In this document: piece after piece, positions 1 to 64,000 of the stretch
How positions within the stretch are numbered: the first letter of the stretch is position 1
Layout: each line of letters opens with the position of its first letter
Origin: Cyclospora cayetanensis
Lineage: Eukaryota > Apicomplexa > Conoidasida > Eucoccidiorida > Eimeriidae
Assembly: GCF_002999335.1 (NCBI RefSeq)
Contig: NW_020312763.1
Span: 1 to 64,000, forward strand
DNA: 64,000 nt
Direction of reading: 5' to 3'
Translations under genes and position numbers: made by a program
The notes under the pieces: model-generated
What the model saw: the letters and a program-made list of their open reading frames with translations, nothing else
Databases searched by the model: none
What the model was told of the DNA's origin: nothing

Positions 1-3000
1 ATGCCTAGGATTGCGTCGTGGCGCACGAGTCCAGCTGAGAACAAGCCACGGACCATGCTGATGGGAAACTATTCCAATTTGAAGTGGCGCTTCGCCGCCG
101 CATTTTCGCCAATCCTTGCGTTTTGCCATCCATTAGCAAACCCAGTTGAGCGAACAGCGCTAACAAGTGCAGAAGCATACTGCACTTCTGCATCTTTTCC
201 TTGGAGATCAGGTGCACCTCAGATGCAGTGTAAAGCAACACTAGCAATTCTTGGGAGTTGGTGCGAATCTGTGTCTGCGCATATTCCACCCGTGGTATGC
301 CCCTAAGTGTGTTTCTATCCTCTGTAGCTCCCTTAATCCGTTGCATCATGCGTAGGGTCTTTTGGTTTCCCTGGTGAGCCTTCTTTGCTTGACCAGCAGT
401 TTGCCTTAGCTGGGCTCAGTTTTGATGCTTAATTTCTTTGGCTTTTGCATGCGCTGGCACATTCGGATTAACTGACTCAATCCACCACTAAAAAACCAGG
501 TGCATTTTGAAAGAGCTGCTTTTGAATACCTAAAAGCAAGACTTTCCTTGGCTTTGTTTTAATGCTCGCCTGACCATGTAGGCTAGGGTCAGTTGAAACA
601 ACCCGACATTCACAGATTCTAAATCCCGCCTGTGCCCTTTCTTTCCGCGCAAAAATGCATGAGGTGAGCTCAGGTGCCTCAAAGCCGTGAAGTTCATCAT
701 TTGTAGATGCTGCACTGGTCGGTGGCTTAATCCCTGAGTCACTGGGCACTCTGTTACCTCTTAGTATCCCACTTCGCGTAGGCCTGAGAAAATCCACATA
801 TAAAGCACTTGTGCGCTAATGCTGGGGCTTTCGCAAGTCAAACCTTCATGTTTCTCATTACACTAACACATTCATCTATTTCCCAGCGTAGGCCTTTTGA
901 GTTCCCTTAAGGCTTGCTGTTGAGCTCAACTCGCCATAAACCGACTAGTCAGGGTGGGTTTGAAGGCTGTAACTGCAGTAATCCATTCAGGCAGACAAAC
1001 TTTTTGCATGAGCAGAGCTATCATTAAAGTGATTACCCCTGCTATAGGCGATCCACAAGGAGCACCCCTTTCGCTCCGTCTGGAGGTGTACAGTGAGGTA
1101 CATCTCCAAACGGCAATAAATTCTTCAAGTCTTGCCCATCCTTACAGCCATCATGCTTTTATGGTCTGCGTAATATCATCAGCGCATTCATAAACATTTT
1201 CTTGGCTGACGAACCACGAATTGGTGCTAGCTATGGAGTACCTGACTTCAAATTGCTAGCAGACCGGCTTGTGCCACCTCAACACCCGTTCTGCCGCCGT
1301 CAAACTCCATCGCCAGATGCTTTTTCTCTCAGGCTTTTGCTCAAGAAATTTAGCTGATGGAATAGTCACAAAACTCTGTTAAAATTAGACAAATGATGTA
1401 GGAACACCCGAATTCCACTGCGTCGACAACCACTCTGGACTGCGCTATCTAAGTTCTCAGTCACGGGGCATTGAAATCCAGACTCAAAAAACTCAAAAGG
1501 AAGGTATTCGAGTGATCTACCAGAGGGCCTCCCTCATTTGCCTGCTCCCAGCTGTCAGAGGTGGGCTATGGGGGGAGACGGACGGCTGGGGTGCGCGTAG
1601 CTGCACCTTCTGAGCTACTGCGAACATTTACAGCTACTTTGAACGAAGCAAGGCATACAAACAGACATGTTGCATAGGCAGTTCTTCCGAAAGTCTCCAA
1701 ATAGACAATACTACTTTTGTTGGATACACCCGCAGCGCGCCAAGCTATACCAACATTTTCTACTGCAATCGGTACACTTTTCTAAGAATAGCAGACGAAA
1801 TGACAAATTGATCTATCTGCTACAATATACAGTTTATTGCAGAGTATTGGTATCTCGGTACATTAGGGTTCAATGCTGTATGTGCGTTCACTAAGTGCTA
1901 TGCGCATATAACTGTGACTCCTTACAGATTTGAGAGGGTACCGCAACGCGCAACCTAGCTGACCTTCTCCTCTCAGCCTTCTTACACGAGGGGACAGAGA
2001 AAGTTAATCGGGGAGCTCTTGTGAGGAGGTGCTCAATAGCTGTATAAAGCTTGTACTGAGCTCGGAGTTTAGCGCCTTCCTGAGAAGATCTTTGGTGAAA
2101 GTTACAGTAAGGATTCGTGCTTGGTAAAGGTGCCTTCGGCTCACAGCAAATGTTCAAAAAAGCTCCAAGCCGCGTCGCCAATGGAGAAGTAAGTCTTAGT
2201 GGCGTGTTTCTAGTAAATTAAAGGTTGAGTAGATGCACCTTTGTTACAGTTACAGAGACGGTGAACGATGCCCCCCCCACATGGCGTCAGTGAGCACACA
2301 TTGAATAATGCTTCTCGTTCAGCTACCTTTTCAAAAACAGATACACCAAACAAGTGGTTGTTTTAAAATTCCTGTACTCTTAGAAGGAAGCTGCTTCTGT
2401 TGCTGGGGGCTGAAGATGGAAATGCTAGAGGGAATGTGGAGGCGAAGTTGCAGCCGGTCGGGGAGATGGTGTAAAGTGGGCTTATATTTTGCTGAGTAGA
2501 CTCCGCACAGCATTGCTCCTTCAGGTAGAAGTATTCGTAGAAATGTTCCATATCATAATTAAAGAACCACGTCTTTTTGCATGCTGCGCAGCTGCCGGCA
2601 GCCAGCAGCATGTGGCCACGGTGCTGATGTGCAGGCGGCGCTTCTCACCGCGCCAGCCGGCCGCTTGACTTTCCTGAGGCTCTGATCTGCCCTCAACTTG
2701 GAGGCCTGTTCTACAAACGCTTCTAATTAGACTGAAATTCCTTATTAGTTTTGATTGCCACGACGCTGGCTAAGTCCTGCCACTCATCAGCTAATCTTCT
2801 GCTTGGGCGTGGATTCGTTGACCCGGCAGAAGCATGTCGTTTGCAGGCGTCTGCGTCGCGCTGTGACTCCCTGCGTTTAATACTTCCCTTGTCACATACG
2901 AGTAGCTGCGGGTATACGCATGCGGGGGTATTGCCATCCCTCATCCTGTTGCTGCCTACGACGTGGGCTCGCTTCCCCCTTTGGAGAATCCCGGGGCTTT

Positions 3001-3975
3001 TGAGCATTCCTGTGCATGCACAAGCCGTTTGTTCCCCCGTTGTTGCTTCCCCAAAACATCGCATCAGCCACTGGGAAATCTGGGGGTGCGGATGCTACCG
3101 TCCCGTGGTTCAGGCCTCTAGAAGAAGTACCCCCAAGGATGGCATTCCGTCGCCATTGCTTGTGTGCCATCATACAGCAGCGTGACTCTAGAGCCTTTTC
3201 GGCTCCTGCCACACAAACGGCACACTGACTCAAGGGGGCGCACTGCTTTTATCGCGTTCAACAGGCGTATCTGGGGGAAGCCGCGGCAGGCGCGGCACTG
3301 GCAGCGCTGTGCGAATCCCGTGGTGCTTGGCACGACTCGCACACGCCGCCCGCAGCCGCGACTAAAGCGCAGTGCATCCGATCTCGTGTTCGCATGCCTC
3401 GTCTGCGGCACTGCTTCTTGTAACTAGAGGCTTGCACCAAACACGAGGGAGACCAGAAATCGCGGTGCTTCAGGAGGCGTCTCTCGTCTCGGGCTGCGTA
3501 TGTTGTTTCCTACAGGACAGCATATCTTTCTTACCTCGTCTTTTGCAGAAGAGCGGAGCACAGGAATTGGCTGGCGCACCCCCGTGAAAAGCGTTTGTTG
3601 TGGCTTGATTGTCACTGGTTAATCAGGCGCATACCGATTGCAAGGCGGGCGCGTCAGGTCTGTACCTCGCTGCACAAACAGTGGCCAGGACTGCGGCAGT
3701 CGAATTTATCTGCATACATCCTGTACTTTGACGGCAAGCCTCTCTTCTTAATCAGGCGGTGCACCGAATCGGCCAGCCGTGATCCTCAAAGGGGATATAT
3801 ACATCCGTGGTGTAGGTGTTCGAAGCTCGAATCAAGACCACCATCACCGTTTCGCGGTGCCCCTTCGAGTGCTACGGAAGGAGTGGCAGTCGCTGACGCG
3901 GCGCCCAGCGGAGAGTTGGCGGTGGAAGAAGTGCTGATATGGTGCATTGGAGCCACCGATGAAAAGCTCGCCACT
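1..3975. other. No gene recognised; left flank and presumed upstream region of casein kinase 1
   Basis: I read both strands of this stretch. The open frames are short, overlap one another on opposite strands and encode nothing I recognise. From about 2.6 to 3.6 kb the sequence is richer in G and C. The 3' part presumably holds the promoter and 5' untranslated region of the kinase gene that starts at 3976. An open frame in the same phase runs from 3595 into that gene, so a longer N-terminus is formally possible, but nothing in the extra residues looks conserved. I see no tRNA, rRNA or repeat array. Confidence 0.5.
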
Positions 3976-6552
3976 ATGGCGCACCATGCAGACGGTTCAA
4001 AAGCAACTCAAAACCCTCTTAGAGATGCCAAGGTGGGAGGCATCTGGCGACTGGGCCGAAAAATAGGCTCCGGATCCTTTGGAGATATATACAAAGGTCG
4101 GTTGGACAGTAGGGGGGGACTCGCACCGTTCAAGTCGCCTGCAACGCATCTGCTACAGTGGAGTGCTTCGGGGGGGTTGCCCATGGGCATATGGAATACA
4201 CATGCCGCGTCAGTACGGGGCTTGGAGTTCATGACAGGTTGCTGTTGCCCTTCATGCACCTGCGGATGGAACAAGAACATTTTTGGTTGGGGGGTTTGCC
4301 GCCTTTGTGCGATCAGGCGTGAACGTACAAACCGGCGAAGAAGTGGCCATGAAGGTCGAGAGCGCAAAGGCGAAGCATCCCCAGCTAATATACGAGTCCA
4401 AGTTGTTGAAGCACTTGCAGGGAGCCCCAGGTATCGCGCAGATATATTACTGTGATGCGGAAGCAGATTTCAACATTATGGTGATGGAACTGCTTGGACC
4501 AAGCCTCGAAGACCTGTTCAACCTCTGCAGCCGTCAGTTCACGCTTCGCACCATTCTGTTGATCGCTGACCAAGTGGTGAGCTCTATGTGGCACGGTTAC
4601 GCAGAACGTCTCTTGGAATTGAAAGTGCTCATTGCATTCGCAGTGCGAAGGGGTTCGGGGGGGCATCATGCTTAGCAGGCTTCAGCAGGGGGGCAAGGTG
4701 TCATGGCGGATGCCAGAGGGTGTGGCATCGTCGCATGAACGACATGGTGCACGTGGGTGTTCTTCTCAGCTCGATCGCGTTGAATACTTGCACAGCAAGA
4801 ATTTCATTCACCGCGACATCAAGCCAGACAACTTCCTGATCGGGAGAGTGAACAGTCCCCACCAGAGCTTGGTGCGCCTCTAGCGCAGTGGCCTTCTCGG
4901 GCAGCTTTATGCGCGTTATCAGCCCAGGATCCCAGCGACTTGTACGAGGGCTTCAGGTGTAGGCGGGCTGTTGGGGCGTCTAACTGCGAAGACAGGGGGG
5001 CCTCGTGCTGTCACTGTGTGTGGTCAGATTTACATGATAGACTACGGACTAGCGAAGAAATACCGTGACTCGAAGACCCATCAGCACATTCCATACAGGG
5101 AAAATAAGAACTTGACGGGGACGGCGCGGTATGCATCTATCAGTGCGCACCTTGGTTCGGAACAGAGTAGACGCGATGACCTCGAGGCCGTGGGCTATGT
5201 CCTCATGTACTTTTGCAGAGGTGAGAGCTACAAAACGAGGAAGCGGAATACAAGTGTTTTGCTGCATTGGTCGAAGTGCGTCCTTCTCATGGTCGTAAGT
5301 GAATTTTTCAGTGCGCGCAAAGTGCGCTCGTTGGAGGGGGGTAATATGGTGTGCGTGCAGCGGGGACGCTCCCGTGGCAAGGTATAAAGGCGAATACGAA
5401 ACAAGAAAAGTATCATAAGATCATGGAGAAGAAGATGTCTACGCCAGTCGAGGTTCTCTGCAAAGGATATCCTCGTAAGCGCCCGTCGAAAGAGAAGCCG
5501 CATTCAATTTCCTGGAAGCTCCGCTATAGGCTGTAGCAGTGGACACTGCTTATCGAAAAGGCCTCCGATTGAGAAGCTCAAGCCAATTGTTTCTGTTGGC
5601 AAAAGGCACCCAAAGCGGCAATTAGTATGACATGCGTCTCCCCTGATGTGTATGCCTGGGTGCAGCGGAATTCGCAACCTATCTCAACTATTGTCGGCAG
5701 CTTCGTTTTGAAGATCGCCCGGACTACGCATATCTTCGGGGTCTTTTTAAGGATCTATATATTAAAGAGGGATTTGATGTACGCTATTGCTATTTCCGAG
5801 TTGCTTAGTGTTTTCTCACCTACGCCAACCTTTTGCAAACGACTAGCGTTCCTGTCTGTTGTCCTGTGTCTCTTTTCAGCAGCAGCCCGATGGCGTTTTT
5901 GACTGGACGCCGAAGCTGGCGGCTCGAAGTTCCACTGTTGGCTATTCAGTGAGTAGACAGTCGTCTGTACGGCATTGGACCTTAGCCGTGTCAGTCCATC
6001 AAAGGGGGGAGAGTTAATGATATCTTTTTTTCTACGCTGCTCCTTGGTAGAAGTGGGAATTGCGCCGCATCCGCAGAAGGTCTAGTCGTGAACCCTCGAC
6101 GTTTGTATCGATACACGGACCCTCGTGACGTGCATGCGTGGAAAAAGCCTTGCTGGACTTGTGGGAATTTATGCTCCAGCGACTCTTTCCTGAGTCATTA
6201 TTCATCTGAACGTGCTTTCAATTCATTCACTGTGAACGCCATTTCGTGTTTCAGGGGGATCGTCTTCATGGCCATTGTGCGCAGGAACCACGGCATCGCT
6301 CTCGACGGGAGCAAGACAGGCTTGCACGTAGGGGTGCTTCTAACATGTTACCCTTCTGTTTTGGGGCAGTTCGGTGTAAGACATGCGCTGCCTTTGATGC
6401 GTGGCCTGAAATGAGCTTGGTGTCACTTCGCTCTTGTTCGTGCAGCTGGCCGGAGTCGAGATGCCAGCAAAAACCAGATAACTGTTGGTAATGGCAACTT
6501 GGGAAATCCTTCGATGGCAACCAACCCCGGCGGCCCCTCGTATGCTCTTTGA
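3976..6552 (+). CDS. CK1: Casein kinase 1 (CK1) serine/threonine kinase, nine exons
   Basis: This is an acidophilic Ser/Thr protein kinase of the CK1 family. Exons, all with GT-AG introns and matching phases, are 3976-4096, 4317-4576, 4770-4871, 5028-5220, 5361-5474, 5666-5778, 5880-5948, 6255-6327 and 6446-6552. They join to 383 aa, usual for a CK1 with a short tail. The glycine loop GSGSFGD is at residues 31-37, the VAMK lysine is at 53, and the catalytic loop IHRDIKPDN and metal-binding IDYG follow. The substrate-recognition stretch [14 protein letters not shown] and SRRDDLE are clear, and the kinase core ends at FDWT. Two oddities are visible: the family hallmark S-I-N reads S-I-S, and the exon 3/4 junction gives an insert (VNSPHQSL) before IYMIDYG. 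The C-terminus, from SGDRLHG to a Gly/Asn/Pro-rich end, is low complexity. I chose the Met at 3976 because the conserved N-lobe starts shortly after it. The last two exons rest on phase agreement and reading frame rather than homology. Confidence 0.95.
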
Positions 6553-8349
6553 ATTATTTTCCTGCCCCGGATGCATGACGCCATGCAGTTAATTTGGCAG
6601 TATGGCTGTGTGGTGCCAGCAATGCTGTCTCAGGTGTCCTTGTGTGTTGCCTGACCAAACTACCCGCTTGGAAATTCGTGCATTTTGTTTTTGGCGGATA
6701 TGTACTGCAGAGTGATGGTTCCGGAGCGTGCGAGTGGTGAAGCAGGCGAGCCAGCTGCAGCGGACGCGCAGCTGCAGGAGGAAGCGTAAGCCGCATGGCC
6801 GTCGTGTAGTGTGTTTTTTTCACACCCTGATCCTTCTAGTTTGTTTCGATTCTCTCCACTAGTTGGAACTCATTGCCGATTTGCTGGACTGAGCGCATGA
6901 GGATGCTTTTGAGCACACTTGATGTTATTCTTCTCACCTAGGAATGGCTTTATGGCTGGGTCAGTATCATCATGCGGCAAATGTTTTCTGCAGGACGAAG
7001 CAACGCCGTCATTTATCTTGCTTGCCTTTTGTGAGATCTTGTACTTCCCTCAACTGCTTAGTGCACTAGCACCTTGCTTGATCACCCGACCGTCCGTGGG
7101 CTGGCTAATGATACGCTGTTGTATGTTGTGCTGCGTCTTCTCAGTTTTGTGTCAAGTCTCCCACGAAGGCATGAGAGGCAGACAGAGCCTCTATCGGCAC
7201 ACAGCTAAAAGCTGCATTTTGCACCACAAAACGGCATACTGCAGTGACGAATTCGGATACGCAGTGCCCGCCTGCGGGTGGCCTGTCCGGAGATTTTCAT
7301 CACCTGTAGCTCATGCGGTGATTGTGCTGAAAGCGGAAGCACATGAATTCATGGCAGAACTCGGGATTCATCGCTGTTTCAAACTTTTGAAGCACTACCA
7401 ACGAAGTTCCGACTGCTGTTGTGGTTCCACTACCTTCGCACCTTCGTGCCTCCCTTTCGCCGGGTTTCGAAGTGCCAGTTTTAGCCGTCGAGAGAAGTGC
7501 GCAATTAAGGGGCGGATGCAACACATTCATGTTAAATAGCTTAACAGGTAGAGTGCTTGTGGCATTCTGAAAAGTAGCGCAAGGCGCTTGCTGTTGCACA
7601 GGGGCGTTTGCCAATAACTGGCTGCCGGCGTGACGGACGCAGCAAACGCCCCGTGGACCAGGACTGGAATTATCGCCGCTTCATAAGGCACGCATTGTAT
7701 CAGTTGATATTCTGAGCTTCCTGTTGGATGCTCCAGCAGTGGCTCCTTTCTGCGAGCTACTGCTACAAATGGCTCGACTACCCGAAGAGCCTGTATACTA
7801 TTTGTGTGGGCCGAGGGTGACGGTTATTGAGTGTGTAGTGCTCTTCAGGGTGTCTGAAGGGGCAGTGGACTCTGCGCCGCTGACCCTTTTAGCGCTGCTT
7901 CCAACACAACGTGACACAGAACGCATTGCAGTACTGTCGCAAGTGCTTTCTAGGTGGCGAAGGCCGTCCAGGCGACGAGAAATGCATACATCAGGGAGTA
8001 TTCAAAATATGGTGCTTAACACACACTATACAAACACGTTGGTTTAGCTTATTTCGATGTTACGTCAGTGCGACGCTGGCTCGGTCGGTTGTACGGACTT
8101 CCATTCCGCACTTTGGTGTTCCGTTGTTCACCACAGTGCCTGCGGCGAAAAACTAGTCTTTCCTTGTGTACTGCTCTACGTAGCTCTTCCGAAGGTACGT
8201 TTCGGAAGAAAGACAAGAGATTTGTTCAATACTGGAAAAAGGACTATTCACGGCTGGCCTGCTGCGTTGCCGGATTCGCGATGAATAGTTCGACTGAATT
8301 CAACAATAAACCAGGTGGCATCAGCTGTATGCGCGTCGCCGTGTGTGCC
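6553..8349. other. Intergenic, convergent tails of CK1 (+) and Nup62 (-)
   Basis: The two flanking genes converge here, so the interval should hold both 3' untranslated regions. The longest frame, at 6919-7539 (+), has no recognisable domain and an amino-acid mix expected of non-coding DNA. I see no repeats or RNA gene. Confidence 0.5.
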
Positions 8350-10296
8350 TCAAGCAACATACCGCTGCAAATTCTTGAGGCACTGCTCCAGTTTTGCGCA
8401 CTGCTGTGTGGCGGACTGGAGTGCTGCTTGGTGGACAGCCAACACTTGCGAAATAGCTGCTACCGGCTCGGGTTGAGTTCTCCGAGCTGTTTGGGAGATG
8501 GCTGAAGCCAGCTCATCCATTTGGGCATCTATGTCTAGCACCCGCTGAGACATGTTCTGTTCCATAGTGGAGCAAAAGTTTCTCGATTCCTGGGGTGACA
8601 GCTTTGCCATCAGGCTGCTTTCGATCGAGGCCAAAAGATTCGAAAGGTCTTGCTGCTGCTGCTCGATCATGTCAATGGTCTCGCCGACGAATAGCTGCCT
8701 GCGGTGCACGCGCTGCTGCTCCTCGCGAATACTTGCTAGCGCTTTCGCCTGAGCAATGAGCGAAGCTTCTACTGCAGCAACTTCCTGGGAGAGCTCATCG
8801 AATTGTCCTGCCTTTCGCTGCAGCCGCCTTTCCCAGTTCGCCAAAAGATCGTCCATTCGCTCATGCTGCATTGTCTCCAAGGCAACCTCTTCAGGCGGCA
8901 CAGCTGGCACAGTCGGCGGTACCGCTGCCGCAGTTGCTGCAGCGCTGCCTGCCGCGGCTGCATTACTATCGCTGTTGCCTGCTGGCTTGGTTTCGAACGC
9001 TGAGCTTCCTCCCGACGATCCGGCAGGAGCTGCAGAGCCGAGACGCGATCCGAACAGACTTTGGCCGCTACTTGGCTTCTGCTCGCCAGGTGGAGGGGCC
9101 TGCGCCGCAGGAGTGGCAGCAGTATCCGTTCCCTTCTGGCCACTTGTTGCTGCCTCTGCTGGCTTTGCAGAATCCGTCAGCAGCCCACCGCCGCTGCTAC
9201 TGCCAACATCTCGGCCGGATCCAAACAACGAGGTTCCAGTCGATGTGCCACTAGCCTGGCCATCTGCTTTCGCTGCTTGCGTCGCGGAGGGGGAGCTCCC
9301 GAACAAGCCGCCGCCCTTTCCGTCGCTCCCTCCGCCTTGGCCTCCCGCTGCAGTCGAGGAGGCATTTCCAAATAGACTACTCCCGCCGGAAGGCTTCGAC
9401 GCGTCTCCTAAGCTACCAAAGAGTGTCGATCCCTTTGAAGCATCACAACTTGAACCGTTGCCCACAGATCCCCGAAGAGGTGCTCCGGCGGCAGTGCCAG
9501 CGCTAGCAGCGGTAGTAGCAGAAGACGGTCCAGCTCCTCCAAAGAGGCCTCCAGTCGGCTTTGAACCGTCCGCGTTTGCTGTTGAAACGGCACCAAACAA
9601 CCCCCCCCCTTGCGCGGAATCTGGCTTCCCACTCACCGCTGGGGGAGCGGTGCTGCCAAAGAGGCCTCCCCCCTTGGCCTGACCCAACGTGTTTCCACTT
9701 GTCGACAGTCCGCCAAAGAGGCCACCAGGCTTCGCAGACTCCGAAGTCTTGTTCGCTGATCCAGCTCCACCGAAAAGCCCCCCTTTTGCGGGATCGGTTG
9801 CACCGGCAGTTGTGCCTGCAGCGCCTCCAAAAAGCGATCCTGGAGCTGAAGTCTGCGAAGTACCACTGCCGAATGAGGTGCTGCTCCCGAAAAGAGAACC
9901 CCCTGTAGAGACAGCTGAGCCGCTTCCTGAACCTAGGCCAATGCCGATGGTGCCACTGCCTGTAGCACTCGTAGCTGAACCGCTGCCAAATAGACCCTGC
10001 CCACCTGCTGGAGTAGCAGAAGCACCAGAGCCAAAGAGACCACCGCCTTGCGGCTGTGCAGGCTGAGCCGTTCCGCCATCCGTTGCTTGGGGGGCTGTTG
10101 ATGAAGTGCCAAACAAACTCCCACCAGACGGAGCATTTCCGAAGATGTTGGTCGTTGCTCCAGAGACCGGAGTTGCCTTGGACGAGCCAAAAAGACCCCC
10201 CAACAAAGGGGCTGCAGAGGAGCCCGTTGCTGGAGTTGCGCTTCCTCCCGGTGCAGATAGGTTACCAAAGAGGCCTGAGCCTCCTCCGCTAAGCAT
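8350..10296 (-). CDS. NUP62: FG nucleoporin, Nup62/Nsp1 type, with GLFG-style repeats
   Basis: This is a central-channel component of the nuclear pore complex; its FG repeats form the permeability barrier and bind transport receptors. One open frame encodes 648 aa. Residues 1 to about 430 are a Gly/Ser/Ala-rich disordered region with 17 LFG cores (mostly GGLFG or SLFG) plus single NIFG and TSFG. From about residue 470 to the end it becomes charged and helical: ERMDDLLANWERRL, then a long coiled coil rich in Gln and Leu. That segment matches the Nsp1_C domain that trimerises with Nup54 and Nup58. The ATG at 10296 opens directly into the FG region. The frame ends ...LQRYVA; the last codons read R-GTATGTT on the coding strand, so a splice donor and a small further exon cannot be excluded. 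The long opposite-strand frame at 8756-9682 is a compositional shadow of this gene. Confidence 0.92.
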   Translation of the reverse strand: MLSGGGSGLFGNLSAPGGSATPATGSSAAPLLGGLFGSSKATPVSGATTNIFGNAPSGGSLFGTSSTAPQATDGGTAQPAQPQGGGLFGSGASATPAGGQGLFGSGSATSATGSGTIGIGLGSGSGSAVSTGGSLFGSSTSFGSGTSQTSAPGSLFGGAAGTTAGATDPAKGGLFGGAGSANKTSESAKPGGLFGGLSTSGNTLGQAKGGGLFGSTAPPAVSGKPDSAQGGGLFGAVSTANADGSKPTGGLFGGAGPSSATTAASAGTAAGAPLRGSVGNGSSCDASKGSTLFGSLGDASKPSGGSSLFGNASSTAAGGQGGGSDGKGGGLFGSSPSATQAAKADGQASGTSTGTSLFGSGRDVGSSSGGGLLTDSAKPAEAATSGQKGTDTAATPAAQAPPPGEQKPSSGQSLFGSRLGSAAPAGSSGGSSAFETKPAGNSDSNAAAAGSAAATAAAVPPTVPAVPPEEVALETMQHERMDDLLANWERRLQRKAGQFDELSQEVAAVEASLIAQAKALASIREEQQRVHRRQLFVGETIDMIEQQQQDLSNLLASIESSLMAKLSPQESRNFCSTMEQNMSQRVLDIDAQMDELASAISQTARRTQPEPVAAISQVLAVHQAALQSATQQCAKLEQCLKNLQRYVA

Positions 10297-13200
10297 CGTG
10301 GTTCAGTGACGGCTCTGGCCAGGGTTACTAGAGATTTCGAGTGTCCGGTAACGCTCTCCAAAGCTGCTTCGCAGCGTCTCTACAAGGGTGCCCCTACAAT
10401 TTGTGGGATGGCGACTACGTGTTTTACAGATGGTGATGAGCGCTCCAGTGGGGCTGATCTTGCGGCGGCTACGTAGCATGCAAATCCTCTCGAGGCAGTT
10501 TACGAGCTATTATAGACAATTATGTCAACGTTTAAAGAGATCTTTGTGTTGTAATGGTTATGGCGCTTCCCTGTACGCAAACGCGCCGCTTTGCCACGGC
10601 CGCAGCAAGCCCCTCTAGACATGCCCTCGTCAACGAGCGTCTCAGCAGAAATGAGCGGAATGAAATAGAAAACTTTGTTCAGCAGGTAGTTTCCGCTAAA
10701 TTGTTTGGCCTATGTAGAAACGTATGATGCCACACGCCGATTGATCAGCATAACGACGTAGGAATTGGGCCCTTCGCGTAACCGGCTCAGCTATTCGTAC
10801 ACTGATGGGCTAAGACGGGTTGTTATCCTGCTAAGAATTATTTAGAGCTCTTATATATGACTCTGTATTCTTACATTTTATTCATTGCAAAGCAAGACCA
10901 CCTTTCCATGGCATGGACCTATGTTGCGCCCAGTGGCTGCATAGAATTCCCTGCAAATTCTTGGGCGCCTCTATGAGTGCGACCGTCTGCATCAGTACTC
11001 TCCTTCATTATTGAGCAGAAAACTATGCGGGTTTAAGCTTATAAGCGACTCCAGAGTCAACAGGCAAGATAAACAATCCTACTGTCTGGGGTCAAGCCAC
11101 CGGTTAGGCGCTCTGTATTACACTAGTAATGTGCAATTTGAAATGTGTGAAGAGTATTACATTTGGCTTGACTGCTGGTATATAATGGCTGTTGCAAATA
11201 TTATTTAAGTCGACCCAGTAAGAGTGAACGCCGTCACAAGCTAAACGACAACTGGCCACCCTGTCGTACACCAGTTATAATTGATTGAGCATTAGTAGAA
11301 TACTAAATAAGTAATTGGTTTGTCAGTCGCTATCTCTTGCCCATTTCAGACTGTTTTAGCATGATAAACTAGAAATATTTCGCATTAAATCTGCAGTGAT
11401 GTGTCTTCTTATCGTAACCTTAATTGGTGCATTACAAACAGCTCAACCGTTGGCAGCCACCTTCTTTTCAATGCTGATCAGACCAGTGCAACGCTATGGC
11501 TGTAGTCAAGATGGCTCTGGTACCTTAGTGGTATTGGTCTCGGCGAAGGAGGTCCCGAGAGCTGCTTTGTAGAGGTTCCTACTTTGAAGCATGAACTCGC
11601 CCTTTGCTTGGAAAACGCAATGCATTTCTCCCAGGAACTGCTTAGGCGCTCAGCACGGAGAGCTTTGCAGGAATCGTTCCTAGTATCTACCGAGTGAGCG
11701 ACGAGCGGACCCTGACACGTACAACGGACAGTGAGACTCCTCTTCTGGAACAACAGGAGGAGGCTGAGGCTGGAACATGTTTGTCCGACCGATTATAATT
11801 TTCGCCACAACAGTGCTGAACAGTGATATATGATCATCTCGGAAGTGAGATGGGGTTTGTTTATTAGCTAATCAGATCGCCCTCAACATGAAATACGCTT
11901 GCAGTTCCCTATACTCTCCGTAGAAAAACAAAACTCTGGACTAAGTACAAATTTGATCGAGCGTTACTGATTATTCATTGAAGGGGCTTCTTGCAAATGC
12001 GTGCTCGCCTTAGAGTTTCAGACATTCGGGGAGAGGGCCAGCTAGGCTGCGCGCAGCTGCACTTGGATCGTTTACAGCTAGCTACATTCAGCATCTGCTG
12101 CACAGTCACACAAAATTACATCTTCCTGTTTAAAGCTAGCACTACTCTGCAATTAGTAAAAACAAGAGATACGAACAGAAAAACCAGTGAATTAACTCTC
12201 TACCCACTCGCAGTCAAGAATAGCTACTCGAGTAAAAGTCTGTCAGGGAAACAGGCCACAACACAAGGTATGTGGCGAAAGCTGCTCTTCAGGCCCGCCT
12301 CAATCGTCGGTAAGAGCATCCATGGACTGTCACCAGGCTAGCTCTTCGTCAACTAATTTTGCGCAAACATATAAGTCCACCACAAATGTACTAAGGCTGC
12401 ATCTAGTTGCACTCCAGCTATAGCTTATCCTAGGAGGCCCGTGGGCCTGTGACTTTGAAGGTATTACTCAGGGGCTAAAAGCTACAAAATGTGCTTACTC
12501 CAATTTGTTTCATGGATGCGCGACCTTTTGGGGCACCTACAGCGCAGCCTTTTAGCAGGAGTGCTGCAGGCTAGAGCTCGGATATCCGGCTTCCCATAAG
12601 AAAAAACAATGCACAAAAAGTCAAAAACAAGGTTTCACACCTTTTCCGAGGCATGAAATGGCTCTTTTTTCTTGAATATGGCTATTTATTCGTGTGGCAG
12701 ATCACGGGCCCGACAGGAGTCGTTGCATCGTGCACGCCACACAATGCGATACAAGGCTCCGCTATCCCAATATTCACTGCATAATGTTAAACACGTATGA
12801 TTAACTTATGGCATCGATTGCCACAAGGTTGATTACTCAAGTGTGGCTTAGCCCATTGCAAATAGCCTTCCCCACGGTTCCCATTGCAGGATATTCAGAT
12901 ATACGGAAAACTGCTCGGACATCCGCAATCCTTGGAAGAAAGCGTTCAAATTCTGAAAGTGCATTCTTTTTACAAAGCGTGAGTTTGCAAACCCTAATAA
13001 GCACAAGGAGGCACAGTTTCCAACAGCATAGACAACAGAGCATATTTTTTAAAACTGCAACAGAATTGAAGAAAAAAGTCGTTCCCACAATGTCTAACAA
13101 AAAAATAGTTAGCTATAATAATAGAGATGAGCGATTATTCGAAAAATGCATTAAGTAAAGCAAGACCTCTATGGCTTGAAGTGCTCGGTTAGGATCAGCA

Positions 13201-13481
13201 GACTGCAGTGTTCGAAGGCGAAGTCGGAACTTGCCCGAGAGGCTGTCGCAGCCCCTCAGACACAATATATGCGATTTCCAAAGTATTAGTCCAGGAGTAT
13301 TTAGAATATATGGTTTCATCTTAATCTGAGTCGTAACTTGTATATGATCGCCCACAAGATATTTGCTGATCGAATAACCATCATCGACTATCTTGGGAGC
13401 ACAAGGGTAGCTGAGGCCCATGGACACAAATACCCATGTAAACAGCTATAGTACGGTGTTAGCACACCTTCAACAGTCAAA
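10297..13481. other. Intergenic, divergent promoters of Nup62 (-) and aconitase (+)
   Basis: About 3.2 kb separate two divergently transcribed genes, so both promoters must lie here. The sequence is comparatively AT-rich, with many stops in all frames. I see no recognisable exon, RNA gene or repeat. The frame leading into the aconitase start is closed by a TAG about 30 bases upstream, which supports the Met at 13482 as the first available start. Confidence 0.5.
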
Positions 13482-16400
13482 ATGAGTGATAGCTTGAGCT
13501 CTGGTACTTCAGGAAACATCGCCGGCAGTTCCGCTGCTCAGAGAGCCAGTCTTCACCCGTTTGCACACCTTTTGGAACAATTGAATGGGTTTGACGAGAA
13601 GATTTACGCTATTCAGAAACTGGGAAAGGATAAAGTGTGCCGTCTACCGCACTGTATCCGTGTGCTACTGGAATCAGCTGTTCGCAACTGTGATGGTTTT
13701 CTTGTGACTGAAGCCGACGTGGAACGGATCTTGTCGTGGGACCCGTCTATCAACCCGAAGACGTCTAAAAATGCACCTGTACTCGACGTTGCGTTTATCC
13801 CGGCTCGCGTCATTCTCCAGGATTTTACGGGTGTACCTTGTGTAGTCGATCTTGCGGCCATGCGCGACGCTATGGTGGAACTTGGGTGCGACCCTCTAAA
13901 GATTAACCCAAAGGTTCCAGTGGACCTAATTATTGATCACTCTGTTCAAGTGGACAAGGCCAGAAGGTATGACGATCTACTGTTAGCTGACACAGGAGGT
14001 CGTGCAGCTGAGTGGCACAGGCCAGCCCCCGTTGTCTGAATCGAAGAAAAGCTGGTTGCCAGTGCCTTCTTTGTCGTTGTTTATTCAGCAAGGATGCAGC
14101 GTCGTACAACGAGGCAATGGAAATGCATCGCAACAAGGAGCGTTTTGCCTTCTTAAAGTGGGCAGCGAATACGTTTTCCCGGATGCTAATTGTGCCTCCA
14201 GGGTCTGGTATCGTACACCAAGTTAATCTGGAGTATCTCGCAAAGGTTGTATTGACTAGAGACGGCGTTTGCTTCCCTGATTCACTTGTGGGAACAGACT
14301 CGCACACCACCATGATCGATGGACTGGGCATTCTGGGTTGGTGAGACAGCGCCGCAAGTATAGTTACACAATAGAATTGGCGCTAACTGGGAATCCAAAC
14401 GAAGTAGACTTATGGTGGAGGGGCGCAGGAAAGCTTTCACATGGCTTCAGCATGGGAAACGTCTCGCATGTCTTGTGGCCTCTTGGTTTCATTAGGTACT
14501 GTTATCCAAGCTTCCTAAGAATATGTAAATAGAATACTCCCCTGCTTCTGTGTTTGGCGTCGCACATTAATACAGGGGCGTCGGTGGCATCGAAGCTGAG
14601 GCGACAATGCTGGGTCAACCGGTATCCATGACGTTGCCACCCGTTTTGGGTGTACGCCTTGTTGGACGATTAAGCCCATCTTGCACTACGACAGATGTCG
14701 TTCTGCATGTAGTTCGCATACTGCGCATGCGGGGTGTTGTTGACCACTTCGTGGAGTTCTTCGGAGAGGCGTGTGCCACACTCTCCGCCCCGGACCGCGC
14801 AACCATTGCAAATATGAGTCCTGAATTTGGTGCCACAATTGGTTACTTCCCCCCTGATGAAGTGACTCTCAAATACTTGCTTTCCACTGGTCGAAGCCCC
14901 CGAGAGGTTGAAAAGATCAGGGCCTACCTCTTACAGCAGGGGATGCTTCGGATGTACGACTGCTCAGAGCCGGAAGTATACTACACAGGTGAGGTTCTCG
15001 CACCAAAAGGCACCACGGAGCCTGTCCATTGATTCCAACAGTGTATCCATGATGGTTCTGTATCCGACGAAGGCGATTACTGCAGACGTGCTGGAGATTG
15101 ACTTGTCCAAGATTGAGCCCTGCGTTGCTGGTCCCAAGCGCCCACAAGACGAAGTCTTCCTCCGCAACCTTAAGGCAGAGTTCACTGTACGTTTTGGAAT
15201 AGGCGGTTTCTGGCGATTGTGGCCGAAGTACCCCTCAGTATATCTGTGAACCGCCAGTGCAAAACAATGGCTGTGCGTGCAGGCTAATTTGACTGCACCA
15301 CCGGGGTTTAAGGGCTTCGGACTAAAGTCGGAAGCTGTCTCTCTTCGAGTTCCGCTGAAATTCCAAGGCAAGAACTTTGAGCTGAAACAGGTGGGGCCAC
15401 ATTCACCGCTAGAGGGCAAGCAGCGTGGCTGCTAGTAGGCGTGACCTTGGTGGCCGGCATAGAATTGTTGAACTCAACCTTCTGTGTGTATTGCTCGATG
15501 TTCAGGGCTCAGTCGTAATCGCAGCAATTACCAGCTGTACGAACACATCCAACCCATTTGTTATGATCGGAGCCGGTCTACTGGCGCAAAAGGCAGTTGT
15601 GAGAGCCGCAAATCACTGCGCTTTTGCAGGCAGACAATTACAATACCCAGCTGGCTACACTGAGTGTTGGTAGTGTTTATGATCGCTGACGCGCAACATG
15701 TGCGTATTCTGTGCTATCCAATCTGTAAGAATTCTCTGTTTATGTGCTTCCTCGTGCACTCCAGGAATTGGGCCTTTCCGTTCCTCCGTACATTAAGACG
15801 TCTCTGTCACCAGGCAGCCACGTGGTTCTGCGATACCTCGAAGCCGCAGGCGTTCTACCAGCCCTCGAGGCGCTTGGTTTCTACCTTGCAGGTAGGCATT
15901 TCAGCTTTCTTGTCCTCTGCGACGCGCTCACTTTTCTCCAAGGAAAACGCCGTACTAGTAGTTTTTCTCTGGACGTGAATAAAAAGTCATTTGCAGGTGG
16001 CACGACCATTTCAATGCATTGTGTTCTGCCTCAGGATTCGGATGCATGACGTGCATCGGCAACAGTGGAGATCTTCCTGAGGTATGTCGAAAATCCAAAT
16101 TTCCTTCACCTCACAACAATACGCGATGGGGAGATTCGGTAACCCGAAGGTTGATCGGAACTTCAGAAGCTTCTGATTTTGTGCTGTTTTGTGGTGTGCA
16201 GGAGGTGACCGCAGCAATCCAGGCGAATCCAGACCTTATTACGGCAGCCGTCCTTTCCGGTAGGCGCGGAAGCCTCCACGATAACTCAAAGCTTTTTTTC
16301 TGGAGCTTGGCTGCACTGGATATTGGGGGCACGAGTAATAATGCATTTTATCATGAGAAAGCGTTGCTTATTGACTTCGCGATTGCGTGTACAGGCAACA

Positions 16401-18791
16401 GGAATTTCGAGGGCCGCGTTCACCAGCTCACGCGGGCAAACTATCTGGCTTCTCCACCGCTTTGTGTAGCATTTGCAATCGCAGGTACAGGCGTTTTCTT
16501 CGGGTAGCCGGTGGTAGCTCTGTGTTGCCGCATGCGCCGTTTCTGATCGTGTGCCTTGCAGCATGTTTTGCTGTGATGCTTTCCAGGCCGTGTGGACATA
16601 GACTTTGAAGCAGAGCCACTCGGTATTGGGAAGAACGGTGCGCCCTATTCGATGTTGGTCATTTGTGCGTGAGTGGTGCTTCATTACACAGCATTGCGTC
16701 TCCCGATCGAAGCTTTCTTGTGGCATTTACTTTGACAGGACAACAGGTGTACTTGCGCGACATCTGGCCGAGCCCGACTGCCGTAAATGCTTTGGTAGAA
16801 ACTGTGCTGCTGCCTTCACTCTTCGAGGAGGCATATAGGAACATCCAGCAAGGGAATGAGACGTAAGATTGCTTGAAAATCAAATCGACTGCTCCGTGTG
16901 CATTTCCCCAACACAGAGGCGTTAGTCGCCGCATCAGCGCACTTCAGAGCGGCAGGCACCGCTCAGTGATCCAATTGGACGTGAAGCTACACTCAAGGAT
17001 GTGCATTGAATGATTTGGTGCAGCTGGAGAGCACTTGAGGCACCCGTGGGCACGCTGCTCAAATGGCCTGAGAACTCAACATATATTCACAAGCCTCCCT
17101 ACTTCAATGGACTGACTAGGGAACCGTTGCCCGTACAGTCGATTTCTAAGGCCAGGTGCCTTCTTCTGTTGGGTGCGTGCCCAACATACTGTCTGCATGG
17201 GTAATTCAAGCGGATAAGTATGCAGTTGGCTGCCAAAATCTTCATATTTTGACGTACGATGTGGGCGTTGCCACCAGGAGACAGCATTACGACTGACCAT
17301 ATTTCGCCAGCTGGGAGGATTGAAAAGAATTCCCCCGCCGGTCGTTATCTTTTGGCTCACGGTGTAACGGTACGCATTATGAAAAATCACCTGCTGGCAT
17401 TACGTGTGCTGGTCGGTCTGTATTGTAACTGACCTAACGTGCAACGCCTCTATCCCTCAGTATGTCAACCTCCTTAAACGTTTACTAGGCGTCACCACGG
17501 TATATTTTAATGCAAAACTTGGTGTGTACAGCAACGGGATTTCAATTCCTATGGGAGCCGCCGTGGTAATGATGAAGTTATGACACGGGGTGAGCCAACA
17601 GTTAGGCGAACATTTTGGGGCTGGCCAAAGAATTGCATCAGCCTTATGGAGGAGTGATGCGCCGTGAGAGCGGCAGCAGCGTAGCGTGCGAGGAGCCTGT
17701 GATGAAATAAATCGAAGACTTCCGGTTTACGTTGCTCTGCCAAGGAACGTTTGCAAACATTCGCCTGGTTAACAAGCTTGCTTCTGCTCCTGGCCCCATT
17801 ACAAAGCACTTCCCCTCTGGGCAGGAACTACCCGTTTTCGACGTTGCACAAGTAGGTCTATGTGCGCCTGTGGAAGTGGTGTTTCTGCTTTCACATAAGG
17901 CTGGCGTGCACCGCAAAACGCAGCCTGCTCAGGCGTATTGCCTCTTGTGTGCGTTTTTCAGATGTATAGAGAGGCGAGCACACCGTTGATTGTCATTGCC
18001 GGTCGGTCATGCAACTTTACGTTTTTGGTGGAAGCGTATACCTTCTGCGCAGACTGGGTGCCTGACCTCTTGCTTAGCGCGCCACCTATTTGATCATACG
18101 CACACATAGGGTGACTCACAATGGTGGATGGGAAGCCTACGCTTTGATGCCCGTATGCATGCTCTTATGCATGCTCAGGAAAGGAATACGGCAGCGGAAG
18201 CAGCAGGGATTGGGCAGCGAAGGGTGTGGCTCTTTTGGGTGTCAAAGCGGTTATTGCGGAGAGCTATGAACGGATTCACAGATCCAACTTGGTTGGAATG
18301 GGAGTATTGCCCCTCCAATTCCAAGAGGGCGAGTCTGCCACCTCACTTGGACTCACGGGTACAGTCTCCAGCAAGCCTTTCGATTCAGTGGTGTGCTGCG
18401 TACAGCATCAATGAGTGCATGATTTTGGCATGCCGGCCAGATGCAACAGCCAGGCAATAACAATGCATGTTTATACAGGGGCGGAAGAGTTTTTCATTGA
18501 CCTGACTAATTTAGGCGTGAAGGCAGCAATTGAGGTGCAAGTCGGCGACGGGCGAAGATTCACAACTAGGTGCCGCTTAGAAACAAACGTAAGGCAGATC
18601 TGCAGTACGGAATGCCCCTGTCGTAGGAACGAGTATCTAAAGCGCTTTTCTCTGAAAGGGGCAAAGATGCCTTTCACTGAGGTTTGCTCCGTCATGCGAA
18701 TATGCTTTCCCAGGTAGAACTCGAGTACTTCAAAAATGGAGGGATCCTGCAATTCGTTCTGCGGAAGTCTGCATCGAATTCAGGAAGTTAG
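13482..18791 (+). CDS. ACN: Aconitate hydratase / IRP1-type aconitase, 20 exons
   Basis: This enzyme isomerises citrate to isocitrate using a [4Fe-4S] cluster; the cytosolic type can double as an iron-regulatory RNA-binding protein. Exons: 13482-13966, 14089-14340, 14576-14988, 15086-15186, 15283-15390, 15506-15598, 15765-15891, 16035-16081, 16202-16259, 16395-16484, 16587-16637, 16739-16862, 17024-17172, 17278-17369, 17532-17589, 17745-17851, 17962-18001, 18179-18358, 18479-18588, 18714-18791. All phases agree and the join is exactly 920 codons. The cluster ligands are Cys464 (SCTNTSNP), Cys530 and Cys533 ([10 protein letters not shown]), spaced 66 and 3 residues as in human IRP1 (437/503/506). 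Other signatures are [57 protein letters not shown] and [12 protein letters not shown]. About 35 Ser/Ala-rich residues precede the core, too little for a confident organelle signal. Other apicomplexan aconitases are reported to be organellar, so location is open. Confidence 0.97.
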
Positions 18792-21700
18792 ATCGAGGAA
18801 TTTTCATGTTTTTCTGTAGGTGTCGAATTAAAGAATCCCTTAATAGTCCAGCCCTGAAACCGAGGACCGGTTTCAGTGGAGTTCAGAATTGTGGCCTTCA
18901 TAGATCGCATGCAACCAGTTGGGTATGTTATCCCTCGGCTATGCTGATATTTTTCCATAGATTCAAAGAAACAAAGACTAGGTTGGTGTCTCCACTTCTT
19001 GCTGACACTTTTCGTACAGCTCTGTAGGTTTTCTGGGTGGAAGGTGCCAATTTTAAATATAACAAGAAGCGTTACTGCAAGTGAATGCGTGATTATTTTT
19101 TCGAGCCTACTTACCCAGTGTTTTGTTAAAGCAATACGGCTGCTCGCGTTAAAACAACTTGGTCGCGCGGTTTGCTGGTGGGCTCATGGGTGTTTGCAAC
19201 TTTTCTTTGATCTCCAAAGCCAACCTAATCCAGAACTATCAGCTGTTAGTGAAATATTTTGCGAGCTACCAACGATAGTACATTTTAAAGCTGTAAATGA
19301 TGGGCTACCCCATCTTCCACTCTTAACCGGTAATTCTTTGTTCTTTCTTGGTCACTATAGCTGCGACCACCAACAACATCTCTGGATACTGCTTCACTGA
19401 AATCCGGCGTCCTCAGGCATTGGTGGCCTCTACAACGGGGCTGCCCTTGACGGCAGCAGTAGCACTGCACGAAAAGATTTTTCCAGCAAACCCTTAGCAT
19501 TCAAACCCTGTGTTCAAGGTGAAGCATCAGCCTCTTAACCGAGTACTAACCCTCTTGACGTTTACTGTCCCTGATGTGGTGTGTTACAACATCATAGCTC
19601 GTAAAGAAGTCACTAGTCCTAATTGCTAAGCTCCACCACAGTTTAGCTAGTGCAGCGACTTATGCTATAGTTGAAATTCTCTTCCACACTAACTATACTT
19701 GACTAAGATTTAGTATAAACTTGATTATTTGGTTTGTCTGTGCAATGTCCCATTATTGCATAGTACTTTTAGCTCGAAACAAGAATGCGTAAGGTTGTCG
19801 ATGTGTGCATTAGATGCCATGTGCAACTAGATGTGAATGTTAGGAGTGCCGTAGGGCACAGCTGCACGCATTGTAGCTCTCGCTATGCCCTCTTGTCGAA
19901 AACCCTGAAGGGTGCAGGCAGTCATGGGTAGAAGTTTTTCTATGGAGCTCTCAATGAATCCATTGGATTTGCTTCGATTCAGGTGTTTTAAACCACTCGT
20001 TTGCGACGTTGGAATTGCAAAGACGCCAGCAACTCAGTTCGTTTCAGCCATTCCCCACTTGTCTACTGTTTGCAGATTCAAAGGGAGACGAAGTTTACGG
20101 GCAGCAGTCCTCTGATTTTGAGCAAGTCGTTTGGTGCATCAACAGTCTGATGGTTACCAGCAACCGACTGGGAGAGAAGAGCCTTTTGGCGATGCAAGTT
20201 GACAGTGGTGCAATGCCTTGTGAGGCGGCACAGCCAAGCCTGCAATCTGGTTTCAACGCAGTTGCCCCGCAGCCAAACGAAAGGCACGATTTGTCAGCCA
20301 GTGAAATGCTCACGAATGCATGAGTCAGGTATGTAGACCAAAAACGTACAACGGCCGTAACAATGAAGAACAACTCAGAGGTTCGATCTGTCGGTTAGAA
20401 GTGTACCTCGCGTTGTACCTTAAAGAGAAACGAGTGCTCTTTGTGGATCATCAATTGCAGAGAGCAGGTCAATGACGGCTTAATCCACGCAGAGAAGTTC
20501 GTCTGCATAAATCTATTACTCTGGTGCAAACCTTCATACGCGCCCTGACTCGTCGGTATGTGCCAAGATCAGCTTACCGCACAAGTCCAAGAGAGACACG
20601 CATGAAATTATGATAAGCGGAGGTTGGCTGTGTGTTTAGCGAGCCTGCAGATTCGGTCCTGACCGATTGGCAGGCTCTATAAGGTACATTAGGTGGCCAG
20701 GCTAAGACATTAGCGACCGGGTGGCCGACACAATTTGTGGTGCTCCCACAAGGCAACGATTTTTCCTGTTGCTCGATTTTCCCAAGAGTTCAACGTGCGA
20801 TAGATCCGGTAGCGCTGACTTCCTCCTAAATTTTAAGACTCTCCAGTTTCTACGTGGACTTTGGCCTGCAGGCAAATGACCCTAGTGGAGGCGAAGAATC
20901 AACAGGGAACCGTAGAATTGCTGGGCTCTGTGAGTATTGAGCACCGGTGGCAGTCTAGACGGGAGGTTCTATAAAATGGTGTGGGTACCACCACCCCCAG
21001 TAGTTAACGGAGGAGCGCTTGCGGATTTCGTTGCATTCTGAAATCTTTCGACCCTATTTGGTTAACGACGGAAGTGGCCGTGCACGATTCCCTTTTTTCC
21101 ATGGAATCGAACAGCGACCGTATGTATAAAATAGCTACCTCCACCTAGAGCAACTGCTTTGCACTTCAAAGATCATCTTTGTTAGGGCGTTGTCTACACT
21201 CAAATCATGCAGAGGCACTCTCAGGAAGGTTGTCTGTCGGCCTTTCATTATGCCTCTATGGGGCTTGGCACTCGACTAAGCTACATGCATCGGCTGTATG
21301 TGCATGCAGAAGTGGTTGAATTAGGCCTGAAGGCACGGCTGAACTGTTTTGCATATTAATTCTCTGCATACACTTTGCTTGTTTTCTGTTTTCTCGTTGC
21401 AAAAGGGGCTCACATTTAGGTGTCGCGCCTCCGCGATCGTGTTGGCTCGGTTCCTCATTTCTTGTTGGCTAGTGTGTGTCTCTTTCTTCCTTCCGACTTT
21501 TCTTTGCCAGTCGATGCTCCCCACACACACTTGCTTTTGCCATTGGGGCTGTTTTCGGTCTTTAGATTGCCTGAGGAGTGGCAGTGGGGCAGGAAGCCTA
21601 TCGCCGTTGTGCATGCAGTTGTCCTTGAGGAACGGGTAGGTACGGCAGACGATGGTGTACATTTTAATCTTGTTTGAAGAAAATGTAATGAGCTAAGCTA

Positions 21701-23635
21701 CACTTATCCTTTTTCAAGTAGAGCTAGTGTAGTTTGAAGTGTTTTGGCAGAAGTAAACTAATTTCTTACTGCCGAATACTTTGGGCTTAAGCTGAAGACG
21801 ACACAATTATGTGTACCTATGTGTTAGATGCTATGTGTAGCCAGCTATAAAGTTTCGGAGTGCCTAGAGGATGCAGCTACACTCATTCCCCACTTGTCCT
21901 CTCCCCTTATTTCGGCGGGTTCGAAGGGCGCGGGTAGTAAAAGGCGAGGGATATTTAGAATCGTACTCAGTAGCTTTCTATTGAATTTGCATCGAGTCTA
22001 CAGTTTGTGTTCCCAGTGGCGGCGTAAAATGGAGCGTTATAGAAAGTGTCATCATTAGTTTGTTCCAAAGTAAAAAAAATTGGGACATACACTGAGAAGC
22101 TTGGTACACCGATTTGTAAAAAATTGGGACATACACTGAGAAGCTTGGTACACCGATTTGTACCTTTCAGGCGTTTAAATAATAAATCATATGAGGCTTC
22201 TAGGAAAGCCCTGCCTTTCTGAGTCCACACTCAGAGGACGCAGCATTCACAATGAATTTTTGCAGCACACGTGACTCCTCGTAAAGAATGTATGGCTCAG
22301 TGGACAAGTGATTTTAGTGGGTCTGGTGTGCCATGAAGTATGCATACGAAGGAGATGGGACTAATTGCGTGCATGGAGTAGCACTGAGGGCACACACGCT
22401 GCACGCACACCCGGGACTACCTGTTTTTCATCCGGCGTAGTCTTCGGGTATTATGAAGGCATGGAGATGGGAGCTGGAAAGAAACATTTTTGTAAAATAA
22501 GGTATTACTTTGTGCTCTCTATTTGTATCCTCCCAAAAGAATGCAGCCTTTGGGAATTTTCATCAAAGGTGGGCATTGTTACGTTCACAGCAGCACGATT
22601 TGTGGCCCTCATGATTCACCTCGGCTAGGAAGAAGTACGGATCAGACACACTCTGAGAGTATGAAAGAAATTTGGTTATTGCCTCCTTGTCTAAGCATGC
22701 ATGATGGTGTGCCTCCGCCCAGTCCCTGCAAGGCGCTAACTCACGGGGGCGCACAGACGAAGACCCTGCTGTGTGGCGGTGCGAATGAACTGCTAAAACT
22801 GCCTGTGATCGCAGCAGGCTGTGATAAAAAAGTTTAAAACATAGATTTCCACTTAGTTATTAAGTAGACAAGACTATATTCAATGGGTTGATGTACAACG
22901 ACCCGTTGGGGCTGTCGACTTGGTGAGCCACGTATGTCCGGGGAACGGGTCCTCAGTCAGCTCCTCCTGGGCGCGTACCATTGTCCAGCCCCCCAAAGAA
23001 TAAATATTATTGAAACAGCAAATCTAGTAAGGAGGAACTGTGAGGTGCTGAGAAGCTGATCTTTCCGCTAGCTTTTGAGGGTGGCATACATGGCTATTGC
23101 GCCAACCGCTACTGACTCGCTGTGGCTCAAGAGGCACAGGAACCACTTGTCGGGTTCAAAGGTACCATTGCCATTTTCCCGCAGGGAAACTAATATATGG
23201 CATTTGTACTCTATAAAGCTGGGGCTTTTGGCCTCGCCCAAGTGACAACATACTGTCTGACCTATTTGCAAACTGCACATTGCATGAGCCACTGCCGTTA
23301 GGCTCATATTTGTGGGACCAGCTTAAAAGAAGCTAAGCAGAGGACAACGAGGAGATGGAGGGCGACAGGGGCTCAAAGCTGATTTAGCTAAGGTCGGAGC
23401 CAAGGAAAGCACGAGCGTTCCAATTTACTACAATTCCCCCATGATGGTTGTACAGTTTCTCACGAAGACGCGTAGACGGAAGCATTTCCCCTTCGCCAGA
23501 CTGTTTCTTCTATTCTAAACAAGCAAATGCGATTTTCTTCATCACAGATCAACGGGTATCTCCCATTTGCTACTGTGGTGGGCGCCTGTGCGCACTAGAA
23601 ATACATCACCCACTTTGCAGCCAGCGGGGAAGAAG
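18792..23635. other. 4.8-kb gene-poor interval upstream of lectin/TSP1 gene A
   Basis: I find no exon, RNA gene or conserved motif in this stretch. It is comparatively AT-rich, with only short frames. The single structured element is the 44-bp direct duplication at 22074-22162. The 3' end should hold the promoter of the large gene that begins at 23636. Confidence 0.5.
22074..22162. repeat. 44-bp direct tandem duplication, two copies
   Basis: The same 44-base unit occurs twice back to back (22074-22117 and 22118-22161), each beginning with an A run followed by TTGGGACATACACTG. The copies are identical over the compared length, so the duplication is recent or maintained. It lies in an intergenic region, outside any recognised gene. 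Confidence 0.9.
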
Positions 23636-25233
23636 ATGAAGCGATCGAGTCAATCCCAGCTCGCCAATTTACTAGGTTTTTTCCTAGTAACCATTTCAGC
23701 GGTCCTCCAGTGCCATGCTAGTTCGACCTCAGGTACTTTTTGGATGTTCAACCATCTATTTTGGGGTTCACATGGGCGGAACGCGTGGTGCCACATGACG
23801 ATTAGAGCTGGAATAATACAGCGTCACACACAAATAACTGACGATGTGAAAAAGCGAGATTTGCACCAAACAGTATTTGATGGCTTGAAAAGTTTCGTGT
23901 TGATGCTTTCAATGAAAGCCCCTAAAAATCACTCTTGTGTGGCTAGGAACAGCCGTCACGCAGCATCGTAATCGTTTCTGCGTTGATGCACGTGCATTCA
24001 GATATCTTAAGGGGAAAGGCTACCGTCAGAGGCGATGGCTCTTGGGTGCGAGTGGACTTTCCTACTCCAATGAAAGAAGCACTAGTATTTTTAGGGTCGC
24101 TGGATTCTATTAGCGACTACAGCTTGGTACCTCAGGTGCGGACATGCCCCTAGCACTTGCAGAGCTGATATGATCGCTTCTTGCACAGCTTTCGGAAATG
24201 CTTTAAGCCACTGGTTGAATACTGTGTGTCTGATCCTGCAGGTGGGAGAAGTGGATAAAGACGGCTTCACTGTTCGAGTGACGGTGCCGTCTTGCGTAGT
24301 CACCGACCTGTCGAGGACTCACTTCTCTGTCCCTTACCTTGCGTGGAAAAAGACAAGCGGTTCGAATTACATTGCAGCGTCCATTACCCTGAAAATGACA
24401 AAAGGGTTATCGGGGTATGATACATACTCCCGCACGTACCACTTGGAAACTTCGATTGCTAAGAACGTATGCCATTCACTGCAATAAGTTCCCATACATC
24501 GAACAGCAGAGCATACACATGGAGTCATGTTGCAACGGAAATCACCAAACATGGCCAGCGCTGTCGCAGAATCATAAGCCTATCATACATAATGCTGCCA
24601 TCTGAAAACTGTTTGCTGAGTTGCGTTTTCTAGGACGACTATCTCACACTCATGCAGATTCAGAACATGAAGGCAGTTGAAGATGGTGCATCTGAGTTCA
24701 ACACAACACCATACGTGTCCGTCAGGGGCTTCACAAACCCAGCCACGCAATCTGTTACGTACTCTTTTTCAGACACTGTTTATTCAGTGGTTTCCTCTGT
24801 CAGTATTGCGGTTTTTATTATCGGCTCCGCTGGTCCCGCAAGTCTTGGAGGAGCCAAACTTCAAGTGGGTTGGGCACATAGCTTGTATTGATGCATAGGG
24901 TTCCCGCAACAAACGCTTGTTAAATGTAGATTGTGTGAAATCTTTCATAGCTGATCAGGCCACGGACACATACGAATAAGCTTGGTGGCACCTGCTCTGG
25001 TGTGAAAACTCAGGTCAAGGGAGATGTGCTTGTAGATTCTGGCGAAAAGTACTCACATGATCTAAACTCGCCTGTTCTAGCATTCATACAACCACGGGAC
25101 ACATCAACACCGTTTGCATTCACAGTTGAAGACTCTGATTCCGCGACGCATTTTGTGCCAAAGCTTAGACAAGGCTGCCACACCTATTTGACTGATACTT
25201 CACTAACGGCCTCCTATTTATTGCTCGCATACG
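23636..25233 (+). other. Protein A exons 1-5: signal peptide and N-terminal lectin-like extension
   Basis: Exons are 23636-23732, 24002-24135, 24242-24466, 24634-24864 and 25014-25233. Residues 1-28 are a signal peptide: charged MKRSSQSQ, a hydrophobic core GFFLVTISAVL, then a likely cut near CHA-SS. The next 270 residues are beta-rich with few cysteines, such as VRVDFPTPM, DGFTVRVTVP and VPYLAW. Their rhythm of F-x-x-P, GF-x-V and V-x-W resembles H-type lectin repeats. The match is by eye and tentative. Gene B has no counterpart to exons 2-5: its signal-peptide exon is followed directly by the first cysteine module. Confidence 0.75.
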
Positions 25234-28200
25234 GTAAGTCACACTGCATATTTAGTGCCTTATTCCTCCAAGACATCATTTAGATGCGAAATAGGATCTG
25301 TTGGACGCCTATGAGCTTGGGACATATGCTGGTTACTCCTCTAGGGGATTATGATGCACTGCTGCGTATGGGGTATTTCAACACAAATGCAGATGGACCG
25401 TCGGCTGTTCGTAATATGGGCCCAAATTGTCAGGATGCAAAGTCTACTTTGCCAAATCTCCTGCACACTTGTCAAATTGCATGCACGATGCTTTGGGACG
25501 AAAAGAAGGAAGATTACGTAACTTGCCTGGACCCGATGGAATGCTTTACTGCGGACTTCTCGACACCCTCAACCCTGGTTTCTGTTTTGAACAACGACGT
25601 GGAATTCCTGTTGGCCCAGAATCTATCAACAAATTGCTCTTACGGTAATACTCCACTAAGGTCCTCTTAAGCGGACTCAAAAACGGTCCATTGAGGGCGG
25701 AGGGCATACGCGTTGTAGCCTTATTAACAAAAGTAGTCTATCCCACAAGGAAGACAAAATTACGCTTTTTTTGTGCGTCTGGAACTTCACTCCTCAGCTA
25801 CAAGGCCATCTTCCTCCCGAGTGGACCAGTACAGTAAGCTTGATTGTGGCGTATGCTCAGTTGGACTCAAAGTCCTTCAGAACTTTCTACACTTGTGTAG
25901 TCGTCTGTGTGGCTGGATTGTTGGTATTTATGCAAGTACTGTTGCTCAATTCTACAGAATTTGAGAATGTTATCACGTGGAGCGATACCGTAAGCGGCAG
26001 TATATGGAGTACTGAGGAGGCGTGCGGCAAGCACAACATCCAGGTTGTGCAACTCCTCTTCAGCGATGAATCCATTTTTAACGGGAAGTCGACGGAAACA
26101 GAGGCATGCAAAACGCAAGACGTCACAGACTTAATGGTTTCTTTCTGTGGAGAGCAAGTAACTTCAACGTCAGGGGCATGCAAGGTATCGATGCTTGCTT
26201 TTACCAACGCGAGTTCCTCAACCTTGTGCCCAGCAGCTCCCAATCCATCGATGTTAATGCGCTTCAATTGCGATGCAAGTAAGGTCGATTCCACTTAATA
26301 TGCGCTCTACTGATAAGTATAACACATCGGGATATCTAAGCCATGAATTGAGAATTGAGGTTGTGTCCCTACCCGCAGCATATGAAGAGTCATCCTGTCT
26401 CGCTTTACATCCAGCTCAAGGTAGCTTCGCGACCACAGGTAATTGCAACGTTATTCGATCACCCTGATTCCCCAAAGTGCATCGCTTTGTGAAGTGCTTG
26501 TTCGCCTAACTGCACAGCGAATCACATGCTGCGGCTAGCTCAGCGCTTGCTTAAGCACATGAAATTTAGTCTTATAGCTCGAGTCGCATGACTCCTGCAA
26601 GTTGGTATGAATTTGCGTAGGCTCATGCAGCTGTCCTAGTGGCCGAGAGCAATGCAGTCTTGAGGTAGCAATTGTGGATACTAATTGGCGAAAGGGGCTG
26701 CCAGCTGGTCGAACGATACTGCTTTCCAACCCCATTACGTGAGCAGAAACTTTCAGAAAGAACACGTACCACGACTTCGCGTTTTCTTTCCTGTAGACCT
26801 ACAAGTTAATTGCCTCAACACAGTCTGCGGGAAGAACAGATGGTTGTAAGGCGACGAAATGACTTGTGATGCTCAACGTCACCTGTATTTCTCATGTTAG
26901 TATATTCACTGTTCTGAGGCCAGGTACAAAACAAGCGAGCAAAAATTTTCACTGGATTTTGACTTGGTGGTCGACTGCAGCTCCACCGATACATATATTC
27001 TCTGCCAAGGCAAGCTAAGTGAAGGTCGCTCCTCTCCGCCAGCTTGGCATATCAGAAGCATGATATGTTTCGTGCTGAGAGAGGCAGGAGCGGGCTCGTC
27101 CTTGAGACGCGTGTGTGCCCACCGCACCCGTTAGATTTGAGCAAACCTTACGACACATATGCGCAATATCAACGATTGCCACCAGAATGCGTGCTGGCTG
27201 TGCAGCGGAAGTGCCAAACACCGACGACAACGGCCCTCAATGTACGGAACTCGCAAACCCAGATCCAGAAACACTGGAAGGCGTTGTCTGCAAGAGCATT
27301 TGCCTTCAGTTATGGGAAAGCTTTAAAGATGAGTCATTGGCATCTTCGTCTCCGTATGAAGCATTCATGACACTCAAGAACAACTGGCATGCTGAAAACT
27401 TATGGGCTCTTCCGATGAATATTAATAACATCGCCGTGGACTGCACATACGGTAGGCCCACATCATTAGCGAAAACAACCTACAACAAAAGGCTTTTCAC
27501 CACGGTGGCACCATACCTGACCTTGAAGCTACGTTGTGTGCGCAGAGAAGCGGCCATATTTTTCTCCCGTTCCACAGTACCGTAAGTGGTCGCAGTGCTG
27601 TAACACGTGTATGATTGTTGAAAGCAGAAATCTTTGCACACCTCGAACGTTCACACTTCATCGGCTTCCTTGGGCTTTAATTTCTATATAACGTAGACAG
27701 TCTGAGAGACTCCACCAAAGGCATGCCTAGTAGAGTCTTAATGCTCATTTGCAGCACCTATTTGCTTTGTGTTTCGACCCTCAGAACGACAAACTACGTT
27801 CGCCAAAGAGGGTACAAAATTTTCCTTGTACAACCCATGCCCTGATACGTACACCACGGAGATCGTGGCCGCCGTTTATGGCTGCGAATCGGTAAGGCCC
27901 TGCCACTAATAAGGATATTGTGGTTCCTTTAACCTATGAGCATTTTTTGCTGGCAGTGTCGCAAGTGTACTAGTGTGTGCACAGTCTTAATGTTTTTGAA
28001 TATTATTCACAGTCACCCAGGGTCGCTTCTTTGTTCCGGGTAGCATCTCCTGTTAGCTCTGGGTGAGATGTAAATTGAAAATAACATTATCCGCCGCTGC
28101 ACTGGCCTGCATGCATAAAATGGACCCAAAGAGCATGCAAAAGCATAGCGGCTTCAGCTCTCTCTAGACACTCTGACCTGCTGGAGGGCATCAATCAGAC

Positions 28201-31200
28201 CGCAATTCCCTTGCAGGCTACTGTACCCCATTATTATTTTTCAGGTGCTCCTCAGCCAGGGGAAAAAAGCTGCCTGCGAAGTAAAGGATGTCACAGCGGT
28301 GCTGAATTCAGTATGCTCCTCCTTGAATACTGAAGATGCGAGTTGCACTATTGCTGAGGACCTGCTACCGTCGAAGACGGAGTTGTGTCCTTCCTGCGAT
28401 ACCTTTACTATGATGGCGTATTACAACTGCCGGATAAGTAAGTTTAAAGGCTAGCAGACCCGTTATGCCTCCTGTGATACGCCTATTTTAAAGTTCCTGG
28501 TATTACGCTTAGCAGCCTATAATATTAAACGTAGTCATGGGCCCTTGGTATTGGTTCTGATAAACACTCTTATGCAGAACGTTTTGCGTGCTTTCAGGCG
28601 AAAATACATTGGCAGGGTATGATATTTTTACGCATTCGTCTTCTGGCAGCTTAACTTACTCTGGCGACATCCCTTCCTGTGGATGTGTCGATGGGTCAAC
28701 GCCAGCCACCGAAGAGGAGGTCGTTGTGAGTTGGCATGCATCTGGCTCTAAGAAAATAAGCGTGCACTTTTAGGCTTAAGCACGCTCACGACTACCAGGA
28801 GCTATTTGACTGCCTTTCGCTCTTTTAGGCTAAATCATCCTGGAAGGCGTACCTTACTCCGCCAGCAACAGTACGCCTGGGTGGAGCTCGTAGCCTTTTT
28901 GTCGACAAAAATGGCAAGCTGGAATTCTCGATTTGGGCCCCCTCTTCGGATACAGACTGTTTGGACGACGATGTACAAGTTTTCTGCAAGCGTAAGACTG
29001 CTGCATGAATTCTAAGGGGAGTATCCAATGCGTGCTACCAGGACAGTCGGTAACAGTGCGGAGCAGATCCCAGTTGTAGCTAACCATTGAGCTCCCTGTT
29101 CTCTATGCCCTGAACAGGACCTTCCCAGACAGCTTCAGATGAAGGCATGATGAATCCTAGTGAGGTCAAGGGGCTTAAAAGCCTACACTGTTGGGTTCTT
29201 GGCTAAAATGAGTTATGGGTTAATCAGGTCTGGGTGTACACCCTTCAGGCAGGATGATTGACGGGGCATTTACTTGTATACTAATGCTTGGTACTGTTCT
29301 GACGGGTAACTCCCGGAAATACACATGCGAGAAAAAGCTCCTCTTGGCTATACTATCATCCACATGAAAATGAGTATTTTACGCGGCCGACTGTGTTAGA
29401 TTGTGCCCGCCTGCGCCATCAGCACCGCTCTGTGAAGAAGCTTACTCGACAAAAGTTTCCAGCGGCACTTTTCAGCATGAGCTATGCCGGGAGTATTGTG
29501 CTCATTTGCTAAAGGTGCGTACGCTGCTGTACAAAGCTTTTGCTCAAGAGATGAATAGACATAACGTGAGAGTCGTGGCTTTGGGTTTGTCAGTCGTGAA
29601 GCCTCCTCAAATGGCGAACACAGTTAGTGACAAAACGTCGACATCAGCGCGTGCGATGCTATTCAAACCCACAGAGGGCAATGTGTTTGCTGCTTGCTGC
29701 ATTGGCAGAATACATGCGCATCGGCAGAAAACAAGTGGGCTTGTGTTTTTGAGAATTCAACCAACTGCTACATCCCCAACTCCACGCGCACAACTTGTGC
29801 TATACGAGCGGTGTCTGCTGAGTATAATCCCAGCTTTAATAGCTGTGGATGCGAGAACGACCCCACTATGGAACCATGTACTGAAAGTGAAGTTAAAATG
29901 CTGTCCGTCGACTGGACTAGCGATTTTATGGAGCACTACCAAGGAAAAGAAGGCTTGTTGCTGCTGAGGAACATGAGGGTTATGGATGGCACAGGGTCAA
30001 TCTATACGGATTTCGGGGTTTCCCAAAATCTAGCCTGTACTCGTGCCTCAAAGTACAAAGGCATATTTTGTCGAGGTAACGAAATCGGCAGGCAATGCAC
30101 CAATTGCACCTCTCCACCCGTTGGTCCAAAGGTGACTAGGCGAGTTAATAGTGCTCCGCGAAAACACATCAATGCTCTTAATACTGGCAGTTTTGCATTT
30201 TGGTCGTTCCTTGCAGTGAACAGTGAGGCTGACTCCGTGGATCGAGCAGGTGTGCCGCACATGCTCTGCTTTCTTCAAAACACCCGCTCAACCTTCTAAG
30301 AGCTTCTGGGTTTTTGCTACTCATTATGTTCACCCATTGCAAGCCGCAGTACTCTTGCCAGAACGAAAACTTTGCATGAACTTCCTGCTGGGTGCGGTGT
30401 GCTATATTTTGCAGAACTAGAGCCTAATTGTGATGGCGCGGTTTCCACCGATTTAAGTAATGTATCCGATTATCAGTGCGCGTATTCATGCTACAAAATA
30501 TATAATCAGTGTCGAGAGCAGAATGACACAAGCATCGCATCGTGCTACTCGACGGCACAGAAGGACGACCCGACCTTACGGCAATGCAGTGTTCCGTTGG
30601 GTAAGTACGAACACGGCCAGTCTGCTGTAAGTGCCTATGCTGCTGCCTTGATTTGAAGAAATCATGGACACGCCCCTTTGTTGTTTCCAAACAGGCTGCC
30701 GTTGGCCGTTAATGTATCGAGAATCGCAAAGCCAGCATGTGTACTAGTCTACCTCAGGAGTGCTTTTGTGTGCAGTGCAGGAAGACCTTATCGAGGGTGG
30801 TAGGAAGAATGCTAGCGTCTCACCACTTGCTGCCAATATTCGTGCAAGCACTTCTTGTTACAGGAAAGGCACTGAGCAAATCGATTGGACAATCGCTATC
30901 TACGTCCTCAGTCCCGCTGAGGATGCGCTTCGGCATCAAAGTCTGTTTTAGGGTGTAGTGCGTGATGGGTTTATCGCAGAATCGAATATGCTCACCGGAG
31001 TGGTTGCGATAACGACGGAGTGGATAAAAGTGGCTTTCCCGTCTTTGGTTTTTCCTAACCCAGTGGTATTGACAGGTTAGAGCTTCGAGATCACCACTAT
31101 TAGGCTTCCGGGAGCTCAAAAGCACCTTCCGCTATGTCTCTTTATCGGATGACGAGGACCGATGCCGTGCCTCTGCCTAGAGTGCAGGGCGTCCTTAAAC

Positions 31201-34200
31201 AAGCGCTACTGCCTTTTCTTTCCGTTGATTTAGGTCTTATGGAGCCCCTCGATACCTTTGGGCAAGTGCAAATCACCGACGTGTCAGCCACTGGATTTAG
31301 TATTCGCTTAGCATTGGACTATTGCAGGATTGGTAAGTATTCAGGCTGAGCCCCAGTTGCAGTGTGCGCACAGGAGGACCACTAATTGCAGTTACTGGCC
31401 ATGAGGGTAGCACATCGTGTGCTAGTTTAAACCCTGTGGCGATACAGTGTTCGTCGCTCTGTGCACGTTCAGGCTATGCAGCTGCATATGCGAAGGCGAG
31501 CTGGCTTGCCGTATCAGAGGAGCGCTACGCGGTCTCGGGTTCCGGGACGCCATTTCGTGTGGGAACAATGGATATCACTATTGACAAAGATATGGATATT
31601 CTGCCTTTGATTCAAGTGCATTCCTCTAAGGTAGGCTGGATACAAGGAGTACAGGCCACTATGGCTGAAAGAGCGGCTTAAAAGCTTCCTAACAACAGCG
31701 ATAGGTCCTATCGGGAATGCAGCTGCCGGACTTTCACATGGTTGCTTCTTACTTGTCTAATGATTCTTCGCAGCCTCTATTACTGACGCAAATCCAAAAC
31801 ATTGCGAGCGACCTGCCGCCTACTGATATTCCATTCGTTACGATATCCCGCCTCGATGCCACTTTAGCAACCATCAGCGTTCATACCACATCTACAGCGG
31901 CGCAACAGAAGAAATTCACAGTCGGCTATCTTTACATGGACCAAATTGAAAGTACCGAGTGCTCCACCGGCTGCAAAACAAATAATCTGGCGTTAGAGGT
32001 GGGAGTTGCATGTACGAGGTTTCCCTATTCATCGCCTGCAAACTTGCCAATCCCCCGCTCCGTAAAAATTGAATGGCCTTTCTTTGAGGTGAGAAAGCAC
32101 GCTATGTGTAGTCGCTGTACGCCTTTGTCTTGCGGTGTGCTCACAGACGAAATCAGCTACACTTAACAAAAAAAAAAAATCCCCCGTATCGTATTCTGCA
32201 GAGAACTTTTCTCAAGCACCGTTGATGTTCGGTTCGATAGTGCCAACGAAAACAGATGGGAAAAAACGAATGCTTGCGCAAACTGGCTCTCAAGATGGCT
32301 CGACTAAGGCCCAGTGGACTCCCAAGGCTTTCGTTGTAACAAATGATATCTGCTCAGAGTTTGTGTTTCAAGAGGTACCATCTGGTTCTTCTACGCTAAG
32401 AATGGTTGCTCTTCACGTTCAATCGCGTGAGACACAGATTCGAATAGCCTTCTCCACCGGGAAAGTCAGGCGACAACCACGAGAAACCTATTGATAATGG
32501 CATTTCTATTGCATATAATCGTTTCTAAAAGCTTTCCCTATTCGACTGCATGTTCTTTTGTGCTCTGTGCTTGCCTCCAAATGGTACTCAGCATCACTTG
32601 CAGACAATGGAGAAGCCATACCTGGTACTGCAACATGCCTTGTAGATCGTTTAGACCTTTGCCCCTATACAATATTGCCTGCTATTCGACGTCTTCTATA
32701 AGAGCGCGGTTACCTGGCAGGGAAATAGCCCGGTAGCAGAATGTGAACAACGTGAGATAGTGTGCCTGCTGAGCTGCTCAGATATCACTCCGAATTGCAC
32801 CGAAGCCAAGCCCAAGAACGTAAGTTACGACCCTAGCGTTAAGGATTGCATGCGTGCTAGGCCTGTTGTATCATCTGTTAAGTGCTTCAATTGTGCTGAA
32901 AGCTCGAGCTGTTTTTGTACCTCCATCAAGCCTTCGCAACTTTCCAGTGCGCAGCATCACTGAGCTATGTGTATATGACACCACTTGGCTTTCCTTGTGG
33001 GTAATGATGCATGGCATAATGCTCTTCAGACTGCGGCCCATGATGTAGACTGCGTCAAGGAATGCAGCTCCTTATCTGCCTTGTGCCCACCACCCAATTC
33101 GTGGGATTGTTTTGTAGCTGCGGCTTCTGAAAAGCTCAAGGCCGACTGCTACATCGAATCATGTAGGCGACCCTTCCAGTGCTGGAAGAATTAGAGACCT
33201 CACGGGCGAAAAAGTACCCAAGGATCTTGTTGTAAGGATTAGCTAGGGAAATTAAAAATTCTACAGAGCACTTCTGTGCGTGTGCGCTTATGTTTGACAT
33301 GGGCATATGACAGACATTGATACTGGGCAGACCGTCACAACTTCGACTACTGTCCCTCCAATTGGAGGTAAGAGTTCTTGTCCGTTGCACTGTGAGCCTC
33401 CAACCCAGCAAGCCTTATAAAGTCGGCCAGGTCGGCGACTTTTGGTACTGTTGAGTGGCTTTTGTGTCAAATGCTATTTACGCAGATACCGTTCAGTGCA
33501 GAGTGGTCAACATGGAAGACGATGAATACTTCGCGGACGCAGGCTGGGATGTCAACGCCATGAGCTGTTTGTGCCCCCAAGGGTTCAGCCCCTGCACGCA
33601 GCAACAGGTTGAGCAAGATCGATCTTACTGGATTGAGGATGTGACACCATGGAGTCAGCCAAAACGCTGCTTCCCTGTTCCCGCACATAACGGCGCTTCA
33701 GCCTCCATAACAGTTCAAAAAGCTCAATGTTTGGAATGCAAAGCTCTACCCTTAAGGCATAGAAATCAGGCAAGGTTTACGTGTGGCCTGTGCATTTGTG
33801 GGTGCAGGCGACATATGCCGACTCTCGTATACAGTACAGCCAGTCGCCTGGGGATTTTTGCAGGTGGCAAACGACTTATGTATGAACTCGTCGAATCTTC
33901 AATGGGGGCAGCGTCAGCTGCCACTCTATTCCTTGAACGATGTGTATCTTGATAGAGGGTATAGAAGTGGCTACAACCAGTGTACGACAGATGTACTTTA
34001 TGTCTTTTGTCCAGGTAAGGCATCCTATGGAGCCGTGGACTTGGAGACATTCCTTTAGCTTTGACGTACTGTCTGACGGGCAATATCTGCACCTTCCTAG
34101 CTTGGCGGGCTTTCCCGTTACCTGTGCGATCATTGCTAGCTTGCGGCAACGGTGTCTGAGCCCGCAGCTGCTTCTCTAACCACCACAACAAGCACAGCGG

Positions 34201-37200
34201 CTCCAGTGTGGGACTGGCCAGAAAACGCAGACTGTTTGCCGGGTTACTGGGCAGACTGGTCTGAGTGCTCCGCTACCTGCCTACCGTCTGAGTAAGGCCT
34301 GAAACTCGCCGTACCCGCTAATTCGGACATGCAGCTTGTTAAAGGCAACCCTCCGACGTAAAGACTGATTAGCAAGGAATAACGATAGAGCAAGCAAGCT
34401 CCATGCATGCCGTCTTCTTTCTCGTTTATTGCCGCTTTGCATCTTGTCAGTTCAAGGGAGTCAACTCCTGTGCGGAGGCGACGAAGGCCCCAACTGCTGC
34501 CCGCCAGAGGCAATGGCACCCCTTGTACACTGGAAGAAACAGTTTCTTGCGCGTCGGACACCCTGCTGCCTTGCGATTCGCTGTGCCTTCACTCGGAGTG
34601 GACGGAGTGGTCCAGCTGCTCAGAGAAACTGCTTGAGTTTGGAGTAGCACCAGTGAAGACATCTTTGAGGGAAAAATTGGTTTCCGCAGAAGCAGGTGAA
34701 GCTTGCGCTGCGCAACATCTGAAGGAATATGACGCCTCGCGCTGTACTGGTAAGTAGGGAAGGAGGTCAAACCACCAGCTGTGTGTTAGCCCCGCGGGAC
34801 AAATAGCACATTTAAAAAGTCACGAACTGGATTTCAGTACACACGCATACCTTTCATGCTGTAGCCGTAGTACGGCTTGATTCACCGTAGGCATGACCAT
34901 GAGAGGAGAGTGGCAGCGCAAAGCACTAGCACTATGCGTGTGGCAATACTTCAGATGGGAATGGCCAGCCTACAAGCTCCCTTCCACAGCCTAGCGCGCT
35001 AGAGCTTGGGAGCAGTGAGATTGTCGATGAGGGAGGCGAAAGTTGGTCCGAATGGTCTTCGTGCGATGCACCGTAAGGCTTGCTCGAGCATTAAGTACTC
35101 CCTGAAAAACTAGATAAGCCAATTGGTTGGGATTTTGAATCGCTGGACTCGTGTAACTAGTACTGTCTAGTTCCATTCATGGCAATGTGCCTACATTGAA
35201 ACTGTGAGATGGGCTGTTCAGGTGCCTTATGAACGGCAGGAAGCCCAGAAGGCACAGGCTGAGCATTAAACCGGGCGCTAATGAAGAGGGCGGGAGAGTT
35301 TACTACAGTAAGCTTGGGCTTTGCTTGCCGTAATGACACACTGCTCTTAATGAACATGCTTACTGGCTTAGATCCATGCGTATAAGAGGTGGTGCGTGCG
35401 TGCGCATTTTTTAAACACGATGATGCGCAGACACCGAAAGCGAAGACTGCCCAGACTCTCTGCAGCCTTGTAGAAATGACCGAGCCCCAAGTAGGTGGAA
35501 TGCTTCCAAAGAGATTCGCGTGCATCGCCGCCTTGCATGTATTACGTGAGCGGATGCGTTTTCCGCGGCACAACCACAAATTTCATCTCATACGGGATTG
35601 TGTCAAAGTTGTTTTTTACAGGCTGCGATGATATTTTCCCCCAGCACGATATTCCAGGAACACGCGAATATTGCCAAGAAAAATGCCGGGAGATCCTGAA
35701 GTCGTGCTCAGATGAATCCAGCCTCAAAGAGCAAACACCACTCCAGTGCTTTCATCAAAACATTGTCCAGCGTCTAACACTCACTGGACAATGCCATTAT
35801 AACCCAGACCTCGATAAAGGTACGCAGAATGGTCAGAAAGTTGAGCAGTTATTCTAACCTTTAGTTTTATGGTGGCATTTGATTTTGTGATCGTTCTATT
35901 CTGTCTGCTTGCAATTTCAGAGATGTTGGCCCCAGTGTGCTTCCCAAGTTTAACTCGGATGAACGATGATGACTCATCGGAATTCCGGTTCTTAGACCCC
36001 AACAGCCCGTCCGCACAATGCTTGTGCCTTGAGAAGGACGCTGTCCCATGCACCGCCGCAGAAGTGTTTGAATCGCGAGAATATGCTTTTCCCTCTTCGG
36101 ATATTTCTTCATGCCCTTTACAAGATTCTGCCGGAGCGATGTTTGGCCCGTGGGGGTCTGGCTCTGCCGATTCAAAGTTGTATTTTGCCGCAGCAGACTC
36201 AAGCAAAATATTCTGTCCCCTGAGCAACAGTAAAAACCAAGAGCAGAAGTCAGATAATGCAACGTACTCCAAATTTGCAACTCCTGCCGAGATGAACGAC
36301 TACTGTGCAAATGGGTTGGACGCGCAGTACCAGTACTCAAGCAGCACTCCATGTATGTTCGCCGACTCACCACGCATGATACTGCTCCAAAACACAGCTT
36401 GGATGTTTAATGTAGTACTATCGACACCGCCAGGCTACCTTACGTGCATCGTGTTGCGATTTGAGGGCTGTGCTTGCAGACGACATTGATCTTGACTGCG
36501 ATGCCGTGGTGCCCCGAGATGCAACTGCGAGCCTTGAAGATTGTCAATCAAAGTGCCGTCAGATTCAGGAGGATTGCGAAATTTCCACAGTAAACTTTTT
36601 GTCATGCGTCGCTACAAAGCGCCGAATCACCAAATTTGACGTGGGGTGTGCAACTAAAGGAAAGCGTCTCGCCGGCAGAGGATTTGTGTTTTGCAAAGCT
36701 AAGCAAAAAGACTGCATATATTCGGAATGGGGAGCGTGGTCAGAATGCAGTGCCACCTGCCGCAGTGGCCCAGGAGGAATGGCCGGAAGCGTCAGACTCC
36801 GCACTCGGCAAATTGTGGCACCCAGCACTGGTGGAGGAGAGCAATGCAGGTTTCTCACCCACAAAAGTACGCGTTACGGATATGTTTTTGAGTCTTATAT
36901 CGTTCCTGTGCGATATACCACTTACTGTGGCCCACTATGTACCGCCAAACTTTGTTTTGACTGTTTGACATGCATCGCAGCGAGTTCCTCAACCACTGAT
37001 ACAGGGACCGTGGAATTGGAGATTTGTACCTTCCAAAAACTATGCGGTGCGCGTTGCAGCATTACATTCTGTTTGCGTATTTATTCCACCGTAAACTAGT
37101 ACTCGGTGCAAGAGAACGCTCAGTCTTTTGTTTGAGCGTTCGCACTACGCTAGGGCGGCCTAGAGTGAAGCACATAAGTAGGTGATGCATGACAACTTGT

Positions 37201-38310
37201 ATCAACCGTAAGAGAATAAATTTGAGTGTGTTCAGATGATTCTGACGATTGGAGCACCTCGAGTATAACACCCAAGCCCGAGCCCTCCCTGGAAGACTGG
37301 AGCGCCGATATTTTGAGTACATCCACAACTACTACCGAGCCACGTGATCCGGGGGAAATGATCTGCGACATCGTCGACATGGCTACTGACAGCAGAAAGA
37401 TGGGATACGATAAAGCGGTTAGTATTCTTCCTTTGCTCAGACCTCATCTGTGGTCCTGTGCCGGCATTGCCGCTTATTTCCTACTCTGATCGATCAACAA
37501 GCATTATTGTACCCTTTACGGTCGGTAAGAAGCTTCAGATAATGCGAGTGATGCTATAATCTTTCTTTCTTGCGTATTCGTTTTTGGCAGTACCGGACTT
37601 GCAAATGTCCATCGTACACTAGACCGTGCCTGGCTGATGAGGCAGAAGCATCTCGCTCTTTGTGGAACCAAACAATGATGGTTTTGTGCAAAGACAATAA
37701 GACAGGTAATCCAGTTGCACCTAGAACCTTGATGTATCTTTGGCCACTACCGTAAGGAAACCTTGTTTCGAAGTTGCTAAAATGATGTAGAAATAATTAC
37801 TGGTCTTATGCAGGGAGCAGTGCCACATTAAGGCCCAACGATATGCGTTGAAATTGCATTTCTGTTCAGCTAGGATACCACTAGCAAGCTTTATAGCATT
37901 CGATTGCGAAACGCGCACATTTTTTGATGCTCATGCGGATTTAAATGAGTCGACAGCGGAGACAGCGTGCTTGACAGAACAATATTCTTCTGTCTTTTGC
38001 GTGGGTAAGTTTGCCGGAGAGCAGCGCTAAATCTAATTTCCCCAGTCGACTCATGGGTTCCGTAGGCTTCAATTCTTTTCTCTGTACTTAATGAGGAGCA
38101 CAATTGATGGTATGATTTGTCTGCTCAGTGGCAGAAGACCTTGAATCCGAACGGCGTCAAGCTGCCATCACAAAGATTTTGATATTGCTCGTGGGAATAA
38201 TGTTAGGCGTCGCAGTAGTGCTTTGGTTCATTCAATACAGCGTTGACGTTCAGAAAGTGCTTGGTTTAAGGGGCAGATACGTTGAGCTCGTCAATATGAC
38301 AAAGGAATAA
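23636..38310 (+). CDS. Lectin/TSP1 modular type I membrane protein A, 42 exons, about 2,472 aa
   Basis: This is a predicted secreted or surface adhesin; its function is inferred from domains only. I joined 42 exons by reading frame and splice phase, giving 7,419 bases divisible by three; exon coordinates are in the nine regional entries below. Order: signal peptide; N-terminal lectin-like extension; alternating cysteine modules and two SUEL-type lectin domains; an H-type-lectin-like cluster; more cysteine modules; three TSP1 repeats; a fourth TSP1; a Ser/Thr/Pro linker; one transmembrane helix (about residues 2429-2447); a 25-residue tail. Two recurring cysteine modules are named here for convenience: module B, C-x-C-x(4-7)-P-C-T/S-x-x-E-A/V followed by a Trp, and module C, a helical hairpin C-x3-C-x(5-6)-C followed by spaced Cys. 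Most exons begin and end in phase 1. The closest known class is coccidian micronemal TSP1 proteins. MIC15 of the rhoptry-discharge (CRMP) complex is a candidate counterpart that I cannot test here. The next gene downstream is a paralogue. Confidence 0.86.
25345..26420 (+). other. Protein A exons 6-9: cysteine module C and first SUEL-type lectin domain
   Basis: Exons are 25345-25644, 25798-25833, 25958-26278 and 26379-26420. Exon 6 carries module C (GPNC, then HTCQIACTMLW, TCLDPMECF). The 36-base exon 7 leads into exon 8, which reads as a rhamnose/galactose-binding SUEL lectin: ACGKHNIQVVQLLF, a Cys before DVTDLMVSFCG, ACKVSMLAF, then LCP and a closing MRFNC. The spacing fits the family pattern C..I.V..A.YG..C..V...C.G..C.V..LC...L.V.Y.C, but the usual YG is LF here. 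The 785-base intron after exon 9 shows no exon that I can support. Confidence 0.75.
27206..28437 (+). other. Protein A exons 10-12: module C and second SUEL-type lectin domain
   Basis: Exons are 27206-27451, 27785-27891 and 28245-28437. Exon 10 is a module C (GPQC, VVCKSICLQLW, a Trp/Phe-rich middle, VDCTYG). Exons 11-12 form a second SUEL domain: EIVAAVYGCES keeps the canonical A-x-YG, followed by AACEVKDVTAVLNSVC, ASCTI, LCPSC and AYYNC. An intron splits the lectin fold at phase 0; the equivalent domain in gene B (42311-42619) is not split there. Confidence 0.75.
28598..30600 (+). other. Protein A exons 13-17: alternating cysteine modules B-C-B-C
   Basis: Exons are 28598-28725, 28829-28991, 29423-29514, 29709-30075 and 30415-30600. 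Exons 13-14 hold a degenerate module B (PSCGCVDGSTPATEEEVV, then the conserved Trp). In this copy the P-C cysteine is replaced, leaving CGC-x6-P-A-T. Exon 15 is module C (LCREYCAHLL). Exon 16 continues it and adds a full module B (CGCENDPTMEPCTESEV ... DW ... IFC). Exon 17 is another module C (EPNC, YQCAYSCYKIYNQC). The introns of 300-430 bases in this part hold nothing recognisable. Confidence 0.75.
30776..32690 (+). other. Protein A exons 18-24: H-type-lectin-like beta cluster
   Basis: Exons are 30776-30940, 30980-31075, 31234-31332, 31392-31630, 31723-31998, 32204-32426 and 32604-32690. The segment is about 395 residues, low in cysteine, with repeating beta signatures: EWIKVAFPSLVFPNPVV, VQITDVSATGFSIRLAL, PFVTISRLDATLATISV and FTVGYLYMD. 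This is the F-x-x-P-x-V / GF-x-I-x rhythm of H-type lectins. Exon 23 uses the second AG of CTGCAGAG to keep phase, and the donors of exons 22 and 24 are weak, so these borders are the least certain of the gene. An A-run of about 13 lies in the intron near 32.17 kb. Confidence 0.62.
32782..34014 (+). other. Protein A exons 25-29: module C, linker, module B
   Basis: Exons are 32782-32819, 33030-33162, 33314-33367, 33486-33769 and 33864-34014. Exons 25-26 give TPNC and then VDCVKECSSLSALC (module C). Exon 27 is a short Thr/Pro linker. Exons 28-29 give module B (CLCPQGFSPCTQQQV ... YWIED ... VFCPG). The intron between 28 and 29 must start with GC rather than GT (CAG|GCAAGG) to keep the frame; GC-AG introns are a known minor class. 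Gene B encodes the same module in one uninterrupted exon at 48991-49395. Confidence 0.72.
34168..35490 (+). other. Protein A exons 30-34: three thrombospondin type-1 repeats
   Basis: Exons are 34168-34291, 34451-34749, 34955-35072, 35222-35307 and 35431-35490. TSP1-1 starts YWADWSECSATC, with a basic RRRRR strand and paired Cys. TSP1-2 starts SEWTEWSSCSEK. TSP1-3 starts SWSEWSSCDAPC with a basic RRHR strand and ends DCPDSLQPC. Each W-x-x-W-S core is intact. Only TSP1-1 has the CSATC form that in other proteins receives O-fucose in C-x-x-S/T-C. The interior introns fall in phase 2 inside the repeats; the outer borders are phase 1, as expected for shuffled domains. Confidence 0.88.
35622..37046 (+). 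other. Protein A exons 35-38: module C, module B, module C and fourth TSP1 repeat
   Basis: Exons are 35622-35819, 35921-36352, 36480-36866 and 36981-37046. Exon 35 is module C (REYCQEKCREILKSC). Exon 36 is a long module B (CLCLEKDAVPCTAAEV ... IFCP). Exon 37 joins a module C (DCQSKCRQIQEDC) to TSP1-4 (EWGAWSECSATC ... RLRTRQI ... EQC) in one exon. Exon 38 completes the repeat (DTGTVELEIC ... LCG). Gene B has the same order, with its TSP1 split over three exons. Confidence 0.85.
37236..38310 (+). other. Protein A exons 39-42: linker, last module B, transmembrane helix, short tail
   Basis: Exons are 37236-37417, 37591-37751, 37814-38004 and 38129-38310. Exon 39 is a Ser/Thr/Pro/Glu linker containing LEDWS, shared with gene B. 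Exons 40-41 encode module B (CKCPSYTRPCLADEAEAS ... W ... VFCVG). Exon 42 has the transmembrane stretch ILILLVGIMLGVAVVLWFI, then QYSVDVQKVLGLRGRY and a stop eleven codons later. The juxtamembrane block is almost identical in gene B; the remaining tail is not. Confidence 0.88.
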
Positions 38311-39430
38311 CACCTCACGCAGTGGGGGAGCCAGCCCGTCTGAGTGGGCAGAGCCACTCTGACGCACGTGCTGTTGGCTAGCCCACTAACTAGAAAGGAA
38401 AGTTCCTGCTGGTTCCCTCAGGAACTACATCTGGAGAAATGTCGCACAGTGTTTTCCCCCAGGTGTACATTTGTTGGGCATGGTAGCCCATAATGTTTTT
38501 TACGTGTTAGGTGGAAAACACAGGATTTTGGTCATCCGTTCTAGCTAGTTGTCCCATGTCACACCAAATTAGTGTCTGGCATACTACTTCAGATGCAAAA
38601 TCCTTACACATTACATACTTGAAGAGCTAATATTGACCTTGTAGGCTTGTATTATCCCCCGTGCTAGACCATACGCATTCATAGGTACGGTGGTTCCTTG
38701 CTTGATGCCTTTAATGATCTAGGCTCATAACTTCATCATCCAAGGCTTAATATTGACTAGAACGTGCTATCAACCCTATTTGTCCCCATTTATCATTATT
38801 GCTAACACATTGAACTCGCTGGACCACTGCTGTGTCTCAGCAGGCAGCCCACGATCAGCATAGTAATGGGGACTTCACCCTTCCCCTAGAAGTCTTTATA
38901 GGCAGAAAGTATTATCGCACTGTGTTGAAGAGGCTTGGAAGTTTCAGCTAATCGTTTACACACTGTGCTAGTGGCACAGACACAAGTGGCATGCATCCGG
39001 CGTGATCTCCCTACCCGTCTGTTTCCCACCAGTCCACTCGCAGACGAGCGTTCCGAGGCCAGCTTTCCTCAAAAAACACGCAAATACGAGTTTGTGAGAA
39101 GGTATTTTCCTTCTAACTCCAGAAGTCGTGCCTACCATTTGACTGCCTGGTGGTCTGGCCCAGTCACATCACAGACCATGAGACTGCTCTATTGGCTAAT
39201 CGGATATGCTGGGTGCTGCGTACTGTCCTATAATGGTCGACGCTCCAGAAATATCTAGCCTTAGTTTCAAGGCGGCTCGATCCTACAGCTTTTTTTTCTA
39301 AGAGACGGGCATTTCAGTTCAAAAAACAAAGGAGGGCAAAATCGACCGCCTCGCTTTGGGACCAGAGTACTCACGCCGCCTTTGCGGGTGACCCAGCGTG
39401 TTCTCGAAGTGGTCATGCAATTGATACATC
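38311..39430. other. 1.1-kb spacer between lectin/TSP1 genes A and B
   Basis: The two paralogues are head to tail, so this interval carries the 3' end of A and the promoter of B. I see no gene or repeat in it. Its shortness fits a local tandem duplication. Confidence 0.55.
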
Positions 39431-40665
39431 ATGACAGCGCAGAGCATATCTCTGCTGTTGTGTGGCCTCATATGCCTGTGCTTTGGCGGCATTGCTTTCG
39501 TGCAGGGGGATGATTCCGACGCAGATCGCAGTAAGTTCACGTGCACCTAGAAGATGTTTCATGGCTATCTTCAGGGTCTCGTGTGAACCCCCGCCTGTGT
39601 TTGGCTCTACATGCCTCCTACCAGGTGTCCGTCTGACTGTGGCAAGCAGCTACGCTTCACGTGTTGGGGGGATATGCGAGTGTGCCTGCAGCACGTTATG
39701 CAGCAGACTACAACAATGGAGGCCCGCAGTGCAAATTCACCGGAACTACCGTCATAGAGCGCCAGTGCAGCTTTATCTGTGAGGAAATTTGGAGTAAATA
39801 TGCTGCGGAACGCTTCATGCGTTGTGCGGATCCAATGTCATGCTTTACCAACTTCTGGAACACCACAGAACTAGCGAAGGAACCGCAAGTGGATTCAAGT
39901 ATTCTCATAAAAGTTGAGACCAAGTGCTCCTTTGGTGAGCCATATAAAGAACTACCTACTTTCCGCCAGTTTGTTCCTACGTACCACGCACTGTGTGTGA
40001 TCTGGCCGCATAGCATATTTGCATCGCTGGTCACCCCTAAGATGGGTTGCTTTCGACTCCAGAGCATCATTTATGGATCATAAGGTGTAAGGCAAAAGGT
40101 GGAGCTCGAAGCTCTGTGCTTTTGTGCTTTGGTGTCATCAACCAGGCATACGACCAAGCACCGCGCCAGTCCTCCAATACTGTAAGGCAGAGCACGCTTC
40201 ATTTGTGGCATTTCCATCCTGATGGTGCTCTGCGGATCGTGTCTCCTGAGACGCTTTTCAGATTGTGCACTACGATTGCTTCTATGTAGCTGAGAAAATT
40301 CACTCTAAGGGGGCACACGCAATCCGTGTCTTTCGCAGATGGGTATCAAGAATACAGTGCAGAAGACCTCGAGTCCTCTGCCATATTCGGAGGAGAAACA
40401 CTTTGCAAGAACCAGAAGGAGTTAAAAGTCGTTGATTTCGTTGTTGGACATCCTTCCGCGTTTCGAGGAGACGACTGGAACTGCTTGCTGTACTCTCAGG
40501 CGGAAAAAGTAGCGGAGGCTTGCCAAAAGGACAGAAAAGAGAACAACAGGCTGTACTGCGAATTGGGTATCTACGACCTCCCCAATGCCCCAGAGTTGTC
40601 TACGATATGCACTGATGTGCCTTCCAATGAATACCGATATGCTCTGTTCTACGACTGTGACCCTC
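39431..40665 (+). other. Protein B exons 1-4: signal peptide, module C, first SUEL-type lectin domain
   Basis: Exons are 39431-39530, 39692-39934, 40146-40181 and 40339-40665. The signal peptide has hydrophobic core [18 protein letters not shown], with likely cleavage near FVQG. Exon 2 is module C ([27 protein letters not shown]), closely matching exon 6 of gene A. Exon 3 is 36 bases, exactly the length and phase of exon 7 of A. Exon 4 is a SUEL-like domain ([40 protein letters not shown]). Confidence 0.82.
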
Positions 40666-43600
40666 GTGAGCCGCCATTCAACCCTTAGCCTTAGAGGAAT
40701 GTGGAGCAAAGGCCTACAGTGGTTCTTGCCAACGCACATAACGCTGCACTTGAAGCCTTAATTAATGGTGCACTTCAGCATTTCAGTCGAACACAGGCCC
40801 CATTCTATTGCTGTGGTTACATGTATGTATGGTTGTTGTCCTCCTCCTCCTACAGCCAGTTCTTCCTTCTCATGCGACGTGAAGAGCACGACTTCATGGG
40901 ATTCTTCCAAGCAGTACTGCAAATGTCCAAATCTCGATTCACCGTGTACAGTAGAGGAGGCAAAGATTTCGGATTCATGGAAAGACGATGTCGCATCTAA
41001 CGAACGGGTGTACTTAGCGGATGGTATCCGATACTCCGCTGCAGATAAGGCGTTTGAAGCATTCAGCACCGTTTCGAATCCGTGCAAGCGACAAAAGGCG
41101 CTTGCGCTTTGCAAGCGTAAGCACATTGTACGCTTGAAGCGTCGAATTCAATCGGCCTAAGACCGCCTTTACGAAACGTTCGCAGTGAGCTTCATTTTAT
41201 GTCTGTATCGCCGATATGGGTGACTGACAGATACACTTGTGGAAGGCTCCTGAGTTTGCTTTTGCAGGTACGATAGACCCGCCAACAACTACAACCACAA
41301 CAACATCCACTTTCAAGGAGTTCTTAGGTTCGTCCGAAACTTTCATCGGGGGCTGCAGAGCCTTAAAACTTCCTCCGTCCGTGATTTTCGCAATAGGTGC
41401 TTAAGCTTGTGTGTGTATGTGTATGTATGTGTATATATGTATGTGTGCATGTGTATGTATGTGTATGTAGGTATGTGTGCATGTGTATGTATGTGCGTAT
41501 GTATGTGTTTCGTATGTATGTATGTATGTGTGTGTGTGTGTGTTTCGTATGTATGCGTACTTACGTATGTGTGTGTGCATGCATATATGCGTATATACGA
41601 CTGCATGGCACGAGTGCCTTCTGCTCCTCTGCCGGTTATCCAGGAGATGTAGGCCCCAATTGCTACAAAGGAACAGACCAGCCGTTTTGTCAGGTGCCCT
41701 GTATAACGATCTGGCGGGCTTTTGAGGCTAAATTTGGCGTCCATGACACCTACGATCAGTTCATGAGCATCTGGAAGAACTACGACTTCACGCGGCTCTC
41801 ATTCATCAGCTCCTCTGCAGCGGAGAGGGTTCAGGCTTGCATCTTCGGTCAGCCTTTTCTGAGTCTTTATTCACGCGTTTCCACCACGCATGTGATTGTC
41901 AAGTGGCGCGGGCAAAGGCAACTACGCCTCCCTCTGGGTCGCTTCTCCCTCTGCGGAAGTGCGGCCTCATGCGCTGTGCTGGGAAAGCTGCCTCGTGGCG
42001 CCTTTTCTTCTACTTGAGAGCGTCATATGGTCTCTAGTTCTCGAACCTGAAAGCTTCATTTCTTCGCAGAGCTTGCGTATGCGCAGAAAAACGGTGGGAC
42101 TATGAAAGCTCCACTCAGAGCGGTCAGTTTTGCATCGCGGCCGCTGTCTTGCAAGATCGGCAAGGCCGCTTTTCTGCAACCCCTGTCCAGCGAGCGCTTT
42201 TTCCTGCTTTGTGGAATCGGTTTGTCTGGCCCTTGCACACGCCTGTAGAGGGGATCCGTGCATTAGACGCTATGGCGATCCCTGGTGTGCAACACGTGAC
42301 TTGTGCTCAGAGTTTTCCACTTTCGTCAAGAAGAGCAGCGCCACCAACACGCTGCGGCTAGAGACTACCTGCGAAACGTATGAACAGTTTTCGCTTGTAA
42401 ACGTTGTTTCTGGAAGCTCGTCGACGCTTAGGGAGGGCAAGAGAGTCACGGGCTGCGCGGAGGCTGCCCTTACTGATGCCGTCGAGCGACTGTTGCCTGC
42501 TGAGTTTGTGAAAGGATCCTTGCGGACCTATGAAGCATCCCTTGAGGGGATCGAACCTACTTTCGACACGTGCTCCGAAGACGAGAGAGAATTCTTTGTC
42601 TCTTGGAATTGTGCTCGCGGTGCGCGTTTCTTGACTCCCCCATGCATCACCTGCTATTTCGTATCTCTCGTGTGTGTCGAGCGACACCGCGTGGATTTTT
42701 TTTCGTGTTTTTGTCTGACCCCACAGAATCGCTTTTCTCTGAATTTGCCTCGCAGACGATTCAGCTTCCGAGGACAAACTTCCCTTCCAATGCACCTTGT
42801 ATCGCGCGCAAGGAAAGCAGGATGCGACGCACCACTCGTGTGCTTGCCCCAATAGCGCAACACCCTGCGACATGGATGCTGCTCTGGTGAGCCGCAGCTG
42901 GCGGGAGCACGTTTCGGAAGGCGCAACTGTCAGTTTATCCAACTACCTTGTGTTCAAACCTTCGAAAGCTGGACTTTTGAGCGTGAGCCTCATGGAGGAA
43001 CTGAGCACACCATGTGCAGAAGAATCTTCCTACGTGCTGTGTGAAGGTGAGACGCGGGGTGGCTACCAGCGAACTCTTATCTGCCACAACGCAGGGGATT
43101 ACGGGGGTTTGGTGCCTTCTTTATGTGCTTAGTAGAATGGAAACGGCCTCTCGTGGCTATCTTTTTTGACCCTAGCCTCTTGGTGCTCGATAGAGTTTTG
43201 CGATGCTGCTGAGAGCGAACGCTTTTGCGGAATCGCGCTGTTCTCAGCCGAATTAGGCGAAGTGTGGAGACTCCGTGAGCAGACAGTCACTGTGTGCAAG
43301 CCATGCAGATTGGTTTCCTTGCTCTTTCTATGGCCACTCCTCAGACATGCGTCAAGACGTCGCTCTCGACAGCATTCCTTCAAGAAGTAAGGCGTGTGGT
43401 GGGAAGCGATCCAGATAGAAGCTTCAACCTCTCAAGACTCTCATGTTGTGTTGCACACGTGACGACATGCGCTCAGTCTTGCATCATGCGTGCTCCAGCT
43501 GCTGTGCCCCGCTGGCTGGCTCGGGTTGCTGCTGCATGCTGCTCTCTATTGCGTGCATGCATGCAACCCTTTCCGCTCATGGAGTTTGTTTTGTCTCGGG

Positions 43601-46600
43601 AGAACAGGCTGGATAGCGCTGTGCGGGCTGCATGCGTGCTTCTCCGTGCAGTGCCATCATGCAGCAGCGCGTTTTCAACTGTGGAAGGGGCTTCAGCTGC
43701 GGATGATGAAGAATGCAAGACGCAGTGCTCGCAAAAAGCTGGCGGCCTGTGTGCAGCCTCCGCAAACATCTGGCTGTGCATCGCCAGGCAACTGCATGCG
43801 GAGTGCTACATTCCGAACAGAAACTCCCTCACCTGCTATATTGAATCTCCTGGCCCCGAAGATGCAAGCCATGGCACTTGCGCATGCAGCACTTCTTCCC
43901 TGGGGGCATGCACGTCTCTAGAGGCAGAAGTCACACACTTCGTGTGGCAGGAGAGTCTTTCCCAGTTCTGGGATGGCTCCGAGGGTGTCATTGTGGCAAA
44001 GAACAACCGCGCGCTGTGGCCTTCTGCAAAGGCCTCGTGGCACTATGAGGCTGGATCTCAGGCAGGCTTGTGTGAGCAAAAGCGATGGATCAAAGGTGTC
44101 TTTTGCTTAGGTTAGTTCCCTCCACCGCCTCTTCCTCCCCCCGCAGCCTTCACTCAGCTGCTCGCCGAACAAGGGTCGTCCTATCAGGATGCAGCTTTTG
44201 CAGCTTTTGCAGCTTTTGCAGCTTTTGCAGCTTTTGCAGCTTTTGCAGCTTTTGCAGCTTTTGCGTGATTGGCTTGCTTGCTGACCTGTAATAAAGTTTC
44301 GCTGGTTCGCTCGTGTGCAAAACTCCGCAGGCTCCGATAAAGAACTGCTTTCCCAGCGAGGCGGTGCGGCACCAGTAGCAGGGGGAGGGAAAGAGACAAA
44401 TAAAACCTTCAAAGGTTTTTCTTGTTGGCAGAATCGGGCAGCCGAGTAGTTGCACACAACAAAGCGGCAGGCACCACATTTAAAAAACGGTTTTTTTCGA
44501 GCTATACATCTCTCTATATACATATATATTTATCTATATGTATAAATGCATATACGTATATGTGTATATGTATATATGTATACGTACATATATGTATACA
44601 TGTATATGTATGTGTATATGTATATATGTGTATGTATATATGTATATGTATACATGTATATGTATATTTGTGTATGTATATATGTATATACGTATATATG
44701 AATATGTATATATGTATATGTATATATGTATATACGTATATATATGTATGCCTTGTCTGCTGCGGTTTACAGGCTCTCTTGCGCCAGACTGCAGCACTGC
44801 TGTAACGACGAATCCCCAGAAGGCAAGCACACTGTACTGTCAGTACTACTGTGGACACGTTGAGTGGGAATGTCGGGTTCTAATGATCCAAAAGCCTACT
44901 TTGTACAAGGATATCATGGAGTGCTTCAAGCAGCTACAGACGGAAAGCGCGCTGAAGTATTGCGAGCTTGACACAAGTGCGGCTGCAATGCCACGCTGCG
45001 TTTCGTAGGACTGTGCATGCAGAATACCAAGCTTCCCAGTAGAGAGTCCTTGCGTGTGTTACCATTGAGTGTCGAGGCATGAGACACTTCTTTTCTGCTC
45101 CTAGCAGACCATAACTGCCTTGCAAACGCTGTGTGCTGTGCTGCGCAACATTCTTCCAGCCACTCAAACACCAACGGCCGGAGGTATGGCATGTCTAGCG
45201 TCTTTCGGAAGTCCTCCTAGAGCGAGCTCAGGAGACTCTCTACACTCCCCGACGTCAAAGCAAGCTCGACAGACAAGCAACTCCACCCCTTTTCCTCCCC
45301 CCTCGCTTCACCCCCCCTGCCCCCGCTGCATGCGATCCGATTGCTGCAGCTGCCAACATGGCCGTTTCCTGGATGGTGGCAAGCGGCACTGAAAGTCAAG
45401 TTTTGTTTGCAGAACCCATTTATCCTCCCCCAGTTGTTTTCTCGGGAGCACCGCAAGCGCTAGCGGGAGTTCCCAAGCTAGCCATATCCGCAGTGACGTC
45501 CTACAGCTTTAAGGTGCAAGCCTTCGGAAGTATTTGCGGGTGTAAGCTGCTCACCGATACACCTAAAACGATAGCACTTGCGTTGCGCAGAGCGAAGATA
45601 TTTCCAGCTCTTTAGCACGATGGAAAGAGGCGGAGAGGCAATTGTGCAAGGGGCTCTTTTTTTGCGAGACGTGTGTCGGCGCTTTTGATCTGCAGCTTCA
45701 CCTCAAGCAGCATCAGCGGAGCTTAAAGTCGTGACCAGCTACTTAGCTCTCCCGCCAGGGCAGTACGTTGCGAAGCATTCGCCGATTCGACTTCTTGTCG
45801 GCAGTTTGAGCTTGACGCAGCTGGGAGCCTTCCAAATTCGCATTCCATTTGCGATTCAGCATCCTTCGAAGGTGAGAAGGCGAGGCTGCGTGGGGTGGCT
45901 TTCTTTCAGTCGAGCGCTTCTTCCCCCCCTCCCCCCCTTCCCGCTGGCTGCCGTCCTGCAGGAATTGGCGCTCTTCTTTCAAGCTCACCTCTGCACCGTT
46001 CGAGAGGGGCCTCCTGTTTCTGTTGCTCGACATTTAGCAAAGCAGACGGGGTCGACCTGCATGCGTGCCACTCTCCGCAGGCAGTTATCCTCTTAGAACC
46101 TCAAGCCGCTACAGGGCGGTTCCCTGCGGTGATTTTGGCGGCTTCTGCATTTAATCTGCTCGAATTAAATGCGCAAGGCCTTCAAGCGCGATTGTCGTGC
46201 ACGGAAGACTTCGCGTCGATAACTGTAGGCTACTTGATTGCCGACTTGTCGGAGGCTGGATCGAAAAGCAGTCCGCTGGCAGCGTCGCTAGGAGGCCGGT
46301 CCTTAGCGGTGAGTTATTTAGGGGAGAGTGGTAATGGAACGAAGATAAAGAGGGGGGGCAAGTAGAGGGGGTAAGTAGGGGGGTAAGTAGAGGGGGTAAG
46401 TAGGGGGGTAAGTAGAGGGGGTAAGTAGGGGGGTAAGTAGAGGGGGGCAAGTAGAGGAGAATTCAGTGCAGCGTAAAGCTTGTTTGAATGCGGCACGTCA
46501 AACCCCCCCTTTCCTTGTACGACGGGTTAGAGGGGCAGGAAGCGATTGTGGGCAGGAAGCGATAGCTTTAACCCTGCGAGGCAATAATGCAAACTGCAAT

Positions 46601-49600
46601 ATCCTTTGTTGGGCATTCTGCTCCTTCCTTCTCCCTCGACAAGCAAGCCAATCCTTAGCTCCTTCCAGGGAGCAAGCCAATCCTTGGCTCCTTCTAAGGA
46701 CCTCACACACTGTTGTATGTATGTGCCGACGACGTGAAGATTCGCGCAGGGCTAGTGCGCGGAGAAGGTGGCCGCACAAAAAGCTGTCGAGAGGGAAACA
46801 CGAACTCTCGCTCGGTGAGCTAGCTGGCATCGGGATGCTGTTCTGTTGCGCTGCTGCTCGCAGCTCTTCGATTCGACACAAGTCGATTTGGCAGCCATAC
46901 CGTTCCCCGAGAACCTGCCCACGTTCTTTACCCCCCACTTTTTTCCGCAAGTCGCAAGAGTTGGCTTTGACGGAAACGAGAAGTACTCCATCCAGTGGAA
47001 GGCAAGCGCAGACAGTGCAACGTGGACGCCATCCGCCTGGATGGCCTTGTGCGGCACAGATGAGCTCTTGTCTTTGATGCCTCACTCCATGCTGACGTTT
47101 ACGGGATTGTACATCGACGCCAGTAAGCACTCCGGCAAGGCCAGACGAGCGGCATTAGGAAATAATAATCTGAATCGACGGCGTTATGTACCGCTGCCCC
47201 TTTCAGAAAGCTTCAGAGCCATCGTGAAGACATGCATTCCACACCAAAAAACGGTCCTCCTTTTTTCAAGGCCGCAACACACGTGCAAAATTGCTTCGTG
47301 CACGCTGCATTCGCGGCTTGTTTGACATATGCCATGGTTTGTCAGTTGAGCTGCATTTGCGGCATGTTCGACATATCTCATGGTCTGTCATTTGAGGTGC
47401 ATTTGCGGCATCTTCGACATATGCCATGGTCTGTCATTTGAGCTGCGTTTGCGGCATGTTCGATATCCCATGGTGTGTCAGTTGAGACACGTTTGCGGCA
47501 TGCTTGATATCCCATGGTGTTTCAGTTGAGACACGTTTGCGGCATGTTCAATATGCGGTTTTTTCCGTTTGCGTGATCTTGCAGTTACTCAGATGAGCGC
47601 AACCTCCCGTAAGTGCAGTTTTGATTGCCTTTTGGCCGTGGCAACCTCGTTTTTCACGGTTCTACTTCTTCTCGCAGAGGCGCAGCTGCCGCGTCTCATG
47701 ACATGCTTTTTACACACCACTGGTCACTTTATGACCGTCATTCTGCTGTTCTTGCCTCGGCCTCGAACATCTGCCTGCCTGTGGAATTTGTGCTGCCGCA
47801 GCGTTGAGCAGCATCTGCAATGTCAAAGCAATAGAGGTTTGCTCGCACGCAATGCGTTTTCGTACTTGGTCCTTTCCCCATGTGGCAGCCCTGCCTCCCA
47901 CCCCCTTCCCCCCTCTAAAGATATGAAAATCAGAGCTTCGCAGAATGCAATTTCAATGTGTCAGAGAGACAAACGCCCATAAAAATGTTCTGTGTAGGAC
48001 AAGGCCTTGACCGACGCAGAATGCACAGAAATGTGCTCGGGAGTCTTTCAACTGTACTGCTCCAATTCATCAAATCCTGCATATTGTATTGAATTGCATT
48101 CTCCAAAGGACTTCCTTGATTCTTGCACCTTACCACGTAGGTTGCAGCAAACCACCAGTCCTAGACAGCCACAGAGACACTCTTCTGCTGTCTAAAAGTT
48201 CATGCATTTCGCCCACTCGCGTTTCTTCTGGCGCTCAGGGTATCTCCCCATGTACATGCGTGTAGGCCACACGCAGCCCGTGCACAAACCCGAAGTGGCG
48301 CTTGAAGAGTCCTCTTAATCAAATGCCGACTTTCTCAGAGCTTTCTGTTCATGTGTGTATGTATGTGTGTATCTTTGTGTCTGTGTATCTATGTCTCTGT
48401 GTATCTATGTCTCTGTGTATCTATGTCTCTGTGTATCTATGTCTCTGCGTATCTACGTGTCTGTGTATATACGTGTCTGTGTATCTACGTGTCTGTGTAT
48501 CTACGTGTCTGTGTATCTATGTGTCTGTGTATCTACGTGTCTGTGAATCTATGTGTGTATGGGTTTATTCGTTGGCGCATTTTCCATGGATTTGCATGGC
48601 CCAGGATTTGTAGTCTTGCAATCATGTGTTTGCGATTTGTTTCAAGAGCTGTTGCGGAGTGCCGTGGAGGAAAGTGTGTCGCAGCGCCCATCCTTAACTC
48701 TGAAAGGGCTACCTAGAAAAGGCGTTTTTTGTAGTTCTTGTGTTTTGCGTGGCCTCTCTCAGAAGAGGACATGCCTTCCGATGAGGCTCAGGGGGAAACG
48801 AGCGGAAAGCGTGAGGAACGTTTGCTGGTTTTTTTCTTTGAGGCAGGACGGTTGTTACTACTTCGAGGCGGTCCTAGGGCCAGCAGTAGTATGCGTTTTC
48901 TTTCATTTTTTGCGTGGCATCGCGCGCACGCATGCATGCGTTTATTTACCGCCTCCGTCCGTCACAGCGGGGCTGCTGCTTTTGCTGCAGCAATGGAGGA
49001 TGCCGAGACAAGCGCGCAGTGTCGCGTAGTCGACATGCGGAAGTATCCCTCAGATCTTGCGTGGAATTCGGCTGCATTTACGTGTGGGTGTCCAAGCCAC
49101 GCCGTGCCTTGCACGTCGGCTGAAGCGGGGCGAGACTTGGCGTGGCTCCGCGATTTGCGCTCTAAAGGCGGCCTCTGCGAGAAGGCGCCTGCAGAAGTCG
49201 TGCAGCCTGTAGTTCAGGAGTATTGGCAGCTGTCTGTGGACGCCTGTTCGCTAGAGTCGAGTGGAAATGTGTATTTATCGTGGATTAAAAAGACGTATCC
49301 CGCGTATCCGGATCTTCCAGGACCTGGAACTGGTCAAGAGTCGCTCAGCGGCTCTCACCTTTGTCAGTACAGCACTCCTTTCGTCTTCTGCCCCGGTGAG
49401 CGTATGCCTTGGGGGAGAAGGGGTGGCAGTGGCGGCTGCTGCTGCTTGCATGCATGCGTGCAGGAGCTGTGCGTGCCGCTCATTTTGCGGAGCGGCGAGC
49501 AGGGGCAGGGTGCTCTTCTTACAGCTGGGAGCCGCGGCAGGCGGGAAGGGCTGCCTGCTGCGGTGAGGCCTTCTGTTGATTGACTCGAGAGGAGTCGAAA

Positions 49601-52600
49601 AAGAGGCTTCCGCTGCCTTTTTCCTGCAGCAGAGCCACTGCCCTTTTGCTTTTCGAACTGCAGCGCAGGCTACTGGGGAGGAACTCGACGAAGAGAAGAA
49701 GGAGGAGGCTTCAGGCAGCGATGCTGCCCTTGACCCCCCTTCCTGCTACGAAAGCGAATGGGGAGACTGGTCCGCCTGCAGTGCGACTTGTGTAGCTGGG
49801 GACGGCTCAACTCCGTATCGCCACAGAACAAGAATCCCCCTTGTCGCCGATGGGCTCAACACGGCCGTCAGCTGCATTCTGGAAGAAAGCATGCAGTGTC
49901 TAGGACTGCTGCAGCAATGCGAAGGGTCTTGCTGGACGGCCGACTGGTCCCAGTGGAGTGCATGCGCGTTGGTGCTCAAAGACAGAGAAGTCATCAAGGC
50001 GAGGCGGCGATACAAGCCGGTATTTGCGGGCGCCAAGTACTGCAAAATCGACGAGATCCAGCAATTCCTTCCATGCGAATCGAGTGAGACAGTGCTCCTC
50101 CAACGCACATCACAATGCTCACGACACCCCTCACAGATCGTGCATGTATGTTGAACATGCATTCTCCACATTAGGCCCAGCCATGCAAGTTTCGATGCGC
50201 TGTCTTTTTTTATCTCTTTCGCTCTGTCTGTCTCTCGCTGGCAATAGCCTTACAGATGCGCAGACTCCCTCGTATGCACAAATGCTTTTAAAAACCGTGA
50301 TTTCGAGAGAGCACGCTTGCCATGTGGCAGTGGATGTCTTTTTTTGAACAGAAGACGAAATCCAGGAGAAAGCAAGCGAAGCGGGAAGTCCCCAATTCGC
50401 TGAAGTTTTTTCTCTTTCAGAAAGCACCGTAGAAACTTCAGACTGGTCAGGATGCGACGTGCCGTGAGTATCGCTCCTTCGCACATTTTGTCTCTCATGG
50501 CGCATGCATCGCAATATGCTTAAAAAGCCCAGCGTTTCCTAAATAAAGGACGACCTAAGGGCACGTTCGAATTTGCTCGCCATGTATGCAGTTGACAACT
50601 GCGCTCTGTAAATGGTGGTATGTGGCAAACATTTCCAGCGACTACATAGGACAGTGCATGCGGACGCTGGCAGCTGATTTTTCTTTCTGATGTCTCGTGG
50701 GGTACGTACACCCCATGTTAGCTGCTGAAAAGGCCTCTTCAGTGGACTTGCATCTTTTGACCATTCTGCATGCCTCAGGTGTTTACTGCCAGCCGTTCAT
50801 ACGGCGGTACAGTTCAGGATTCAGAGAACTAGCAGTCCTGCGTCCTCATCAGGTCGGCGACTACGCATGGCTCGGAATAAAACCCCTTCGCCCCCCCTTC
50901 CCACTCCCCGTTTCCCCCGCTTTCCTCAGCTTCTGTCGGATACAGTCTTCTTTCAAGCGTTGGAAGGAGGCGACACATTAGCAGAGACAGGGGAACTGTT
51001 TTCGAGAGGCGTGTTAGGGGCTGTGGTGATATCTGCGTAGAAACCCCCTACCGGCATCAGATTTCAATAGCCTGCATGCATGTATGTATGTGTGTGTATC
51101 TACATGCATGTGAATGTGTGTGTATGTGTGTGTATCTATATGCATGTGAATGTGTGTGTATGTGTGTGTATCTATATGCATGTGAATGTGTGTGTATGTG
51201 TGTGTATCTACATGCATGTGAATGTGTGTGTATGTGTGTATACATGCACGTGTGTGTGTGTATACATGCACATGTGTGTGGGTGTATATACATGCATGTG
51301 TATGTGTGTGTGTGTTTTGTGCATGTATGTATGCATGTGTGTGGTGGTCTAAGCGGATGTCGGTGCAGTCGTGACTACGAGACCTTGTGCTAGCGTAGAA
51401 AGCCTTGAAGAGTGCAGCAGCGCTTCTTTCGATCTTGGTGAGAGAAGATATGTACGTGGAAGTCGTAAATAAATGTTTGTACGAAAAATACGTGCGACGG
51501 CCTGTTCCTGCGAAGGGCAGCGTACAAAGGGTATGTGCTTTCGCTGTGCGCTTCAGACTGCTCTCAAGCGACTCCTGTTCACGTCGATTCTCAGTCCGGT
51601 GATGCCTGCGTGAAAAAGTGTGAAGCAGTGAAGCAGGCGTGCACAAAGCTATTAGAAAAGAACGCCTTAGAATCGCCGTTCAAGAGCTGTGTCCTCTCCG
51701 AACTTGCGTCCTCGGAGTTCTACCTTACTTGTAAATTCTCTGGAGCTCTCCAGACTGGTAAGGCAACGCTAGAGAGTTGTTAATTTTTCCACTAAACCTG
51801 CCGTTCGTGAGCTGGATAGCCGCCACAGGTTTAAATAGCGAGCTTTGTTAAGAGAAAGCCCAGGCAACTTCAAGGCAGTGCAGGGGGCCTCCCTGTTTTG
51901 CCTTCTCTTTCATATATATATATTATAGATAGATATACATAGATATGTATATAGGCGGGCATGGCACATTGCATTGCAGTTGGAAACGGGTTTGTCGGGT
52001 AGTGCATAGCTTCGAATGCCGCGTGTGTTGCCCCTCCGTCAGCTAGAAGGAGCGCACTTACCCGCTACGCATGCACGGGATACAAGAGAGTATTTGGGAA
52101 AAGCACTCTTCTGCTGAGGGCTGTGTATGTCTGCACGGGGGTGTCATGCGGGCACCCTGTCGCCAAGGCGTGTTTTTGTCTGCATGCAGCGCGACAGGTG
52201 GCATGCAGACCGACCTTTACCAGAATTATCGATCCAAGCAGCCGATACGCCTTCCTAAAAAATACAGCTCCTGATGAAGAAACGTCGGCAGACACGGGAA
52301 GCGTCGAAGATTCGCGCTTGCCCGTCAGCTGTGCGTGCTTGGAGGACGGCCTGGAGCCGTGCAGTGCAGACGACATCGTTCAAGACTGGCTAAATATCCG
52401 AAATGCCTTACTAGGGGCTAGTGGGCTTTGCACGACAGCACTTGCCCAAGAACCACTGTGGCAGCGCTCTGAAGAGAGTGCGACAAAAGCTCCAGATTCA
52501 AGTATTTTTTTAGCATTTGCAGGTCTGGGTAGATTCCACTGTCCCCTGCATACGTCCATCAAAGACACGACGGCTGACTCTCAGGAGCGCTTCACTTTCA

Positions 52601-55587
52601 CGCAGTTTGCCAGCACGGAGAGCCTCAACGACTTCTGCCAGCACGGACTGAACTATTGGGAAGGCGTAGAAAACCCCTTGACTTGTAAGCCAGCGGCTTT
52701 CCGCGATGGGTGTCTACACGCTGCCGCTCCAGACGCTTGTTACAGCCGCTGACAGAGGCGTTTTGCACGAGCCGAGGGACTGCCCTGGCCGCTTGAAGAG
52801 CCTTAACTCCAACCTTTCATTGCTTGTGGCTTATTATTATAGCTGCCGCTGCTGAGACGCGCGCAGACACGAGGATGCCAGACTGCTCGGGGGCGATGGC
52901 AAAGAACTCCGAAGGACCTGAACCAACAGAAGGCACTGTGTTTTGCCAAGACTTATGCAGAAAGCTGCTACGCGCATGCATTGCCGAAGCTCAAGAGTTT
53001 TCGTACGAAGCGTGTTTGATTAGGCCATTTGAGACCCCAGAATTCGCGGACAAATGCACGCTTTCGCCCGGTAGGCTCTCCCTGTTTCTGCATCAGAGAG
53101 CTAACCGTTCCATACACCATGCCAGAAGGGCGCGTCCTCTCCTTCACATGTTAGTTTTCCCCCCAAAGCCAACAAAATACGGCGGGATACACAATTAATG
53201 CTGCAACCTCGAAGCTCCTTTTTGCTCGTTTGTCACTTGCCGCAGTGGCCGCTGGAAACGGAGTCATTCTATGCAAGGGTAAGAGCGTGCGTAGGCGGCC
53301 GAAAAATTCAGCTGCAGACGCCTGTGCTTTCTCTGCCATAAATTCAAGTTTTATTCCCGTCGCCATGAACTCAAGTGTTATCCCCGTCTTTCCTAAATAT
53401 ACGTCCTCTGCACTTCCCTACCATTTTTTTGCATGAGAAGGCGCTTTCTTGCTCTGCTGACAGAAAAGGAACCCAAGTGCGAGTTTACTGAATGGAGCGA
53501 ATGGTCGGCCTGCTCATTGAGGTAAGAAGAAAAAATGTTTGGCGACTCTTGGCTGCCTCATTCTTGTCATAAAAGTCAGCGCAGTTCATGAGTTGTGCGG
53601 CAGGGATCGCTCATATAATACTTCAGTAGGGAGAGCCGTAAGAAGTAGTGTCTTCTGAACAGGACGCGTTTGCCTTTTTCTGGCCGGCAATGCCGCCCTT
53701 CAATGAGATTATGGTGCGCAATATTAATGTTGACGGGTTAAATGTCGTCGGTAAAACTTTACCTTTTCCCGTGATTCCTATACGTGCCTATGCTACAATT
53801 CTGCGCAGCTGTATTCCAAGTGCCGGAAATGTAAGCTCGTCGGTGCGAATAAGGACCCGCGAAGCGCTAGAGTATGGAAAGAGATCATTTAAGTGCCGTG
53901 ATTTCTCGCTTGCTGGTAAGCAGCTTGTGTAAGTTTCCTGCGATGCTCGCCTTCGACAAGCGCCTCTGATTACGTGGAAAGTGGAATTGGTGGCCGCCTT
54001 GAAGGGTTGTAGGGAAGCAGGTGCAGGAAAACGCACTAGAGTATTATCTGTGAAGGGTTGCTTCCAGTTTGTGCCTGATGCAGGAACGGTGGAGACGAGT
54101 GTGTGCTCGGCTACACCTTTTTGCGGTGCGTTGAAATAGGGGCCCCTCGGTTAGGAGATAAGGAATGCAATAACAACTAAAATGCAATACATATACGCGC
54201 GCTTTTTGCTGCGCTGTTCCTATTGCTAGCCCTCTGTTTTCATGACGCCACTAGTGAGGGCCCACTGTCCGACTTATCAGCCTTCGAGCTGGGTGACTTG
54301 TTTTCGTTTTGCATGTAGTTCAGATGCTGTGTGTGTTCTGCAATACCGATTTCAAAGCATTAGCGTCATTACAATCTCTCACTCGCTTGTATCTCCTCCT
54401 CTGCCAGTTCATTTTCTGCATGTACTTTGCGGCTGCACTTGCCAGATCCCAGTGCGGAAAGCGACCTGTTGGTGCCTGCCACGTTTACCACCAAGGCCCC
54501 TCCGCTTCTTGAGGATTGGAGCCCGGAAAGCACAACCACAAAGCCACCATCAGTAGATCGGAATAGCATTCCTGCGGACATCACTCCTCAGCGTTGCACT
54601 TTTGTTAACATGGACGCGGAAGGCGCGACGAAGGAATACGACATATCAGTGCGCCTGTGATGCGTCATGGGGAATGCCGTTCTAGAACGCTAGCTAGAGC
54701 TGTAAAATTTGAAGCAGTACCTCCGAAATGCGCAATCTTGGCTTTTTTCTGCGCGTAAATTGCCTTCAGACCGATTCGTGCTCTTGCCCCAACGGGTACC
54801 GACCATGTTTCAGAGGAGAGGCGCTCTTGGCTGGGCAAAACTGGCAGACTGACGCGTACAAACTTTGTGCTTCTCTTTCCAACGGCACCATTGGTGCAAG
54901 AAACTTTGAGCAGTACAGTTGCGTTTTCCGCGGTTTTGAGAAAGACCTGACTGTGGATGCCGCGTCGAGCGTCGAGGAGAAGGAAATTTTTTGCGCCAAG
55001 GCTAAATACATGCTCTGTGCGGGTGAGAAATCACGGAACTTCATATGGCGGCTGCGTAAAACTTGAGTCAAACTGCTCAGCACAATGGGGTCACCGTCAT
55101 GCCCGCATAATGGAATAGTTACCGGCCTAGACCCGCAAATGCGCAGAACTGCACCCAGCCACACAGGTATGCATTCAAATATGTAAACGCAATCATAAAC
55201 TGACTCTTGTTTGTTCTGCTGTGTTGCTGTTGCTCATGCTGAACAGTTAGTGACCCTGGAATCGCGGCTGAAAACGCCACAGTATTTCTCATTACTTGCC
55301 TCTGCCTTGGGGCCTTCACAGGCATTGTAGTAGCATACATTTCCCTGCAATACAGCATAGACCTGCAGAAGCTGGTGGGGCTGAGGGGGAGGTATGCAAC
55401 TATTAGTCTCGAGCTACAGCAGTTGAGGGAGAAGCGTGATGAAGAAGAAAGCGAAGAGGCTCTACTTCTCAACTCCGACGATAAACATACAGAGCCGGAT
55501 GTCACTCCAGACTCCGTTCCCGCGTACGAGGGTGATGAAAATGACAGTGCGCCCGTGCGGCGAAATTCGTTAAGGAACTTGCAATAA
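39431..55587 (+). CDS. Lectin/TSP1 modular type I membrane protein B, paralogue of A, about 2,100-2,300 aa
   Basis: This is the tandem paralogue of protein A and again a predicted secreted or surface adhesin. Exons traced by phase total about 6.4 kb of coding sequence; their coordinates are in the regional entries. Order: signal peptide, module C, SUEL lectin, module B, linker, module C, SUEL lectin, modules B, C, B, C, H-type-lectin-like cluster, module C, module B, two TSP1 repeats plus part of a third, module C, module B, module C, a fourth TSP1, linker, module B, transmembrane helix, acidic tail of about 70 residues. Differences from A: no N-terminal lectin-like extension, an extra module B and linker after the first SUEL domain, fewer introns in some modules, and a longer tail. 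Unresolved parts are 44977-45349, 47123-47997 and 50464-51556. The introns carry many minisatellites that gene A lacks. Confidence 0.85.
40856..42619 (+). other. Protein B: module B, Thr-rich linker, module C, second SUEL-type lectin
   Basis: Exons are 40856-41116, 41268-41327, 41644-41847 and 42311-42619. The first is a clean module B ([21 protein letters not shown]). The second is a Thr-rich linker. The third is module C ([13 protein letters not shown]). The fourth is a SUEL-like domain ([17 protein letters not shown] ... [14 protein letters not shown] ... FVSWNC) encoded by one exon, where gene A uses two. The module B and linker have no counterpart at this point in gene A. The 316-base intron at 41328-41643 is mostly a TG/TATG microsatellite. 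Confidence 0.78.
41405..41605. repeat. Intronic TGTATG microsatellite
   Basis: About 200 bases alternate TGTATG, TGTG and TGCATG words on the + strand inside the intron before the 41644 exon. The open frames across it are artefacts of the repeat. The exon acceptor lies 38 bases after the repeat ends. Confidence 0.9.
44187..44265. repeat. 9-bp minisatellite resembling a string of splice acceptors
   Basis: The unit CTTTTGCAG is repeated seven times perfectly, with a degenerate eighth copy, inside the intron 44111-44772. Every unit is a pyrimidine run followed by GCAG, which is a 3' splice-site consensus. The acceptor that fits the reading frame is much further on, at 44772. Confidence 0.95.
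44512..44755. repeat. Intronic TATATG/TATACG microsatellite
   Basis: About 240 bases of alternating TATATG, TATACG and TATATC words run up to the acceptor of the 44773 exon. Only about 18 bases, including the pyrimidine-poor GGTTTACAG, separate the repeat from the exon. Confidence 0.92.
45350..47122 (+). other. Protein B: H-type-lectin-like cluster
   Basis: Exons are 45350-45541, 45696-45871, 46081-46308 and 46864-47122, joining in phase. Low-cysteine beta-rich sequence includes [46 protein letters not shown] and a closing SAWMALCG. The order matches exons 19-23 of gene A. A possible extra exon near 45108-45183 did not fit the phase, so 44977-45349 is left unresolved. Confidence 0.65.
46351..46456. 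repeat. Minisatellite resembling a string of splice donors
   Basis: The core GGGGTAAGTAG recurs six times, flanked by two variants with GGCAAGTAG, in units of about 11-15 bases. It starts about 40 bases after the donor at 46309 in the intron 46309-46863. Each core contains G|GTAAGT, the optimal 5' splice-site consensus; the variants contain the GC-type donor. Confidence 0.95.
47313..47556. repeat. 44-46 bp minisatellite, five copies
   Basis: Five diverged copies begin GCGGC(A/T)TGTT and contain CATATGCCATGG or a shortened ATATCCCATGG, followed by TGTCA and TTGAG. The last two copies share the shorter form, so the array has two subfamilies. It lies in intronic sequence between 47122 and 47998. 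Confidence 0.9.
47998..49395 (+). other. Protein B: module C and long module B
   Basis: Exons are 47998-48136 and 48991-49395. The first is the second half of a module C ([15 protein letters not shown] ... SCTLP). Its upstream partner, expected to carry P-N-C, was not found: small candidate exons at 47585-47608 and around 47.68-47.81 kb do not chain cleanly. The second is a module B ([21 protein letters not shown] ... VFCPG) in one exon, where gene A has an intron. The 854-base intron between them holds a 16-bp minisatellite. Confidence 0.72.
48350..48562. repeat. 16-bp minisatellite (TGTCTCTGTGTATCTA type)
   Basis: Roughly a dozen tandem 16-base units differ mainly at TATG/TACG and TCTC/TGTC positions. 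The array lies in the intron between the 48136 and 48991 exon borders. Because 16 is not a multiple of three, it opens frames in all three phases, none of them a gene. Confidence 0.92.
49664..50463 (+). other. Protein B: acidic linker, two TSP1 repeats and start of a third
   Basis: Exons are 49664-50083 and 50352-50463. After a Glu-rich linker comes TSP1-1 ([13 protein letters not shown] ... RHRTRI ... CLGLLQQC), then TSP1-2 ([12 protein letters not shown] ... ARRRYKP ... QFLPC), all in one exon. The second exon has another acidic stretch and begins TSP1-3 ([10 protein letters not shown]), cut in phase 2 exactly as in gene A. A continuation exon near 50779-50852 contains either CLLPAVH or YCQPFIRRY depending on frame; I could not decide, so 50464-51556 is unresolved. 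Confidence 0.85.
51072..51330. repeat. 36-bp minisatellite, about four copies, with flanking TG repeats
   Basis: The unit TCTA(C/T)ATGCATGTGAATG plus a TG-rich half repeats every 36 bases. Since 36 is divisible by three, both strands show spurious frames encoding 12-residue repeats. It lies in the unresolved intronic interval before the 51557 exon. Confidence 0.92.
51557..54125 (+). other. Protein B: module C, module B, module C and fourth TSP1
   Basis: Exons are 51557-51757, 52190-52684, 52843-53070, 53246-53278, 53464-53521, 53809-53915 and 54084-54125. They carry module C ([13 protein letters not shown]), module B ([20 protein letters not shown]), module C ([14 protein letters not shown]) and TSP1-4 ([10 protein letters not shown] ... 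VRIRTREAL ... GTVETSVC). The order and phases equal exons 35-38 of gene A, but TSP1-4 is split by introns that A lacks. A short TATA/TAGATA run at 51911-51960 sits in the first intron. Confidence 0.85.
54446..55587 (+). other. Protein B: linker, last module B, transmembrane helix and acidic tail
   Basis: Exons are 54446-54648, 54770-55022 and 55247-55587. The linker is Thr/Pro/Ser-rich with [10 protein letters not shown], related to LEDWSADI of A. The middle exon is module B ([22 protein letters not shown] ... MLCAG), uninterrupted where A has an intron. The last exon has transmembrane [22 protein letters not shown], juxtamembrane [16 protein letters not shown], then a charged helix ([19 protein letters not shown]) and an acidic Pro/Ser tail ending in a basic patch ([10 protein letters not shown]). 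Confidence 0.9.
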
Positions 55588-57431
55588 TGACAAATGAATG
55601 AAGAAAGAATCTCTTTCGGGGAATTCACTCCTCGCACTTTTTGACTCACTGTTCAGAAAAATGTGACTCAGCCCACTTTTCCTCCCCGTCGTGTACTGCT
55701 TGTATTCGAAAGGTGAAGGGAGAATGCCTGGATAGTCGATGGGGCAGGCAAGCAGTGCCGCACACAGACTGTAAGCGGCAATATTCCCCCAATAAAGCAC
55801 GCGGTGTTGGTTTAGTGCAAACTAGGGGGGAGACGGCTGCCTAGCCCCGCAGGACCTGTAGCTGCTTTTAGTGTACTTCATCTTGATAGGTCGTCTTGTG
55901 CTCCTTGTGTTGGCTAGGGCAGCCTCCGAGACATTAGTTACTGCTTCCGTGCATCCATCAGGGAACACTTTCTGGAGGGATACCCGTGCCAACTTCGCAC
56001 ACGCGTCAGTGTGCCTCCTGCTTCTCTTCCTTGAGGCATTATGCATATTTAAATGCTTGTGTGCAAATAGTCAATAGAGCCAAACTGGTGTACAACTTCA
56101 AGATCTTATAACGGTCCACTAAGGGTCCCCACAGGGTTAAAACACTTCAGCCCCCTACCCACTAGAAGACTGACCAGAAAGTTGTTGAAGGTCCTTTCAG
56201 AAGAGCTCCCCCGCCCTTCCTTGCTCTGTATCCCGAGGTTCCGGCAAGAGGGGACAGAGAGAAGCAGCTAGGGTGCATGTGCGTTGCTGCGAACTCAACT
56301 GCTTAGAAACGCTCACAGGGAGCTTCACATCACATCCCATAACGCGGAGGCATGCAATTTCGATTCTCATCCTCAGCTGAGTAACTCGACGCCTGAACTA
56401 ATAGAATGTGTTTGCAGACAGCACAACGCAACGATACACTCAATTTTTCACTGATTGTGTAGTAGCTAGGACATGGTAGTGGAGAGTGCGTTAATGTAGC
56501 CTTGGCCTCTATAGATGTATGAATTTTTAGTACAAGGTGAGGCGTTCATTTCGTACAAAGATTACGGCATAACTTCCAGCTGTCCAGCATTTTCCGATGA
56601 CATGCAGCCCTTATGTGCACTCCTCACCTCTTCCATATTTCTGTGGCTTCCAGGACTATTCATTGCGTAGCAGCTCATTGCAATAACCCTTATTTCTGCA
56701 TTGCCTCTTACGGCTCATAAAACTATAATGCCATCAATGCCCAGAGAAAACACCGCCAAAACAGCTTTAAATTCGTGGGAACGTTCAATATATGAATTTT
56801 AACCCATTCAAGCTGTGGCTGACGTATGCATGCGTAGCGGAAACGCGCAACCCTCTCAAGTTCGGTCGGAACCAACATGGCCATAGAGGCTGCAGAAGCA
56901 ACTCTGTTTTTAATAGGGTTCGCCGCTGTTTAATGTGTACAAATCGTCCTAAAACTCGTTTTTTGGGTACCCTAGTGCTTCATAAGTCTGAATTACTCGT
57001 GGCCACAAACGGTAGCTTAGGTCATTCAAGGACCACGGCCGGTGCATGCAACTTTACTGGAGCTCAGATGACTAGCTCCTATAGAGGAGCACTCGTATAA
57101 TGGTCAGAGGCGATAGATTGTCATGCCTTATTTGAATGGCTGTCCGGGCTAGTGAGGACGAGTGCAGCCTTCTTCTTCCCTGGCTTTCCCGTTCCTCGCT
57201 AAACTTCAACTTTTCCTGCATACGAGCGAAGTAATCGGCGGCGTTCGCTTCCTCCGCATGCTGGATCGCACGGATGCATCTACGCTCATCATCAGAAAGA
57301 GTAACACTGCGGCCCATGGAAAGTCTTTGGGCCCCCCCCTGATCCCGGAGGTTCCTACCGTCGCGCAGCCATTAAAGCGTTGGTCGCATTGCAGTTTACT
57401 TCCTTCTGAGCCAGCGTCTGCAGGCACCTAA
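55588..57431. other. 1.8-kb intergenic, upstream of the G-patch gene
   Basis: I see no exon or RNA gene here. It should hold the 3' untranslated region of gene B and the promoter of the G-patch protein gene. Confidence 0.5.
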
Positions 57432-57476
57432 AGGCATCCATCGTTTGATTAATGACGAATCAAACGATGGATGCCT
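57432..57476. repeat. Perfect 19-bp inverted repeat across the G-patch start codon
   Basis: The left arm is 57432-57450 (AGGCATCCATCGTTTGATT) and the right arm 57458-57476 is its exact reverse complement, with a 7-base loop AATGACG. The first ATG of the frame (57452) lies in the loop and the second (57467) in the right arm. In RNA it would form a stable hairpin over the initiation region. Confidence 0.95.
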
Positions 57477-58624
57477 CTGCACCGAAGATTCTTTCGTTTT
57501 CTCTGAAAAAGAAAACGCCCCAGGTGGAAGCTGACGGTGCAGCCCATGGCGACGCCAAATGTGAAGATGCACCATCCACAAGGTTCCGGTTTAGTGCAAA
57601 GCTAAAAACAGGAGGCAACCACTCATCACCTCCTCTTCCACGGGCACTGGGGTTCGAATGCACCAAGGCCGAGACAGGCGCACCGAGGGCACAGGCTTTG
57701 CTTAGCATCAGCGAAGGACGACTGGAAGTTGAGGGAGGACAAATAGAAGAAGCCTTCCCTCGAGTCATTCCTTGCCGCAATCAGCTGCCTTTGTCAGACT
57801 ACCGAATGCGGATTTTGGACCAAAGCAGCTTGAGTATTGCAGATTGTGCGGAAGCTAGGGATTCTACAGCCCCAGCTGTACATACACCCGAGGTCAGCAC
57901 TAATGCAGATTCGACCGCACCCCATGAGTCCCATGAGCCTGCGGCACCCGTTTGGGGTCTGCAAGTGAAGCGCGTGAAGGCTTTTCGCCAGGAGAAGCAG
58001 CAAGAAGCTGTAGCGAGTAGTCCCCAAGTTCGAGGCATAAAGAGCGAGCCGAGTGTCGAACCTGTGCATCCGACCGTAGCAACGGCTGCTGCGGCGGAAG
58101 TCAAGGTCAAGAAGGAGGCCTCGATCCCTGCGCGTAGCCGGGTGACGGATGAAGAAGCTGCTGCTTCCTTGATTGCAGAGGCAAGGGGAGAGCGTTCGTC
58201 GTCTCGCGTAGTGCCCCTGTTGGCGCGAAATTCAGTCTTAGCGGAAGTTAGGCAGAAATATAGAGGCGAGGTCTCACAGAGGGGGCCGAGGCAGAAGCAG
58301 CAGGCGGGAGAACCAGACAAGGTGCTGCTCCAGCGGGAGCTCGAGCTTTTGCCGGATGCCCCTTTGCCTGGCAGTTCGGCGTATGAGGCAATGCCAGTGG
58401 AGGAGTTTGGAGCTGCTATGCTGCGAGGCATGGGCTTGAAGGACATTCCACCCTCAGAACCCCCAGTCAAACGCAAGGCATACACCCGGGCTGGCTTAGG
58501 CAGCGAAAGAGAAATCGACAGACTCAGGGAGAAGCTCGAGCAGCATAGGCGCATAGAGGAAGCCACAAGGAAGGGGCAGAAGGGCTTCATTCCGCTGAAA
58601 ACAGGCACACGACCAAGAGAATGA
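57452..58624 (+). CDS. GPKOW: Spp2/GPKOW/MOS2-type G-patch pre-mRNA splicing factor, intronless
   Basis: This is a predicted cofactor of the DExH-box helicase Prp2/DHX16 in spliceosome activation; the family's G-patch binds and stimulates the helicase. One frame gives 390 aa, or 385 if translation starts at the in-frame Met at 57467. The N-terminus KILSFSLKKK resembles the short I/L-S-F-S motif near the start of the family. A second FRFSAKLK follows. The middle is low complexity and Ala/Glu/Lys-rich. Near residue 310 the family signature YEAMPVEEFGAAMLRGMG is intact, followed by a short basic stretch (VKRKAYTRAGLG) and a charged helix. The KOW domains of animal GPKOW are not evident, so yeast Spp2 is the closer comparison. 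The absence of introns is unusual next to its neighbours. The start lies within an inverted repeat. Confidence 0.87.
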   Translation: MTNQTMDASAPKILSFSLKKKTPQVEADGAAHGDAKCEDAPSTRFRFSAKLKTGGNHSSPPLPRALGFECTKAETGAPRAQALLSISEGRLEVEGGQIEEAFPRVIPCRNQLPLSDYRMRILDQSSLSIADCAEARDSTAPAVHTPEVSTNADSTAPHESHEPAAPVWGLQVKRVKAFRQEKQQEAVASSPQVRGIKSEPSVEPVHPTVATAAAAEVKVKKEASIPARSRVTDEEAAASLIAEARGERSSSRVVPLLARNSVLAEVRQKYRGEVSQRGPRQKQQAGEPDKVLLQRELELLPDAPLPGSSAYEAMPVEEFGAAMLRGMGLKDIPPSEPPVKRKAYTRAGLGSEREIDRLREKLEQHRRIEEATRKGQKGFIPLKTGTRPRE

Positions 58625-61053
58625 CATGTAGAAAGCAGTTTCACTCACACTGCCGTCAACAAGCAGTTTTACCCAAACCGCTGTCGTGTTTGGTCTCAAG
58701 AGCCGTTTGAATATGGGGCGACCCTGCAAGCGAACGCCGTTGGGGGAGCGTGTGAACTGTCAACTGTTGTTGTGGACAGTGTGTCTGCTGTGTCTCTGCT
58801 GCGTCGCTCTCCCTTGCGCGCCTGTGTGTTTCTGTGTACCAAATACGAGGCGAGGTGGGATGCGCGTTAGATAGCTAGTTTTTCTCTCTTTCATATGCTC
58901 AGAGGTGGTCTGGAAACGGCAGAGCTGTTTCTCCCTTCGTGAGCACGCTTGCCCTTTTGCATGCTCGCAGCGGTGCAATGAAGACAGGGCTTATTGCGGT
59001 GTAGTTGTATGTAGATGGATATATGTGTATAGGATGCCCCTGGGAAGCGCTGAGCGGGGAGAGAGAGACAGAGCAAAAAGTAGAACCGCATGCCCCTCAT
59101 ACCCTAAGGGGTGGCTACGCGCCGGATTGCGAGCCGAAAGGAAAAATTACCAGAGAGAAGTGACATCGCTCTCATCGATCGCAGGCCCAACGAGAGCGGC
59201 ACCGCCGTCCGCGCTGCTGTGCTGCTGCTTACAAGGACAAACCACACGGGAGACATACAAACTTGGGTGTGTAGAGTGGCGTGCACAATAGTCCGATCCT
59301 GTGCAACTTCATCATCTCCTCGACCCTTCTTCTCTCCCTTCGCTCTGGAAACGCGATGAACTGCCTCGACAGCCGCGCAGCGAGAGGGCGGGAAACGTAG
59401 TTAGTCCCTCGAGTGCACCCTTCGAGCCACGTCGCATCGGAAGGGTTGGAATTCAAATAACCGGCTGCAACTGGTGCTGTGAGAAAGCACACGTTTGCCC
59501 GCGCGAGCCCCACAATGTGACACTCAATTTCTAGGGCCAGCATAGGGGGAAACTTGACTCCAGACTCAATTTAGACTGGGTAGAAAGCAAGTGCGAGGTT
59601 TTTAAAGAGGTCCTTTTATCCCGTCTTTTTCCCTCAGAGCTCCTTGGAGCAGCTACGGGATACACGCGCACCACGCACTCGGTGGATTTACACGTCGTTG
59701 AACCCAGCGGAAAGATGCACACAAATTGGTGTCTTCTTGCCTCAGCCTAACCGTCGTGCAGTCTGCAGTGGAGCCACGAGTCATGACTCGAAAAACTAAC
59801 GAGTCAACACTTGCCTATACCCCAGGTAGAACTAGCATGGTTGAAAGTTCTTAATCTAGCTGAGCCCGCTACGTCTCGGTTTATCCTGCGGGTGCAGGAG
59901 GTGCAACTGTGCACAGTCCTTTTCCCTGGCAGCCACAACAGCTAGTACCTGAGCTAACGTCCAGCAGCAGAAAATGGACTGCGGTGCTGCAAGCGCTCTA
60001 TTGTGGCCAGCAGTCTCTCTCTCTCTCTATCCGCGTTTTCGTGGGTGCATTTTTTGAACATGAGGTGTACGGGGAGCCGCATGTCCGGCTCCTGCGGCTC
60101 TGGAGCGCTACGTATTCCTAAAAGAAGACAGGGGCTTGGTGTTTCTTGCCTTGCAAGCGTCTGTGAGGGGCTTAAATGTAGGGTATGGGAGGGAACGTTC
60201 GGGCGGGGAGTGCCCCCTAGGGGGCAGGGGGGGTTACGGCAGGCCCGTTCCACTCTCCCTCTCTCTGCTGCTCAGGTTCGATGAGGAATACGACATTTGG
60301 ACAAAACATTCAAATAATCCTCCTGGCTTCGCACTGTGCGCCTAATGCACACGTAGTGACGGCCGTTGCCCTATCCAGTCCAGCTGGGCGTGCCGGCTGG
60401 TTGCAGCCCTCGTCGTCGTGTCTCTTCCTCCGCGAGAAAGCTGCATCCGTTAAAGCTGGAAGAAAGGCTCATAAAGCAGCAGATTCTTTGTTAATTAGGC
60501 TTAGCAGTCATGCGAAAAGGGGCACCGGGTGCGCAACAGCGAATGCTCCAGCGTCCCACGCAGCAGACGATGTGCTACCCAGGGGCTTTCGCTGCCCCCA
60601 CAGCAGACGATGCGCCGCTGATTTTGGGCCCCTTGGCTTCCCCTCTTTCCTCCCCTCATGTCTGCCCCTTTTGTTTCGACGGTTGTCCTTTGATTTGCTT
60701 CTGGCCGCCCTGCGGAGTGCCGTGAAAAGACGCGAGCGCCTGTATATGCACCCTGGGACCGGGGGTGTATATACGACACCTCTGCATGCCTTGCGGGCGG
60801 CAGCTGTTCCTTCGCAGCGGTCACAACCGCCCTTGCACTTTCATTCCTCGACCCCTGGGGTTTCGCTCAGCAGTAGCGGAGGCAGAAACTCAGAGGAGAG
60901 GCTGCGCTGGCTGGCTGGCCACAGCGCTTCCCTGCCATCCCATCGACCAGCGGCGGCTCTCCACGGCGCGTCATCCTCGAGCATTTCAACAGCGTTCGCG
61001 CAACGACAGGAGCTTCTTTAGCCCTCTTTTTGTTTCCCTGACTTTCGACGAAA
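58625..61053. other. 2.4-kb intergenic, upstream of the SR protein gene
   Basis: No gene is supported. The stretch from 60.2 to 61.0 kb is GC-rich, with longer frames on both strands (60281-61021 on +) that have no domain and show Ser/Ala/Arg bias typical of non-coding GC-rich DNA. It probably includes the promoter and 5' untranslated region of the SR protein gene. Confidence 0.5.
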
Positions 61054-62373
61054 ATGGAAAACGGCGCATCCGGCCGACTGTACGTCGGCAGCCTCCCCCC
61101 GCACTACACGGAAAAGGATGTATACAGGGAGTTTGAAGTATGCGGACCCGTCCTAAAGGTGGAACTTAAGAAAGCGGTAAGAAGTAGAGCATCTCAGCGC
61201 GCTTCTGCAGGAGTCTCTTGAAGGCCCTCTCAGTCTTTCCACTTTTGTGCTGAGGAGGGCCCATACTCCGTCGATCCCGCTTCCTTTGGGGTTCTGCTTG
61301 CGCGTAGTAGGGGCGTCTGCTGGCACAGGTGGACGCGTGCCGCGTCTTCCACTTCGTCTTCTCCGACGCAGTGTCTGCTGCTGCACGCCTGCCTGTATGT
61401 GAATGTGTGTGTTTGTGTTTGCGTGTCTGCGTGGGTCGGCTTCTGGCGCATGCAGTCCAACGGCACTGGTTACGCCTTCATCGAGTTTCAGGATCCACGG
61501 GATGCCCGCGATGCGATCGAGCAGATGCACGGGAGGCCACCAGCAGGCGACAAGGACGGAGCGCCTCTGCGTGTGGAGTTGCCGAACAACCGGCGAGATG
61601 TCGGCAGGGGTGGTGCTGGGGGAGGTCGCATGCCAACTGGAGTGAAGCGGGGAGACTATATCTTGGAGGTTGCAGGCTTGCCGCCGACGGGGAGCTGGCA
61701 GGATCTGAAGGATCATTTTAGAGTCTGTGGAGACGTGGGCTACGCAGACGTGTGGGGAGGCGGCGATCCGGATGCCCCCCGTTTTGGTGAAGTCAGCTTT
61801 TTCTCGCGGCGTGACATGCTGGATGCCTTGGAGCGTTTGGACGGGAGCACTTTCAGGAGCCATCAGAACGAGAAGTCTCGCATTTCCGTCCGGGAGAAGC
61901 GCACAGCGGGCGGAGGAGGAGGCGGCCTTGGTGACGATCATGAAGAAGATCGAGGAGGGGGCGGGCGGGGAGGGGGCTACGCGCCTCCGTATAGTCGAGG
62001 AGGGGGTGCTGAGCGAGACGCATATTACGGCAGTAGCGACAGCAGGAGGATGGGGGGTTATGGAGGCAGCAGTGGGGGGGGAGTGGGGGGGGGAGGCAGC
62101 TATGGGGGGGGGTACTACAGCGGCCGTGCAATGCATCGCAGCCCCTCGCCTAGAGGAGGCGGCGATGACTATTACGGAGATCGAGGATACAGGAGACCTC
62201 GAAGCAGATCAAGGGATAGGAGAGGGGGCGGAGGAAGCGGCAGTGGTGCTCCTGGATATGGCAGCTCGAGCTATGGAGGGGGGGGGGGCGGTTCTTCGCC
62301 TCCCCAGCGACATCGCGATGACTACGGACCTCCTCCGCCCCACAGGCGGTATGAGGACAGAGAGCGGCTATGA
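61054..62373 (+). CDS. SRSF1: SRSF1-like SR splicing factor, two exons
   Basis: This is a serine/arginine-type splicing regulator that binds exonic RNA in the nucleus. Exons are 61054-61176 and 61456-62373 (346 aa; phase-0 intron inside RRM1). RRM1 has RNP2 LYVGSL at residues 9-14 and RNP1 GYAFIEF at 46-52. A Gly-rich linker is followed by a pseudo-RRM with the invariant SWQDLKD heptad at residues 121-127, which marks the SRSF1 (SF2/ASF) subgroup. The C-terminus, from about residue 190, is Gly-rich with YGG/SGGG runs and only a short RS-like part (RRPRSRSRDRR), so it is more RGG-like than a classical RS domain. The Met at 61054 opens directly into RRM1. The long G runs around 62.06-62.28 kb are prone to sequencing error and could hide a frameshift. 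Confidence 0.94.
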
Positions 62374-64000
62374 TAGAGGCAGAGCGTGCGCGGCACTTTG
62401 CCGTGTACAGACAGACAGAGAGAGACTCGAATTTAGGAGGACAGCAGCGCGGAGATGTTGGAAGAGGGATGATGGATGGATAGATGCAAGGAGGGAGGGG
62501 GGACGGCGCCACAGAACAGACAAACATACGGACAGATGGATGGACAGATGGATGGATGCATCGCCGATTCTTAGTGTGCAGGCGCTTTGACGGAGAAGAG
62601 AATAGCGCGCGAGAGGGCTGGCTCGCTCGCTGATGCGGGTGCGGGTATGCCTGTGTTTTGTTAGCCGTTCCTCAGGGGAGGAGGCGCAATGCAGGGTGTG
62701 GTGCTGAACAATGGGAAAGTTAGTCGCAACAGAAGAGCGAGGAGAGAGTCTTCTTTGAAATGGCCGCAAAAAGTCGCCTGCTGTTGGTTGGCGGGGTTGG
62801 TAAAGAGGGGAAGGCGGGAGGGAGGGAAACGGGGGGGTAGAAAAAAAGGAGGGGATGGAAGCGACAAGGAGTATTGAGGGGCGAGCAAATCAAAGGGCGG
62901 CGCGAGGCAGTGGCGCAGGCTTGTAAAGGATTACAGATAGATGCGTAAGGGCAACTACTTTCAGAGCAGAGCTGCTGGAGGGTTGCTGCGTTTCTCTCCT
63001 TTTCGGTTTGTTTCATTCTGTCGTTTGTGCTGCCCCTTTGTAAGGCTCTGCGCCATATGGCCGTTCCCCGCCTCTCTTGCCTCACTGGCGCATAGCGTCA
63101 GCTCTCCGTGGAATGTGGGGTCATAAGAAGCGGGCGTTCAACAACACACACGTTACTTGGAGGACGGATAGAGGGCCAGTGCTTCCTCCCTCTTCCACCC
63201 TGGCTAGAACCTCGTGCACCATATATACACATCCATACATACCAATATATATATATATACATATATATATATATCTACATTTATGTATATACATATGAAC
63301 ACGTACGTATATACATCCCGACATATATATATATATGCGGGGAAAACGCCGCACGACCTTGCGGCGAAAGGAACGCTGGCTCCTGGATTCAAACCGAATG
63401 CACGCAGTAGTGGCGGAAATGCGAGGCGGGAGCCTAAGGGGCGCGTGGGGAAGGTCTCGAGGGATTTTTTGTCTCGGTGTAGGAATAACGGCCGCTCAGG
63501 CACAGCACACATCCAAGCGCGATAGGCTGTAAAATTCTCACGTCGGGGCGAGCACACGGCCACTGCCCGTGTGGGCTTTCCGGGGAGCCGGAGCGCGAGA
63601 TCGCCTTTTTAAAAAGGGCTAAGCAGCCTGCCTCCCTCCGAACCGTTCGTTGCGGCACAGAGGGTTGGAGGGGAGGAGCAGGGTGAGGGATGCAGACGCA
63701 GAAGGGGAGGGGGTGGGGGCGAGTCTTGCCGCCTTGTAGAGGCCTTGCCTTCGATAATTGCCACTCCCCCACGAAATACATTCGCAGTGTGCAGGCAGGG
63801 GAGCCTGCTGCGGGAGAAGCGGAGCTCCCATCGGCACTTTTAGGACGCACAGGCAAAAGTTTTCCCTGCCTTCTAAAGGACCTTGCGTCCAGGGAGTCGT
63901 CGGTCAAGCCGCAGTACCTAAGGTTGCAGCAACCTTTCAAGGAGGGGCGAGGGAAGGAATTTGCGCCTTGATGAGCGGAAGCCACGCGCGCAACCGGCGT
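62374..64000. other. 3' flank of the SR protein gene and right edge of window
   Basis: The first 200 bases contain short GATG/GACAGATG repeats (about 62460-62560), presumably in the 3' untranslated region. The rest has no recognisable gene. A TATA-rich microsatellite lies at 63224-63337. The frames near 63.4-64.0 kb encode nothing I recognise. Confidence 0.5.
63224..63337. repeat. Intergenic TATA microsatellite
   Basis: About 115 bases of TATATA, TACATA and ACATAT words on the + strand. It resembles the intronic TATATG array at 44.5-44.75 kb, but it is outside any gene. Confidence 0.9.

What the first reader, a model, noticed from the sequence alone, without database searches (positions are those of the whole stretch)
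23636..55587. Tandem pair of giant lectin plus TSP1 membrane proteins filling half the window
Two adjacent same-strand genes encode paralogues of over 2,000 residues combining signal peptide, SUEL-type lectin, H-type-lectin-like, cysteine-module and TSP1 domains with one transmembrane helix. Sugar-binding and TSP1 modules in one coccidian surface protein suggest a host-cell or partner-protein receptor. Tandem retention with diverged ends suggests subfunctions. A link to micronemal MIC15-like proteins of the rhoptry-discharge complex is a hypothesis only.
Basis: partly seen in the sequence, partly recalled or inferred. Interest (0 to 1): 0.87.

Follow-up and report, generated by a model that had tools for sequence, protein, structure and literature searches.

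The report
Tandem Cyclospora rhoptry-discharge (MIC15/MIC14) gene pair
Two neighbouring genes of the human gut parasite Cyclospora encode giant surface proteins that match a known pair of invasion-trigger proteins; what looks new is that each seems to carry two lectin-shaped modules without the usual sugar-binding motif.

Summary
Window 23636-38310 (gene A) and 39431-55587 (gene B) are separate, collinear, same-strand paralogues, each with signal peptide, own stop and one TM helix. Exons match public Cyclospora cayetanensis proteins (61 of 74 kept alignments at 95% or more). Gene A's orthologues are E. praecox and E. mitis proteins, gene B's an E. stiedai protein. No third copy was found. The architecture fits coccidian MIC15/RDF1 and MIC14/RDF2, which Possenti et al. 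2022 already list for C. cayetanensis; in T. gondii MIC15 belongs to the CRMP rhoptry-discharge complex. No T. gondii sequence could be aligned; A = MIC15 is a weak call. Added here: tandem adjacency (1.6 Mb apart in T. gondii); one public protein record fuses both genes; each ~300-residue N-terminal repeat holds a SUEL/rhamnose-binding-lectin-like module. One copy was modelled: Foldseek probability 1.00 to latrophilin lectin domains; P113 and, by VIA-align only, RIPR also match. None of 10 copies has the GTY sugar-site motif, so protein docking is likelier than sugar binding. H-type lectin stays weak.

The parts
23636..38310 (+). Gene A (whole span): MIC15/RDF1-type giant TSP1 membrane protein (A=MIC15 is a weak call)
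   Evidence: 22 of the 23 genome matches to E. mitis P0003 lie here and cover 70.9% of it; sums of bits A 2359/2341 vs B 307/444 for E. praecox/E. mitis; stop 38308-38310
23636..23732 (+). Gene A exon 1 with signal peptide (3' end read by eye from a donor site)
   Evidence: sequence and hydropathy; Eimeria orthologues start with a hydrophobic N-terminus at the same place
23986..25241 (+). Gene A only: N-terminal H-type-lectin-like region (H1, H2)
   Evidence: H1 aligns with the mid-protein H modules; no Pfam match above cut-off
25386..27017 (+). Gene A repeat 1: K1 (25386-25664), SUEL/RBL-like S1 (25942-26295), P1 (26617-27017)
27187..28993 (+). Gene A repeat 2: K2 (27187-27474), SUEL/RBL-like S2 (27784-28442), P2 (28585-28993)
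   Evidence: the E. mitis copy of S2, not the window's, was modelled and searched
29425..30599 (+). Gene A K3-P3-K4 cysteine modules
30958..32464 (+). Gene A mid region H3-H5; H3 gives the weak H_lectin signal (E 0.053)
33033..34020 (+). Gene A K5-P4
34230..35309 (+). Gene A TSP1-like domains T1-T3
35615..36859 (+). Gene A K6-P5-K7 and TSP1 domain T4 (36713-36859)
   Evidence: T4 TSP1_spondin 42.7 bits, above cut-off
37235..38003 (+). Gene A P6
38122..38310 (+). Gene A TM helix, ~25-residue tail, stop
39431..55587 (+). Gene B (whole span): MIC14/RDF2-type paralogue (B=MIC14 is a weak call)
   Evidence: 19 of the 21 genome matches to E. stiedai P0005 lie here and cover 80.8% of it; sums of bits B 2216 vs A 310
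39431..39547 (+). Gene B first exon with signal peptide (3' limit is the open-frame end, not the exact splice site)
   Evidence: hydropathy mean 2.61 over 19 residues; its hydrophobic part is missing from the P0001 and P0004 models
39652..41121 (+). Gene B repeat 1: K1 (39652-39951), SUEL/RBL-like S1 (40305-40679), P1 (40825-41121)
41637..43045 (+). Gene B repeat 2: K2 (41637-41861), SUEL/RBL-like S2 (42190-42627), P2 (42722-43045)
43585..44990 (+). Gene B K3-P3-K4
   Evidence: holds the strongest exon match to A, E 7.9e-13
45346..47133 (+). Gene B mid region H3-H5 (H-type-lectin-like by alignment with A; no Pfam match)
47986..49430 (+). Gene B K5-P4
49735..50527 (+). Gene B TSP1-like domains T1-T3
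51517..53929 (+). Gene B K6-P5-K7 and TSP1-like T4 (53454-53929)
54445..55033 (+). Gene B P6
55243..55587 (+). Gene B TM helix, ~79-residue tail, stop

Best explanation
The two genes are the Cyclospora cayetanensis members of the coccidian MIC15/RDF1 - MIC14/RDF2 family, lying side by side. Each makes a giant type I membrane protein. Likely mechanism: the protein reaches the parasite's apical surface, is held in the complex of cysteine-repeat modular proteins (CRMPs), and its long disulphide-rich ectodomain docks to partner proteins and perhaps to a host ligand; on contact the complex signals rhoptry exocytosis. The paired SUEL/RBL-like modules most likely act as protein-docking modules, not as sugar-binding sites. 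Shown here: two genes, orthology to Eimeria proteins, module architecture, RBL-like fold of one S module by prediction, no third copy found. Published for T. gondii: the complex and the role in rhoptry discharge. Inferred: that the Cyclospora proteins do the same, and what the modules bind.
For: Gene identity: 61 of 74 alignments kept (those over 80% identity) to C. cayetanensis P0001 and P0004 are at 95% or more; orthologues from three Eimeria species split cleanly between A and B. Architecture fits the published family: two tandem ~300-residue Cys-rich repeats (297 and 276 residues in P0005 by my slices; P1-P2 E 3e-13, S1-S2 E 8e-8, K1-K2 E 1e-7), TSP1 domains in the C-terminal half, one TM and a short tail, paralogues 26-27% identical with 82-86 shared cysteines of 110-123 (published 19% and about 82% of cysteines). 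Possenti et al. list C. cayetanensis MIC14 XP_026191791 and MIC15 XP_026191793, numbers two apart, and E. acervulina likewise. No other genomic locus matches. Candidate CRMP partners: two Kringle matches at E<=0.01, each with PF07699 matches about 3-6 kb further on the same strand. RBL fold: pLDDT 88.7, pTM 0.79; Foldseek rows 1-12 are RBL-fold domains; VIA-align rows 1-10 likewise, including PfRIPR residues 390-476.
Confidence: 0.8

Rival explanations
1. The locus is one gene for a single ~4,100-residue protein, as public record P0001 has it.
For: P0001 (4115 aa, C. cayetanensis) runs through both halves.
Against: Gene A has an in-frame stop right after its TM and short tail, where two Eimeria orthologues end; gene B has its own signal peptide; P0004 and E. 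stiedai P0005 are gene B alone; the fused model skips both the stop and the signal peptide.
Confidence: 0.03
2. The proteins are host-glycan adhesins: SUEL, H-type lectin and TSP1 modules bind host sugars and attach the parasite, apart from any rhoptry trigger.
For: SUEL fold of one copy, weak H_lectin signal, TSP1 domains.
Against: 0 of 10 S copies hold GTY, YGR or DPC (GTY from PMC7482062, the other two motifs recalled); only 2 of 8 H copies give even a sub-cut-off match; in T. gondii loss of MIC15 did not affect attachment but heavily impaired rhoptry discharge (abstract of PMC9218915).
Confidence: 0.15
3. The pair is split by life stage: A and B are interchangeable parts of the same complex used in different invasive stages, sporozoite against merozoite. 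This does not exclude the best explanation.
For: Old duplication with diverged ends and tails; in T. gondii full-length MIC14 is scarcely expressed in tachyzoites but restores rhoptry secretion when up-regulated after MIC15 loss.
Against: No stage expression data were in reach for either Cyclospora gene.
Confidence: 0.35

Closest known systems
Toxoplasma gondii MIC15/RDF1 (TGME49_247195) and MIC14/RDF2 (TGME49_218310)
   Same: Paralogous pair, two ~300-residue Cys-rich N-terminal repeats, TSP1 domains near the C-terminus, one TM, short tail, many exons
   Different: Here about 1.1 kb apart in tandem (T. gondii about 1.6 Mb apart on chromosome XII); shorter tails (25 and 79 against 180 and 97 residues); Eimeria relatives ~2,200-2,290 aa against 2,909 and 2,344. 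No direct alignment was made
CRMPA-CRMPB-MIC15-TSP1 rhoptry-discharge complex (PMC9815656, PMC9670195; passages)
   Same: Genome has the tandem pair and two Kringle-plus-PF07699 loci that could be CRMPs
   Different: In T. gondii the Kringle is reported for CRMPA; here two loci have one. The complex was not tested
Plasmodium RIPR L1/L2 and P113 domains (PMC10794152, PMC7482062; passages)
   Same: Two RBL-fold modules per protein; P113 is reported to lack the GTY sugar-site motif, as all 10 S copies do
   Different: No sequence homology shown; RIPR has EGF-like domains; the link is fold only, and RIPR appears in the VIA-align list but not in the 50 Foldseek rows shown
SUEL/RBL domains of latrophilin, CSL3, SUL-I (PF02140)
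   Same: Fold of the modelled S module; weak Pfam match in 2 of 10 copies
   Different: Below Pfam cut-off; GTY motif missing

Membership tests
MIC14/MIC15 (RDF2/RDF1) | Two tandem Cys-rich N-terminal repeats of about 300 residues | tested here: met
   K-S-P units of 297 and 276 residues in P0005 (my slice limits); unit parts match each other at E 3e-13, 8e-8, 1e-7
MIC14/MIC15 (RDF2/RDF1) | Two to three TSP1 domains in the C-terminal half | tested here: met
   four TSP1-like stretches per gene by alignment, part of them degenerate
MIC14/MIC15 (RDF2/RDF1) | C-terminal TM and short cytoplasmic tail | tested here: met
   tails 25 and 79 residues
MIC14/MIC15 (RDF2/RDF1) | Low identity between paralogues but most cysteines conserved | tested here: met
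   26-27% identity, 82-86 shared Cys of 110-123, three A-B protein pairs
MIC14/MIC15 (RDF2/RDF1) | H-type lectin domain in MIC15 | tested here: inconclusive
   2 of 8 copies weakly match PF09458, Cyclospora gene A and its E. mitis orthologue; six-frame genome search 0
MIC14/MIC15 (RDF2/RDF1) | Reciprocal best match to the T. gondii proteins | not tested
MIC14/MIC15 (RDF2/RDF1) | Needed for rhoptry discharge | not testable with these tools
   published for T. gondii only
SUEL/RBL domain (PF02140) | RBL fold | tested here: met
   one copy (E. mitis), predicted:
SUEL/RBL domain (PF02140) | Pfam score over the curated cut-off | tested here: not met
   17.7 and 16.7 bits against 31.4; the other 8 of 10 copies no match to this family
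SUEL/RBL domain (PF02140) | GTY sugar-site motif | tested here: not met
   0 of 10 copies
H-type lectin (PF09458) | Pfam score over the curated cut-off | tested here: not met
   best 14.1 bits against 24
CRMP rhoptry-discharge complex | CRMP partners encoded in the genome | tested here: inconclusive
   two Kringle + PF07699 loci; not compared with any CRMP sequence, TM count not checked; further PF07699 clusters without a Kringle match lie on C363, C93, C375 and C329

The most novel reading that the evidence does not exclude
Paired RBL-fold modules used for protein docking, not for sugar binding, are a shared unit of apicomplexan invasion proteins: coccidian RDF1/RDF2 would have them in repeats R1 and R2, Plasmodium RIPR in L1 and L2, and P113 in its N-terminal pair. 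If so, the coccidian rhoptry trigger and the malaria RCR complex have a common structural element that sequence comparison missed.
Probability: 0.3. Interest if true: 0.72.

Novelty: already known. Interest (0 to 1): 0.45.

Why it matters
What the coccidian rhoptry trigger senses is an open question. Naming a fold in the MIC15/MIC14 ectodomain turns 'cysteine-rich repeats' into testable docking modules and suggests a structural parallel with the malaria RCR complex. Cyclospora is hard to grow in the laboratory (recalled), so correct gene models matter: one public record fuses the two genes and another lacks gene B's signal peptide. Tandem adjacency here would fit an origin by tandem duplication with later separation in the Toxoplasma line (inference; the reverse order of events was not tested).

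Tried and rejected
Whole-genome six-frame searches with SUEL (PF02140, E<=0.001) and H_lectin (PF09458, E<=10) found nothing; these work exon by exon, and the SUEL control rang nowhere, so they do not show absence. Profile searches of the S and H module alignments against PDB sequences gave no relevant match, and single-sequence searches nothing relevant beyond TSP1. AlphaFold of the first 1184 residues of P0005 with 4 sequences failed (pLDDT 30.1), so the H, K and P folds stay untested. The first protein search was wasted on a probably intronic 58-residue stretch. Single fused gene: considered and rejected (see rivals). Paper searches that might have shown a published SUEL/RBL fold in MIC14/MIC15 (15 of 125, 10 of 118, 15 of 165 and 9 of 9 papers listed) listed none; I saw listings only, and subscription journals are mostly missing. 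The one Toxoplasma paper that I opened for 'SUEL' (PMC3278417) held it only inside an author's name. No RNA families or tRNAs in the window.

Full report
What is there. The window lies in a 43.2 Mb, 392-contig genome. It is Cyclospora cayetanensis or a very near relative: against two public C. cayetanensis proteins, P0001 and P0004, 61 of 74 alignments are at 95% identity or more (I kept only alignments over 80%, and the lower ones probably run over splice edges). Gene A runs from 23636 to 38310 and gene B from 39431 to 55587, same strand, about 1.1 kb apart. The stop of A (38308-38310) falls where the E. praecox and E. mitis proteins end. Gene B has a signal-peptide exon from 39431, which neither public model keeps whole: P0001 (4115 aa) fuses A and B across stop and signal peptide; P0004 (2298 aa) starts upstream and skips it.

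More than chance. Open pieces of A against those of B gave 33 matches at E<=0.05; 50 residue shuffles gave 8.2 on average. At E<=1e-5 there were 7 against 0 in 50 shuffles. Six of the 7 are collinear; the seventh pairs P1 of A with P2 of B.

Orthology. Summed tblastn bits (E<=0.01, overlapping pieces counted) are 2359 for A and 307 for B with E. praecox P0002, 2341 and 444 with E. mitis P0003, but 310 and 2216 with E. stiedai P0005. A shared exon core is 64% identical between Cyclospora and E. praecox A, 60% between Cyclospora and E. stiedai B, and 28-29% in all four A-B pairs (4 sequences; E. mitis, whose model lacks part of this stretch, was left out). The duplication is thus older than the Cyclospora-Eimeria split. 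Genome searches with P0005 (21 matches) and P0003 (23 matches) hit only this contig.

Architecture. Slices of a six-row family alignment were compared all against all by hhalign (23 slices, 253 pairs). The 26 most probable pairs all lie within my module classes; the first pair across classes is H4-T4 at E 0.024. The first 17 pairs have probabilities over 60%; pairs 18-26 are weak (48% down to 6%). Reading: signal peptide, [A only: H1-H2], K-S-P, K-S-P, K-P, K, H3-H5, K-P, three TSP1-like, K-P, K, TSP1, P, TM, tail. I cut the slices before the test; in the K1 slice the gene A rows are misaligned, and not every slice holds all six rows. H modules did not match each other in this test; their kinship rests on alignment A3.

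H-type lectin. Two of 8 H copies match H_lectin weakly (E 0.053 Cyclospora A, 0.12 E. mitis A), none over the cut-off; the PDB profile search gave nothing relevant. It is published for T. gondii MIC15. That the hint is in A only is my weak reason to call A MIC15; tail lengths argue the other way.

Known context. Possenti et al. 2022 (PMC9218915; abstract, passages, sections 25, 26 and the first part of 33): MIC15 and MIC14 are coccidian paralogues about 1.6 Mb apart on T. gondii chromosome XII, with 25 exons perfectly conserved; MIC15 loss heavily impairs rhoptry discharge and up-regulated MIC14 reverses this; C. cayetanensis members are listed. PMC9815656 and PMC9670195 (passages): MIC15 is in the CRMP complex and probably interacts with CRMPA. 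The Cyclospora genome shows two Kringle matches at E<=0.01, C326:432101-432280(-) and C342:164655-164849(+), each with PF07699 matches about 3-6 kb further on the same strand: candidate CRMPs, not compared with any CRMP. PF07699 matches without a Kringle also lie on C363, C93, C375, C329 and C223.

Mechanism. Most likely: parts of a contact-sensing complex that releases rhoptries. Shown: genes, orthology, modules, one predicted fold. Published elsewhere: complex and role in T. gondii. Inferred: the same role here, and that the S modules dock proteins.

Verdict. The genes are known in kind and listed in print; the tandem layout, the correction of two public models and the RBL-like pairs are the additions. 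None of my paper searches listed the RBL fold for this family, but those were capped listings from an incomplete library.

Noticed in passing
window 41408-41577, 44190-44264, 44513-44750, 46353-46454, 47304-47554, 48358-48556, 51081-51311, 53335-53388: Eight tandem-repeat arrays lie inside gene B's span and none is listed in gene A's; most look intronic.
   Followed up: no
public proteins P0001 and P0004 (C. cayetanensis): P0001 fuses genes A and B into one 4115-residue protein; P0004 covers gene B but omits its signal peptide and seems to keep intron sequence.
   Followed up: partly
G000:C326:426191-432280(-) and G000:C342:164655-170972(+): Two loci with a Kringle match followed by PF07699 matches: candidate CRMPs. 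Two Kringles, where in T. gondii the Kringle is reported for CRMPA.
   Followed up: partly
G000:C158:38997-46336(+): 15 of the 37 TSP1_spondin matches of the genome cluster here: probably one large multi-TSP1 gene.
   Followed up: no
window 8350-10302 (-): 650-residue open frame with Nsp1_C and FG-repeat matches: an Nsp1-type nucleoporin.
   Followed up: no
window 13452-16507 (+): Exons of an aconitase gene upstream of the pair.
   Followed up: no
window 57449-58624 (+) and 61222-62373 (+): Downstream neighbours: open frames with a G-patch and with RRM domains.
   Followed up: no
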